This document shows, piece by piece, positions 1 to 64,000 of a DNA stretch of 64,000 nt (positions are counted from its first letter, which is position 1; each line of letters opens with the position of its first letter). The notes beneath the pieces were generated by a model. The model was given only the letters and a program-made list of their open reading frames with translations. It did no database searches and was not told the origin of the DNA. Source of the DNA: Artocarpus heterophyllus (lineage: Eukaryota; Streptophyta; Magnoliopsida; Rosales; Moraceae). Both the position numbers and the translations under genes were made by a program. The stretch is taken from NCBI GenBank assembly GCA_025403435.1, contig CM046345.1:14513930-14577929 (forward strand), given 5' to 3'.

Positions 1-1901
1 GATATCATGTATTGATGTCTTTTTCCAAACGGAGTTCTTGACTCACTCAATATTAAATATTTATGGTACTTAGATAATTATCTAAGTCTTATGTTATCAG
101 GTATCACATTTATATTCATTATTTAGTTCATTATGATCATATGATAATTCAGCAATTACTAAAAATAATCGAATAAGTATATCACAATCATTCCTTTAAA
201 AAAACATTTTAGGAAAATAAGTTGTGGCCAAAACTCTTTTAAAATCATGGCTAACAATGAAGTGGGTTTAGAGTCCTACCTCGCTATTTAGCACGATAGC
301 ATAACTCTATAGTCTCGATTTGCTATACGTCAGCTACTCGGAACCACAAACAACCTTAGACGTGAACTAGATATGTTAATATCTAATTTGGAATATCCTA
401 CATTAGTATGTTATTTCATGGTATCTTAGTGTGCCTTTAAAGTCTATATAATCATGTTACAAGATCAAAATCCCTTTTTTATCATTAAATGATGAAAACT
501 GGTGAAAAACGACCCTTTTTATGTAGCTTGGTTGGCCTGCCGACCACTCAGTCTGACCTACGAACTGCTAGTGTTCAAACTACTGCCCTTTGAGTCCGAC
601 CTACCGAACTGTTTGAATCCGGCTTTCAGAAGCATTAGTTCGGCTTGTCGATCTGTCGAAATCTAGAAAATTTCAGGTTTTGATTCTCAACCAACCCAAG
701 CTCAAAGGCTCATTTTTACCTGCTTTCACAATTCTCAGAGCATGAAAAAATGTTCAAAATGAGTGGAATAACATACTAGAGCTAATTTAAACACTTTTCC
801 CCAATTTTTCATACATTTTCACAAAATTTTAAAGGTTGAACAAAACTGTGAAGACTACTTTTAATTCGGTTTCAATCGAAATAAATCACAAATTCATGAC
901 AGAATTGATTTTACAAAATTAGATTGAATGTTGTTTAAGGTTACCAAAACACAAATCATCACATGCACACAAAAATGTTGCTAAACAATACTCAAAATAA
1001 GGCTGCTCAAAAGCAGACATTTGAACTTGAATTTGCAAGGAAAAATCAATTCTTAGAGCGTCAATAACAAGTATTTAATGAGTTGGAAATGTCTCCAACC
1101 TAAGAGTAATGGTTAGGTGCAGCTTAGTGGCTTCAAAACAGCTCCTGCTCTTGGCTGAAAAAGGAGTTGCTCTTCGATGCTTTTTTCAAACAGAAAATAT
1201 GAGAGAAAGAGAGAGTGAGGGAGATGTGGAGAGAGGTGGGAAAAGAAATAGGAAGGCTAGCTTTTATCTCAGGGAGGCATAAGTCTTTATTTTGATGGCT
1301 TTGCATAAAGTAAAATGGTAAACCTGATATTAGATGATCATTAGATCGAAATGGTACGCATATAAATAACTATATTTATTTATTGCCTTTTTATAGCTTT
1401 TGTATCAACGAAATTTCATTTTTTTAAAATAATGTTTTCAAAATCTAAGTCCCACTAAGCCTTTCGCTCATGGTTTTACTATTTTAAAATTTTCCCTCCT
1501 TCTAGGAGGTTGTAGCATACTGCCGACTAAGACGCTGCTAATTGCACGCGTGGAACGTAGAAGCTTTAATTAAGTTATCTGTGCATTTAATTAAGGCATG
1601 TAATATTAAGACTCTATTTATGTCCATTTGGACTGTGGTTTGTATTTTATTTATGTCGGTATTATGTGGGTCAAGTGTGGCCCAACTCACTCTCATAAAT
1701 TTTATATCTTAATTTAATTTAATTTAGAGGTATTTCATGAAATTATTTACTAGGACTTAATAAATGGTAGTTACCTAAATAGTTTTAAATTTACCACATT
1801 TTTATAAATGTACTAAAGTATTAATTGGCAAGTTTAGTTAAAATTTGTTTAATTAATTTAATTAAACAATCACGTCACAACTCGGGTATGAGTTCGTGAC
1901 A
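1..1901 (+). repeat. Ty3/gypsy 5' LTR, cut by the window start
   Basis: This LTR ends in a CA dinucleotide (TTCGTGACA at 1893-1901), followed at once by a primer-binding site, so it is a 5' LTR on the plus strand; its left end lies outside the window. It contains degenerate GGCCTGCCGA-like motifs at about 530-660, a purine-rich stretch at 1200-1250, and an imperfect hairpin motif TAAGC-CTTTC-GCTCA at 1456-1470 that recurs in the other large LTRs of this window. No gene is visible. The LTR assignment rests on the PBS and the adjacent gag-pol remnant. Confidence 0.75.
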
Positions 1902-1905
1902 GTTT

Positions 1906-1918
1906 TGGTATCAGAGCC
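1906..1918 (+). other. Primer-binding site (initiator Met tRNA type)
   Basis: TGGTATCAGAGCC lies 4 nt after the LTR end. It is complementary to the 3' end of plant initiator methionine tRNA, the usual primer for reverse transcription in plant LTR retrotransposons. Confidence 0.85.
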
Positions 1919-4565
1919 CTAGGTTTTGAACCTTAGGAATTGTGCACATATAGATACGACAACAAAAAAATACTAAAAGTCCAATTTTATTTTCACAATT
2001 GAAAGAATGGCATCTAGGCGTCGTTTAGTCCTGCTGTTGCAAATCCCATGAATGACGAAGGCATGATGGGAGCCATGTTTGCTGCTTTCTGGCATACGAC
2101 GACAAGAGTACAACATGAGGACCTTGAGGCGGGTCGTTGGCGCGAGTATTTCAAGGAATTCTGACGCGCGGTTATCATGACTTTTGACGAAAAGGGGGAC
2201 CCACAAGTAATTGAGTATTGGTTCGATTTAGTGGTAATGCATTTAGGTGTATTTGGAATACTAACAAAATATCGAGTTGAATTCGCAACTTACAAACTAG
2301 AAGGAAGTGCAACATGTGGTGGAAGTAGGCAAACGCATAGAAAACAATACAAAAATCGACTAGGACAGATTCAAAAAGTTATTCTACAAACGCTATTTTT
2401 CACAAGGGTACAGAGACTAGAAGATCACTAAAGTCTATTGATTGGAGTAAGGCAACATGATAGTCTAGAAATACGAGGTGCAGTTCACTAAATTGGCCAG
2501 ATTCGCTCCATCCACAATGGCTTCTGAGCAGGAAAAATGTATCAAGTTTCAAGAGGGACTTTAAGGATTCATCTGACGACAACTGGTTCCTTACGAATAT
2601 GGGATTATGGTGAATTGGTATTGTCAGCTTTGTCAGTGGAAAGCGACAATGCTACTTACTATGAGAACAAAGCGAGGACCTTAAGTGGGCACCAAAGGAA
2701 CAACAGGAGAGGCAACAACAACAACTGTCAAGCTTAAATGAAGAATCAGCACAGCAATGCTAATAGTGGGAGTAGTACTTCTTTAGGCAGCAGACAAAGC
2801 AATCCTTATAACTTTTATTGTCACTTTTGCCAGCAATCAGGACATATCAAGAGAAATTGCTCAATAAGGAATTCTCAGCAAGGATCCCAAACCAAAGAGG
2901 GTGCAACCCGTCAGACCCAAGTCTAGTTATTTGCTTCAACTTAACAAATTCCTCAACCATAGTTTCACTAGTTTACCCCTCAGCAGATGCACTATCCAGC
3001 ACAAGGTTATTAGTAGCCAAGTTTCCAGAGGAACATTCCACAATATAGAGCACCCAGTTCAGTTAGTGTGCAGTCTCATCCATCACAACAGTATCGGCCA
3101 ACAAACCCTTGACCCAGCAATGCTAATTGAAAGAAAAGGGAAAGCTCTAGCTTAAGTCCACATCATGACTACAAGAAGTTCTAATGCTTAGGCCAATAAT
3201 GCGATAGTTGATGGTATGATTCTTGCTATACAGTCTTTAACACGTGTCTTATTTGATGCTGGTGTCACGCATTCTCTCATTTCTAATTTATTTCTAAATG
3301 CCTTGGGATTAAAAATAAAGGAATTTATGAACCCTTAATAATTATCTCAACCTTGGGGCGAGTGTATGTAAATAATATGTATAAATCTTGTAAAATAATG
3401 ATTGGTGGGAGATTTTAAAAGTGATTTGATTATAATCCTCACGAGTACCTATGATGTAATCCTAAGAATGAATAAAATGCCATTGTAGACTATCACCTTA
3501 GAAAAGTGACTTACTAATTGATAAGGGAACAACGATCACATACCAAAGCAGTGATGATCGAATGATGAGTGAACGATTCTTGAAGTTATGTTTTTGGGGA
3601 CAAAGAAACTTAGCTTGTGAAACATTTCTTTTGAACCTAGAGGAAGAATCTAGTGCAGTAGGAAGAAACACTGTGATACTAGTGGTTGATGAGTTTGATG
3701 ATGTCTTCCCCGATGAGTTACTTGGATTACCTTTACACTGAGAAATCGAGTTCAGTATCAAGTTATTCCCCAAGATTGCTTCGATTTCCATAGCACCATA
3801 CCTAATGGCACCGGCGGAGATGAAAGAACTAAGGAAGTAGCTTCATGAACTTGAAGATAAAGGATACATCCGGAACAGTACGTCATCATGGGGTGCATAA
3901 GTTCTATTTGCCAAGAAACATGATGAAACTCTCAGGTTATGTATTAACTATCAACAATTGAATCGGGTCACAGTGAAGAACACGTATCCACTGCCAAGAA
4001 TCAATGAGCTATTCGATTAATTAGGAGGTTCTTGGTATTTCTCAAAGATAGACTTGCGTTCAAGATATCATCAGCTTAGAATCAAGCAAGAAGATATTCC
4101 AAAGACGGTCTTTAGGACCCGGTATGGACACTTCAAGTTTCCGGTGATGTCGTTTGGACTAACAAATGCCCCTGCAGCTTTCATGGATTTGATGAATCAG
4201 ATTTTCAAGGCTCGTTTAGATCAATTTGTGATTGTGTTCATTGATGACATACTAATCTATTTTAAAACCTAGGGGAAGCACGAGTAGCACCTAAGGATTA
4301 TGCTTTAGACTTTGTGGGAACATCAATTGTATGCTAAAAAAGAGAAATGAGAGTTTTGGTTGACCGAAGTCAAGTTTCTAGAGCACGTCATCCCTTAACA
4401 AGGTATTTCAATGGATCCTTCCAACATAGAAGTTGTGGTGCAATGGGAATGATCGAGGAACGTGGCTGAAATCCGTAGCTTCTTAGAACTCGCGTGATAC
4501 TATAGAAAATTCGTTCAAGACTTTTTAAAGATAGCAGCACCATTGGCACGATTGATCAAGAAAGA
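1919..4565 (+). pseudogene. Decayed Ty3/gypsy gag-pol, truncated
   Basis: Pieces appear in the usual order but in broken frames. A gag zinc knuckle with CX2CX4HX4C spacing (CHFCQQSGHIKRNC) lies at about 2812-2870. A protease-like DAGVTHSLIS, the family's DSG-A/T-HSFIS site with Ser changed to Ala, lies near 3250-3290. Reverse transcriptase runs from about 3790: an [11 protein letters not shown] block, KNTYPLPRI, a readable stretch from 4054 with [20 protein letters not shown], and FIDDILIY at about 4235-4262 keeping the two catalytic aspartates. Many in-frame stops show it is dead. Integrase is missing because a large LTR begins at 4566, after the RT thumb/connection region (LARLIKKDV). The order protease, RT and the RT type place it in Ty3/gypsy. 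Confidence 0.85.
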
Positions 4566-5630
4566 TGTATAATGACCGAAAAAATTTAAAAATTAATAAG
4601 TATGATTAATTAAGAATTTTTTCATAATTACTCATCTAAGCACTTAAGAAAGTACAAGTTTAGAATTTATTAACACGTAAATTTAAAGGTCTTAATAGCT
4701 ATAAGACCTTAGAAATAAATAATGTTATGAATGCATAAATTTATGTGCTTTATTTATAAAACATGTAACAATGTAATATTATGATTGTAAACTTAAATAA
4801 TTAAAAAAAAATTATTTAATGTGTTAAATTAAAAAGTTTATGATTCAACAATTTCATCTATGAGCCAAAGCAACGACAATTATAAAAATCTCAATTAGAA
4901 TATTTAAATTAAGATTATATGATAAAAAGGAATTGTCGACTTTGTATGATTATATGGAATTTCTGTATGAAGCCAGTTCAAGTCAATGTGTAATCAATGA
5001 CTCAATACCATGATTAAGAAATGGCAAGCAACAAGTTTATATATGCAAAATCAATCTCTATTTTTATGAGATCACAATGCATGACAAGGATTTTCTAAGT
5101 CGTTAGAATTAATAGAAATTCAAGAATTCACGATGTCTTATAAGTGCATAGTAAATTACCTACAAGAGTAAATAACTGTGTGAAATTTATAATAATAGTA
5201 AATTATTATTATTATAATAAAAGAACGTTAATGGAGTTTACAAACATTGTATGAGCCTTTAAGACAAATGCAAAATCACAAACAGATTAATCTGTGAAGT
5301 GATTACGGAAAGTTTAAAAAACATCCATAGATTGGATGTGCACTTATAAATGAATTTTTACAAAAAATAGTTTTGGTTATACTCGTAAAGCACGAAATTG
5401 TGCTAAGTTCAGAATTCAAATTAAATTGACTTTCAGATAGTCAATTTAATTTACAAAGTTTTTATAAATTACAACTATTGTTTTTATAATGAAATTTAAA
5501 GTTTACAATATGAAAATTTTTAATGAGAAATATATGTTTTAAATTACATTTTAAAGTTTTAAAAGTTAAAAAAATTAAAATTATATTGAGCAAAGTTTTA
5601 AATACATAATATCTTTCTTAGAATATATAT
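4566..5630 (+). repeat. 5' fragment of a large LTR, same family as 12595-17140
   Basis: From TGTATAATGACCGAAAAAAT this stretch matches the start of the LTR at 12595 collinearly for about 1.05 kb, including the ATT-rich microsatellite at 5205-5220 (its partner is at 13217-13255). Similarity fades near 5630, so the rest of the LTR is lost. It sits inside the reverse transcriptase remnant of the gypsy element and so inserted after it. No matching right end was found. Confidence 0.7.
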
Positions 5631-5669
5631 ATATATATATGTATACAATTGTGAAAATAGTTAATACTG

Positions 5670-6148
5670 TAGGTTCTAAACTGTGTGGTTTGAACAGTGG
5701 TTTTAAATTGATATTTGAAATGTAAAGGTTTGAGACAAAAATAGTGGTTTAAAACAAGAACTAGTGTTTGGAAAACTATCACCCCGTTTGGTTTCGTTCT
5801 CAGAATTTTTAGAAATGTTTTCGTATGTTTTTCGAGGCAAAAATTTTAAACACTCTCAGCATAATTCCTAAAAAATTCTTATTTTTCAAAACAAAAACAT
5901 TTTCACTTATTTTGAAAACAATACCAAACAGTACCAATAGTTTTTAAAGAAAACGAGAATGAGAATGGTTTTAGTGTATAAAATGGTTCAAAACCGCCCG
6001 AATTTAAGGGGTGCGAAGTTTTGATTTTGAGTGTTTAAATTGGTTTAAAACCATCTTCATAGTTTAAAACTGCCTCAATTATTATTCCATCTAACGCTAG
6101 TTTATACCATCTTCATGGTTTAAAACCACTTCCATGTTTTAGAACCTA
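5670..6148. mobile_element. MITE-like element with TAGGTTCTAAA termini
   Basis: The ends are inverted: TAGGTTCTAAAC at 5670-5681 and GTTTTAGAACCTA near 6136-6148. Inside, the words GGTTTAAAACCA and TGGTTTTAAA recur several times (5695, 6050, 6065, 6118). A TA dinucleotide at each end could be a two-base target duplication as in Tc1/Stowaway-type elements. It has no coding capacity. A second, unrelated MITE is nested at 5781-5938. Confidence 0.5.
5781..5938 (-). mobile_element. Short MITE, hAT-like (copy 1, nested)
   Basis: About 155 bp with the near-palindromic ends CCGTTTGGT and ACCAAACAG. Its reverse complement matches 45599-45757 along the full length, including the central TTTGCCTCGAAAAA block, so two independent copies define the ends. 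The CCGTTTGGT-type terminus is common in plant non-autonomous hAT elements. No reading frame of note. Confidence 0.6.
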
Positions 6149-8322
6149 TACACAAAACGGCATATTAGTTATTTATGCAGTTAAAAATGGTGATTTTACT
6201 CTTCTTTGACATTGAAAATAACTTTAAATAATCGAAAAATTTTGAAGCTTGAAAGTATGAGCTTGAACGTTGGATTCAGAGAAAAAAGGAGCAAAGAAAA
6301 ATTATTATTATTATTATTATTATTATTATTTTGCGTTCTTTCTTATTTGCTTGATTCAAAGAACCAGACTTGTAGACTAATTTGTATAAATCATTCATAT
6401 TTCTTGAACCTGATATTGCCTTTTATTTTTTGTGTTCTTTGGCTTTTTTGCTTAATTTATAGAACTAGTATAGAACTGTAGACTAACTCAATATCAAACT
6501 TAGGAACTTTTTTGTTATTATTTTTATCTTTGCCTTTGTTTCTTTTTATAGTCTATGTTGAAATAACATTTGATTAGTTTGAAACAGTTATGGAGAGATA
6601 CTTTGAAAAGAAAAAAAAAGTTAGAGTCCCCATTTTCTGAAGGAAAAAATGAAAAAGTACAAAATTGAGTAATGTGGAAAAAGATATTTTTAATACAATT
6701 AATAATGAGACTATTATGCAACATTTTCAAAATATAAAACTCATAGAGAATAGTTGTAATATATTAAACTTGGTCAATAATAGTAGTAAGAGTTAATAGT
6801 TTAATAATTTTTATATTTTTAATGTTATTAGCTTTTGCCCCTGAAATAAAATCCCAGCGCCGCCACCAACTCCCTCCACTGTTATTGGTAGGGTTTTCCA
6901 ACGATGGACAATGTTGTCCATGAACATATCACACTTACAAACCACATTAAAAAACACCAATCACAATGTCAAGCTCTCACACTACATTGCTGAGAAGAAC
7001 GCCCCTCATAGGAAAAGACTAGAAGAGAGAAAAAAATCAAATACTAGTTTTTTTATTTTTAGGGAATGACTATTGTGTCCAAGCCTTTTCTATCAACATT
7101 ATTTGCAAAGGCACTCAAAAATAAGAAGTAGAAGGTTAAAAAAAAAGTGAAAAATAAGTTAAAAGGAGGGAGAGTTTCTCAATCATAAGGTTCCTTAGAA
7201 AGAGAAATAAAAGAAAGAAAAAACAAGTTGTCTGTAAGTTTGTTTGAATGGTAGACGCTCATCGTTACACAAAATAAGTGAATGAAAAAAAAAATATCTG
7301 CTAAAAAAAATCTAATGGCAAAGTAGGTTTTTTATTTATTTCTTTGTACCAATTTTCTATTTTTGTCTTTTAAAAGTTGAGGGGATTAAAAAATGGTGGA
7401 TAGAATATATTTGCTCGTAAATAATAATATTTTTTCTACTCCAAATTCTTTATTTTTTTTTTGTCACTCTATCAGACATAAAAGAAATAAAAATATATGT
7501 AACTAAAAACGCCAAACTTCAGTTCATGACATAGAAATTGCATATTTAATACATAAATGAAACACCAAAGAAAGTGTTGATACAAAATAGCCTTTACAAA
7601 TAAAAAGAAATTCTACTATATCCACTTATAGTAATTTAAAAAAAAATTGGTTGAAATATTTTTTAAATAAATTGACTAAAAAAATTTCCCAAATTATAAA
7701 AGCACCACTTCGCTTGCATCGGACGTATACCTTCACTACTCCTAGTAATAAAAAAAAATAAAAAATAAAAAAAGAAACACCGCTTTACTTTTGTTTATCT
7801 TTTTTCCTGAAGTAATAGAAACCAGCATTCTACTTTTTTTTTTTCCTATTTTTAAAGGATTTTCTAAATTTGTTCCCCAATATGTATGCGGATTTTTTTT
7901 TTAATTGGATGTCTGTGGAATTAGAATCCATTTACAAATCATATTTTTTAGTCAATCTATCACTAATGTTATATCTGATACAAAAACGACTAATATAATT
8001 TGATATTTGTTTTTGACGGAAATATAATTTGATAATATTTTTTTGGTGGAAAATATAATTTGATATTTTTTTTGTGAAATATAATTTTATATTAGAGGAA
8101 ATGCGTTTGTAATTCCTCATTTTTTTACCCTAATATAGATTTTTTTTTTCTTTTTGAGGAATTGTAAATTCTAAGAACAAACAACTTTTTTTTTTTTTAA
8201 TTTTTTTCGAATTCTAGTGTAACTACAACACAAGTTCTAAAACAACCCTGTTTGTGTTCTTCTTGTGATCTCATCGTCATCAAACGTTCATATAAAAAAG
8301 CATCCCTCAGAATCTTATTAAT
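6149..8322. other. AT-rich intergenic DNA, no gene seen
   Basis: Contains an ATT/TTA microsatellite at 6301-6332 and many A or T homopolymers (7267, 7450, 7747, 8185). A short direct repeat of AATATAATTTGATA occurs at about 7996-8060. No open frame here has a recognisable domain. No NB-ARC or LRR exon is seen downstream of the TIR gene. Confidence 0.7.
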
Positions 8323-9033
8323 TTACGCAGATTTTGGTGACTGACGATCTAATATCCTCATTACAAATTCCACAATCTTCTCAATTAGCTTTGACTCGTA
8401 CCTACAGTAGTAATAAGAGAAGCAAATGATATAAAAAAACAATGGTCTTATTAATTATCAGGCATGCATAATCAAATATTGAATTTGAATTTTGTTTAGA
8501 AAAAAAGAAAGAAAGATATATTATACAGATTAAACTCACTCGTCTTGCGAATCAAAACCAGACAGCTTTGTTGCCTCGGTCAACGCATCCTTCCACTCGT
8601 CCACCTTGCTCATGTTGCTCTCAAAGCGTTTTTCATGTGCAGCAAAAGCAGCGCCATAACTTCCCTTTTGTTTCCTCACATCTGATGGATTGACTCCATA
8701 GAAGACAGGTAAAACAGTCTGTCCTCTTTCTTTCTTGCATTTGAGTATGTGCACTAATTCATCTAAACACCATGTTGAAGAAGCAAAATCCATTGAGAAG
8801 ACAATTATTGAAATACAAGATTCCTCAATTGCAGTCAGAAGCGCGGGTGAAATTTCCTCTGCTCTCTCGAGACTTTTCTCATCGATGTAAGTATCGATTT
8901 GATTTCGACATAATGCAGCGTAAAGATGGCTAGTAAAGTTCTTACGAGTGTCCTCTCCTCTGAAACTGAGGAAAACATCATGCTTGTTTGAACCGGGAAC
9001 AACAAAAGAAGAAGAAGTAATAGCCATAGTCAT
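8323..9033 (-). CDS. TIR-only immune protein, two exons (8540-9033 and 8323-8401)
   Basis: TIR domain protein of plant innate immunity. Exon 1 encodes most of the domain: HDVFLSFRGEDTRKNF at about residues 18-33, the SH pair of the dimer interface (S35, H36) and SSTWCLDEL at 85-93, in which E92 sits at the position of the NADase catalytic glutamate of plant TIRs. Exon 1 ends at a GTGAGT donor (8539-8534). An ACTGTAG acceptor at 8408-8402 leads into exon 2, which continues in frame with a typical post-TIR stretch (ESKLIEKIVEFVMRIL) and stops at TAA 8325-8323. The spliced product is 190 residues with no NB-ARC or LRR, so it belongs to the TIR-X/TIR-only class. The start at 9033 is chosen as the first ATG; 9027 is an alternative. 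Upstream DNA is triplicated. Such proteins can make NAD-derived immune signals; activity here is inferred. Confidence 0.88.
8402..8539 (-). other. Intron of the TIR gene
   Basis: 138 bp on the minus strand, GTGAGT at the donor and CTGTAG at the acceptor, AT-rich throughout. Removal keeps the frame and extends the protein by a family-typical segment, which supports the model. Without splicing the frame stops at the TGA that overlaps the donor. Confidence 0.8.
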
Positions 9034-9172
9034 AAGCCCTCAAGTTAATAATATTTGGAATAAAATGACTAAAGGCTTCTTTTTTTCTTTTTTTTTTTAA
9101 ATAGCTTTCTGCGTCTAGAAAGATATGAAATGCTGTGAGAAATGAAAGAGAGATGGGTGAAGCCCGAATGTG

Positions 9173-9182
9173 AATATATAAC
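9173..9182 (-). promoter_or_regulatory. Possible TATA box of the TIR gene
   Basis: TATATATTC on the minus strand, about 140 nt upstream of the start codon, in an AT-rich leader. In this composition such words arise by chance, so the call is weak. Confidence 0.3.
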
Positions 9183-9220
9183 TTGATTGCAACGATTGAG
9201 AAGTCATCTTTTTGTATAAT

Positions 9221-9420
9221 TGAAGGGAATTTCCTAGAAAGTGGAAGGAAGGCATGGAGAAGACCTGATGTAATGCAGGTCAACGATGAGAACTAACCAA
9301 TAACTAATTTGTTGATTTTTTAAAACCATAGACCCATTCACTATTATTAATTATCACTCATCTCTCTTTGTAGACGTTTTTTGTTTGCACTTGTAAATGA
9401 TATATATAGATGAATACATG
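9221..9420 (-). repeat. Upstream repeat of the TIR gene, copy 1 (left part)
   Basis: Begins with GGGAATTTCCTAGAAAGTGG and includes AATTATCACTCATC followed by TTTGTAGACGTTTTTTG and TTTGCACTTGTAAATGA. Diverged copies of this block lie at 10177-10500 and 10878-11165. The copy resumes after the solo LTR at 10060-10135 (ACATGTTTTCCACCAAGGAG, then TTTATGCTTTAGATTTGTGA). Confidence 0.7.
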
Positions 9421-10059
9421 TGTTGATGCTTAGCGTAATATGGCGGCGGATCAACATCATGTGTAGTTGCGCATGCTGGAAAGCTTTTTTCTGTTCGTTT
9501 CTGCCTATTCGGGTGGACATGCAGCAAAAAAAGGGACGCTTCGGAGGCAAGAAGGGAACGGGTTAGTCAATAGAAGGGCTCTTCGACGCTTAAGACAGGC
9601 GTTGCTCGGCAGAGAACGAGAGCTGGTTAGTTGTTAAGGAGCAGGCTTGCTTGAATGCAATAAATGCGTCCTATTATATGTTGCCACTTGAATCGGGTGT
9701 TAGGTGAGTTTGGCCCACGACTCGTGTGTCACATCAAGGCGTGTTAGGAGGCTGAAGACAAGTGTCGTGCTCTCCACCGGTGGATTATCTCTCATCCAAC
9801 GACTGAGTTGTCTGCCATTTGTTGGTCAGTGATGGCGAGTAGCAGCCTACTTGCGAGTAAGAAATCCGACCCGAACTGGTGTCTAACCCGAAGAGGCGGA
9901 CAGTTATGGCGCGGCCTGGAGGGCCCTGAAAAGCACCTTAGACATGTGATACGAGCTTATCGGGATTGGTTATTCGCTTCCAATGGTCCCTGCCAAACTG
10001 GTTTACCGATCACCTGGAGTAAGGCTCCTTGGCGGTGGACGTCGAGCTCACCCCCAACA
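9421..10059. mobile_element. Small solo LTR (639 bp) with perfect target duplication
   Basis: The segment starts TGTTG and ends CAACA. It is flanked by ACATG on both sides (9416-9420 and 10060-10064), and the flanking sequence is continuous when compared with the two other copies of the host repeat, which lack the insertion. It is much richer in G and C than its surroundings. No gag or pol is present, so it is read as a solo LTR. Orientation is not known. The open frame at 9808-10131 crosses the right end and is not considered a gene. Confidence 0.8.
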
Positions 10060-10176
10060 ACATGTTTTCCACCAAGGAGTTGTTATGGACTAGGTCAAAA
10101 GCAATTGGGAATTTATGCTTTAGATTTGTGATTGCAGGAACCTTTTTATAAAAATAATAAAATAATAATAATTTTG

Positions 10177-10500
10177 AGGGAGCAAGAAAACTTTTACGAA
10201 GGTAAAGACCAACAAAAGACAATAACTGGGTAAGGAGTAAGAAGAAATGCAAGTCGGTGATGATTGTGTGCAAATGGACAGAACCAATAACGTCCTCTTT
10301 CTAAGAATTTTCATTGAACATTAATTCCACCTAATCTGTTACTTTTTAAAAAAAAAAAAAAATCAATTGACCCATTTATTCTTTGTAATTACCACTCATC
10401 ACCCCTTGTAGACCTTTGCACAAGTAAATGAGATCGACGAATACATGTTTTCCGCCAAGGTGTTCTTGTGGATTAGTTTATGTTATTGCCATTTTTGTGA
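10177..10500 (-). repeat. Upstream repeat of the TIR gene, copy 2
   Basis: Matches copy 1 and copy 3 over TTAATTCCACCTAATCTGTT, AATTACCACTCATCACCCC, TTGTAGACCTTTGCAC and ACGAATACATGTTTTCCGCC. It is followed by about 370 bp of unrelated AT-rich DNA. Confidence 0.65.
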
Positions 10501-10877
10501 TTATTGATAGTTGGCAAGGGTGCGAATGTTTTTCGGAAAGAAAAATTATGAGTTTAGGACCATTGTTAATGCCATAAAAATGTGAAAATAGTATATACTA
10601 TTTGTTATTTTGATTTATGACGTATTCTTTTTTCAAATGTCATATCTAATTTTTCTTATAACCATTTTGTGAAATTTGTAAGACCAAAATTTTTAATTTT
10701 AAAATAAGGGTCTTTTCACAATATAACCTTTATATCAATAGTAGTGATTGTTTTTGAACATTTGATTGGGTCAAAATCATATAAAAATAAAAAGTATACA
10801 AAAAAATATTGATACATATAGTCTCCTAATGTTTTATTTTTTAGGTGCTACCATTAGAAATCTCTTGTGTTTATTTA

Positions 10878-11165
10878 AAGGAAATTTCTTAGAAAGTAGA
10901 AAGAGGATAGGGACACCACCTAATCCATGCAAGTCAATGATGAGTGTATAGAGATGGATAAAACCAAAGAAATTTCATAGAACATAATTGAAACAATAAT
11001 TTGTTATGCTTTTTAAAACAATAACTGACCCATCAATTCTTATTAATTACCACTCATCACCCTTTGCAGACGTTTGTTGTTTGCACATGTAAATCAGATA
11101 GATGAATGCATGTTCTCTATCAAGAAGTACTTATGGAATTAATGCTTTAGATTTGTAATGGCAAG
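10878..11165 (-). repeat. Upstream repeat of the TIR gene, copy 3
   Basis: Starts with AGGAAATTTCTTAGAAAGTAG, parallel to 9221 of copy 1, and continues through AATTACCACTCATCACCC, TTTGCAGACGTTTG and ATGCATGTTCTCTATCAAG to TTTATGCTTTAGATTTGTAA. No TIR coding sequence follows. Confidence 0.65.
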
Positions 11166-11556
11166 AACTCTTACATATATACATATAGAGAGTGACTATC
11201 ACAAGAGACTTAAAAAATTCTCGTTGATGAAAATGGCTTTTATAGCCATTAGATTTAATCAAACGGTCTTAAATATATAAAATGGGTATTTCTATAGACT
11301 ATCAAATGGAAAGAATGTGAGTTTTAAAAAAGAAAAGGAAAAAAAAAAAGCAAAAAGAAAAAAACAGAGAGCTCCTGCATTTGAAGATTACCGATTCCAC
11401 AATAATTTTATTCCGTTTTAAGGAGAAAAAGATGCTATTTTCCCTCGTACAAGTCACGAATCTTCCAACTACCCCTCCCTTGCAAAGGCTGCCGACAATA
11501 TTAGTGTTCCAAATAATCCCAAAGTTTTCTTTTTTATTTATTTTGGGCTTAGAAAA
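11166..11556. other. AT-rich spacer, nothing recognised
   Basis: Holds a poly-purine run at 11328-11370. Short overlapping open frames on both strands (11302-11589, 11381-11620) have no recognisable motif and are low-complexity. Confidence 0.6.
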
Positions 11557-11800
11557 TGTAACGATATCACCTATATTGCTGTTACTCAACTATGTACTTT
11601 TGATCTTAAATATGGTTTAACATAGTTCTTAAATTGTAGAATAAATTTTTTTAAACAAAATCTTCGTAATGATTTCCTAATATTTCTTTTAAAGAAATAT
11701 CGATTTCCTTAAACATAACAATAATTATTACGTTTTAACATAGTACACATTTTTAAAGACCTAATTCTTTAAATACATCGTAACTTTAATTTCTTAAAAC

Positions 11801-11835
<35 letters not shown>

Positions 11836-12594
11836 TTCATAAACTTCTCTTTTAAACGTAAAATAAATATTAAAAACTATTTCTTTTAAGACATTACTTA
11901 ATTTAAATGAAAATATTTTTGAAATAATTCTAAATTAAATATCGATATAAATTCCTACTTTAAATACATTTTAAGTTCTTTCTAAAATTAACTGTTAAAC
12001 TTTTATTATAACTTATTCTTTTAAAACTAATATTTAAATTTTTAAAACTTATTCCATTAAAAAAAACTAACATAATAACGATTTTATAAAACATATTCAC
12101 TAAAATTCTTTATCAATTTTAACGTAAAGCTTCTATAAACATTTTTAATTCTAAAAACATCATAATTTTCTTACTAGAAGATTTATGTATATTTGTGGCA
12201 CTTTTTGTTGCAACATCTGTAAATCTTAAAATTTTCTGAACTAATATAGGTTTCTAAAACATACTTATGTAATATTATTTAATTATTTATATGTACATAT
12301 TTTAATAAAAAATAAATGTGGAATTTACATTTCTCGTTAGCGATATCCATTCTCATCTCCACCATTCGTCTGTCGCTCACCACTGCCCATCAAATGTAGC
12401 TGATAGGTTTTTTACCTACAACATGAACATAAATAAATGAGCTTTCACTCAACAAGTAAGAAATTAGACTTGCAAACATATTTGAAAAACATTTAATAAA
12501 ACATGCATAAACATTTTATGCTTGCTTATGAACTTGCTTTATGCTTAATTATTTAAGCTTAAAGTTGTCTTACTGATTATGTGCGGGTGATCGT
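11557..12594 (-). repeat. Large LTR C, 3' part, minus strand (split by the LTR at 12595)
   Basis: Starts TGTAACGA, the reverse complement of the TCGTTACA end of the LTR at 12595-17140, and its reverse complement matches that LTR's last 1 kb. It contains the hairpin TGAGCTTTCACTCA (12438-12451) and the acceptor-side arm CCTACAACATGAA (12415-12427). A (TAA)n microsatellite lies at 11804-11835. The LTR continues at 17146-17835. Confidence 0.75.
12590..12594. repeat. Target-site duplication ATCGT, left
   Basis: The same five bases follow the LTR at 17141-17145. LTR C sequence is interrupted exactly here. Confidence 0.8.
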
Positions 12595-15500
12595 GGTAAT
12601 GACTGAAAAAATCTAAAAATTAAAAAGTATGATTAATTAAAAATTTTTACATAATTATTCAGCTAAGTACTTGAGGAAGTACAAGTATATAATTTATTAA
12701 CACACAAATTCAAAGGTTTTAATAGCTATAAGCCTTAGAAATAAATAATGTTATGAATGCAATGCACAAAATTATGTGCTTTATTTATGAAACATGTAAC
12801 AATGTAATGTTATGATAGTATACTTAAATAATTAAAAATAATTATTTAATGTGTTAAATTAAAAGTTTATGATTTAATAATGTCATGTATGAGCCAAAGT
12901 AGTGATAGTTATAAGAATCTCAATTAGAATATTTAAATTGAGATTATATGATTAAAAAGAATTTTTGACTTTGTATTATTATACAGAATTTCTATACGAA
13001 GCCAGTTCAGGTCAATATGTAATCAATAACTTAATACCATAATTAAGAATTGGTAAGCGTAAAGTTTACATATGCAAAATCGATCTCGATATTTATGAAA
13101 TCACAATGCATGACAAGGATTTTCTAAGTCGTAAGAATTAATAAAAATTTAGAAATTTACGATGTCTTATAAGTACACAGTAAATTACCTACAAGTGTAA
13201 ATAACTGTGTGAAACTTATAATAATAGTAAATTATTATTATTATTATTATTATTATGAAAGAACGTTAATGAAGTTCACAAACATTTCATGAGCCTTTAA
13301 GGTAAATGCAAAATCACAAACGGGTAAATTACAATCCGTACAGTGATTAAGGAAAGTTTAGAAACATCTATAGATTGGATGTGCACCTATAAACAAATTT
13401 TTACTAAAAATAGTTTGGGTTATGCTCGTAAAGCACGAAATTGTGCTAAGTCTAGAATTTGATTAAGTTGACTTATAGATGGTCAATTCACAAAAAAATA
13501 AAATAAAATAAAAAATATATAAATATATATAATAAACTATTATAAATTTCAACTATTATTTCTATGACAAAACCAAAAGTTTATGATACGAAAATTTGTG
13601 TAAATTATGATTATCATTTTTATGGATAAAAAATTATGTTTATGATTTGTTCTAATATCAAGTTTAAAAACATAGTTCTTAAAAGAAGAGATTTACGATA
13701 GGAAATATATGTTTTATTTACTAATTAATGTTTTAAAAATTTTAAAATTTGCGAAAGATTATTTTGATCAAGAAAACAAATTTTAAGTTTTAATCAAAGT
13801 TCTTAAATACAAAATATTATCTTTAACAAATAAATACATGTCTGGTGAAATTAGTAAATCAACGATTTTAAAGACAATGTTGTCAATGTTTATGATGTCA
13901 GAATAATCCATATAGTGTGAATTAATTTATGGAAATTATTTCATGACCGTATGAAAATTTTAATAAGGCAATGATACAATAAGAGATTAGAGCTTATGAT
14001 TTTTTTTTAAAAGAACAAGAATTTTACAGTTTAAAGAGTACAGTTATGGTTATAGAAATTTTAAGTTTACAGATCAAGGATTTGATCAACTCGACCACGA
14101 TACAGTATAGAAATCAAAGACCAACAGTAGTGTCTATAAATGCATGCAAATGCAGCAAAAAAAAAAAAAAAATAAATCAGCCAATCAAATCAGCTCTCAC
14201 ACACTCTCTACTTTTTCTCTCTACTCTCTCTCCCCTCAAACTCTAGTCAAGATTCTGACCATCATTTTCGACACCTCTTGCACCAATGGAAAGATCTCAA
14301 CGAGTTGAGTCTAACGGTGTGTTGTGCCACCCACAACAGCCCCAAAGGAAGCCACACGTGCCTGTCAAAGTGGCAGGAAAACCCAAAATCTTTTAATGAG
14401 ATATCTTCGCCGTTCGGCATCGTGATGAGTAGAACATGATCCAAGTTTGGTTGCACCTCAACAGCTGCCGGAATGCTCCACCCATCTAGCCCTCTTCGCC
14501 GCCACCGTGCCACCATTGACCTCACCATTCTAGGTGGAGTTGAGGCACACCGTCTGTGCCAATAGCCTCAAACCACCATAGGGAATCTTTCCCCCCAATC
14601 AATTGCAGCGAGCCATGGCTACACGACGGAGATTGGAGAGCACCACCGCCAACTGTCATGTGGGAGATTGATCTCACCATTCCTAACCAAATTGTGCGAA
14701 ATTAAAGGCACCAAATCATTCAGAGGGGGCAGAGGAAGAAAACCCATGCCTCAATTACTTGAAATTGCTGTCGTTCGTCGAACAACGAAGTCACTGTCAC
14801 CGCTTGCAATCCGTCACCACAATTCCAATGTTTTCAACTGTGTTGAGTAGCTCCACCTTAGGGAAAATGCTCAAAAACGAGTGAGTAGCAAAACTCCTTG
14901 ACGAATTTTGGACCACCATCGTCAGAGAATCTAGATCGGAGCTCCTCCATTTCTATCGATGATAGACTTCACGATTAGGGTAGTTAGAGATGGAAATTTG
15001 TGAAATTGACACTGCCATTAGACTCAGAAGGGTCAAATTAGTGGGGGTAGGTCCGAGCTTGGCTGCCAACAGAGCCCGATCGACGCCGGTCAAAGTCGGT
15101 CAATGGTCGGTCAACGATGACCTTGGATTTTTATGATTCGAACCTCCAATTGATGATCCGAGACTGCCTTTTGACTCGTTTTGATGCTTCAAATGTGATG
15201 GTGTCCTCCGTTCGAGCTAATTTTACTCCGATGAAAATTGTATGATACCGAATGCATGCGAATCGAGGTGACTTAAACTGTAGTAACAGAGTCCAGAATA
15301 GTATTTTCAACAATAATAAATCTCTGTGGAGCATTCCTAGCCATCCACAGTCGCTCAAGGACCACTGTCAAGGATGCTTCACAGACTATACATACAACAA
15401 AATACAACTGACCCGCTCAGTTTAGAGTCCAGGTAAGTAGGAATCTCGCCTACAGTATGAATAGTTTTAAAATAAACTATTTTATATGTTTTCATAAAAA

Positions 15501-17140
15501 TTTATGAAAAAACATTATCAGTGATTTGTCACACTGTGTTATGATATGATGTGTTCTCATGTTATGATATTATGATTTATTATGTTTATGCCATGCCATG
15601 TCATGTATGTTATGATTATGTCATGATCAATATGTGATATACGTAATATTTAAATCATATTGTTCAATCACCTTCAAGTTGTGCATGATTATGATTTATG
15701 GTTTATGATTTACGTAAGTGTGATGCTATGTAGTGATAAGTCATACTTCATACACACAATAAGACAAGTGAAACTTAAGGACAAGTTAAAGGTGTAATAG
15801 CAACCTCTCGACCCACAGAGAGGCTTAAATGCAAATTATGATTTTGGTGTTGTTGGGGACCTCGCAAACCTTAACTTTCTAAGAATCGTGCGCAACTGGT
15901 GCAATCACTCGAGCCCAAATTAATAAGATAAGTTATTAGCTTAAATAATGAAGCATAAATCAAGTTGATAAGCAAGCATAAAATGTTCATGCATATTTTT
16001 GATTAAATGATATTTAAATATGGTTTGCGAGGCTAATTTCCTACTTGCTGAGTGAAAGCTCATTTAGTATGTTCATACTGTAGCTAAGAAAACCTATCAG
16101 CCACATTTGTTGGGTAGTGGTAAGCGGTGGACGAATGGTGAAGATGAAAATAGATACTGCTCACGCAATGTAACATTTCTGCAGTTTAGGTTACAAAATT
16201 ATGCATGTTTTTAATTTATGAAATTATGTATGTCTTTAGTTTATAAAAGTTATGTGCATGTAAATAGTATATAAAATTACGTAATTATGTTTTAAAAACC
16301 AAGGGTGTAATCATAAGACCTTGGACCATAGAGTTTTAAGGTTTAAAATGTTACGATAGACAATGCAACAAATAAACGACAATGATCAAGTAAGAAAATT
16401 ATAAGGTTATGTAGAATTGAAAATAATTATTGGAATTTTACGTTTAAATAAGAAATGATTTTATGAATATGTTTTATAAATTCATTAATATGAAAGTTTA
16501 GATGATTATGCTTTGAGAAATTATTATGTTGGATTCAAGTGAACGAGTTATAAGTAATTATTATTATGATAAGTTTTGAAAAGGTTAATTTTTTTTTTTA
16601 AGAAATCAATATATTATTTTTAAGATATTAAAATATAAGTGAAATATATAAATAATTTTTAAGGAATTTTTAAAGAGAATTTAATATGATTTTATTCCAT
16701 CATTTAATTCAAAATTGTTTTTGAATTAGTTATATTTAAACTAAGGAATGTTTTAAAAGAAGTAATTCTTAAATAACTATCTTTATGTTTAAAAGAAAAG
16801 TTTTAAAGAATCTTCATTATTTTATGTTTTAAGAGATTAAGGTTATCAGGTATGCAAAGGATTAAGTTTTTAGAAATTATGATTATGTTAAAACGCAATG
16901 ATTAGTATTACGTTATTATCACGTTTGAGAAATTAATGTTATTATGTTAGATTTACGAAATTAAGTTTTGAAAAATGATTAATATTTCTTTCAAGGTTAT
17001 ATGTTAAGAATTCTTTATCAATAACAAGAATTCATTTTAGAAAAAAAAATTTTCCAAAATTTCTGTACTCATGATAAGTTAAGTTTAAGTTTACGAATAC
17101 GTTTAAGTTAAGTAACGACCACGTAGGTAGGGTCGTTACA
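12595..17140 (+). mobile_element. Large solo LTR A (4546 bp) inside an antisense LTR
   Basis: Bounded by ATCGT duplications. It begins GGTAATGACTGAAAA, apparently TGTAATGAC with the first T changed to G, and ends GGGTCGTTACA. No second LTR, PBS, gag or pol lies inside, so it is read as a solo LTR; a short non-autonomous element is the alternative. The region 14200-15432 is less AT-rich and resembles 20930-22180 of LTR B at many places, for example CCACCCACAACAGCC against CCACCCAAATAGCCG. From 15433 it holds the intron-like module described separately. An ATT microsatellite is at 13217-13255. Confidence 0.8.
15433..16083 (+). other. Predicted LTR intron A with paired ends
   Basis: Donor CCAG/GTAAGT at 15433; acceptor ACTGTAG ending 16083; 651 bp. 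CTACAGTATGAA (15450-15461) is the exact reverse complement of TTCATACTGTAG (16072-16083), which contains the acceptor. An inner pair AGTTGTGCA (15677-15685) and TGCGCAACT (15889-15897) forms with one G-T wobble. A hairpin TGAGTGAAAGCTCA is at 16049-16062. Splicing is inferred from sequence only. Confidence 0.5.
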
Positions 17141-17145
17141 ATCGT
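17141..17145. repeat. Target-site duplication ATCGT, right
   Basis: Pairs with 12590-12594 around LTR A. Confidence 0.8.
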
Positions 17146-17835
17146 ACTGGCTATATGCGATATTCAGGAAGTCATGGTTTGCAAGGTCCTCAACGACACC
17201 GAGATCATAAACTGTATTGAGCTGTATTGAAGCCTCTTCGTAAGTCAAGAGGTTGGTGTGACACCCTTAACATGTCTTATTAATTTCACTTATCTTATTG
17301 TGTATATGCAGTATGACATATTACTATATAGCATCACAATTTCATAGATCATAAATCATAAATTGCAAACATGCTTAACTTGAAAATGATTAAACAATAT
17401 AATTTATTATTGCATACATCACATATTGATCATGACATAATCACTACATAATATGATATGACAGGACATAAACATAATAAATCATAACTATATCATAATA
17501 TAACAACATATCATAACACAATATGGTGTGACAAATCACTGATTATACTATAGGTGAGATTCCTACTTACTTGGATCTGAGCTAAGCGGTTCTAGTTGTA
17601 TCTTGTCAGTCTTATAGCCTCGGAAGCATCTTCAATAGGGGTCCTAGGGCGACTGTGAATGGCTATGAATACTTCATGAAGGTCATACATTGCTGGAAAC
17701 ATCATATTGAGCTCCGTTATTTCGATCTACATTGCCTCGATATACGTGCAATTGGTATTGGATGATTCTTAACGAAGTGAAATTAGATCGAATGGAAGGC
17801 ACCGTCGCGTCTGGAATCTTGAAACAAGTAGGGAG
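17146..17835 (-). repeat. Large LTR C, 5' part, minus strand
   Basis: Its reverse complement follows LTR A from about 15160 to 15880 (and LTR B from about 21915), including TCCATTCGATCTAATTTCAC against TCCGTTCGAGCTAATTTTAC and the donor-like CCAAGTAAGTAGGAATCTC (minus strand, GT at 17570-17569). The LTR stops at 17835, where a copia LTR begins, so its 5' third is missing. Confidence 0.75.
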
Positions 17836-20308
17836 TGTTAGCCCAAGAATAGCTACCCAAAGGGGATGAATTGCGTTTTTAAAACTTTTTACAAACATTG
17901 AAATTTTCTAGATTAATCGCGCAAATAAGTAAAACACACAAATAGCAGTTGTGATAAACTTCAACAAAATATAAATACATTAAAGTAAAGAGTTAAGGAT
18001 AAAGAAATGCAAATACTATTTATAGTGGTTTGGCAATATGCCTATGTTTACTGTCACCGAACAAAGCTTAGATTCAGCCTCTTCCCCTATCACAATTATA
18101 TTTTTGACACAATCACTCCTTGTACAATTCGATGACTTTTTCTACTCGAGGCTCACCACAGCCTCTTACAACCGTTTATTTTCTACGGAGATTGAAAAAC
18201 CAAAAATTTTCCCTATTTCTAAGGCTTGGTAACCTTAAAGCCTGTAATTTCAAACACAACATGATGACATGATACGAAAACGACACTAGATAAATGGGTT
18301 TGAACCGCACGTATATTTATTGGACCATAAATAGGTTAGTACGAATAACACGAAAATAAACGTGCTGGATTCGTGCTAGCACATTTAACACGTTTATAGC
18401 ATGTTTAAACTTAAAACAAAAAAAAAATTTAGGTTTTTGTAGTTGCAAGGAATTGAACCTAGATCCCAAGGTTGAGTATGATGCCAACCCACTACCCAGG
18501 TGAATCAATGTTTTTTGTCAAATAAGGGCTTCTAATATATTTATTATAGTTTTAAGGTTTTAAACCAGGAATCTCACATCGAAAGAAAATAGAGACTTTC
18601 TCCCATTTTTCTCTATATAAACACTACCCGTTCCTTTGTGTTTTAAGGTGTTGCCGTTGAGATCAATTTTTGTCCAAAGTTGATTAGTTAAAATTTAAAG
18701 ATTGAAAAAAATACAGTTTAAAATATTTAATAATTAAATGTTGTTATATTTTTGACACTAATAAAGACTTTTTAGTTTATAGTAAGAAAATTTATATAGT
18801 AAAAGAAATTTAATTTTTTAAAATTTTGTTAGTCAAAATTTTACAAAAAATATATAATAAAAAATTATATAATAAGTTTTTTTAATCATGTCGTGCCGTG
18901 TTAAACGTGTTTTAGGTGTGTCATGTTTATGTTTGTATTTTAAGCATGTTTATTAATAGTATCGTGTTCATTTTGGTTTAATCGTGTCGTGTTGTAAATG
19001 TGTTGACACAAATATGACACGCGAACACGAATTGCCAGCACTTGTTAACCTATCACTTAAAAGGAGAAAATGAACAATTTTTGACTCACTTATAAAACTC
19101 TTCACATATGGATGAAAACAATGTAAGGCTTACATTCAAGGGTGTGAGCAACTCTCAAGAAAAATATAAAATACGTAAGCTCAAGAGTGTGTAAAGAGTA
19201 TGAATACTTATTATTAAAACAATGTGAGGAATCTTGCAATTAATACTTGGTTTTGAACCCAATGAATGGAAGAGTATATCCATCCTCCAAGTGCTCAATT
19301 ATGGCCTAAATTAACATTTTTGGATTAAAATATTCGTTGCAAATAAATTTTTAATGATAAAAAAACTAACCGTTATAGACGGATTGGCAAGCCAGAAATT
19401 TGGTCCAGCAGGCCATAATTTGAAATTTCTTGGATTAAACTCCAAACGATCATCAATTTGACAGGCCGCTTGAGGCCACCAGCATGTTGGTCTTGTGAGT
19501 CTAACAGACCACCGAAAGCAAGAAACAAATTTTGCTTCGAAAGCATTCTGCTGGTGGGCTAAGGCAAGGCTTTTGACAAACCGGTTGGCATATCTGGCAG
19601 GCCTATAAGAGGCTAGAAATCCAGCTTCCTTTCTTTTGTAATTGACAGGTTGATCTGAAATGGTCGGTAGGCCAATCCTGCTGAACATGAACTTCAAAGA
19701 CATGTTTCCAAAATGCAGTTTTTATAAAACCTTGTTTGAGCAATTTGTGTGTTTTTTAAGTATGATTTTAAGTCAGCATTTTAGATATAAAGTTCAGATA
19801 TGAAAATATTTTGTGGACCAAAGCGAATTATGTAGAGATTTAAAACAATTATGAATGTTAGTGTGTGTATAATTTGAGCTTACATAGACTAGGTAACTCA
19901 AGATTATTGCATACTTACAAAAGAGGCTTAAAAAAATTCTTGTGTTCTTCAATCTTTTGGTAATATGATCTATCTTTGTGTTCTATTGCTTCCGAGCCTT
20001 GATAGATTTCTTTCAATTATCTTGAGTTGCTAAAAATCAATTCTTCACAAAACAGCTCTACATACTCAAGATAAATCATTGATAGTTTAGCAATTAATTG
20101 TTTGTTGCCACTAAAACAAAAATAAATATTTCATTTGAAACCTTGAAGCCAACAATCTCATCTTTTTTGATGATAACAAATAATTCATTGCTTATGATAA
20201 AATAATGATAGAAATAAAGTAAGTGTAGCGCTAAAAAATTTATTACCATATACTTTACTTTAAGCTTCCCTTGTCAGGTATAATTTGATCATTAAAATAA
20301 CAAAGATC
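17836..20308 (-). repeat. LTR of a SIRE/Maximus-like copia element (3' LTR)
   Basis: Starts TGTTAGCCCAAGAATAGC. The LTR is followed to the right by several pyrimidine tracts (CTCTCCCCCTTTGGCATC near 20388, CTCCCCCTTTG near 20460, CTCCCGCTTTTGGCATC near 20549), which on the minus strand read as repeated polypurine tracts, as is usual upstream of the 3' LTR of SIRE elements. The right edge is approximate. Degenerate GGCAGGCC motifs cluster at 19390-19690. A small insertion sits at 18236-19041. Confidence 0.6.
18236..19041. mobile_element. Small non-autonomous element with tRNA-like segment
   Basis: Flanked by the near-identical TTGGTAACCT (18226-18235) and TTGTTAACCT (19042-19051), a possible target duplication. 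Ends are rich in ACACGA-type words (ATGACACGCGAACACGAATT at the right). On the minus strand at about 18440-18505 there is a tRNA-like block with GGTTCAATTCC, close to the RNA polymerase III B box. On the plus strand ATCTCACATCG (18571-18581) is one base from the plant snRNA upstream element, with TATATAA 32-33 nt further on. The class is uncertain. Confidence 0.45.
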
Positions 20309-20687
20309 TCCCTCTTACTAAGATGCTCAAAACATGATCAATTCAACTTTGAGCAAAAATTTTAAAGCAATCAATATCATATTCTCTCCCCCTTTGGCAT
20401 CAGCAAAAAGAGTAAATAAACTATATCAAACCAAAGTGGTGCGTAATCACATATTACATCTCCCCCTTTGTTCAACAAAATTTCAAATCAATAAAAGTAA
20501 GCAAAAATTCAATCTTCTTAAAAATCAATTTTCTTGACACATATTATCTCCCGCTTTTGGCATCAAGAAAACAAACATAAATTTTATATCTTAATCTCAA
20601 TAAAAATATCTTGATAAAAATCAAAGCAAACAAAACTCCCCTTACATAAATTCAAAATAGAAGTAACTCCCCTTAAAGCAATCACAT
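20309..20687 (-). other. Polypurine-tract region of the SIRE-like element
   Basis: Several CTCCCC(C)TT tracts (minus-strand purine tracts) spaced about 60-100 bp. Continues after LTR B at 24721-24860 with CTCTCCCCCTTTATCATT. Confidence 0.5.
20683..20687. repeat. Target-site duplication CACAT, left
   Basis: The same five bases occur at 24721-24725, directly after the LTR end. Confidence 0.85.
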
Positions 20688-22849
20688 TGTAACACCCGAG
20701 ATTTTTAATGCATTAAAAATGCATTAAATTAAAGATTATATTAAGACAAAGTACAATTAAAGGAAAATACTGTATAATAAGATGGAAAATTATACAGTGT
20801 TAGAGCAATGCAGTATAAGAATTGAATTGTGTGGACCACAATTTCTTTTTATACTTTTATAAAAAGAAAAGAAAAAAAAAAGAAAAATCAAAAATTCAAA
20901 GCAAATTCGAGACTTTCTCTCTCCTCTTTCTCTCTCTAGATTTTCTCTCTCTCTCCTCAAATCTCGTTTGAGATTCCGGCGTTATTTTTCGACACCTCCT
21001 ATACCAGTGAGAAGCTCTCGTTGAGCTGAGTCCAACGAGGTGTCGTGCCACCCAAATAGCCGCCGGAGGAGGGCTCACGCGCCGCCCAAAGTGGCGGCGA
21101 AACCCATAATTTTTCGACGTCGTTTCTCGGCCGTCCGACCACCAATCGACGTGATTTTGGTGTCTATGGACTCAGTGTGAGGAGAGGAACAAGATGGCAC
21201 CAAATTTTCAGCTCAATTTTGGCTGGAAAGGCTTCACCGGAGCTGCCCCGTCGCCGCCGTCGCAGCCGTCGTGCCTGGTGGCGGTGTGGCACACCGCCGG
21301 TGCCAAAATGATCAGAGGGCGACGGCGAGCAAGACCCCTCGGTCAATTGCTCCATTCCGCCGCCCCTCGCCGGAGAACGAAGGCACCCGCCACCGTCGAC
21401 GTGGGTGAGTTTGGGTTGGCCATTTTAGGCCGTTTTGTGCCAAATTGAAGGCACAAACACGTTCAGAGGACCGAGAGGAAGCTTCCCAACACCTCAATTT
21501 TGGGGAAACACCGCGAGAAGGCGGAGAACCAAGGTCCACCGTGGAGCGCCGCCGTGAGGAGGTGGAGCCGCCGTTCCACGTGGTGTTGAGCTGCCCCACC
21601 ATAGGGGAAATGCTCAGAGGGTCACGGGGAAGAAAACGCCCAAGGCAATTTTGGGCTACCGTCGCCGGAGGACCGAGATCAGAGCCGCCGGTGTTAGCCG
21701 AGAAATCCATCCTCGATTGGAGCAGATGGAGGCCGAATTGGGTGAAATTGACCCCACCAATCGACTCAGGAGGGTCGAATTAGGGGGGGTAGGCTCGAGC
21801 TCAGCCCTCAACGGAGCCAACCGCCGCCGGTCAACTGCCGGTCAACGGCGGTCAACGGCCGGTCAAAGGGCAAAATGAGATTTTGTGATCCGGACCTCCG
21901 ATCGAAGATCCGAGACCGCCTCCCGACTCGTTTCGACGCTCTGAACGCAATGGTGACCTCCGTTCGAGCTAATTCCACTCCGATGAAAATCGTCTGGTAC
22001 CGACTGCACGCGGATCGAGGCGATTCAAACAGCAATATCGGAGTCCAGAATGATGTTTTCAAGAATGAATGATCTCCAGGAAGCATTCCTAGCCATTTAT
22101 GGTCGCTCGAGGAGCACTGCAGAGGATGCTTCACATACTGTAGATGCAGCGAGATACAACTGGATCTGCTTAGCTTGGAGTTCAAGTAAGTAGGAATCTC
22201 GCATGCAGTTTGAACTGTTTTAGAATAAACTGTTTTAGATGCTTTCATAGAAATTTATGAAATGCATGATCAGTGATTGTTACACTGTTTTATGTAAGAA
22301 TAGGTTTTATAACGTTATAAGGTGACAAAAAAACCCGTTAAGGGTAAAATCGTCATTTTTAAGGAAACGGCTAGAACGGAGTCGAACACTCCGATTTAGC
22401 ATAATGTTATTAGATGGAAAATGTTCCGTGATACGTTAAGTAACGTAACGGTCATGTGAGATCAAGATTTAACGAGGGATGTTTTAAGTAAACGAGAGGT
22501 AACCGATGGGTTACAAAGTTAAAAGGAAAAGTAACCCCGGTGGGTTACAAGGCTAATTGAAGGAAATGTAAACTGACAGTTTATAAGGTTGAGTAAGAGA
22601 ATGGTAGACCGATAATATACCAAGTTATGAATAAGGAAAGAATGATTAATGTTTACGTTTTATTATCAATCGAGTGGATTGATAATAAAGAAAGTTAATT
22701 AATGAGTCGGCTGTCGTTTGATCAGGACACAGAGGCCGACCAATGGAAGGAAAAGGAACGAGAAAGGAACGGAATAGAGAACGCTAGAGCATAGTTTGGG
22801 TAAGTTTCAAACCTCACCTACAGCATGAAGTAAATGATTTTTAAATGCT

Positions 22850-23390
22850 TATTTATATGTTTGCAAATGTGTTTGCAAAGTGTTAAGCAAGTTGTTTTTA
22901 AAGTATGTTTGCATTTATTATGCAAGAAGTTTTAAAGTTCAAGAAAAAGATTTGCAATGAATTTGCAATCGTTATGCTAAAGGTTTATTTGCATATTGAT
23001 ATGCATAATGTTATTTAAAAGTTTAAGTTATGATTTTCAAAGTATTGAAAGTATGTTTTGCATTATGACAATGCATAATGTTTTATAGTTTAAGTTAAAG
23101 GTTTAATGATGCATTTACTATGCAATAAGTTGCATTTGTTGTGCAATAAATTTAAGAAAAAAAAAAGTTATAGTTCGCAAAATGTGTTTGCATTTTATGA
23201 TGTATTTATTAAGCAATATGTTGCAATTGTTATGCAATGAGTGTTAGAATGCAAGTTATGATTTGCAAAATGTGTTTACATTTTATGTTGCATTTGTTAT
23301 GCAATGAGTTGCATTTATTATGCAATTGGTTTTATAGTATAAGCTATGAATTGCAAGTGTATTGCATATGATGTGATTGCATTTGAAATG
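22850..23390 (+). repeat. Tandem array of TTTGCAT/ATGCAAT words
   Basis: Imperfect repeats of about 20-30 bp built on TTTGCATTTGTTATGCAAT, each with an inverted GCAT/ATGC pair. Absent from the corresponding part of LTR A. Confidence 0.65.
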
Positions 23391-23749
23391 CTCACTAAAG
23401 TTAATAAGAAGGTAACGTATAAGGTAAACAGAAAGTGTCGTACCAGCCTCTTTGTTATGAGGTAATGAAAGTAAAATTAAAGTTTAACCTCCTAAAGGTG
23501 AGGTACAAGACCTCAATGTTTGATGGTCTCAAGTCTTCCACAAGGGAAGCATCATGTTTATGATCTCATGATTAATGAGTTGGTACGAACACTAAAGTAA
23601 AGTAAGGAAAAGGAAGGTTATAAGATAAAGAAAGTAAGGAACAAGAATAAAGGTTGAGAAAGAAATGAATATTTAAGTTTATAGAACGTTCATAAAATGC
23701 TCATAATTGAAGTTAATAATTGAGCATAAATGGAGTCATGCATTCTGAT

Positions 23750-24170
23750 GTTACTTGAATGCTTTTTTATGAAATGTTTATATGTTATGTTTATGGAAAA
23801 CATTCTGAAAAATGTTTACGATAAATGTTTATGAATAACGTTTTCATGTTTTCAAGAAACGGTTTATGAACGACGTTTTAAGATAAACGTTCAAGAAATG
23901 TTTTAAGAGAAAGGTTTTACATTAAATGTTTATGAAAAACATTTCATGTTTGCAAGAAAAGGTTTACGAATGACGTTTTAAGAAAAACGTTTTAGAAATG
24001 TTTTATGAAAAAGGTTTTCAAAAATGTTCTATGAAAAACGTTTATGTAAAACGTTTCAGAAATGTTTTATGGAAAACGTTTATGAAAAACGTTTTCAGAA
24101 AGGTTTATGGGAAACGTTCATGAAGAACGTTTCAAGAGAAAAGTTTTCATGAGAAAAGTTTTTAAAGCAT
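23750..24170 (+). repeat. Tandem array of AAACGTTT words
   Basis: Imperfect units of about 24-30 bp such as TTTATGAAAAACGTTTCAG. The core AAACGTTT is self-complementary. Not found in LTR A. Confidence 0.65.
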
Positions 24171-24720
24171 GTTTAAATGCTTTGTGAGATTATGTTTGAA
24201 CTTGCTGAGCGAAAGCTCATTAAAAGTTTTTCATGCTGTAGGTAATTTATGGGTGACCAATAGGACCCGTTAGAAGAGCTGGGTGCTGCGGAGGACAGAT
24301 GCGAAGATTTGGGTATGGATACCATCACTGTTTGCTTCCGCTATGTAAAGAAAATGTTTTCCATTGTTTAATGTTGTGTTTTCGAAGTTTAAAGAAAATC
24401 AGAGTTTTAAGAATTGCATTCAAAGTTTTAAAATACAGTTTATGGATTGTTTTATGTAATTATAAAGTAAAGTTTTAAACTATGATTTAATAAATGTTTC
24501 TTATTAAGTTTTAAGAAACGTTTTGAAATGATTTTAAGGGCAAGTGTTGAGCGATGTCTCAACTTGAATGCGACAGAGGTCGCGTCAGTTTTTAAAGAAC
24601 GTTTAAGGAAAGAAAAAAAAAATTTTACTACAGTATTTTCTTACTAAGTAAGTAAGATTACTGTTTAGTCAACGATGATTATGAAAGAAAAGTGACTGCC
24701 CGAAAAGGCGGGTCGTCACA

Positions 24721-24725
24721 CACAT
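24721..24725. repeat. Target-site duplication CACAT, right
   Basis: Pairs with 20683-20687. Confidence 0.85.
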
Positions 24726-25860
24726 CTTCTTCCCCTGATTCAAAACAATCTATGCAATCATATATATAATCATAGCCATCAATCATATTTCTCTCCCCCT
24801 TTATCATTAACAAAAAGAGAGATAATATAAAATAATTCAAATTATCCAACTAAATAGGGTTATAATGCAAATGATGAGAAAAGAGGGGAAATTTTTTTTT
24901 AAAAAATCACGTCGAGTCTAGAATTGGACCTCCCGACAGCCCGGTTGGCCGGGTTACACATACTGCGGCTGTCGGGGTTGCTAGAATTACATTCCTAAGC
25001 TATTTCTTTGACTTGGTTTGTCCCTTCATGAATCAATTTCCTTTTAAAATTAATTTAAACTCAAATAAATTTTAAACTAAATATGAGTTTATCTTTGAAC
25101 AAATTCAGATCAAACATAAAATCAATAAAATCATATTCAATAATCAAATTATGCATGTTAAAGAAGACGATTCATGAAGGCAAACATGCATGTACAATAA
25201 TTACAGTGAGAATATCTTATTGACCAAAAATAAGCATGAAACTAATTCTAATGAGAAGATAAAACTAGATATATAGGAAATATTCAATCATTCATCATAA
25301 AGATTTCAATTAACATGATATATCAAAATCCACAAATAATAAGATAAAATTAAGTACAAATGAGTTAGAAATACACAACCTTCTTCTAGATTGAAACCTT
25401 GGGCCAATAACTAGACTTTGTTTTGCATAATTGCATTTAGCCCATCCCCTTTTTAATTCCTTGTCATGTTTTGTAGAATTTGTGATATCTCCGAAGTCAT
25501 ATGAAGGATTCCTCTTCATATTTTTGATCCTTTTCTATCTAGGAACATTTTCATCCTCACTACAAAACAAATTAATTTTTGATTTTTGGTACCCATATAG
25601 CTTTGGGTCCTTTCTCGTTAGTCGTTGAGCCTTTGGGAATCCATCTTTGTTTTACTCTAAAATTTGCACTTTTCTTGATATAACAATAAAATGTAGTATG
25701 TCTCTATGTTGATTGTTATGGGTACATACATATTTTACGTTTTGAGAACAAGTTGATGTTTTAATAAAATAATTTTTGAAATACTTTTGATCAATGTATA
25801 GTTTATATCGTAAACCACCCTTGTTAAAAATACATCTTTGGTTACCAAGCATTATTTCTA
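24726..25860 (-). other. Degenerate internal region of the SIRE-like element
   Basis: AT-rich, no long open frame. Further purine tracts lie on the minus strand near 24790. No integrase or reverse transcriptase motif was recognised, so most of pol appears deleted between the tracts and gag. Confidence 0.45.
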
Positions 25861-26660
25861 AATTTTCTTTCCATTGATGAATTTTAATATTGTTGTAGTT
25901 AGGTCATCAACTTTTTTGTTTAATGATGCATTCTCAATAACTAAAGCATCATTCTTAGATTTTTCACTTTTCAAAACTTCAACTTCTTCTAAAAGAATAG
26001 AAACTTTTTTTAGCGTGGAATTTCTAAGAGCAAGTTTTCATAATCATCATGCAATTCATCAAATGCTCTAGATAATTCTTCAACATCAATATCATCAATA
26101 TCATCATTATCATCATTGAAAGAGTTAAAAGTACTTACCTCATTATCATCATTGTTTTCTATGACTAAGAAGCACATGTTGGCGATTTCTCTTGGCTCCT
26201 CGTGATCCGAATATTCTTTTTTGAGAGTGGAAGCTTTCAAAAAAATTCCAAATTTCTTTTTCTTATCTTCTTATTCTTTATTTCGCCTTCTTGAAATTTC
26301 ATGGGTCACAAGGGAACCAATTAACTCTTTTAATGGTAGAGTTGATAAATCTTTTGCTTCTTCGAAGTCATCCTCTTGACATGCCATAAAGGAGGTAAGG
26401 ATCAGACAAGTTTTCTAACCAACTCACTTGTTTTGAAAATCCTACCAAGCGAATTGAGACCATTAATAATATCCGTAAATCTAGTATACATTTAGTCACA
26501 AAGAAGATAATTTATTTTAGTCTCTTTAACTTGATTCGATAATTTATTTTAGTCTCTTTAACTTGATTTGTTCCTTCATGAATTATTTCTAAATTGTGCC
26601 AAATATCTTGCATGGATGTGCATGATATGATCCTATTAAACCATAAAATTCTAAACCAAA
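25861..26660 (-). pseudogene. SIRE/Maximus-like copia gag remnant
   Basis: On the minus strand, an acidic segment with NMCFLVIENNDD and VEELSRAFDELHDDYENLL (26010-26240) matches the linker after the zinc knuckle in SIRE-type gag. From about 26300 to 26500 it is preceded by a broken RFTDIINGLNSLGR and KRFINSTIKR region, which corresponds to the family's gag core. Stops and frameshifts are present. The 5' LTR is not found to the right, so the element is truncated near 26660. Confidence 0.6.
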
Positions 26661-28075
26661 CTATTCTAAACCTATGCACTAAACAAACCCTAAAGCATTT
26701 TTTAATGGATGGAAGGGCATTTTTGGCATTTTGAACAAATTAATTGTCAACTAACGGTCAACCTTCACAGTTAACTAATAGAAGAGGTCTTTTTATAATT
26801 TTTTTGAACAGTTAGAGGGTGGTAGTGTGATTAGTTTTGGTCGACGGTCTTTGTAATTTTGACAAAACACAAGAGGTGTCAGTGTAATTCCCTTATAAAG
26901 ACACAGGCGGGCCATGCTGGGTCTTCCTTTTAATTAAAATATCTAATCTAGAGAAATTGTATCAAATAGCAGATTTTGTTATTCGTTAATAAATTATGTC
27001 ACAAGTTTGAAAAAGGTTTAAAAATAACATATTTAGAATTAGTCAATATTTTACAAACATGAAAAACTCAAAATACCCCGATCCTAAACACATTTTTTCT
27101 TTTTTCCTTTTTTTTATTCCTTCATCATTTTCCTTCATCTGTTCATATTCTTTTTCTCTATCTCTATCACAATCTATTTCCTCATCCCCTCTCTCGTCCT
27201 CCTCTTTATTGACCACCTCTACGGTTGAGCTTTGACAAGCCAATTAGAATGGCGCCCCCACCCATAACCTAGCTCCAATGATCCCATCGGCGACCATAGC
27301 ATGATGACAACCGGTGAGAGATAATCTATAACGAACTACCTCTGTCGACCCTTTTTGTTGTTGATTGGTGATCTCCAAGGTTTGATTAGTGGTTTATGAC
27401 CTTTGCTTGCACTATTCTGAGCTTCGATCGACAATCTCCTAGCTTTGTTGTTCTCTATCATATCTTCGTAAATGCTCTACTACAATGGTCATCGCGAATA
27501 ATCGCCAACATCATTTTAGAATGGTGGTGCTTGGGTGGTTCCACTATCGATCTCTCCATTGGCGATTAGATCCTTTCTTCCCTTAGAACCCATGAAGCTA
27601 GATCTATAATCAAACATCGTCACCCAACGTTGCTACTATCTCTGCCTTGAAGTAGGTGCCTTCATTTTTATGGGTTTTTTTTATTATTTTTTTAATGATG
27701 AAACAAAAATCTGGATATAAAACAATAATGTACAATTTAAAAAAAAAATTTATAGGAGATTTTTTTACTGCTTTTATAGCTTGTTCTTGATGGATTTATC
27801 AGTAAAGACGATATTTTCCATTGGTGATACTAAAATCGTTCCAATAGTTTTATGAATTTTTTGGTAAATATGTGTATTTACATATAAATATGATATGTAC
27901 TAGTAAATCAGGCCGCAAGTGATGTTGTCGATGCCGGTGATGCCGATGACGTCGTCGATACCGGTGGCTTAGTTGGTGGTGTTCAATAACATCATAGGTA
28001 AATTTTTATAATTACACAAAAATATAGTATTTTTATGTAAATATAGTATTTTTCGGCTGCTGACAAAGTCGCTAG
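26661..28075. other. Intergenic DNA, no gene seen
   Basis: 27043-27243 (minus) encodes only a low-complexity Glu/Asp/Arg/Lys run next to a CT-rich tract. 27240-27680 is less AT-rich without a stable frame. 27905-27975 has GATGCCGGTGATGCC-like short repeats. Confidence 0.6.
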
Positions 28076-30050
28076 TGTTGGAGAACAGTACGCAACGGAA
28101 ATTTAAAAAATTTTAAATCAGAGTATTTTCTAAATAACAAGTTTGATATGCAAAGCATATAAATTAATAATAGATTTTAGATACCTCTTTTAAATACTGA
28201 AAGTAATAGGAATTTGTGAAGAGAAAAATGTTTTAAAAGAGCCTCAACTAACCGGTCGTCTTTGCTATTTTCTATCCATGATCGGAGTATAGGGGGTTGC
28301 ACATCATACTGCTTTTTCTCCAGTGATTCTTATTCCAACCACTTGAGAAAATCTAAAGCTATGATTCTTGATGTTGAACAATAGCTCTAAGGGAGTGTCA
28401 GAGTTTCTCTCACTAAAGTACTCATTCTATACTTCTTAAATGATCTGAATAACAAAACAAACTCACCCCTTATTTATAGTAGTCGGATTTGGGGTTAAAC
28501 CTTATTAGATTAGGCTTCAAAATTTGAGTTTGGATCAACTTTATAGTAAAAACATGTAGACACATTTTTAGACTCTAACTGTTGCGATCGATCGCGCCTA
28601 GTGTATCGTGGTTGACCGCGCTATCGGAGACTTCGATTCTAATTTGAAGTTTGACTTCACAAACTTATTTGATTGATCCAACCTCAACCAATTGGATAAA
28701 TCCTATCTTATTTGGCGCAAGTATCATTTATAGAGCCTCAATTTTAATTCAAATAACCTAATAGAAAAGTTATCTTATTAAAATAGTCATATACATGTAA
28801 ACCTATACAAATAAAATATTATCCAAATAATTCAACATGTTTAACTTGAATTAATTCACAAAATTAATCCAACTGATAAACTAACATGAATTATTAAATC
28901 CAATTAACTCAAATTTTAGTCAATCTAATAATTTAACATAAGTGACTAATATGTAGGAAAAACACACCGTTTTGTTACATGATTTATTATGAGCTAGCAA
29001 AATAGACCTGATGAATATATATAGACCAAGCTCTTATAATTATAAAATACAAACATATTTTATATTTATCAACTCTAACGCTATTCCACTAAAAGCTTAG
29101 AGCTGCACTCTCGCACTATATAAAATTACAAAGCTCCAACAAGCTAACCGTCCATGACATATCATAATATGTCACATCCTCATAGGATATTCGTAATTGG
29201 CTTGAGGATAAATTTCATTCTACCTTCCTGATTATTTTTATCTTACATTCTATTGTCTCACTATTGGAATAGTTACTATTCATAACTAATATACCATTTG
29301 GTTAAACCTATGTATCCTAATGGTTGAGTACTTTAGTCTTTCAATACAAGATAATGCATATAAGAGAATATCATTAACTTTACAAAAGAGTTATGGATTC
29401 TATATCTATGAATAACGAGTCTACATCAATTAAGAATCATGTCTCCAACATACCGGTATGTATACCGTCATCAAATCAGGATGTCACCTTTTGATGCATC
29501 AAAAGACATAAGTCAAGAATACGGGCCCATCAGTTATTTCAGGATTAAGACACAACATATATGATTGTCTAAAATGAATTGATTTAAACAAATGGAATTA
29601 TTAACTAAATCAATTCAACTTGTTGCCTCGATCCAATATATCATCACCTATGACAAAATAACAATGTTTCTACTAGCAGAATCCCATTCTAATGACCAAG
29701 ACAAGACATTTCCCATTAGGGATGTAGACAACATAATAATCTTAGCATGAATAAAGTACCCAACTTTATTTTCTCGATTATGGATCTTATCATTTAGACC
29801 ATCATCTTTAAGATTCATGTCTTCCACATAATCTGTCCATCATATGCACGATCTTAAAGGTTTAGACTGATAATCTCAAACTTTTGTTTGCTTATCACAC
29901 ATTCAACAGAAGGAATAGAAGAGGACAACATGCGGTATGAGAAATTATTTTAGCCCTCGATCATCATAATAGAAGTCGAGCTTCAAAACGACATGTCGTT
30001 GGTATAACAAAGAACACGTCGTTGCTGATCTCCTACGCCAACAATTATAA
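28076..30050 (-). repeat. Possible remnant of a non-autonomous LTR element
   Basis: Long AT-rich non-coding stretch with few homopolymers and a leader-like look on the minus strand. I recognise no PBS, gag or pol. The suggestion rests on general resemblance to large non-autonomous LTR elements and could be wrong. Confidence 0.2.
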
Positions 30051-30051
30051 G

Positions 30052-30480
30052 AGGCCATTTTTGGTTAAAAAAAGAGAGCATGTTTTGTGGTTAAAAAAAA
30101 AAAAAGAGACTATTTACCCAATTAGAATTTTTTTTTAGGCCCTTTTGTCAAAATCTTCCCAATTACAAAGCACCAAAAAACTCGGGGCATTTTGAGAAAG
30201 AGGCCCAGTCCAAATTTTTTTTTGGCAAATAGACCACTTTTTTTTGAACAGTTTTTGACATCAAAAAAAAGGTTTTTTGGATATCAAAACGGTTTTTATT
30301 TTTTATTTTTTATCATGTTGAGGTTCCTTATTCTGCTATAGTCATTTTTCTTATTTTGTTGAAAAAACTGAGACAGTTTACCTAAACAAAAAAACATGTT
30401 TTTTTTATTAAAAAAAAAAAAAAACTTTTACCCAATTCAAATTTTTTTTTGTCCGTTTCATCAAAATCTTCCAAAAAACT
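30052..30480 (+). repeat. Duplicated upstream segment of the complex I gene
   Basis: Two copies of a block of about 100-130 bp: 30060-30165 (poly-A run, then TTTACCCAATTAGAATTTTT and GTCAAAATCTTCC) and 30395-30475 (poly-A run, then TTTACCCAATTCAAATTTTT and ATCAAAATCTTCC). The second copy lies just before the gene and forms its leader. Confidence 0.6.
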
Positions 30481-30525
30481 CCCCCAAATTCAAGAACTTA
30501 CATTCCCCTTTCTCCCAACTCAACA

Positions 30526-30918
30526 ATGGCGAAATCCGCATCCGCAGCGACGACGTCCCTCTTCCAATCCCTGAAGCGCTTCTTCAAGAAGCCATGGGAG
30601 ATCACCGGCCCCTGCGCCGACCCCGAGTACCGCTCCGCCCTCCACTCCGCCCTCGAGTACCGCCTCGCCTGCCCGGCCACCACCAAGCTCAAGCCCTCCG
30701 TCCCGACCTCCAACCCTGAGACCGTCTACGATATCAAGTACTTCACCAGAGACCAGCGCCGCAACCGCCCGCCGAAACGCCGCACTGTCCTCAAGAAGGC
30801 CGACGTCGAGCGCATGAAGAAGGAGACCACCTTCGACATCGCTGACTTCCCTAGGGTTTACTTGACTCAAACCGTCGAAGAAGACTACAACGCTCGCGGT
30901 GGAGGCTATCAGAGATGA
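30526..30918 (+). CDS. NDUFA7: NADH dehydrogenase (complex I) subunit B14.5a/NDUFA7-like
   Basis: A 130-residue intronless protein, complete from ATG (context ACAATGGCG) to TGA. It resembles the short plant family that corresponds to the B14.5a/NDUFA7 accessory subunit of mitochondrial respiratory complex I, which sits on the matrix arm. Visible marks: LFQSLKRFFKKPWEITGPC near residues 12-30, then DIKYFTRDQRRNRPPKR near 69-85, which aligns with the YYCTRD-RR-PP signature of NDUFA7, and a conserved-looking GGGYQR C terminus. The basic N terminus suits mitochondrial import. Length matches the plant family. Third codon positions are strongly C/G-rich, quite unlike the surrounding DNA. The NDUFA7 link is from memory of the family; no search was run. 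Confidence 0.78.
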   Translation: MAKSASAATTSLFQSLKRFFKKPWEITGPCADPEYRSALHSALEYRLACPATTKLKPSVPTSNPETVYDIKYFTRDQRRNRPPKRRTVLKKADVERMKKETTFDIADFPRVYLTQTVEEDYNARGGGYQR

Positions 30919-33137
30919 ATGCATCTTTTTTTAGGTTGGTCAATTCTTTGGATTTTGGAAGCTAATTGATTTTTGTGGTTCTGATTAGGGATTCCTAATT
31001 TGAATGTTTGGATTGTGGGAATGCTAAAGTTCTTTGCTTTGTTGATTTGCCTTGGTTGTTGATATGGTATCATTTGTGGGTTTTTTTTGGGTGTTTTAGT
31101 TTTTTGTTTAGCTTCTTCCTATTGACGATTTTAACATAACGTACTTTGTGTAATTGTGTAATCTATTGGTTATATAGTTTTGTTGACAATGAGGAGTTTG
31201 AATTGGGCAAAGGAGGATTCAAATTGATTCATGTTGTAATTTTCTTTGAACCTCTTAGTGCTTGTTGCTTTAGTTTGGAGTGCGTTTGGTAAAATAGTTA
31301 GAACAAAAAATAAAAACGAACTTATAGTATCATGTGAAAGCTCTATGCGGTAGCAGTTAAAATTATATAGTTGGAATGATATTGCCAAACAAAGCCTTAG
31401 TTGGTAACATAACAGATTAACCCGTTTCAGTATGATATTAGATATGTTAAAGGGTATTGATATGTTCAACTAATGGATCGAGCTATGTCAGGGCTTTCCG
31501 TCGGGGAATTCTTTGTGAGAGATTTTACCCTCAGTTTCAAGCTTTCCACTTTCCGGTGCAACTTTTTGGCCCCTTTTCGGTATTTTGCTAAAGCTTGTAA
31601 AATAAGCGTTGCACAGAAGTTGTAGGAAGAAAGCTAATCCCTGCCGGTTATAGGAAAAAAGCTATTGCAGAGGAGGTGTTAATCCCTTTGGTTCGTTTAC
31701 CAAACACATTCTATAGAATACTTCCTAAGGGCAGGGGTAGAAACTTCAATTCTAAACTTGGCGTTTTTGTTGTTTGGTGCATGTACGTTGTTTTACAAGA
31801 TATATGTATGTTTACTAGGAATAGAGGTTGGTACATTTCCAATCTTACATGTATTGTTAGCAGATTGTCTTTTCTTTTGTTTCCTTCAGCCTCGTATAGT
31901 GCTCGATAGATGCTGTGGTGAGCATTTGAAGAGTGAGAAAATACCATCCTGGACTGGTGACGCTGCTCCTGATTTGGTTCTTTTTTTTTGAAATTGTTTT
32001 CGATTGTTTAGGTTAATGGTCTTGATTTGGTGTTGTATCTGGCACAGTTATGCCAATATGTGTTGAGTCTCGTGCGTTTCCCTCTCTGACTAACGAGTTG
32101 TGCTTTAGGAGGATAGGGAATAATCTAAGAACATCCAGAAATCATTACTGGGGAGAAGTGTGTAGTTAGGAACACCTATTTCTTGTGTGTAGTTCAGTGA
32201 GTGCTTCACAGCTATTCTTCCACCCTCTCTTCCAGATGGTATGATGGTATGATCCTTTTGCCCATGACTTCGATAAACTAACTCCTTTCTGCTGTAGGAT
32301 TTGGTGTTATTGTTCAATTATTACCTCACTTGGTTTCTTAGACTATGTTTCTAAATGTAGCGTGCTAGTAGTATTCATGGAGAGGACATATATATGTCTC
32401 TGTGTGTATTATATATATATGTATATATTTGCAAGTAGTTGCTGATGACTCGTATATTTTTGCTTGTTACCAGGCTTCTTGAACCGTGAAAAAGCATCTG
32501 CATAATTCTTCTCTCTGTTTTGCTTTCTCAGTGAGGAGGAGGCTTTATAAACAATAGCCTCGATGTTTTTCTAAGAATGACTGCCTGTTTAGAGGGGCTA
32601 TTGTGTTTGACGTGAATAAACAGTGGTATTCTGAAACCTTCTAGCCAACTTTTGCTTTTGTTCATGAATGTATTTGTATTCATTTCACATACACTGGCAA
32701 TCAGGTAATGGCTGCTGCATCTGATTGCTTCAATCCCAGAAACTTTTACCCGCGATAATAATTGAAAATTTTCAATAATTGTTTCTTATTTGATCTTCTC
32801 CATTGGCAAGTTAATGTTAGCCAAAAAGGATAAGAAAAAGGTTCCTTGTGATTCGTGTTAATTTTCTAGTTTAGAAGAATGATCAATCGTGACATTCCAA
32901 TTGGTGTAATGCATACCCCCACGGGTTTTCAAGAGTATCTATGTCACTAAAGCATGGAAGAGCACTCACGAAGACCCCAGGTTGTTCCCTCTGATGGTCT
33001 TTGAACTTTTTTTGGGGTGAACTTCTGTTTTGGTCCTCTATTATGTTATACGTTTAACAATTGAATCTCATGTGAATGTGGGCATTTGAGGTAAACTTAT
33101 GCACTCTACTTTTACTCCAACCCCTGTGCATCCGATT
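30919..33137 (+). other. 3' region of the complex I gene and unique DNA
   Basis: T-rich, less repetitive DNA with no domain-bearing frame. It may include the 3' UTR, perhaps with an intron, since AG/GT-like sites and candidate AATAAA-type signals (for example AATAAACAG at 32615) occur, but no end can be fixed. TATATG repeats lie at 32386-32430. Confidence 0.4.
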
Positions 33138-33272
33138 TAAACCCTCCGACCGTGACAAGGAGGCCGACGATGACATTTTTAAGTAATTGATGTTCTTTCT
33201 CATCCATTTCAAACCCTCCGACCATGACAAGGACATCGACGATAACAATTTCAAGTATTTGATGTTCAATGG
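33138..33272 (+). repeat. Tandem duplication, period 72 bp
   Basis: AAACCCTCCGACCGTGACAA at 33138 recurs as AAACCCTCCGACCATGACAA at 33210, each followed by GACGATGACATTTTTAAGTA or a close variant and TTGATGTTC. It could be a scrap of a coding repeat, but the first unit has a stop in the shared frame. Confidence 0.6.
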
Positions 33273-34440
33273 CTTGGGGTTGTACTCCATGTCCTCGGTG
33301 TGCAATGTATGCCACATGAGTGCACATCTGATGGAGAGTCAATCAGAAAAATCAAGGGCTAATCGGGAAACGCTGGAGTGAGGGAAACGTCAGTCCTTGC
33401 TCAGCCAAACTATATTGATGTAAAGGCAAATCAATTCAAAGATTGGTCTGACCGGTGGAAAAGAATAGCCAAACAGAACTCTGATTACAAGCAACAGAAA
33501 TGAAATAATAAAATGGAGCAGGTCGCTACGCAGAAGAACGTCGTTCTCAACCTTGGCTTAAACGACGCAACTTACCAACCGTTGATTATATACAACAAGA
33601 AGCTAAAATAGTAATAGCAAACGACAAACAAGAAATGAAATAAACAGCCACTAAGGCTCTGCAGCAGTGCACTCAAGATCTCAACAGGACCAAACTTCTT
33701 ATCATGGAGTTTACCGGTAAGTGCCAATAGGAAACCTCTCTTGAGGGAGTAAAACCATCATCAAACTTGTGATGCCTGTAAATTCTCAGGCACAAATTTA
33801 GCAAATAATTACGTATTTGCATTGCATTTATAATTATTACCGAGATACCTGATGAAGTCTGGGAGTATACAAAAGAATAAATATAGTTATTCATAGCATC
33901 TTGATTTTTATTTTCAATCATTGTTGATAGATCATGTATGGCGTGTTGCCTTGAGTTATTGAAAGGGAAACTACGAGTACTATTGTAGCATGAGTTTTTC
34001 TTATGAAATTATTTGTGATTGTAACCGACTTGTTCGAAAAACGGTACACAATATAATTTTGCTATTTGATATAATTAGGTAGTCTAGCTTGTTCAGAGGA
34101 CCCAATGCCTTTCACTTGTCACATTTTCTCAGGCTTCGAAATAAGTAGAAATTCATTTCAACTTCGTCACAAGATTTAATATTGCCCTAAATATAATTTG
34201 CTAGATCATTTGCACTCATGGCAAAATAATACGTGTACAATTTTAATCAGTGTATCATGAGAAAGTGACTATTTGTGTGTTTGCTTGTAAGTGGCCTTAA
34301 TTAGTTTCATGGGTTAGATTGGGACTTAAATGTTTGAACAACTTACAAGAATGCCCTCATAAAGAAGCATCTATTCAAGATTACCCTAAAAGACTATTTT
34401 CAAAACTACCCCATTAATAAAGAAAGATAATTTATTAAAA
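33273..34440. other. Intergenic DNA, nothing recognised
   Basis: No frame with a known motif and no clear repeat boundary. Confidence 0.5.
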
Positions 34441-34950
34441 GACTATATTACCCTTCTTCCCAAAATAGAACCTGTTAGGTTTTGTCTCGGTACCCACTAA
34501 AACCTGCTAGGTTCTATCTTGGAACCCGTCGGAACCCACCTCTGATTCTCAGAGCGGGATGCCATATAGTAACTTGCTAGGTTCTAACTTAGAACCTACC
34601 AAATTCTAACATTTTTTTTGAAACAAAGAAGCACCAACTACTTCTGGTTTGTGGCGTTGGTACAGGGTTGTAACCTGCTAGGTTCCAACTTCGAACCTAC
34701 TTGATTCCAAAATATTTTTTTTGAAACAAAAAAGTGCCAACTGCCTCTGTTTGATGGCGCGGGTGCCGGGTTTTAACTTGCCAAGGGTCCAACATAGAGC
34801 TAGATTCCAACATGAGACCCGCCATATTTCGTAAAATGTTACCGGAACCACCAGATTCTATCACAGAGCTAGAACCCACCAGGTTCCAAAGCAGAATCCG
34901 CTAGATTCCAACACAGACGTGTTAGATTCCAACATAGAACATGCTAGATT
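34441..34950. repeat. Decayed repeat field of TAGGTTCYAAC/GAACCTAC words
   Basis: Words such as GCTAGGTTCTAACTTAGAAC recur more than eight times. Two longer units are clear, starting near 34573 and 34677; each runs through ATTTTTTTTGAAACAAA, GCACCAACT or GTGCCAACT and GGTACAGGGTTGTAAC or GGTGCCGGGTTTTAAC. Many units hold an internal inverted GGTTC/GAACC pair. Confidence 0.6.
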
Positions 34951-35468
34951 CTGTCTAAAAAATAACCGAAATTGCCAAATTAAACATAAAACAATCTAGA
35001 AACATCCAAAAATCCAATTGAAACAAATTAACAACAAATCTTAAATCTAAAAATGTAGAAAATATAATCAACCCAAAATTTACAAACCGGAAAATCATTG
35101 TCTAGAACAATAAGACAACAAAACAAAGGTAAAAGATTGAGAACCAAATCCACATGTTTAAAACTTAATCAATACAAAGAAAACTTTAACAATTGCGAAG
35201 TCCCACAATTACATGCCACATATGACCAGAGGCAATCACTCCATATGACCAAAGAAAACGAAGCAATGGTTGGGACTTGACCGTGGCCATAGAACTCACT
35301 CTACATGTAGCATCTAACTACTTGGTCGAAATTAATGGCAAAAGTAACGACCAAAAAAATGAATTATAATTCACCAAATAATTCATTACCTGAATTACAA
35401 AACTAAATAGAACTTATAAAAGAGGAACTAACAAAGATAATTGAAAAACAACACTAAAGACTCAGGAA

Positions 35469-35473
35469 TCATA
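35469..35473. repeat. Target-site duplication TCATA, left
   Basis: Identical to 42075-42079 on the other side of the copia element. Confidence 0.85.
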
Positions 35474-35910
35474 TGTTAGGAAAATTTCTTAATTATGCAA
35501 AACAAACCCTAATATTACATAATTATGCCAAGATCTTTGAACTATATGATTCTCACATAACAATAATTAAAGAAGAAGACATACATTGATTCATGATAAA
35601 GACATAACGTACACAAGAGGCCTTTGAAGAAAACTGTGTTTCTCTCTCTTAACTCCTCTTAGTTTTGACAAATACTTTTTTTGATGGAGAGAAAAATATA
35701 TCGTTAATGGGTAAAGGGAGGACCAGTTTCTATTAGGATCCTTTTATAATCTACATACCATCAATGTGCACAATAAATAGAAAATATCTCCCTTATGACC
35801 AATAGGATTTTGACACCTAATAATTATTAAACTATAATTATTGTTCTTTAAATAAATAAAACAACTAATAGGAATATGACATGTGGACTACAATTAAAAA
35901 ATATTTAACA
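35474..35910 (-). repeat. 3' LTR of copia element 1
   Basis: Plus-strand ends TGTTAGGAAAATTTC and AATATTTAACA. Pairs with 41640-42074. The minus-strand purine tract AAGTGGGTGAA lies immediately next to it at 35911-35921. Confidence 0.9.
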
Positions 35911-36314
35911 TTCACCCACTTGGTCCATGTGACATTATCCAACTTCTTGGTTTAATAATAGAACATAATGTGCAAAATATAAACTAAATCCCTTCGTAAA
36001 TTGGTTAAATCATAAATCACTATTAAGTAAAAACTAATAAGGATCATAGCGGTTGTATGTCATTAGATAGACATAGTCCTTTTTATGTATCACAGTATTA
36101 GTTCTATACTTAATATGACCTGCAATGAGAGATATACCATAATGGTCTAACAATAATGTCTTTGTCAGAGACAAATCCTGTTATATCAACATAATTTATT
36201 CATGTACATACAACAACTAATATAATCAAACAGGATGCATTAAAATATCAGAAACAAAAATTAATTGAGCTCAGAGTGTCAAATACATAAAGAACATAAA
36301 ACATCATCATAATG

Positions 36315-37016
36315 TCAATCATGGTTTTCAGTAATGCCCATTCTTTCAACATGTTCATTAAATGTCTTTGGTAGCAACCCTTTTGTCAATGGATCCACAA
36401 TCATGAGATTTGTGCTAATGTGTTCGATTGACACTCTTTGTTTATGAACTTCGTCTTTGATGGCAAAGTATTTCAATTCCATATGTTTAGCACCTTTTGA
36501 ATACTTGTCGTTTTTGAAGAAGACTACTGCGGAATTATCACAATAAATTTTCAACGGCTTAGCAATGCTGTCGACAATTTTAAGTCTTGAAACAAAGTTC
36601 CACAGCCATAATCCATGAACAGTGGCCTCAAAGCATGCCACAAACTCAGCTTCTATAGTCAATGCAGCGATGACAGATTGCTTTGCGCTCTTCCATGAGA
36701 CTGCTTCTCCAGCTAAAAGGAACAAGTAGCCAAATGTGGATTTTCTTGTATCAATACATCAAGCATAATCTGAATCTAAATATCCTATCATCTTAAGATG
36801 ATCGGATCTTCTATAAGTAAGCATGTGACCTTCTGTTCCTTGCAAATATCTTAACACCTTCTTGGTAGCTTTCCAATTATCCAATCCCGGATTACTTTGA
36901 TATCTACCCAGCATTCCAACGGCAAAACTGATGTTTGGCTTAGTACAAGTCCGAGCATACATCAAGTTACCAACGATAGAAGCACACAGAATCTGTTCCA
37001 TTTCTTTGCATTCCAA
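36315..37016 (-). pseudogene. Copia 1 RT C-terminal part and RNase H remnant
   Basis: 36759-37016 holds the connection region (NLMYARTCTKPNISFAVGML, LRYLQGTEGHMLTYRRSD, GYLDSDYA). 36315-36725 holds RNase H-like sequence ([50 protein letters not shown]). In-frame stops lie between them and at 37016. Confidence 0.85.
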
Positions 37017-37901
37017 TTAATTCTTTAAGCATTGCATAAGGCTCAATTTATCTCCTTTCTGAATAGGAACGACACTTGCAGTACACTTTTCCATTTTAAA
37101 TCTCTTTGGAACTTTGTTAATATATGCTTTTTGAGAATATCCTAATAATCCCTGTGATCTATCACAGAATATTACAATCCCAATCATGTAGGATGCCTCA
37201 CCTATATCTTTCATTTCAAACTTCTCAGAAATGAATTTCTTAGTCTCATGTAATAAGCCAAGATCATTTGTAGCAAGCAAAATTTCATCAACATACAAAA
37301 TCAAAATTATAAACTTGCTCCCACTTACCTTCAGATATATACATTGATCAACAATGTTCTCCTTAAATCTAAAGGAAGTGATGGTATCTTTGAACTTAAG
37401 ATACCATTGTTGGGAAGCTTGTTTAAGTCCGTATAATCATTTCTTGAGTTTACACACCATGTGTTCCTTTCCTTTAACAACAAAACCGTCGAGTTGGTCC
37501 ATATAGACCTCTTTCTCTAAATTCCCATTCAAAAAGGTGGTTTCCACATCCATTTGGTAAAGCTCTAAATCATAATGAGCTACTAATGTCATGATAATTC
37601 TAAATGAGTCCTTTTTAGAAATAGGAGAAAAGGTTTCTTTGTAGTCAACACCGTCTTTCTGAGTGAAACCTTTGGCAACAAGTCTAGCTTTATGCCGTTT
37701 GATATTGCCTTTAAAGTCACACTTGGTCTTAAAAACCCACTTACACCCGACTCTTTTACAACCTTCAGGCAATTCAATAAGATCCCAGACTTTATTGTGA
37801 TCCATTGATTTCAACACTTCTTTCATGGTGTCTAACCACTTAATAGAATCATTACTTTCCATGGCTTGTGAAAATGAAAATGAATCCTCATCAATTCCCA
37901 A
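37017..37901 (-). pseudogene. Copia 1 reverse transcriptase remnant
   Basis: 37437-37901: CKWVFKTKCDFKGNIKRHKA, ARLVAKGFTQKDGVDYKETF, YQMDVETTFLNGNLEKEVYM. A stop separates it from 37017-37304 (YVDEILLATND). The catalytic YVDD box reads YVDE, so the second aspartate is lost. Inactive. Confidence 0.9.
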
Positions 37902-38336
37902 GTCAAGTTTTGACGTAGATAAACCACATAATCATCAAGGATAGCAGATCTTCTTTGCCTTTCAGATCTTCTTAATACCACCTCTTGTGGTTCATCCACT
38001 ATGGGTTCTTTGGTAACAGCTTCATCATGGGGTGTTTCATCATTCATTTGTTGTTCTTGTAGGTCGTCTAAGTGTTCAACAACTGTGGAAACAACAACTT
38101 AAGAAGAAGTTTTAGGCAAAGGAATCTCCACCCTAGCCTCTTGAATTTCTACTTTATGTAGTTCCATAATCCCACTGAATTCACCATTTTCAATGAACCT
38201 CGCATTTCCAGTTTCAACAATCCTCGTACTATGGCCAGGACAATAAAATCTAAACCCTTTAGATTTTTCTAGATAACCATTGAAGAAACCACTAGTTGTT
38301 CTTGAATCCAGTTTCTTTCATGTGGGTTATAAATTC

Positions 38337-39053
38337 TTATTTCTGCTGGGCAACATAAATATATCGGTGCCTTAAATTAGGTTTCCTTCCTGTCCACAAT
38401 TTAAACGGAGTCCGTGGAACTGCCTTACTAGGAACCTTGTTTAACAAATACATGGTAGTTTTTAGAGCATACATCCACAATGATAAGGGTAAAGAAGAAT
38501 AGCTTAACATACTCCTAATCATATCTATTAAAGTACGATTACGCCTTTCTGTAACACCATTTTGTTTTGATGTACTTGGCGTTGTGTATTGAGCACATAT
38601 GCCATGCTTTTCAAGAAATTTAGCAAATGGACTAGGGCATTGTCCAATTTTATCGTACCTTTTATAATATTCACCACCTCTATCATACCTGACAATTTTT
38701 ACCTTTCTATCTAATTGTCTTTCAACCTCAGCAATAAATACCTCTAAGGCATTTACTGATTGAGATTTCTCATGCAACAAATAGATATATCCATAACGTG
38801 AAAAGTCATCAATAAAGGAAATAAAATACTTTTCTCCACCAAAAGATGAAACATCAAAAGGCCCACATATGTTGGTATGTACAAGTTCAAAGAGCTGTGT
38901 GCTTCTTGTGGCCTTTTTCTTAATTGTGTGTTTTTCCTTAATACAATCCACACAAATACCAAGATCAATAAAATCCAAATGAAGAAGGATTTTATTCTTT
39001 ACCAATCTTTGTATTCTTTCTTTGGATATATAACCTAAACGTTTATGCCACAA
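38337..39053 (-). pseudogene. Copia 1 integrase remnant
   Basis: An open stretch of 238 codons with the gag-pre-integrase [13 protein letters not shown] and the core: HTNICGPF where the family has HTD, so the first catalytic Asp is Asn; [26 protein letters not shown] with the second Asp; [11 protein letters not shown] with the catalytic Glu. The open frame survives but the missing first Asp predicts an inactive enzyme. Confidence 0.9.
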
Positions 39054-39720
39054 CCACTAAACTACGTTTAGTACCAACATTATGATACAAAGTCAATAGA
39101 GTCTTAGCAAAAAGATTATCAAGCTTTAATTTATATAAACCATCACAAAGAAGACCAGAACCAATAAAATGATTGTGCTTAAACAAACTGCAACATCCAT
39201 TTCCAAACTTATAAGAATATCCAGCTGCATCAAATTTTGAAAAAGAAATTAAATTACGAGAAACAGAAAAAAGATAAAAAGTTTGAAAAAGATCTAAATG
39301 ATGTTCAATGTCTAAAATAAAACGATAAGTTCCGATGGCTTCAACTGGAGCTTTGAATAGGTTCCCCATAGCATAAATTGTTTATTTGCGTTTTATGGTT
39401 TTGGGCGTAAGGAATCCTTGCATCGTATTTGAAACATAAGTGGTACAACCAGAATCAATCCATCAAGTATTATGAGGAACTTCTGCCAAATTCGATTTGA
39501 AACATATGAAAGCACTAGGCTTACATTTACTTTCGAACCATGTCTTACGTTTTAGGCAGTCTTTCTTGTAGTGTCCAGGCTTTCCATAGAAATGGCACAC
39601 ATCTTTCTTTTGTTCCTTCTTGTGGATTTGGGCAGATGATGCTTTAACCTTCAGTGGTCCTTTGTTGCCCTTTTGATTCTTCTTTCTTGGTTTCTTTTGG
39701 GCTCCTAGTTAACCCATGAG
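39043..39720 (-). pseudogene. Copia 1 protease and zinc-knuckle region
   Basis: WIDSGCTTYVSNTMQGF (about 39420-39460) is the copia aspartic protease site, preceded by a stop. The knuckle CHFYGKPGHYKKDC near 39550-39600 has Tyr in place of the second Cys, so it could not bind zinc normally. 39043-39369 continues the protease to pre-integrase region. Confidence 0.8.
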
Positions 39721-39882
39721 ATTAATTGAGCGAGTTTCTTACTTCTTCAGTCTTGTTTGCTCTTGAATAAGCAAAGTTTGTAATTTTGTCACATTTCATT
39801 TATCCTTTATTGTATTGTAATTTATTTGGAATGGACCATACTGAGGAGGCAAGGAGTTCATAATGAATGTCACAAGGAAACT

Positions 39883-40330
39883 TTAATCCACTTTCATTCT
39901 CATGGATCCTGATCTTGCTACTATGTTTATTATCTTAGTGACATGCTCATGCATGGTATGAGAACCATCAAACTTCATGGTGGTTAACATACCCATCGGT
40001 GTCCCAGCAACTGACTTATCAGTAGTGTCAAATTGAAACATATTTTCCACAAATTCCATAAATTTCTTTGCACTGTCAGTTTTTGAAATCATTGACTTAA
40101 TGTTCTTTGCTATTATCATCCGCGTGAACATTAAGCTTAGTTTGTTTGATCTTTCCTAAGCATCATAGAAAGATCTCTGTTCAGCACTACTAGTGTCAGT
40201 AATAGCAGCGGGCTTGTCATGTAGGAGTGCCAAATCAAGATTCAAAACACCTAAGTGAAACTAAACTTGTTCAGACCATTCAGGAAAGTTAAGCCCATTG
40301 AACTTCATAATAGGTGAAACTTGCAGATGA
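39883..40330 (-). pseudogene. Copia 1 gag remnant
   Basis: 39883-40131 encodes a UBN2-type gag segment (AKKFMEFVENMFQFDTTDKS, MHEHVTKIINIVARSGSM). Upstream, gag-like sequence continues in broken frames to about 40330. Confidence 0.7.
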
Positions 40331-41620
40331 AGAGAAACAAGAACAAATCTGCAAATAGATAGAATGCTCACACATTAATGCTTTGAGTCATAAAAAACAC
40401 ATAATACAGATTCAAATAACATTCACATAGGCATAAATGAACATTGAAGTTCTCCTTTGGGTGATCTAACAATGTATGACAATAAACATAATTGATGCTT
40501 ATTATTGTCATTTTAAATTTCACATAATGGGCAATTAAATACATTCCAATTAGATATGCTTGCAATCTTTGGATGTACTAAATATATCTAACCAAATATA
40601 TCAATTAACCACTGTTATGTTTATGATTATAAAATAACTAATCAACCTTTGGGTAATCTTTAAATATTTTATAACCAATGAACTTCAACATACCCATTAC
40701 AAAGAAAATATATCATCATATCATCTTATTATTAGCATCACATAATCATGAGTAATTGAATTTTATTTAATTTGATATCTATGGAAACATTCTACTTTGG
40801 CCACTTTGGTGACTAATAAATTATTCATAATATAGACATCAAATTAAATAATAATATTATACAACTTAATAAACAGTAAACTTTAAGCTTTTGACCCCTT
40901 TATTTCAATTTAATTTAATTTTAAAACTCTAATTTAATGCTTTAGAAATTTTTTTTTGTCAAAGTCAAAGGTCAACAATCAAAGTCAAAGTCAACGAGTT
41001 CAGGTCAAGACTGATTTGGGTCAGATTTAACCTGGATCCATTACCCAGTCCAGCTTTGGGCCTTTAAACTTTAATGCCCATTTCCTTCTTTAATGGACTT
41101 AAGGTCCAAGAGTTCTCTTTAGGTTGTCCTAGTAATGGGCTAAACAAGGAAAACAAACTTTGACTTGCTAATAGCTTAATTGTTTACTAGAAACGTGCAG
41201 TCATAATTCCATTCAACATGGGGAATAAATCCTATGATTTTAGCCATTATCTGCACTTACTTTTATAACCGTCCTCTCCCTTTTTTTTGCAGTATCTTAT
41301 TTTATTTTGTTTTGAACTTCAAACGAAATTCTTTTCAAAGAAAAAAAAAAAATCAAAACTTTGACTATGATAACCGTATTCATTTAACCGTAATTAATGT
41401 TTTGATTTTTTTGAAGAACCGTTCAACGCTTGAAAAAAAAAAAAAACAACTGGACGAGAGTCTTCTCATTACTTGAATATATAGACATACAGAGAAGGAA
41501 ACTTTGAAGCCTTTGATCATCAAATTGGTAGCATTCAACGGAAGATTTAAAAATATTTTTCAATAATTCAATCAAAGAAAAAATTAATAATCATTAATGG
41601 AAAATCATATGATCTAAAAC
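40331..41620 (-). other. Copia 1 leader between PBS and gag
   Basis: AT-rich. It contains a run of AAAGTCAA words near 40965-41010 and A or T homopolymers at 41340 and 41430. No gene seen. Confidence 0.5.
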
Positions 41621-41638
41621 CTATTGCTCGGATACCAC
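41621..41638 (-). other. Primer-binding site of copia element 1
   Basis: On the minus strand TGGTATCCGAGCAATAGG follows the 5' LTR; TGGTATCNGAGC is the initiator methionine tRNA type. Confidence 0.8.
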
Positions 41639-41639
41639 A

Positions 41640-42074
41640 TCTTACTAAAATTTCTTAATTATGCAAAACAAATCCTAATATTGTATAAACATAATGTCAA
41701 GATCTTTGAATTATATGATTTTTATATAACAATAATTAGTGAAGAAGACATACGTTAATCCATGATGAAGACTTGATGAAAATGATTGAACACAAGAGGC
41801 CTTTGAAGAAAACTATGTTTCTCTCTCTTAACCCCTCTTCGTTTTGACAAAATAAGAAAAATATATCGTTAATGGGTAGAGAGAGGACCAGTTTCTATTA
41901 GGATCTTTTTATAACCCACAGACCATCCATGTGTGCAATAAATAGAAATATCTTCCATATGACCAATATGATTTTGACGCCTAATAATTATTAAATCATA
42001 ATTATTGTTCTTTAAATAAATAAAAGAACTAATAAGAATATAACACATGGGCCACAATTAAAAAATATTTAACA
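41640..42074 (-). repeat. 5' LTR of copia element 1
   Basis: Pairs with 35474-35910 over its whole length; the inner edge has changed from TGTTAGG to TCTTACT. Confidence 0.88.
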
Positions 42075-42079
42075 TCATA

Positions 42080-43128
42080 CTATAAAAATCAATCTACGTT
42101 AAAATGATTAGATCTAGTCAAATCTTACCAAAATCACAGTGGACGACAATCTCAAATTTCAAAAGCCGGTGCGATGAGATCTTATCACATATCTGAGGAT
42201 GCTCTAGCTGGATTGACTCCAATGGCCGCTGTGAGAAACAACTGCAACTTCAGGCAACAAGATCCAAAATGACTCCAGATCTAATCTTATCACTATCCTT
42301 GCGATTTCAAACTCAGTTAAATCCGTTAAAGTCGGTGTCATGAATCTAGCGACGATAACTTGAGGATAGCATTGGACCATGATGGAGATCGTAAAGAACC
42401 AAGAGCTATTGATCATGATTGTTGCTAGAGCAGAGAGAGAGAAGAGGAGCTATGAAGAATCCTCATGATCCATTGAGTCTAAATAATACTCGAAACAAAC
42501 AGACCTTCAAAGTTCAACTCGTACCCTCAAGGTGTAAGTCCCAAAAACCTGATCATGCCACTATGTGATGTTAATGGGTTTCTCAAATTATTTTTATGAT
42601 TTATGACAAATCATATGTTTGCATCTTAAAAGTAAGTGTTTAATTTATTTATCATTGGAGTTAAATCATATGTTATTACTGTTTAGTTGGTGAGCTAGTT
42701 TCCAGGCTTTATACTGTTTAAATTCAATATGTTTTATTAAATGTTTTATACTTTGTGTAAATTATCATCATATTGAGCCTTTTGCTCATAGCTAGTTTTC
42801 TATTTTAAAATATTTCCCTTAGCTTTTGTAGAACTAGTCGTGTTTGAGACTATACTTTGAGTTGTTTGATGTTTTCGATGAGGTTTAGTATTTAACTTGT
42901 ATTTGTTGTACTAATCTGTACTGTATAGTTTGTATTGTCTTATTGTATGCTGACTTTTAAATCTTCGTGAGGTGGATTCTTTTATTTACATTGTTATTTA
43001 CAAGTCAATGCAGTTTTGGTGGACTTTATCAGGTAGTTTTTCTTTAATCCCTGTTTAATTTTCTCCTACTTTTTACTTAACTTTTAATTAACACAGCCCC
43101 ATTCGCGGGTGATGACATTGTCACAGTT
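42080..43128 (+). repeat. Gypsy-type LTR fragment
   Basis: Carries the hairpin TGAGCCTTTTGCTCA (42774-42788) followed by a T-rich stretch, much like 1456-1500 of the first LTR. It ends in CGGGTGATGACATTGTCACA, resembling the other gypsy LTR ends. The left part is uncertain because copia element 1 inserted beside it. Confidence 0.45.
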
Positions 43129-43749
43129 GGAACAAAAATAATAACTAAGATAGCAACATAGTCCAAATGTGTGTTAAGTTATGGAGCTTAATTTGATACC
43201 TTGATGACTTTTGCCTTGCATAGAGGATTAGAAAGATTGATCTTATAGGCAGGTCCTTGTGTGTGTTGGAGGGGGGAGCCTCCCTAGGGAATGCATGAGC
43301 AGAGTCTCCAAGTCAAAAAATTTCATTAAGAGTAGTTTGGGGATTTTACGTTGTAAAATTTGATTGCCTTTATTTTCTTAGACATAAAAAGGATGCCCAA
43401 TTTGGGTATGTTGGAGAAGTTAGAGAAAATACAGAGAGTGGAGTAGTGTGTAATTTTTTTTTTTATAAATTTCTTCTTTCTCACAATAAATTATTATTGT
43501 TATTATTATTATTATTATTTTAATTTTTTACAGTTAGCGACTAAAAGTGAAAGTAGCTCACACATTGAGGATTTACCACTATAAATTTTGTATGTATGTT
43601 TTTCTACTTATTTTTCCTTTCTAAGATTTCGTTTGCTCTTGACAAATGGTCTCAACAGGACTCACAAAGAGAACATATCAAAGGAATACCTCTACCCCTA
43701 CTTGGACTTTAGATCTCAAAGCTGGCGTACCAACACTAATCTTCCAAAG
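43129..43749. other. Intergenic DNA, nothing recognised
   Basis: Includes an ATT microsatellite at 43490-43521. No gene-like frame. Confidence 0.5.
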
Positions 43750-45350
43750 GAAAACCGCCATTACTAGAAACTTTAGATTACACAACTCTTATTTAAAGAC
43801 GTTTTTTCAAAACTCGTCATGGTAAGGAGAGGTAAAAACACAGAGTACTCCTGAAAATACAAAAACCGTCATGTTAGTGATGCGGGACCTTTCACGATAG
43901 TTTTTAGTTTTTACTAAAAACTGTCATGGTAGGTGTAATTTTATACAACGATTTTTTACCAGGAGGTAAAACACAGAGAGTACGCCTGAAAATACGAAAA
44001 CTGTCATGTTAGTGATGTGGGACCTTTTACGATAGTTTTTAGTTTTTACTAAAAACCGTCATGGTAGGTGTTATTTTATACGACGGTTTTTACTAGGTTC
44101 TGCATATTTAAATTTTTTAGTACTCCGTCCACATTTAATCCTGCGCCAACACCATGGCCTTCCTTATTTATTCAAAATTTCTCTAATTCAAATCCTCTTT
44201 AACTCTCAAACTCATTTCTCTCTCTAACTCCTCCCCCCACAACCCAGCCACCAACGAACCCAACCTTCATGGCATTCCACCAACTTTGATATTTCTCTGT
44301 CACTCTCTCCACAACCCCATCATTGTTCAACCCAACCCCTAACAAACCCAACACCGTTCGCCGCCGTTCGTCCTCATCCTTTGACATTCTACCGACTCCA
44401 CCACCGTTCAACTCATCCCTTGATGTTCCATTGACTCCACCTCCATTGGTAAATCTCAAACCTATAGTTTTAGTTTTAGTGTTATTGTTAGTTCTAAACT
44501 TAGTATTTTTTGGTAATTTTAGTGTTATTTAGCTTTAGCTTTAGTTTTAATATGAGTTATATTAATTTGTTATTTGCCATTTAGTATGTGTTACTTGTAT
44601 TTGGTGTTTGAAAGAACTTTGAACAACATTTAGCATTTTGGTGTGAGAATAGGTTACTTTTTATGTGTTTGTGATGCTTAAGTATTATTGTGATGCTCAC
44701 CACATGTTTGATGAAAAGCTTCTATGACTGTGTGTTTGTGTTTTAGGTAATTAATTTTATTTCATAATTTTTGTTAATTCTATTTATTTTTGGTGTTGTT
44801 TCTTCACCTAACACATGACATCATGGACTTAGATACCAAGAATTCATCAACTCTTGTGCAAGCACGAAAAGAGTACATGACTTTACAATGTAAATATATA
44901 TATGATTCTGTATAAATTTTATAGTTCAATGTAATTATGTGATTATGAAATCAGGGTATTGTATTAATGGTGAAAATATGAGACTATTTATCCTATGGGA
45001 AACTAGAAATTTTGGTTTTTTTTAGCTTCAGACCAACTTTTTCACGATGGTTTTTTAGTAAAAACCGTCGTGAAACAAGATCCTTACATGACGGTTTTCA
45101 TAAAAATCATCGTGTAAGGCAAAGCTTCTATGACAGTTTTTCTAAAAACTATCGTGTAAGTTTAGAGTTTCATGACGGTTTTTAGTGAAAACCATCGTGG
45201 TAGCCTCATCTCAAGATCCTAGAACCCTACCAAAATAAGGATTCCACAACAGTAAAAAAAACGTCGTGAAAAGTCTCATTGGTACCACGACGGATAATTA
45301 CACGACGATTTTTAACCGTCGTTAAAACATACCACGACAGTTTTTTTTGC
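43750..45350. mobile_element. Non-autonomous CACTA-like element
   Basis: Both flanks are packed with AAAACCGTCATGG or its complement (about 43796, 43870, 43930, 44000, 44056 on the left; 45050, 45100, 45180, 45270, 45310 on the right). Dense subterminal repeats in both orientations are the mark of En/Spm (CACTA) elements. The exact CACTA termini are decayed. The inside (44100-44990) is non-coding; it has a leader-like CT-rich stretch at 44200-44460. Confidence 0.5.
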
Positions 45351-45598
45351 ACGCTACCTTTCATGCATTTGTGCCTTGCAATGAACAAAATAAAATATTT
45401 TAATTTTTTTGAGGGGTTAATGAAACTGAAGAGCATAGAGAGCTTGGGAATTAGTTTTTGTGAAGTATTTGTTGTTTAATATTAGAAAATTAAGACCCTA
45501 AATAAATAGTTAGAAAAGTAAGCCATTAGTGTCAAATAAGAATTACATGTAATTAACTATAGAAGGATATGCAATTTTGGCATATAGGGACACATTAG

Positions 45599-45757
45599 GG
45601 CCGTTTGGTACTGTTTTCAAAATAGGTGAAAATATTTTTGTTTTTAAAAAAAGAATTTTTTAAGAATTGTGTTGATAATGTTTTTAAAATTTTTGCCTCG
45701 AAAAATATACAAAAACATTTCTAAAATTTCTAAGAACAAAAACAAACGAGGTAATTA
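45599..45757 (+). mobile_element. Short MITE, hAT-like (copy 2)
   Basis: GGCCGTTTGGTACTGTTTTC at the left and AAAACAAACGAGG at the right. Inverted relative to its partner at 5781-5938. Confidence 0.6.
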
Positions 45758-46229
45758 ATTATCTTTGAAAGAAGCTTTTATTCTTTCCCTCCTTGGGCAG
45801 CGGGTTTCTCATCAACAGTCAAGAAGAAACCCAAACCCAAGGAACAACTTCATGTACGTTCTAATCGCCCACTACCTTACACAACATTATATATGACAAA
45901 GACTTATCATATCAAAGTCATCAATGTTATATATAGAGTACATAGAAGATACGCTTTGCTCGAGTTTTTTTTTAACGGTGATTGTATTCTAGTCCAAGAA
46001 AATAGACATATCAATACTGATGAAAGTGGCCATATCACACAAAAATACCTAATCTCGATCCCAAATCGACTCCACCAGTAAATTCTAGTGAAACGCTCAA
46101 GGGGATTAAACTTCTGCTAATAAGGTGTACTAACAAGATAGTACTTTGGCTCATTCAACATCTATGCTACAATTGATGGAGAGCTCCGATCGATCAAAAA
46201 TATAAAACTTGTATTATAATGGTCACCTA
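45758..46229. other. Intergenic DNA, nothing recognised
   Basis: No known motif in the open frame at 45893-46081. Mixed composition. Confidence 0.5.
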
Positions 46230-46623
46230 CAATAGCACCGTAGAGGGCAAACTCAGATGGGTTGGACTCAAGACAAAACCAGAGAATGTGGAAAGACCAC
46301 TCGTGTTATTACAAACTATGAAAACAACAACACAACCATATACAAAAACTGAAGGCAAGACTGCCTTTAAATTACAGGTCAAGACCACATTATGAGCAAA
46401 GTAGAACCCGTTTGAATCGAGCCGGTCATTGTAGGCGGAGAGCCTGGAGACAGCTGCAACAAACAAAGGTATGGGAGAAGAGATGAACCTTCGCTGATGC
46501 ATGACAGAGACAAGCCGTTGCTACTCGGTGCGGTGCCAGCTGAAGTAGCCCCACAGAAGAGCGTCATACTGAGGAGAGCAAGGCTCCAAAACCACCAGAG
46601 CACCTGGATCCTTCTGCGCCGTA

Positions 46624-46654
<31 letters not shown>

Positions 46655-46660
46655 AAAAAA
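46624..46660. repeat. C21-A16 homopolymer pair
   Basis: C at 46624-46644 then A at 46645-46660. Length may be unstable or affected by assembly. Confidence 0.9.
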
Positions 46661-46737
46661 CTCCATCGAGCTTTCCCCTCTTCAGACCATAACCTTCAAC
46701 AACCTTGAGAACTCCAACAGGCCACAGATCGATGCCC

Positions 46738-46742
46738 TCGAC
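46738..46742. repeat. Target-site duplication TCGAC, left
   Basis: Same five bases at 55128-55132. Confidence 0.85.
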
Positions 46743-47263
46743 TGTGAACGTGTGTCTAATTGAAGTTGTTATGAGGTGGTTTTATTAGAAGAGTAATACT
46801 GTACAAGCCTGCAGCTTGTGAAGATTCACTCTTGATGATGTGTCAACCTCTCATTGGACTTGGCTGGAGTTGTGATATGCTTTGTTAATACAAGATTACA
46901 CTTGTTTGATGTATATCTGAGAAGAGAAAAAAAAAAAAAGGATTCGAGGGTTCATTCTAAGCTAGTGGGTTTCTTTTCTCTGGGCATGTAGAAAGTTCTA
47001 GGCTCCTTCTTGTAAAAGGGTGAGAGGAGTGAAATATTCCTTAGGCAAATTCCTTGAAACAGAGAAAGAGAGTACTGTATATGAGTGCTGTAACATTGAG
47101 TGTGTAATTCTTATTATTAGTGGATTCAACTAGGGCTAATGATGCCCTGACTTAGATGTAGGATCATTAAAGATCCGAACCAAGTATAAATCGCCTATGT
47201 TGTTCATGTTGTTTTGTTGAAGATCTTGTTTTTTCGTGTTTCTTTTGAGATTTATTCCTCACA
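46743..47263 (+). repeat. 5' LTR of copia element 2
   Basis: 521 bp, TGTGAACGTG to ATTCCTCACA. Pairs with 54610-55127. Confidence 0.92.
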
Positions 47264-47266
47264 AAT

Positions 47267-47282
47267 TGGTATCAGAGCTGGG
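47267..47282 (+). other. Primer-binding site of copia element 2
   Basis: TGGTATCAGAGCTGGG, initiator methionine tRNA type, 3 nt after the LTR. Confidence 0.9.
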
Positions 47283-47391
47283 ATCGTTCTAGCAAGAAGG
47301 AGATTCTTGGAGCTGGTTTGAAGTCGCTGTTCCTCGTCTACCCTCTCTCTGATCGACACTTTACCATCGTCAAATCTCCAATTAACGAAAG

Positions 47392-47960
47392 ATGACGACA
47401 TCCAAATATGAAATCGAGAAGTTCGATGGGAAAAACGACTTCAATCTATGGAGGGAGAAAATGATTGCACATCTCGACAATCTTGGACTGGATGAAGCTC
47501 TAAAGGGAGAATCAAAGATTCCTAACTCCGTGTAGAACAAAGATGAGATCCTAAAAAGGCTAGAAATACCATTGTGTTGAGTCTAAGTGATCAGATACTT
47601 AGGAAGGTTATTAAAGAAAAAATCGCCTGTGGTATGTGGAACAAGTTAGAACAGCTATATATGACCAAATCTCTTCCCAACCGAATCTATCTGAAACAAC
47701 GATTCTATGGTTTTAGAATGGATGAGAATAACTCCATAGATGAAAATATAGATGAGTTTACTAAATTGTTATCAGATTTGGAAAATCTAGAAGTTAAGAT
47801 TGAAGAAGAAGATCAGGCAATTTTTTTTGTTGAATTCACTGCCTAGGAAGTATGAACAATTAAGAGACACACTTAAGTATGGAAGAGAAACTCTTTCCCT
47901 TGAAGAAGTTATGGGGGCTGCCTACTCAAAAGAATTGGACTTAAGGGCCAATTTCAAGTA
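47392..47960 (+). pseudogene. Copia 2 gag, broken
   Basis: Begins MTTSKYEIEKFDGKNDFNLW at 47392, the usual start of copia gag. A TAG stop follows at about 47534 and the frame shifts near 47565. The middle is open at 47574-47846 (MWNKLEQLYMTKSLPNRIYL). Confidence 0.88.
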
Positions 47961-47967
47961 ATCAAGA

Positions 47968-48675
47968 TTGAATGCTGAGGGACTGAATGTCAGAGGCAGA
48001 ACAATGGAGAGAAAAGATCAACCTAGCAAAAACAAGAATTTTTCAAGATCAAAGTCAAGATCTAGAAAAACATGTTGGGTTTGTAAGAAGGACGGTCATT
48101 TTAGGAGAAATTGTTCTCAAAGAAAGATAAATTCTCCTAAAATTGATCAAATCGGTCCTGAAGAATCAACCAACGTCTCACACATTTTTGAAACTGTGGA
48201 TGTTCTTGCTGTCACTAGCAATGATCCAAATGATGAATGGATTTTAGATTCTGGGTGCACTTTTCACATGACACCCATAAAAGATTGGTTCTTGGACTAT
48301 ACAGAGGTGTCCAAAGGAAGAGTCTTGATGGGCAACAACGTGTCCTATAAAATTCATGGAATAGGATCTGTGAGACTAAAAATGTGGGATGGCACAGTCA
48401 AGCTTATAACAGATGTCAGGCATATACTAGACTTAAAGAGAAACTTGATCTCTCTTGGAAGTCTGGATTTGAGTGGTTATTCTTACAAGACTGAAAAGGG
48501 TGTCTTAAAGGTGGTAAAAGGTTCCATGGTGGTAATGAAAGGAATTCTAATGCAGGGCTTGTATGTACTACAAGGGGCAACAATGATTGGAGAGGTTGCA
48601 GTCTCTGTAACGAAGACTGATAAGACAATTTTGTGGCACAGAAGACTTGGCCACATGAGCATCAAAGGTCTATAG
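47968..48675 (+). pseudogene. Copia 2 zinc knuckle, protease and pre-integrase
   Basis: CWVCKKDGHFRRNC is an intact CCHC knuckle (about residues 36-49). WILDSGCTFHMTP is the aspartic protease site. LWHRRLGHMSIKGL begins the gag-pre-integrase domain and ends at a TAG that replaces what is usually a glutamine codon. Confidence 0.9.
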
Positions 48676-48678
48676 GAA

Positions 48679-50148
48679 TTGAGCAAGCAAGGTTTTCTAG
48701 ATCAAAAGCACATCACTAATCTTGAGTTTTTTGAAAGTTGTATACTTGGAAAGGCACAAAGGTTGAGTTTTGCAAATGCTGTTCACAAGACAAAATCTAT
48801 CCTAGGCTACATACATTCAGATTTACGGGGCTCACCAAAGGTACCTATGTCTTTATCAAATTGTCAATACTTTATTATTTTTCTAGATGATTTTTCTAGA
48901 AAGGTGTGGATTTATTTTTTAAAGACCAAAGATGAGGCTTTTAGTAAGATTGTTGAATGGAAAAACTTGATTGAAAATCAAACCAATAAGAAAATTGAGA
49001 GGTTACGAACAGATAATGGTTTAGAGTTTTACAGTAATCAATTCAAATTATACTGTTATGAAAATGGTATATCTAGACATCATACTTGCACTGATACACC
49101 ACAACAAAACGGTTTAGCTGAACGTATGAATAAGACCATTATGAATAAAGTAAGATGTATGCTTGATGAATCTGGCTTGCCCAAGAAATTTTGGGCAGAG
49201 GCTGCCATTACTGCATGTTATTTAATCAATAGATCACCTCATGTTGCTTTAAATTTCATGGTTCTTGATGAGAAATGGTCAAATGAGAAACCTGATTATA
49301 AACACCTTAGAACATTTGGCTGTATAGCTTATGTGCATGTGAAACAGGGTAAACTGAACCCGAGGGCCAAGAAGGGAATTTTCCTTGGTTACTCGTATGG
49401 TGTAAAAGGTTATAAAATATGGCTGTTAGAAGAGCAAAAATGTGTCATAAGCAGAGATATAACTTTCAATGAAAATGCGTTTTATAAAACTAACATTAAT
49501 TCTCAAGGAATAGCCAGCTTTGAACAAGCTGAGCAGACTCCAATATCACAGGTTGAAGTTCTTGATAGGTCTACAGGTTCATTTGAAGAAGGTGGAGCTC
49601 CTGTACAAGGTCAAGAACCCATTATATCAGGTGACCCTGATCTTGAGGAGACATACCAAGAAATAACCCAAGACGATGAAGAAACAGCTCAATCAGGATC
49701 AGATGATCAACTCAGAGACTACCTGTTGACTCGGGATAGAACAAGAAGACAAATAAAACCTCCTTCAAGGTTTGCTATAGCAGATTTAATTGCTTTTGCC
49801 TTGAGTGTAGCTGATGGGGTTGATTTGAATAAGCCTGCAAATTATTCTGAGGCAAAGAAAAGCATAAACTGGTTACGATGGAAGGTTGCTATGGAGGAAG
49901 AGATGAGGTTGTTGCTCAAAAATAAAACTTGGATACTGGTTGATAGACCTAAAGGACAAAAGTTGATTGGCTACAAATGGGTTTTCAAAAAGAAACCGGG
50001 CATCCCTGGGGTTAAGGAAGCTAGATTTAAAGCACGACTGGTGGCAAAAGGATATTCTCAGGTTGAAGGAGTAGACTTTCATGAGGTGTTCTCACCCGTG
50101 GTGAAACACACCTCAATCATAGTCATATTGGCACTAACTGCAATTTAG
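48679..50148 (+). pseudogene. Copia 2 integrase and start of reverse transcriptase
   Basis: A 489-codon frame. The integrase keeps all three catalytic positions: Asp in HSDLRGSP, Asp in RTDNGLEF and Glu in NGLAERMN. The C-terminal RTFGCIAYVHVKQGKLNPRA motif and the linker follow. RT starts at about codon 395 (WKVAMEEEMRLLLKNKTW, GYKWVFKKK, ARLVAKGYSQVEGVDF) and ends at a TAG at 50146. Confidence 0.92.
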
Positions 50149-51011
50149 GATTTGGAATTGGAGCAACTTGATGTCAAGACTGCATTCCTGCATGGAACTC
50201 TGGATGAGAAAATTTATATGTGCCAGCTTGAGGGATTTGTTAATAAGGAGAGTCCACACAAGTTTGCCTACTACAAAGATCTTTGTATGGACTAAAACAG
50301 TCCCTCAGGCAATGGCACCACAGGTTTGATCAGTTCATGCTTGCAAAAGGGTTTTCAAGATCAAAATATGACAGCTGCGTTTATTTGGCAAAATTGAATG
50401 ATATGTCCTTTATCTACCTTTTGATTTATGTTGATGATATGCTTATAGCATGTAAGCATAGGTCAGAAATTGAAAAACTAAAGGTGGAGCTGAGTTCTGA
50501 GTTTGAAATGAAGGATCTTGGATCAGCAAAGAGGATACTTGGCATGGATATTACAAGAGATAGGATACATGGCAAATTAACCTCATCTCAAACAAGTTAT
50601 TTGAATAAGGTAATTGAGGTGTTTGGTATGAAACAAGCCAAAGTTGTTAATACACCTATTGGAGCTAATTTCAAACTCATCCCAGTAAAGGAGCAAGAAT
50701 CAAAATTGGAGGAAGTTTATATGAAACAAGTACCATACTCAAATGCTGTTGGGAGTCTCATGTATGCAATGGTCTCAACTAGACCAGATATTGCATATGG
50801 AGTTAGCTTAGTTAGTAGATTCATGAGCAAACCAGGCAGAGGACATTGGCAGGCTGTAAAATGGCTTCTAAGGTACCTGAAAGGCTCTGTAAATTTGAAG
50901 CTGACATACACTAGGAGTGTTGATAACAACTGTGAAGTAAAGGGGTATTGTGACTCTGACTTTGCTGGGCATTTAGATAAAAGGAGATCATTGACAGGTT
51001 ATGTTTTCACC
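50149..51011 (+). pseudogene. Copia 2 reverse transcriptase, second part
   Basis: DVKTAFLHGTLDEKIYM just after the stop, a frameshift near 50270, then an open frame from 50283: MYGLKQSLRQWHHRF, an intact YVDDMLIA active-site box, EMKDLGSAKRILGM and GYCDSDFAGHLDKRRSLTGY. The reading frame runs into the nested LTR at 51017. Confidence 0.92.
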
Positions 51012-51016
51012 TTAGG
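51012..51016. repeat. Target-site duplication TTAGG, left
   Basis: Same five bases at 54143-54147; the copia RNase H frame resumes there. Confidence 0.88.
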
Positions 51017-51825
51017 TGAAACGCCCCTTAATTCGGACGTTACAGATGTCGTTACATACATAGGTTCATACTTGCATAAACTTTAAACATATAAATAATA
51101 TCAAACTTAATCAGTATTATTGATTTGAAAAGTACTTAAACCTACATAACCAGGATCCATTCATACCTTCAATTTTTTTTTTAAACTTATCATTGTTTTA
51201 GAATAACAAGGTTTAACTTATTCCATATCATAATTTATTCAATTATACTTAAATTAATCATGAACTTACTTAATAATATAGGTATATCAAGTTGTAAAAA
51301 TCAGAACTTAACAAAACATCACAACATACCACATTAAACATCAAATCATTCAAAACTTACTTACTCCTACAGTTCGGCAGGCCGAACATGATCGACAGGA
51401 AGGAGTTCCCTCAACCGGCAGGCCGGCAGAGGCCTTGCAATTTGGACTAAAAATTTATCCATGTTTAGCAGGCCGGAAAATGTGATCGGCAGGCCGAACT
51501 TCTGGACTTCGGCAGGCCGGCCAAAAAGTTCGGCAGGCCGTCCGAGAGCAAATTCCTTTAGAAAACTTAAATATTAAAAACAAGCCAACTTTTTGTAAAA
51601 TATAGCGGAAGTTCGTAATTCATCAAAAATGATAAAATAACTTATAAAACCATAATATAAGTATTCTTAAAACTTAACATAAAATATATGTTCGAATTAT
51701 ATAACTTAATTAAAAAAAAAACATAAGAGCATTCTTCTTGGCGTGCTTCTGGTTACAATTCATCGTGCATATGCTCACACGCCTTCCCATGTCCTCCTCC
51801 TAGTCCATGATTTTCTTACCCTTAT

Positions 51826-51904
51826 CTGCAACATGACATAAAACATGATTAAGCTAATGCTTAGTAAGTACATGTAATTCTCACAATTTAAAACATTTCA
51901 TAAA

Positions 51905-51937
<33 letters not shown>

Positions 51938-52330
51938 ATCATAAAAGTGCTTTAAGCACAATTTCATAGAAACATATCTTTCATTACATTGACCATTTTA
52001 AAACTTATTCCATTTTTATCTTAAGGGCCCAAGTGTTGCACCATAACATCATCATAGGCGCGCCGTCATGAGAGGAGAAGGGTAGCTAATCCCAAACCAA
52101 ATATGGCATCATAACATAACATTTCATAACATTGGGTGTGCAACACTTATTAGGTGATACATATATACATACTTTTCATACTTTAAAACATGCCATAAAC
52201 ATCATGCATAACATAAAATCATGAAAATCTTTCATAAGAAATCCTTTAAGAAAAATCATCATAAATATCCTTGTAAACATATCATCAAACCTTGAAAAAG
52301 GTGTCATGTTGCAGGTGAGAATGTACTTAC
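51826..52330 (-). other. Predicted LTR intron D with paired ends
   Basis: On the minus strand: donor AAG/GTAAGT (GT at 52330-52329), acceptor TTGCAG ending 51826, 505 bp. TGTCATGTTGCAG (52302-52314, plus strand) and CTGCAACATGACA (51826-51838) are exact reverse complements. Inner pair AAGTGTTGCAC (52031-52041) and GTGCAACACTT (52138-52148) is perfect. Hairpin TAAGCTAATGCTTA at 51850-51863. The donor word is duplicated at about 52345-52350. Confidence 0.5.
51905..51938. repeat. (CAT)n microsatellite
   Basis: About eleven uninterrupted CAT units inside the LTR D intron-like module. Confidence 0.9.
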
Positions 52331-54142
52331 CTTATCGTTAGCATACTTACCTTATCGTTAGCTTACTTAACCTTAATGTGATTTGGTGACGGTGTCGCGG
52401 TCTCGTAGTGCTCCTCTTTGAGTGTTCATGCCATTTTCTATTTTAAAGATGCAATACATTAATACGTATCATAAAATATCCATGCATATAACATTCATTC
52501 ATATACATTCATCTCATAATCCATAACCATCATCGTAAAACATGAAATTATCATCACATATATATTTTCATCACATCCATTACAATCAATAATTCATAAC
52601 CATAAACATTGTCATCACATAAACATGTTATTATGATTTTTCTTTAATTATAAAAATTACCTTAAGCATATAAAAACAAACCATATATTTTAAACATATT
52701 TATCTTTTAAATAAAACGTTTTCAAACAAATACATATATTTTAATTTAAAACTCCATACAATCATCATATTATCATGCATAAAATCATTTTATTATTATA
52801 AAATCATGTAAATACATAAAACGTTTAATAAAACAAAAATCCCAAAAACAACATTATCAAAACAGTTTTCTTATTATAATCTCATAAAAATTTCATAATC
52901 ATAAAAATAAAATACATTCATCATACATATGCATATTCTTAACAACTTTTCATGGAAACATCATTCATTACCTCTTGAATAATCATTACATTTTTCATAT
53001 ATTCAAAATTAAACAGTAACATTACTGTGAAGGGTAGAAGATAGAAATATTCTTTTTTTTTATAAAACATTCAAAAATGACATGAAACGTGAAGAAACAT
53101 CACACATAACACTCATGAGCATCATAATAGAAACACCAAAACAAAATACAATACATAGAGAGGATATTGTAGACGAATTTGAGGAGGAGAATTTCTTTTC
53201 AAAAATACTAGAAAAGCCGAATTCATACCTTGGAGTTTCTTATCAAAATCCTTGAATTTTATCCAACGAAGTAAGACTTTTTCTTTCAATATACTCAGAA
53301 AATTTTCGTGAGAGAGAGAGAAGCACTCGTGGAGAAGAGAAGAGGAAAAGAAAACAAATGAGAGAACGTCTCAGAATTTTTGAGAGAGAAAATAATAAAA
53401 AAAAGAAACGTTAAAATTTTTAACGTAATAAACATAATTGATCTGAATTCAATTCCCTTCATTAAGTCAAAAATTTTCTGACTGTTGAGGCTATTGGCGT
53501 GGAAGGAAAGAAGAGAAAGAAAAGGAAACCACAACACATCATCAATCTTACCATGTTTTGCCCATTTAAAATTGGAAACCATTTAATTTGACACAAATCA
53601 TGCAAGTCAAACCCCTTTTATTTCCTTAACTGATATAATCCTTCCATTATTATGCCAATTAATCACATTAAATCATCCAATTAATGTAATTAACTCAGCC
53701 ATAATTTTGGAAAGATTTCAACTGACTGCTCGTCAGCCGTGTTCGGCCTGCCGATTGGTTTCTTCGGCCTGCCGATCTCGGGCAAAATGTTCGGCCTGCC
53801 GATCTTAAAAGTTCGGCCTGCCGAACTGTCCTTAAATGCCATACAATAAAACATACATTCATTATTGCATCATCAATAAACATATACTTAGAATTTCACA
53901 TGAACACTAGAGCACAACGATCCCATTCATTATTGCATCATAAATAAACATATACTTAGAATTTCACATGAACACTTGAGCACAACGATCCCATGCGGTC
54001 GTCACCTGTCACAAAACTTGACATAAAAAGTTAGTAACATGCACATCACATATCATGTCATATAACTAAATTTATTACTAACATTCCTTAACAACGTTAC
54101 TAACTTAATGTGGTCCGTTACATAAAATAGGCGGGTGTTACA

Positions 54143-54147
54143 TTAGG
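54143..54147. repeat. Target-site duplication TTAGG, right
   Basis: Pairs with 51012-51016. Confidence 0.88.
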
Positions 54148-54529
54148 TGGTAACACAGTAAGTTGGAAGTCAAGTTTACAGCATGTAGTCGCTCTATCAA
54201 CTACTAAAGCTGAGTATATTTCCTTGACAGAAGCTGTTAAAGAGGGTCTTTGGTTGAAGGGCCTGGTTAGTGAGTTGGGTGTTAAGCAAGAAAGTATTGT
54301 TGTGTTTTGTGACTCTCAAAGTGCCATTTATTTGTCTAAAAACTCAGTATTTCATGAAAGAACAAAACACATAGATGTCAGACTTCATTTTCTAGGAGAC
54401 ATTGTGGCAGCAAGATTGGTGACTGTTGAAAAGATTGCTACCAAAGACAATCCTGTAGATTTGCTTACTAAAGTAATCCCTATGAGTAAGTTCAAGGAAG
54501 CCTTGAACTTGCTCAAGGTTTTAGCCTGA
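54148..54529 (+). pseudogene. Copia 2 RNase H, after the nested LTR
   Basis: Continues the RT-RNase H frame: [20 protein letters not shown], then [48 protein letters not shown] and [13 protein letters not shown]. It ends at TGA 54527-54529. Only the nested LTR separates it from the part ending at 51011. Confidence 0.92.
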
Positions 54530-54609
54530 TTCACAGGTAATTTAGGGTTGCTCTTAGTTGAGATCCACTGATATGAAACAACTCACAATTTAGAGCCAAG
54601 GTGAAGAAT

Positions 54610-55127
54610 TGTGAAGGTGTCTCTAATTGAAGTTGTTATGAGGCGGTTTATTAGGAGAGTAATACTGTACAAGGCTGCAGCCTGTGAAGATTCACTCTTG
54701 ATGATGTGTCAACCTCTCATTGGACTTGGCTGGAGTTGTGATATGCTTTGTTAATACAGGATTACACTTGTTTGATGTATATCTGAGAAGAGAAAAAAAA
54801 AAAGGATTCGAGGGTTCATTCTAAGCTAGTGGGTTTCTTTTCTCTAGGCATGTAGAAAGTTCTCGGCTCCTTCTTGTAAAAGGGTGAGAGGAGTGAAAAA
54901 TTCCTTGGGCAAATTCCCTGAAACAGAGAAAGAGAGTACTGTATGTGAGTGCTGTAACATTGAGTGTGTAATTCTTATTATTAGTGGATTCAACTAGGGC
55001 TAATGATGCCCTGACTTGGATGTAGGATCATTAAAGATCCGAACCAAGTATAAATCGCCTATGTTGTTCATGTTGTTTTGTTGAAGATCTTGTTCTTTCG
55101 TGTTTCTTCTGAGATTTATTCCTCACA
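54610..55127 (+). repeat. 3' LTR of copia element 2
   Basis: 518 bp, TGTGAAGGTG to ATTCCTCACA, preceded by the purine tract. Confidence 0.92.
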
Positions 55128-55345
55128 TCGACCATCATCCAGTTAGAGCTAGCCCCTCTATTGCGTGCAATGGACACCGCGCGGACCTCCCCTATCCGAC
55201 GCCCCAACCACCGAGCCAATCTTTTTCGGGACCGCATTTGCTGTGTCAATCTGGTGCCAAATCTTTGGGCCGGGAGTCCAATTGCCAGCCCATAGGCAAC
55301 ACTGGACTCCGGCCCTGCACGGCTTGGCGGCGCACGAAAGAGCAA
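55128..55345 (-). other. GC-rich disrupted locus, right part
   Basis: Begins with the TCGAC duplication. GC-rich, with an open minus-strand frame entering from the right and running into the copia element. The product is not recognised. Confidence 0.4.
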
Positions 55346-57819
55346 AGCAGAAAAAAACTAGCAGAAGTTGAGGGAAGAGAGAGAGATATTATTATTATTA
55401 TTATTATGTTGCAATGAAATCTCTTCTTATTTGAAAACGACTATAAAATTTGTCCATCTTAATTAAGATAACAATAATTTTAGTTTTTCTTTAATTTTCA
55501 TATAACTCTATTTGTCATTATTAATTTATTTCGAAAGGCCATTATTAATTTCATATATATGCTAAAATGTGAGGCTAAATAACGCGCGCGTTTACATAAA
55601 TTGTTATTTTTCATCAAATAAAACAAAATTTCTTTCAATCCAAAAACAAGAAAAGGTTAATGTTATAATTGGCCTTTAAGTGGCTTAAATTATTGAAAGA
55701 AACTAGTTCTAGGCTTTAAAATCAAGAATAAGGAATAATAGTCTCTAGATTTGCTGAGAACGTTTCTCGTTATAAGCTTTTAAAATACTTTTGTTAAATC
55801 TTTAGTTACAAGGGACTAAGACGTACGGTATTCTGTTGGCTTTTGATTTTTGAGAAAGTGAAATATATCCCATATGTGAAAAGACAATACAAATACCAAT
55901 CCACACTCACGCAGTCTCTTACTACTAGAACTCGTACAATGCTCGCAAACTCAAATGAAATGCTCAAAATCATAGGGGAGATAGCACGTTCCCACAGACA
56001 AAAGACACTCGAAAGATGCAATATAAAATATCGCGCACAAACATGACTCTTTGATAATCTAGGAAATAATCTGATCGACCAGTTGAGCTAAACAAATGAG
56101 ATAGACACTCAAACTAGCCAAGCTAAGAACCAATTAACAATAGTAACAAAGCTTGCAAGAAGAGGCAACCATCATCGCCTGAAGCAACGGGGAAAAGCCG
56201 AGCACCAAATGAGAAGAGAAGCAATGTTGACACACCTCCGGACCAACAACACATGCACCCATGCCCTACCCAACTTGATACAATTTATAACATTAGATGC
56301 TTGCATCACCATAGACGAGACCTCAAGAGAGCAGGGATACCAGAGAAGCGACACTCTCGACAAGAACAAAATGATAAAAAAAAATGGAAAAAAAAAAGGC
56401 TTGTTAAAACCATTATATGATTGGCAAAGTGCTCCTGCATCTAGAGTACTAATAATTTAACGTTCTTCTTATTAAAAGATAAACAAAGGATGAACTGGGA
56501 GCTATTCGCAAAAGTTCAGGAGAAGTTATTAATTATAAAAACTAGAAGTTAAAGGAACTAATAGGCACGACTCCAATGCTTATGAAGGGGTAGTCCATAA
56601 TTTTCCCAAATTTTGAAACAACAAAGGGGTTTTGCTTAAAGCAAACTTAAGGACCACAGCAATGGTTTTTACTTTCTTCTTTGTTCGTCAAAGATTTTTT
56701 TTTTTTTTTTTTTAATGGACACTGAAAAAGTAATATCCTAGTAGATAGCTGTTTAAAAAAGTGATTTTAATCATATTTAACAGCTAAAACTGAGCTCTAC
56801 CGGTAGGGATGCTTGTTGAAAAAATCCCCTTTTTGTTTTTGTTTTTTTTTAAGAAGTTAAAGACTGAACACTTATAGAAGCCAACCAAATAATGAATAAT
56901 TAGAGGAGAAAAGAAACCCTTATAGAGAGAAGAGACAGAAAGAGCAGAATTCACTTTCTCTGGCAGCTTTATATTGCTATTTAAAGAGATCATCTGATCC
57001 ACTTATTTTGTTTTGCATTGGATCACGTCTTGCCCTTCCATTCTCGTTTTCCCCTCTCCTAGGGTTTGGCGACCGCTGTCCCTTTCATGGCCTGTGAGAG
57101 AAGTTACTACCTCATCAACGGAAGAAGTTGAGAGAGAAATAGTAAAAAAATAAATAAAGAAAAAGAAAAAGAAAAAGAAAAAAGGAAAAAGGAAAAGGAA
57201 AAGGAAAAGGAAAAGAAGGGATGCTTGTTGTTTTAGCAATCTCTCAGAAGTTACACTTTTATAAAACTCCCTTTCTTTTGTTCCATAGAATTTGAGTGTG
57301 ATTTATATACCCTTATCAGTTATCAACCCTCCCAATACGTAACAAGGACGTTCAGAACTTTGGATGAACTCTTGCTCTCTCTGATGTTATATATTGAGTC
57401 GTCATAATTAAGATAGTACCTCTTATCATTTTAACGTGATCATTAATGACTAATATTGTCTTTAAAGTCGCAAAAAATATATAAAAAAAAGAGAAAAAAG
57501 ATAGATAAACACCGTCCTTTTATTAATTAGGATTGTCTATTGCGACTGATATCCATGCTTTAAAATCAGAGTGCCTTTAAAGTTTATCAAAAGAATTGAT
57601 GTAACACAAGGTTCTATTAGAATAAAGTATGTATCGCTTCAAATTGAATTAGACTAAATGGTGAAAATTAGTGTATACAATTAAACTAGGTCTTAATTAC
57701 GTTATTTAACAATCCTTATTAAAATAATGACGACTTTTGGACAAAATATTGTCACATAAATTATATAACATTGATTTTTGAACTTCTAGGGATTACCTAT
57801 GGCGGAGCCACTTACAAAT
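55346..57819. other. AT-rich intergenic DNA, no gene seen
   Basis: ATT microsatellite at 55388-55406; T homopolymer at 56694-56713; purine microsatellite at 57142-57222. Short frames such as 56209-56460 show no known motif. Confidence 0.6.
57142..57222. repeat. Purine microsatellite (AAAGA/AAAAGG)n
   Basis: About 80 bp of pure A/G: first AAAAAG-type units, then GGAAAA-type units. Confidence 0.85.
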
Positions 57820-58612
57820 AAGGAGGGGTTGCTAAAATTATTGATTTTTTTTTATTTGGTAATGTTTTCAAAATGTTTTTTGTTTTGGGTAAAAATTTAG
57901 AAATAAGAATATTTTAAAATATGTGTTTGACTATTTTTAAAATAGTATTTGGTTAGTTTTTTGAGTATTTTTTTTAAATTATTTTGGGTATAATGTATTT
58001 TAAAATTATTTTGGGTATAATGTATTACCAGCCCCCACCGTAGATAGCCCCACCCCTAATGGCCCCTCGCCCCACCCCCCACAGACTAAGCCCCACCCTT
58101 CAAAAGCCCTGTCATGGATCGACAGTCCTCTCATGTTGATGGCTTCGCGTGGAGATCAGTGGCCCACGTGGCATGTAGATCGATAGCCCCTCACCCAATC
58201 AACAACGCCACCAGTGGAGATCGATGCCCCTCGCCTTGATCTACTACATACCCATGCAAACACTGGAGCTCGTCGCAACTTCCCTCCCATCGAGCATGGC
58301 CACCCTGGGAGCTTCCTTTGACATCAACAAGGCCGGTACTGTTAGTCACCAATGTTGGGGTGGGGTCGGGGCCGGTGAGCTATAGTGGAGGTTGCCCCGA
58401 TGAGGTTGGGCTCTAGTGAGGCATGTGGTTGGGGGTTGTTTTCATTATCAACTTTTTTTAATTTTCATTTTTGTTACTCTTTTTGTTATTTTTTAGAAAT
58501 GTTTTTGTTTTTGTGCTGGACCAGTAAACTAAGAACTTCTTAAAATGATTTTTATTATTGTGTTCTTAAAAATGACTAAAAACTTTTCAAAAACATAACC
58601 AAACAGGCCCTT
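57820..58612. mobile_element. Possible hAT-like non-autonomous element
   Basis: Left side TTTTATTTGGTAATGTTTTC and right side AAAACATAACCAAACAGGCC form inverted ends like those of the MITEs at 5781 and 45599. The middle (58030-58450) is GC-rich, with CCCCACCCC-type words and no stable frame. Boundaries are approximate. Confidence 0.35.
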
Positions 58613-59690
58613 TTGTTTTTTAAAATGGTCTTTACGAATTTGTGACTTCTTAGTTTTATCCTCACTTCTATGATTTTTTGCATGTACCTCCCTAGTGAAC
58701 TTTACATCTTTTGTCTTTATATATTAATATACTTCAAGAAAAAATTTAATGCATACCTTTATTTAAGTGAAAGCCTGATTACTGGACATACATATACCAT
58801 GGCTAAATGACCTATTTTGTTGTAGTGAAAGTACCGTAGTTATCATTTGTTAAGTTTATAACCTCACGCTACTTCTTGTTCTTTGGGTGTGAATTCGAAA
58901 CCAACGTGGTGGTACATTTTTCTGCCTAAATCTAATCAATATTTTCAGTTTTACCTGGGGGGTAAAATGCAGGACAAAAAGGTTCCGATCTCATTGCGAC
59001 TGCTACAAATGTATAATTATGATTCCTATATCTTCATCAAATTGATAGTACGTCAGAAATGTTGCAGAAATACATATGAATCCAAGCCCGAAAAGGTCCA
59101 CGGTCGAGAAAAAAGCAAATTAGTATTTTCTGGTCTAATTGTATTTTGCCATTATTGTACTCTGTGTATAAGAGCAGTAACACAAATCATATTTTACTAT
59201 TGCTGTACTTCGTATTATATAAGAGCATGCAATGATAACAGATATAAATCTAGTCGGCTTTTAACTAACAAATCTACACTTGTCAGATTAATTATTTATA
59301 ATTTTTTTAAGTTACAAGGAGTTTTTACTCTAAATTTTTCATATTTTAGTTCCTGATAACTCTGAGCTATAATAGAGAGGCTAAAAGTGAACAAAGTAAT
59401 AGATTAGGGACTAAAAAGAGACATTTAAAATTTTTTTGTTAAATATTTAACATATAACTAATAGAGAGACCGAAACTAAAATAAAGTAAAAATTTAGAGA
59501 TCAAATGAGACTTTTTCAACGTTAAGGACTAAATTAAAACTAAAGATAAACTTGAAAGACCATTAATGAAATTAACTTTAAAATTTTTGATTGGTTGGAA
59601 AATACTAATGATGATTACTATAGGTGAATTTAGGAGTGAGAAAAAAGCATTGAATTAAAACTCCTCGCGAAACCCACCACTTTTTTCTGA
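58613..59690. other. Intergenic DNA, no supported gene
   Basis: An open frame of 157 codons (58883-59356, plus) has no recognisable domain, AT-driven codon use and no promoter context, so it is left unannotated. Confidence 0.5.
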
Positions 59691-59693
59691 AGG

Positions 59694-59835
59694 GGTTTGG
59701 AGAGGGAAAGAGAGATCAGTCAAAAACTTTCTACACACTGCAGCTAGGCCCTAACTTGGGGGGTGGTTTGGAGAGGGAAAGAGAGATCAATCAAAAACTT
59801 TCGACACACTGCAGCCAAGCTAAATTGGGCGTGGG
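59694..59835 (+). repeat. Tandem duplication, period 71 bp
   Basis: GGTTTGGAGAGGGAAAGAGA at 59694 recurs at 59765; both units run through CAAAAACTTTC and GACACACTGCAGC or a one-base variant. Confidence 0.85.
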
Positions 59836-61540
59836 GTGGGGTGCCTTGAAAGGGCATAAAATAAAGTAATTGGTGTTTTATTTTAGTAACTGCCTTTTGT
59901 ACTTGCATGGTGGAGAACCCTTTCGTACAGAGTAACCTAGAATAAACACAATTATGAAACGAAAGAGATAATATAATTAAAGGTATTACATTACAACAAT
60001 ATATACAAGTTTAGTTCTATCAAGCACACAAAAATATGAAAAGGGCTTAATATTGTTACTTTAAAATAACTAGAATTATTTATGCTAATGTTCCATAACA
60101 TATGCAATTGTCTTACTTATCCATCAACATTTATATTTAGAGGTCTAACTGCCTGCCGTTCATATAAAACGCAATTAATTTGACACCTGATTAAGGATTA
60201 AGGAGTCTATTAATTAGTTAAAATTTAATACAATGATTACACGTGGGGATTTTATTAGAGGTAAGGTAATAAGAAAAAATAAGCAATTCAAAAAAATAAA
60301 AAGAAAAGAACTCTAAAATAAAAAATAAAATCGTGACACCAGTTCTTTTTTTTTTTTTTTTGGAATTTGTTTTTCAAACTAGTTTATTTGTTTTACTTTT
60401 TTTTTTTTTCGTTTTAAAACCTTCATGTGTTGTACTCACGCTGCATTTTCTCTAAAAATAGATAGTTTATTAATTGAGTGGTTTAGTTGTCTTAAATGTT
60501 GAAAGTCAAAGTGAGATTAGTATAATAATGGATTTTTTTTTTTTAAATAGGGAAGAAGTAGTGGCAACTTTGCTAGCACATAAAATATTTACATGTATAC
60601 CAAACTTTGATAGTACTATGATTAAGTTGTCTTTCAATTAAGATGGTAGTTATGGGAATTGTTACGATTTTGTGCTTTAGGAGAAATTATAACTACATAA
60701 TTACAATTGACTGGTGCCAACTGCAGCTACCACAGTCTATTAATTGAACCTTTCTCCATTATTTTGTGTCGTAGCAGGTTCCTATTTTCTAGACTGCTGA
60801 GGTCCCCGAAGGAAAATGTCTCTCTCTCTCTCTGGTCTCTCTCTCACTCTCTGAGACTTGGACAGACATATGCAATGATACAGACACAGCAATTTTCCCA
60901 TGTATTATTATTGTTATTGTTATTATTATGCGGGCGGATAAATATGGATTTGTAGTTTCAGAAGATGACCATAAATAAAACAAGAAAGAGGGTTAGATTT
61001 CTTTCTTTCTTTCTTTTTTAAAGAATTGTCTAGAATTTCAATGTTCCTTTCTATTATGAGGACGAAAAAGCTGTGGTTTCTCGAGTACTACTGTCAGTTG
61101 TTTTCATCACTTTTTTTTTTTTGAAAATAAAGTTAAGAAAACCAGTTTATAGTTGCAGAACTGTAAGTATTAGTTTCTTCGTATACAAACTGACATAAAT
61201 TTTTAAATTCACATAATTGAGTTGCAAAGCACCGTCACTTTTAAGTCGACGCAAAACCAAATTATATAATTACTATGCTTTTAGGGTTTCGTTGCTTGAT
61301 TCAAATTATTATTTTTTTTTTGGGAAGTTCTATATTACTATTGAGAAAGGATAAATTATTATAACCTCAAAAGCATAGTTCGAAAAAAAAAATTTAATGA
61401 TCAAACAAATTTTTCTACACTGTTTTCTCTCATAAAATTTGAATCGACTATTTATAATCCGCAACACTTGTATATATACATATATATTGTTGGAAAAGAA
61501 ACATCTAATATGCATACACATCAAACACATATGCAAGTCG
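59836..61540. other. Intergenic DNA, no gene seen
   Basis: CT-dinucleotide tract at 60819-60852, ATT/GTT run at 60905-60930, T homopolymers near 60345, 60400 and 61110. Confidence 0.6.
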
Positions 61541-63110
61541 TTACATATTAGCTAGTACTATTACTACTCTTTCTCTCCAAGTTGTGCCTGTGCAAATCTC
61601 ACTGCTATCTGTGTGGTCCCTTACTGCATATAATCAATGGATGCTTTCAAGAACCTATGTGATTTGGTCCCTCCTCTACACATATATATAGCTATACTAG
61701 CTATCCATTATATATATATACATATATATATTTATATATTTATATATATATACGCATATATTATCATAATGTGTATATATATATTTATCTAACTTATCGA
61801 CCTCTAGCAAGTCTCAGAAACCACAACTTTTGGAAGCTACATATGAATACGACTTATCTAATTGAATTAATTACAGCACAATAAACCCCCTAGTCAAACT
61901 CTTGCGATTTGCACTATAACAGAAAACCCTAATTTTATTCCAAATCTTGCTGGCATCATCAGAAAGAAGGAAGTTAGGGTTTTTCTACGTAGACAGTTAA
62001 AGAAAAAAATTAAACAAAAAATTCACACACTAGGGTTTAGATTATTTTTCTCTTTTTTTTTTTTGCCATCTAGTTCAATCCCATGCTTTTTTTGGACAAA
62101 AATAAAACTAGTTACTAGTTGCTGCTAAAGTGTAACTGCATTCTTTTGTTTTTGTTTGTTTTCCCTTCATTTTTTTCTTGTTCTATTTATTTGTGTTGTA
62201 CACACGTATATGTAAATATTTATGGTCCCCATGGAAGTTAAGCTAACAGCTTAAAGTCTATAAATCAATTATATTTTTGTGACAATAACAAATGTATTAT
62301 TACTGAGTTTCTAATCTAATCCTTACCTCTAGAAATAAAACAAAAATGAAGGGGCTAGTTTTTTAGTCTGTAGAATCTTCTTATTTGATAAAGAGTTCGT
62401 TTGAGAATATAGATTCGCACGAAATGGTTGAACTAAAAACAATGTAAAAGAAAAAAAAATTGTATTAATTAGTTTGTACCAAAACTTTTTTAGTTTAAAT
62501 CTATTTTTTAAAATGGGCTCTAATTTTTTTTTAGGAAATTACACCAAATAACACAGTTTAAATTCTTAATGTAAGTAAAAAACACTTTTAAAACTATTTA
62601 AGTGTATAATATCTCTGAAATTATGTGCTCTATTTACATACTTGAATTTCTAATTTTACCCCATTTCTTCTTCTTCTTCTTCTTCTTCTTCTTCTTCTTC
62701 TTTTCGTTTTTATTTTTCATTTTCTCTCTACTTCATTATATACAAAAATAAATTCTGTTTTAATTTAAGTAGTCTATTTACTAAGCATTGTTATATTTTA
62801 GTTTATTTGTTTTTATTTTTAATTAATGATGACCTAATTTCCTTCTCCTTTTTTTTTTTGTTTTAAGTGTCTAGTTAGCTAGCTCGTCCTAAACAGAACG
62901 ACACGTGGCATTAATTGTGCCTTACGTTTTCCTTTCTTTCCATTCTAGTGCAACATGCTGCGGTTAAATAATTATTCCAGCATCTGTTTCTTTACCAAAA
63001 TTGTGACGCATTAAAGGTTATCTTTATTCTCCTTTAAGGAGTTGAATTTAAAGCGTGAAAATAATAATTTTGCACAGCCAATATAGCTTGATAATTAGTT
63101 AGGTTTAGCA
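61541..63110 (+). promoter_or_regulatory. Upstream region of the TCP gene
   Basis: Contains a long TA-rich tract (61680-61790), a CTT/TTC microsatellite at 62667-62702 and CACGTGG-like ACACGTGGC at 62901-62909, which includes a G-box core. No promoter or transcription start can be fixed by eye. Confidence 0.35.
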
Positions 63111-63181
63111 CACATACTGCATAGCTCACAAGGCGACTTTCATAGCATCTTTTGCTGCTGCTATTTCTTCTTTTTTCGGCT

Positions 63182-63235
63182 ATGGTGGAAACAATAATGA
63201 AGAACCTAAATTCATCATCATCATTTTCAGCTTGA
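63182..63235 (+). other. Candidate upstream ORF 1 of the TCP gene
   Basis: ATG at 63182 followed by 17 codons to TGA at 63233-63235, just before a GTAAGT donor. The peptide is serine-rich at its end. Translation is not shown. Confidence 0.3.
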
Positions 63236-63236
63236 T

Positions 63237-63569
63237 GTAAGTCAATATTCGTTTTTGTGATCTAAATATAATTTCTGGTATTAAAGATTTTTGCTAGGGC
63301 TAATTGCCAGAGCTTTAAAAGAACTACAACCTAATTATTTCAAATTATAGATTTAATTTATATATTATACATAGCTTACTATTTTCATCATTATTTTCTC
63401 TTTTGAATTTTGATTCACAAATTGTTCCTTTTAGGAAATTCAGTACACTCCTTTCCCAATTCGGCAAATTCGCGACGGAATTAATTCTGGTGGTTTTTAG
63501 TAAGTATATGCTCCTCATCATCAATTTCAAGATTTCTTAATATGTATGTATATATTGATTTTTACGCAG
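63237..63569 (+). other. Candidate 5' UTR intron of the TCP gene
   Basis: Donor GAT/GTAAGT at 63237 and acceptor TTTTTACGCAG ending 63569, 333 bp and T-rich. Inferred from splice-site words only. Confidence 0.35.
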
Positions 63570-63583
63570 ATTTCAGTTGGTTT

Positions 63584-63763
63584 ATGAAAGCAAATTCATC
63601 AAGATTTCCTACACACACTCGCACCCACAATCTTGAAGAAATTATGGATAAAGAGACTATATATAATAACAATCTTGAGTTAATTCTCTTTACCTTTTTT
63701 GATCAGTTGATTAATCGATCTGGTTCTGCACCCCAGAAGAAGATGAATTACTATTTCGCTTGA
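63584..63763 (+). other. Candidate upstream ORF 2 of the TCP gene
   Basis: 59 codons from the first ATG after the proposed acceptor to TGA at 63761-63763, 18 nt before the TCP start. It is in the same frame as the TCP start and its TGA is the in-frame stop that excludes an N-terminal extension. Confidence 0.35.
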
Positions 63764-63781
63764 ACAAATAAAGAATCAACC

Positions 63782-64000
63782 ATGAAAGAGGGATCACAGT
63801 TAGCCATCAATCATAACACAATGATCACAAACTCAAAGGGAAAAGATTTCCCGGCAGCCAAACAAGATGGTACTCCTGCGGGCGAAGAGAGGCAGCTCTA
63901 CAATGTGCCGTCGGCGAGCTCAAGGCAATGGTCATCGGCAAGATTCCGTAACCCCAGGATCGTGCGAGTCTCGCGTACCTTCGGAGGGAAAGACCGGCAC
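63782..64000 (+). CDS. TCP transcription factor, TCP5/TCP13-like (5' part, cut by window end)
   Basis: The first 73 codons are present and the frame is open to the last base. The N terminus is short and polar, with [17 protein letters not shown] near residues 44-60, followed by [13 protein letters not shown], the start of the TCP basic helix-loop-helix domain (basic region with the GGKDRHSK core of class II/CIN proteins). The [18 protein letters not shown] lead-in is the type seen in the TCP5/TCP13/TCP17 group, which controls leaf and petal cell growth in the nucleus; unlike TCP4-type genes these are not miR319 targets. The ATG at 63782 is chosen because an in-frame TGA lies at 63761 and it is the first ATG after it. 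The rest of the domain lies beyond the window. The subgroup is from memory. Confidence 0.88.

Follow-up and report, generated by a model that had tools for sequence, protein, structure and literature searches.

A covarying long-range helix links splice-site-like sequences inside the LTRs of Ty3/gypsy elements in Artocarpus heterophyllus

Judged by its sequence pattern, a long-range helix linking a 5' splice-site-like donor to a 3' splice-site-like acceptor is maintained within the LTRs of retrotransposons in Artocarpus heterophyllus. We draw this conclusion because both units of the helix are abundant in the host genome, the two arms covary, and a separate family carries a helix in the same place. 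The covarying clamp suggests that these elements may control the splicing of their own RNA. The analyzed window comprises 64,000 nt (GCA_025403435.1, CM046345.1, positions 14,513,930 to 14,577,929 of the forward strand) and contains three solo LTRs with the module (A, B, and D), each with a 5-bp target duplication. LTR A sits inside an older minus-strand LTR (A2), and LTR D is nested within a copia element. Their features, in window coordinates, are as follows.

12595 to 17140, plus strand: solo LTR A, with ends GGGTCGTTACA and target duplication ATCGT on both sides
14135 to 14141, plus strand: TATA-box-like TATAAAT of LTR A, upstream of a CT-rich stretch
15433 to 15438, plus strand: 5' splice-site-like GTAAGT of LTR A
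15450 to 15461, plus strand: 5' arm of LTR A, CTACAGTATGAA, 12 nt
16044 to 16062, plus strand: branch-site-like hairpin of LTR A, CTTGCTGAGTGAAAGCTCA
16072 to 16083, plus strand: 3' arm of LTR A, TTCATACTGTAG, ending on the acceptor AG
17543 to 17570, minus strand: A2 donor GTAAGT at 17570 and 5' arm CCTATAGTATAA; A2 is split by the LTR A insertion
12415 to 12427, minus strand: A2 acceptor and 3' arm TTCATGTTGTAGG
20688 to 24720, plus strand: solo LTR B, TGTAACACCC...GGGTCGTCACA, target duplication CACAT
22186 to 22191, plus strand: second, A-homologous donor GTAAGT of LTR B, with a decayed arm CATGCAGTTTGAAC at 22202 to 22215
22800 to 22805, plus strand: donor GTAAGT of LTR B paired with the exact arm
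22816 to 22829, plus strand: 5' arm of LTR B, ACCTACAGCATGAA, 14 nt
24201 to 24219, plus strand: hairpin of LTR B, CTTGCTGAGCGAAAGCTCA
24230 to 24243, plus strand: 3' arm of LTR B, TTCATGCTGTAGGT, spanning the acceptor
51017 to 54142, minus strand: solo LTR D, TGTAACACCC...GGGGCGTTTCA, target duplication CCTAA
52325 to 52330, minus strand: donor GTAAGT of LTR D
52302 to 52314, minus strand: 5' arm of LTR D, CTGCAACATGACA, 13 nt
51850 to 51868, minus strand: hairpin of LTR D, CTTACTAAGCATTAGCTTA
51826 to 51838, minus strand: 3' arm of LTR D, TGTCATGTTGCAG, ending on the acceptor AG

A preliminary description of this DNA had claimed exact reverse-complement arms just inside GTAAGT and across the acceptor, and the complementarity is indeed exact in LTR A (12 nt), LTR B (14 nt), and LTR D (13 nt). 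In all three, the 5' arm begins 16 to 18 nt past the donor, and the 3' arm finishes on the YAG or spans it. The older A2 copy retains an 11-bp helix, including 3 G-U pairs, as worked out by eye from the sequence. The intervening span, given earlier as 0.5 to 1.4 kb, does vary, over a range that widens to mostly 0.5 to 1.5 kb, reaching 2.1 kb when measured from the first B donor. On either strand, we asked of each GTAAGT whether an arm at +10 to +24 had an exact 12-mer complement 200 to 2000 nt downstream. Only 3 of the 39 donors in the window scored, and these were exactly the donors of LTRs A, B, and D; among 200 dinucleotide shuffles the mean was 0.12 and the largest count 2, so that none reached 3. 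Relaxing the complement to 11 nt added a fourth donor (15714; shuffle mean, 0.5), and with 10-mers six donors scored (shuffle mean, 1.9).

Inverted ends lying 0.5 to 2 kb apart could also belong to a DNA transposon or MITE with terminal inverted repeats nested inside the LTRs. We regard this as the most improbable of the alternatives, since no target duplication surrounds the arms in A, B, or D (by eye), A and B can be aligned over the donor and once more at the acceptor, with no alignment in the interval, neither aligns with D, the arrangement recurs with different arms, and the flanks are splice signals.

Over the 985-Mb host genome, 8,063 places carry the 3' unit (the hairpin with the acceptor arm), versus 0 for the reversed pattern, and 4,535 forward-strand places carry the donor-plus-arm unit, versus 0; these are counts of single units, and the presence of both in one copy was checked in tens of cases. 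For the arm CTACAGTATGAA, the genomic occurrences number 3,423 versus 158. The module, its compensatory pattern, and its variable span hold in six subfamilies by our own sorting (A, B, C, D, D2, and G). A hairpin pattern with one loop base more than the window type, found in 156 places versus 3 for the reversed pattern, revealed other families.

The arms had been described as differing between copies while staying complementary, and this compensatory pattern is borne out by a table of 35 rows representing 28 distinct arm pairs, in which five well-paired positions show at least two Watson-Crick types: position 4 (A-T/G-C), position 7 (G-C/A-T/G.U), position 8 (T.G/C-G/T-A, with T-A in one row only, the window's LTR A), position 13 (A-T/T-A/C-G), and position 14 (A-T/G-C/T.G/G.U). 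Eleven of the 16 arm positions are paired in at least 25 of the 28 distinct pairs, and loop length ranges from 364 to 2071 nt across the rows while the helix persists. From the first 35 rows, the table omits four chance pairings (L052 twice, L063, and L082) and two repeats (the second LTR of L073, and L075 minus, the same place as L051); it adds the first donor of L073 and five D-like rows (L091, L097, L108, L114, and L118). L102, with an acceptor outside the pattern, is not included, and L101, L115, L117, and L119 yielded no row.

Members of one subfamily have their arms in common and are therefore not independent, and the arms could in principle be a functionless by-product, an inverted duplication inherited within each family. 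This is very improbable: the A/B/C arms can be aligned with the D arms, from which they depart through paired changes at several positions and not through replacement, and the D-like variants GACA/TGTC, GATA/TATC, and GATG/CATC, as well as GATTAA/TTAATC in L102, each match their own partner, where free drift would break pairing. We also joined the 3'-unit and donor-unit lists by position over C1:1-2,577,128, covering 41 donors and 40 acceptors among the 100 rows listed for each unit. A partner was found for 21 of the 41 donors, and the other 20 have no exact 3' partner. In the joined list, 277 of 294 cells pair versus 253.7 for re-pairings; since both search patterns include parts of the arms, the pairing level is built in and only the excess over re-pairings counts. 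None of 2000 re-pairings reached 277. The donor-unit listing gives several end points per donor, and 3 of the 21 joined rows, spanning 2.4 to 2.7 kb, may have wrong partners. Independent drift of the arms in other copies, named at the outset as the observation that would count against the idea, was thus not seen.

The arrangement also emerges when the arms play no part in the search. Among 35 loci drawn from the 156 places (15 picked for varied loops and 20 in list order, with six places passed over), the best helix links the acceptor segment to the post-donor segment in 21 by our row count, and a convincing helix is absent in 14; the search covered only about 150 to 620 nt upstream, so longer B-type spans are invisible there. 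The donors are GTAAGT or GTAAGC in 15 of the 21 and mutated in 6. G-type arms account for 15 of the 21 helix-bearing loci, and in this further family the corresponding site is occupied by a helix that is largely unrelated and reaches up to 19 bp. Folding of 14 whole introns, which we chose for intact modules, predicted the helix in 11 (maximum pair probability at least 0.99) and left it unpredicted in A_L060, D_L078, and D2_L091. Duplex energies averaged -24.9 for own partners and -16.2 for partners of other types, with no clean sorting of own from foreign: the strongest other-type duplex (B2 arm with C acceptor) reached -29.2 (own, -27.6), and for some D-like 5' regions the duplex with an A_L060 or G acceptor region is stronger than the one with their own partner, as in D2_L091 (-26.3 versus -23.6).

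The carriers of the module, as identified from ends, primer binding sites (PBS), and domains, are Ty3/gypsy LTR retrotransposons. LTRs B and D have TG..CA-type ends and a 5-bp target duplication; LTR A shares the duplication and the CA end, yet its first bases are GGTAATGAC. The PBS TGGTATCAGAGC begins two bases past the LTR in L072 and stands at the LTR end in L069, L073, and L075. The module lies upstream of the PBS in L072 and L073 and upstream of a PBS-like site and gag in the G-type copy L123, where the acceptor precedes the PBS-like TTGGTATTAGAG by 384 nt and matches to gag, protease, and RNase H follow. The domain order gag-PR-RT-RNaseH-IN was pieced together from three copies: L123 (gag, RVP_2, RT_RNaseH), L125 (RVT_1, RT_RNaseH, Integrase_H2C2, SH3_Tf2-1), and L071 (gag, RVT_1, Integrase_H2C2), of which L071 and L125 were chosen by inter-unit spacing and are tied to LTR modules by position only. 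Assignment to the Tekay/Del chromovirus lineage is a guess; no chromodomain was reported in the pieces scanned, and L125 may stop short of the polyprotein end. The longest open reading frame in the LTR leader of L073 is 132 aa. An Ogre-type intron, situated between the protease and RT regions, does not fit the module, which lies before the PBS.

GTAAGT and YAG were found in the A, B, C, D, D2, and G types, forming GT...AG boundaries with a U2-type donor consensus; mutated donors (ATAAGT, GTTAGT, and GTAAAT) occur in single copies. The donor-to-arm distance is fixed at 16 to 18 nt in A, B, C, and D and about 21 nt in G. The polypyrimidine tract before the acceptor is poor, and a conserved hairpin with CTTAC/CTGAG and CTYAY-like sites (judged by eye) lies roughly 20 to 35 nt upstream of the acceptor. 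Together, GTAAGT...YAG and this branch-site-like hairpin suggest that the module may be spliced. Base composition carries no consistent signal: the AT content of the D module (0.69) compares with 0.76 upstream and 0.69 downstream, so that composition there is without an intron mark; that of the A module (0.69) is above exon 1 (0.56) and not above exon 2 (0.69 to 0.77); and that of the B module (0.72) is above both flanks (0.64 and 0.67 to 0.69).

Genome searches for intron-less junctions, built on splice boundaries and not on arm boundaries, returned 0 places for the A type, 0 for the G type with up to 1 mismatch, and 5 for the D type; among these 5, 3 are intron-bearing copies that have decayed or been rearranged, and the other 2 are unrelated. 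The failure to find intron-less copies in these three types means either that reverse transcription uses unspliced RNA or that there is no splicing at all. The latter would apply if the helix were a structural element of a full-length, unspliced leader, serving for example packaging, dimerization, ribosome shunting, or strand transfer. The free loop length (364 to 2071 nt) around a persistent helix and its position upstream of the PBS and gag would also accord with such a role, but the fixed GTAAGT-arm distance in separate subfamilies, the partner arm on or across YAG, and the upstream branch-site-like hairpin are left unexplained, and we consider a leader structure distinctly unlikely.

We instead favor, as a fairly probable reading, a U2-type intron in the LTR leader, with a clamp that determines the share of RNA left unspliced. 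The intron would sit in the transcribed R-U5 leader, after the TATA box and before the PBS; in LTR A, the upstream TATAAAT would place the donor in transcribed sequence. A helix of 12 to 19 bp would pair a segment about 16 to 22 nt past GTAAGT with a segment ending on or spanning the 3' splice site, looping out the sequence between. Where the polypyrimidine tract is poor, the clamp would draw the donor together with the acceptor region and its small branch-site-like hairpin, and since the acceptor itself is inside the duplex, we propose that splicing affects only a fraction of the transcripts. The template for reverse transcription would then be unspliced RNA, which would keep the LTR whole, and spliced RNA would be mRNA with a shorter leader. 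An intron in an LTR would be lost if spliced RNA were copied, so its persistence in thousands of places implies that the copied RNA is unspliced. Here we infer the transcription start, splicing, the two RNA pools, and the direction of the clamp effect.

The clamp could alternatively act as a repressor that hides the acceptor, leaving the intron mostly retained and spliced only when the helix opens. The acceptor AG and preceding bases are inside the duplex in the types examined, and if any splicing occurs the unspliced RNA must be the template; the donor, however, is outside the helix, and maintaining a never-used donor, acceptor, and branch-like hairpin would be pointless. We hold repression to be rather unlikely; it is a variant of our favored splicing clamp, and sequence cannot separate the two. 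More broadly, and tentatively, at slightly less than even weight, the module may represent an LTR-resident intron class of several divergent plant Ty3/gypsy families, in which a helix including the 3' splice site serves as a splice switch that divides RNA into spliced messenger and unspliced genome, replaces a strong polypyrimidine tract, and was rebuilt at least once with largely unrelated arms. The module bears on how LTR elements separate mRNA from genomic RNA, for which an LTR-resident intron would be a special case, and thousands of natural clamp variants in one genome would offer a ready test of long-range RNA structure in plant splice-site choice.

In SIV and HIV-2, introns are known that lie wholly in the R-U5 portion of the LTR, upstream of the PBS. 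Their donor and acceptor are placed as in our module, although these are vertebrate lentiviruses, unlike the plant elements, and we know of no covarying helix joining their intron ends. The earlier statement that no LTR intron of this kind had been described must accordingly be narrowed to plants, where it fits the literature excerpts consulted. A 2025 review describes plant LTR elements as generally intron-less, with Ogre and EVADE as notable exceptions (PMC12786077). Ogre, BARE1, EVADE, and CRR are LTR retroelements with spliced and unspliced transcripts, as we propose for the jackfruit elements, but their introns lie in the internal coding region, whereas the jackfruit module precedes the PBS, within the LTR itself, and has a conserved long-range clamp. 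Only a subset of Ogre transcripts is spliced (PMC6317226), and attempts to amplify DNA copies of spliced BARE RNA from genomic DNA were unsuccessful (PMC3735527). Conserved long-range complementary regions in human genes also pair distant intron segments with compensatory change (PMC8052449); those are host genes, whereas here the carrier is a mobile repeat with the acceptor within the helix, in thousands of places. AdML and HBB pre-mRNA folds bring the 5' and 3' splice sites close and affect splicing, but they are global folds of single pre-mRNAs, in contrast to a simple two-arm clamp conserved across LTR families (PMC9977717). Back-spliced RNA of maize CRM1 was set aside as a parallel, since it derives from the protease-coding region and its neighboring sequence and not from the LTR (PMC7010299).

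Outside the host genome, where only pattern counts were made, the viral contigs gave 0, 0, 14, and 0 stretches, the pattern behind the 14 being acceptor plus exon and not the arm, and the prokaryote contigs gave 25, all with bacterial titles.

Paired sequence arms were previously reported in three large LTRs of the window, one arm lying just inside a GTAAGT donor and the other at the proposed acceptor; the positions of all three pairs were confirmed, and each pair is exactly complementary. The LTRs that carry them are as follows.

12595-17140, plus strand: LTR A, solo, with an ATCGT duplication on both sides
20688-24720, plus strand: LTR B, solo, with a CACAT duplication
54142-51017, minus strand: LTR D, solo, with a CCTAA duplication, nested in a copia element

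We scanned both strands of the window for GTAAGT sites whose arm, at +10 to +24, has an exact 12-mer complement 200 to 2,000 nt downstream. Only the reported three of 39 sites were recovered, while shuffled sequences gave a mean of 0.12 matching donors and never three (200 shuffles). In these copies, the 5' arm begins 16 to 18 nt past the donor and the partner arm ends on or spans the YAG, which adds further support because both properties lay outside the scan criteria. An older minus-strand copy, A2, hosts the insertion of LTR A, and its split halves retain by eye a pairable, G-U-rich helix. LTR B has two donors and one common acceptor; the same two donors occur at host locus L073, a young element whose two LTRs show 99.45% identity across an alignment of 3,848 bases.

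Each unit of the module is abundant across the jackfruit genome (985 Mb, 334 contigs). The pattern CTACAGTATGAA occurs 3,423 times versus 158 for its reverse, the 3' unit (hairpin plus CATRYTGYAG) 8,063 times versus 0, and, for the forward strand, the donor-plus-arm unit 4,535 times versus 0; its reverse-strand figure of 15,594 was left out because several end points were counted per donor.

The arms were also said to vary in a compensatory manner, and this is borne out both by multiple Watson-Crick types at single positions and by an excess of pairing with own partners. Among 28 distinct arm pairs (35 rows), 11 of 16 arm positions are paired in at least 25. At least two Watson-Crick types occur at each of positions 4, 7, 8, 13, and 14, although at position 8 the second type is due to a single row, that of LTR A in the window; position 15 also has at least two but is paired in only 16 of 28. 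D-like arms vary as GACA/TGTC, GATA/TATC, and GATG/CATC, each matching its own partner, and one locus (L102) carries GATTAA/TTAATC. Joining donor and acceptor lists by position over C1:1-2,577,128, with patterns that both include parts of the arms, gave a partner for 21 of the 41 donors listed. Own partners pair in 277 of 294 cells versus 253.7 (standard deviation, 5.1) for re-dealt partners, and none of 2,000 re-deals reaches 277, a result that is not a probability since the deals ignore kinship. Sampling was biased by the arm content of these two patterns, by the retrieval of most of loci L040 to L087 with one exact arm, and by the partial hand-picking of L088 to L122, which were retrieved by the hairpin alone.

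For an arm-blind set, the best upstream helix was sought in each of 35 of the 156 hairpin-pattern places. By hand count, this helix joined the acceptor segment to the segment just past the donor in 21 loci (donors GTAAGT or GTAAGC in 15, mutated in 6); no convincing helix was found in the other 14. Fifteen of the 21 form a further family, the G type, with the 5' arm CTGCATCACAAGAACTATG or a close variant, which has little in common with the arms of subfamilies A to D except the bases meeting the acceptor. In one G copy, L094, 19 bases are paired, G-U included. Most G copies (e.g., L107) have a recurrent C-A mismatch at midhelix, where L094 instead has T-A and L111 has C-G. In a D2 subgroup (L114 169 and L118 169), the donor is ATAAGT in place of GTAAGT, with the helix intact.

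We chose 14 putative introns for duplex energy calculations and folding. Own duplexes range from -20.5 to -30.3 kcal/mol, 3.5 to 7.4 standard deviations below letter shuffles. Mean energies are -24.9 for own versus -16.2 for other-type pairs, although the separation is not clean: many swaps among A, B, and C equal own duplexes in strength, and some D-like 5' regions form stronger duplexes with the acceptor regions of A_L060 or G than with their own. No strong binding is seen between G 5' regions and A to D acceptors (-15.1 at best). With whole introns and 40-nt flanks folded, the clamp formed by the two arms is predicted in 11 of 14 (maximal pair probability at least 0.99) and is not predicted in A_L060, D_L078, and D2_L091. 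We are highly confident that the clamp is real and maintained.

Separate subfamilies have in common the GTAAGT at a fixed distance, the YAG, and a branch-site-like hairpin approximately 20 to 35 nt upstream, and these recurring signals count in favor of splicing. Exact exon-exon junctions of the A type were found at 0 genomic places, and those of the G type at 0 with one mismatch allowed; such searches need near-exact ends and miss old copies, so they set no firm limit on intron-less copies. The D-type search gave five places: two are unrelated sequence, and the other three still bear the intron, together with a decayed acceptor, a small deletion, or a rearrangement. These junction results are neutral or count against splicing, and base composition weighs neither way. 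On the sequence signals, the clamp probably belongs to a spliced intron, and it may either promote or repress splicing, two roles that sequence does not distinguish.

In LTR A, a TATA-like box at 14135 is followed by a CT-rich stretch, so with the transcription start inferred, donor and acceptor probably lie within the R-U5 leader. An R-U5 intron is known in SIV/HIV-2. For plants, the earlier statement that no LTR intron of this kind had been described agrees with the matches listed. No recognisable description of an intron inside a plant LTR was found there; mostly open papers were covered, making this weak evidence of absence. The one pertinent phrase match listed concerns an engineered lentiviral vector (PMC5542766). 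A 2025 review describes plant LTR elements as generally intron-free, notable exceptions being Ogre and EVADE (PMC12786077).

In L072, the primer binding site TGGTATCAGAGC begins two bases past the LTR; in L069, L073, and L075, it lies at the LTR end. LTRs are about 4 kb long in L072, L073, and L075. L072 and L073 have only about 1.1 kb of internal sequence and therefore look non-autonomous. At the G-type locus L123, the acceptor is 384 nt before a primer binding site-like sequence, followed by matches to gag, protease, and RNase H. Elsewhere, a pair of D-type 3' units separated by 7.7 kb encloses a piece with matches to RVT_1, RNase H, Integrase_H2C2, and SH3_Tf2-1. Both sets of domain matches identify the carriers as Ty3/gypsy elements, for which Tekay is a guess at the lineage name.

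The window also contains the following features.

4570-5446: partial copy of the LTR A start, 87% identical to 12597-13488, with no more LTR A similarity downstream in the window self-comparison
35481-42075, minus strand: another copia element, decayed, with minus-strand RVT_2/rve pieces and LTR-like pieces at 35481-35911 and 41647-42075 (84%)
46743-55127, plus strand: copia element hosting the nested LTR D, with LTR pieces 96% identical and open stretches matching Pol_BBD, integrase, and RVT_2
8536-9039, minus strand: 167-aa open reading frame with a TIR domain match (PF01582; E 4.5e-52), a putative piece of a plant TIR-type gene within the repeat nest
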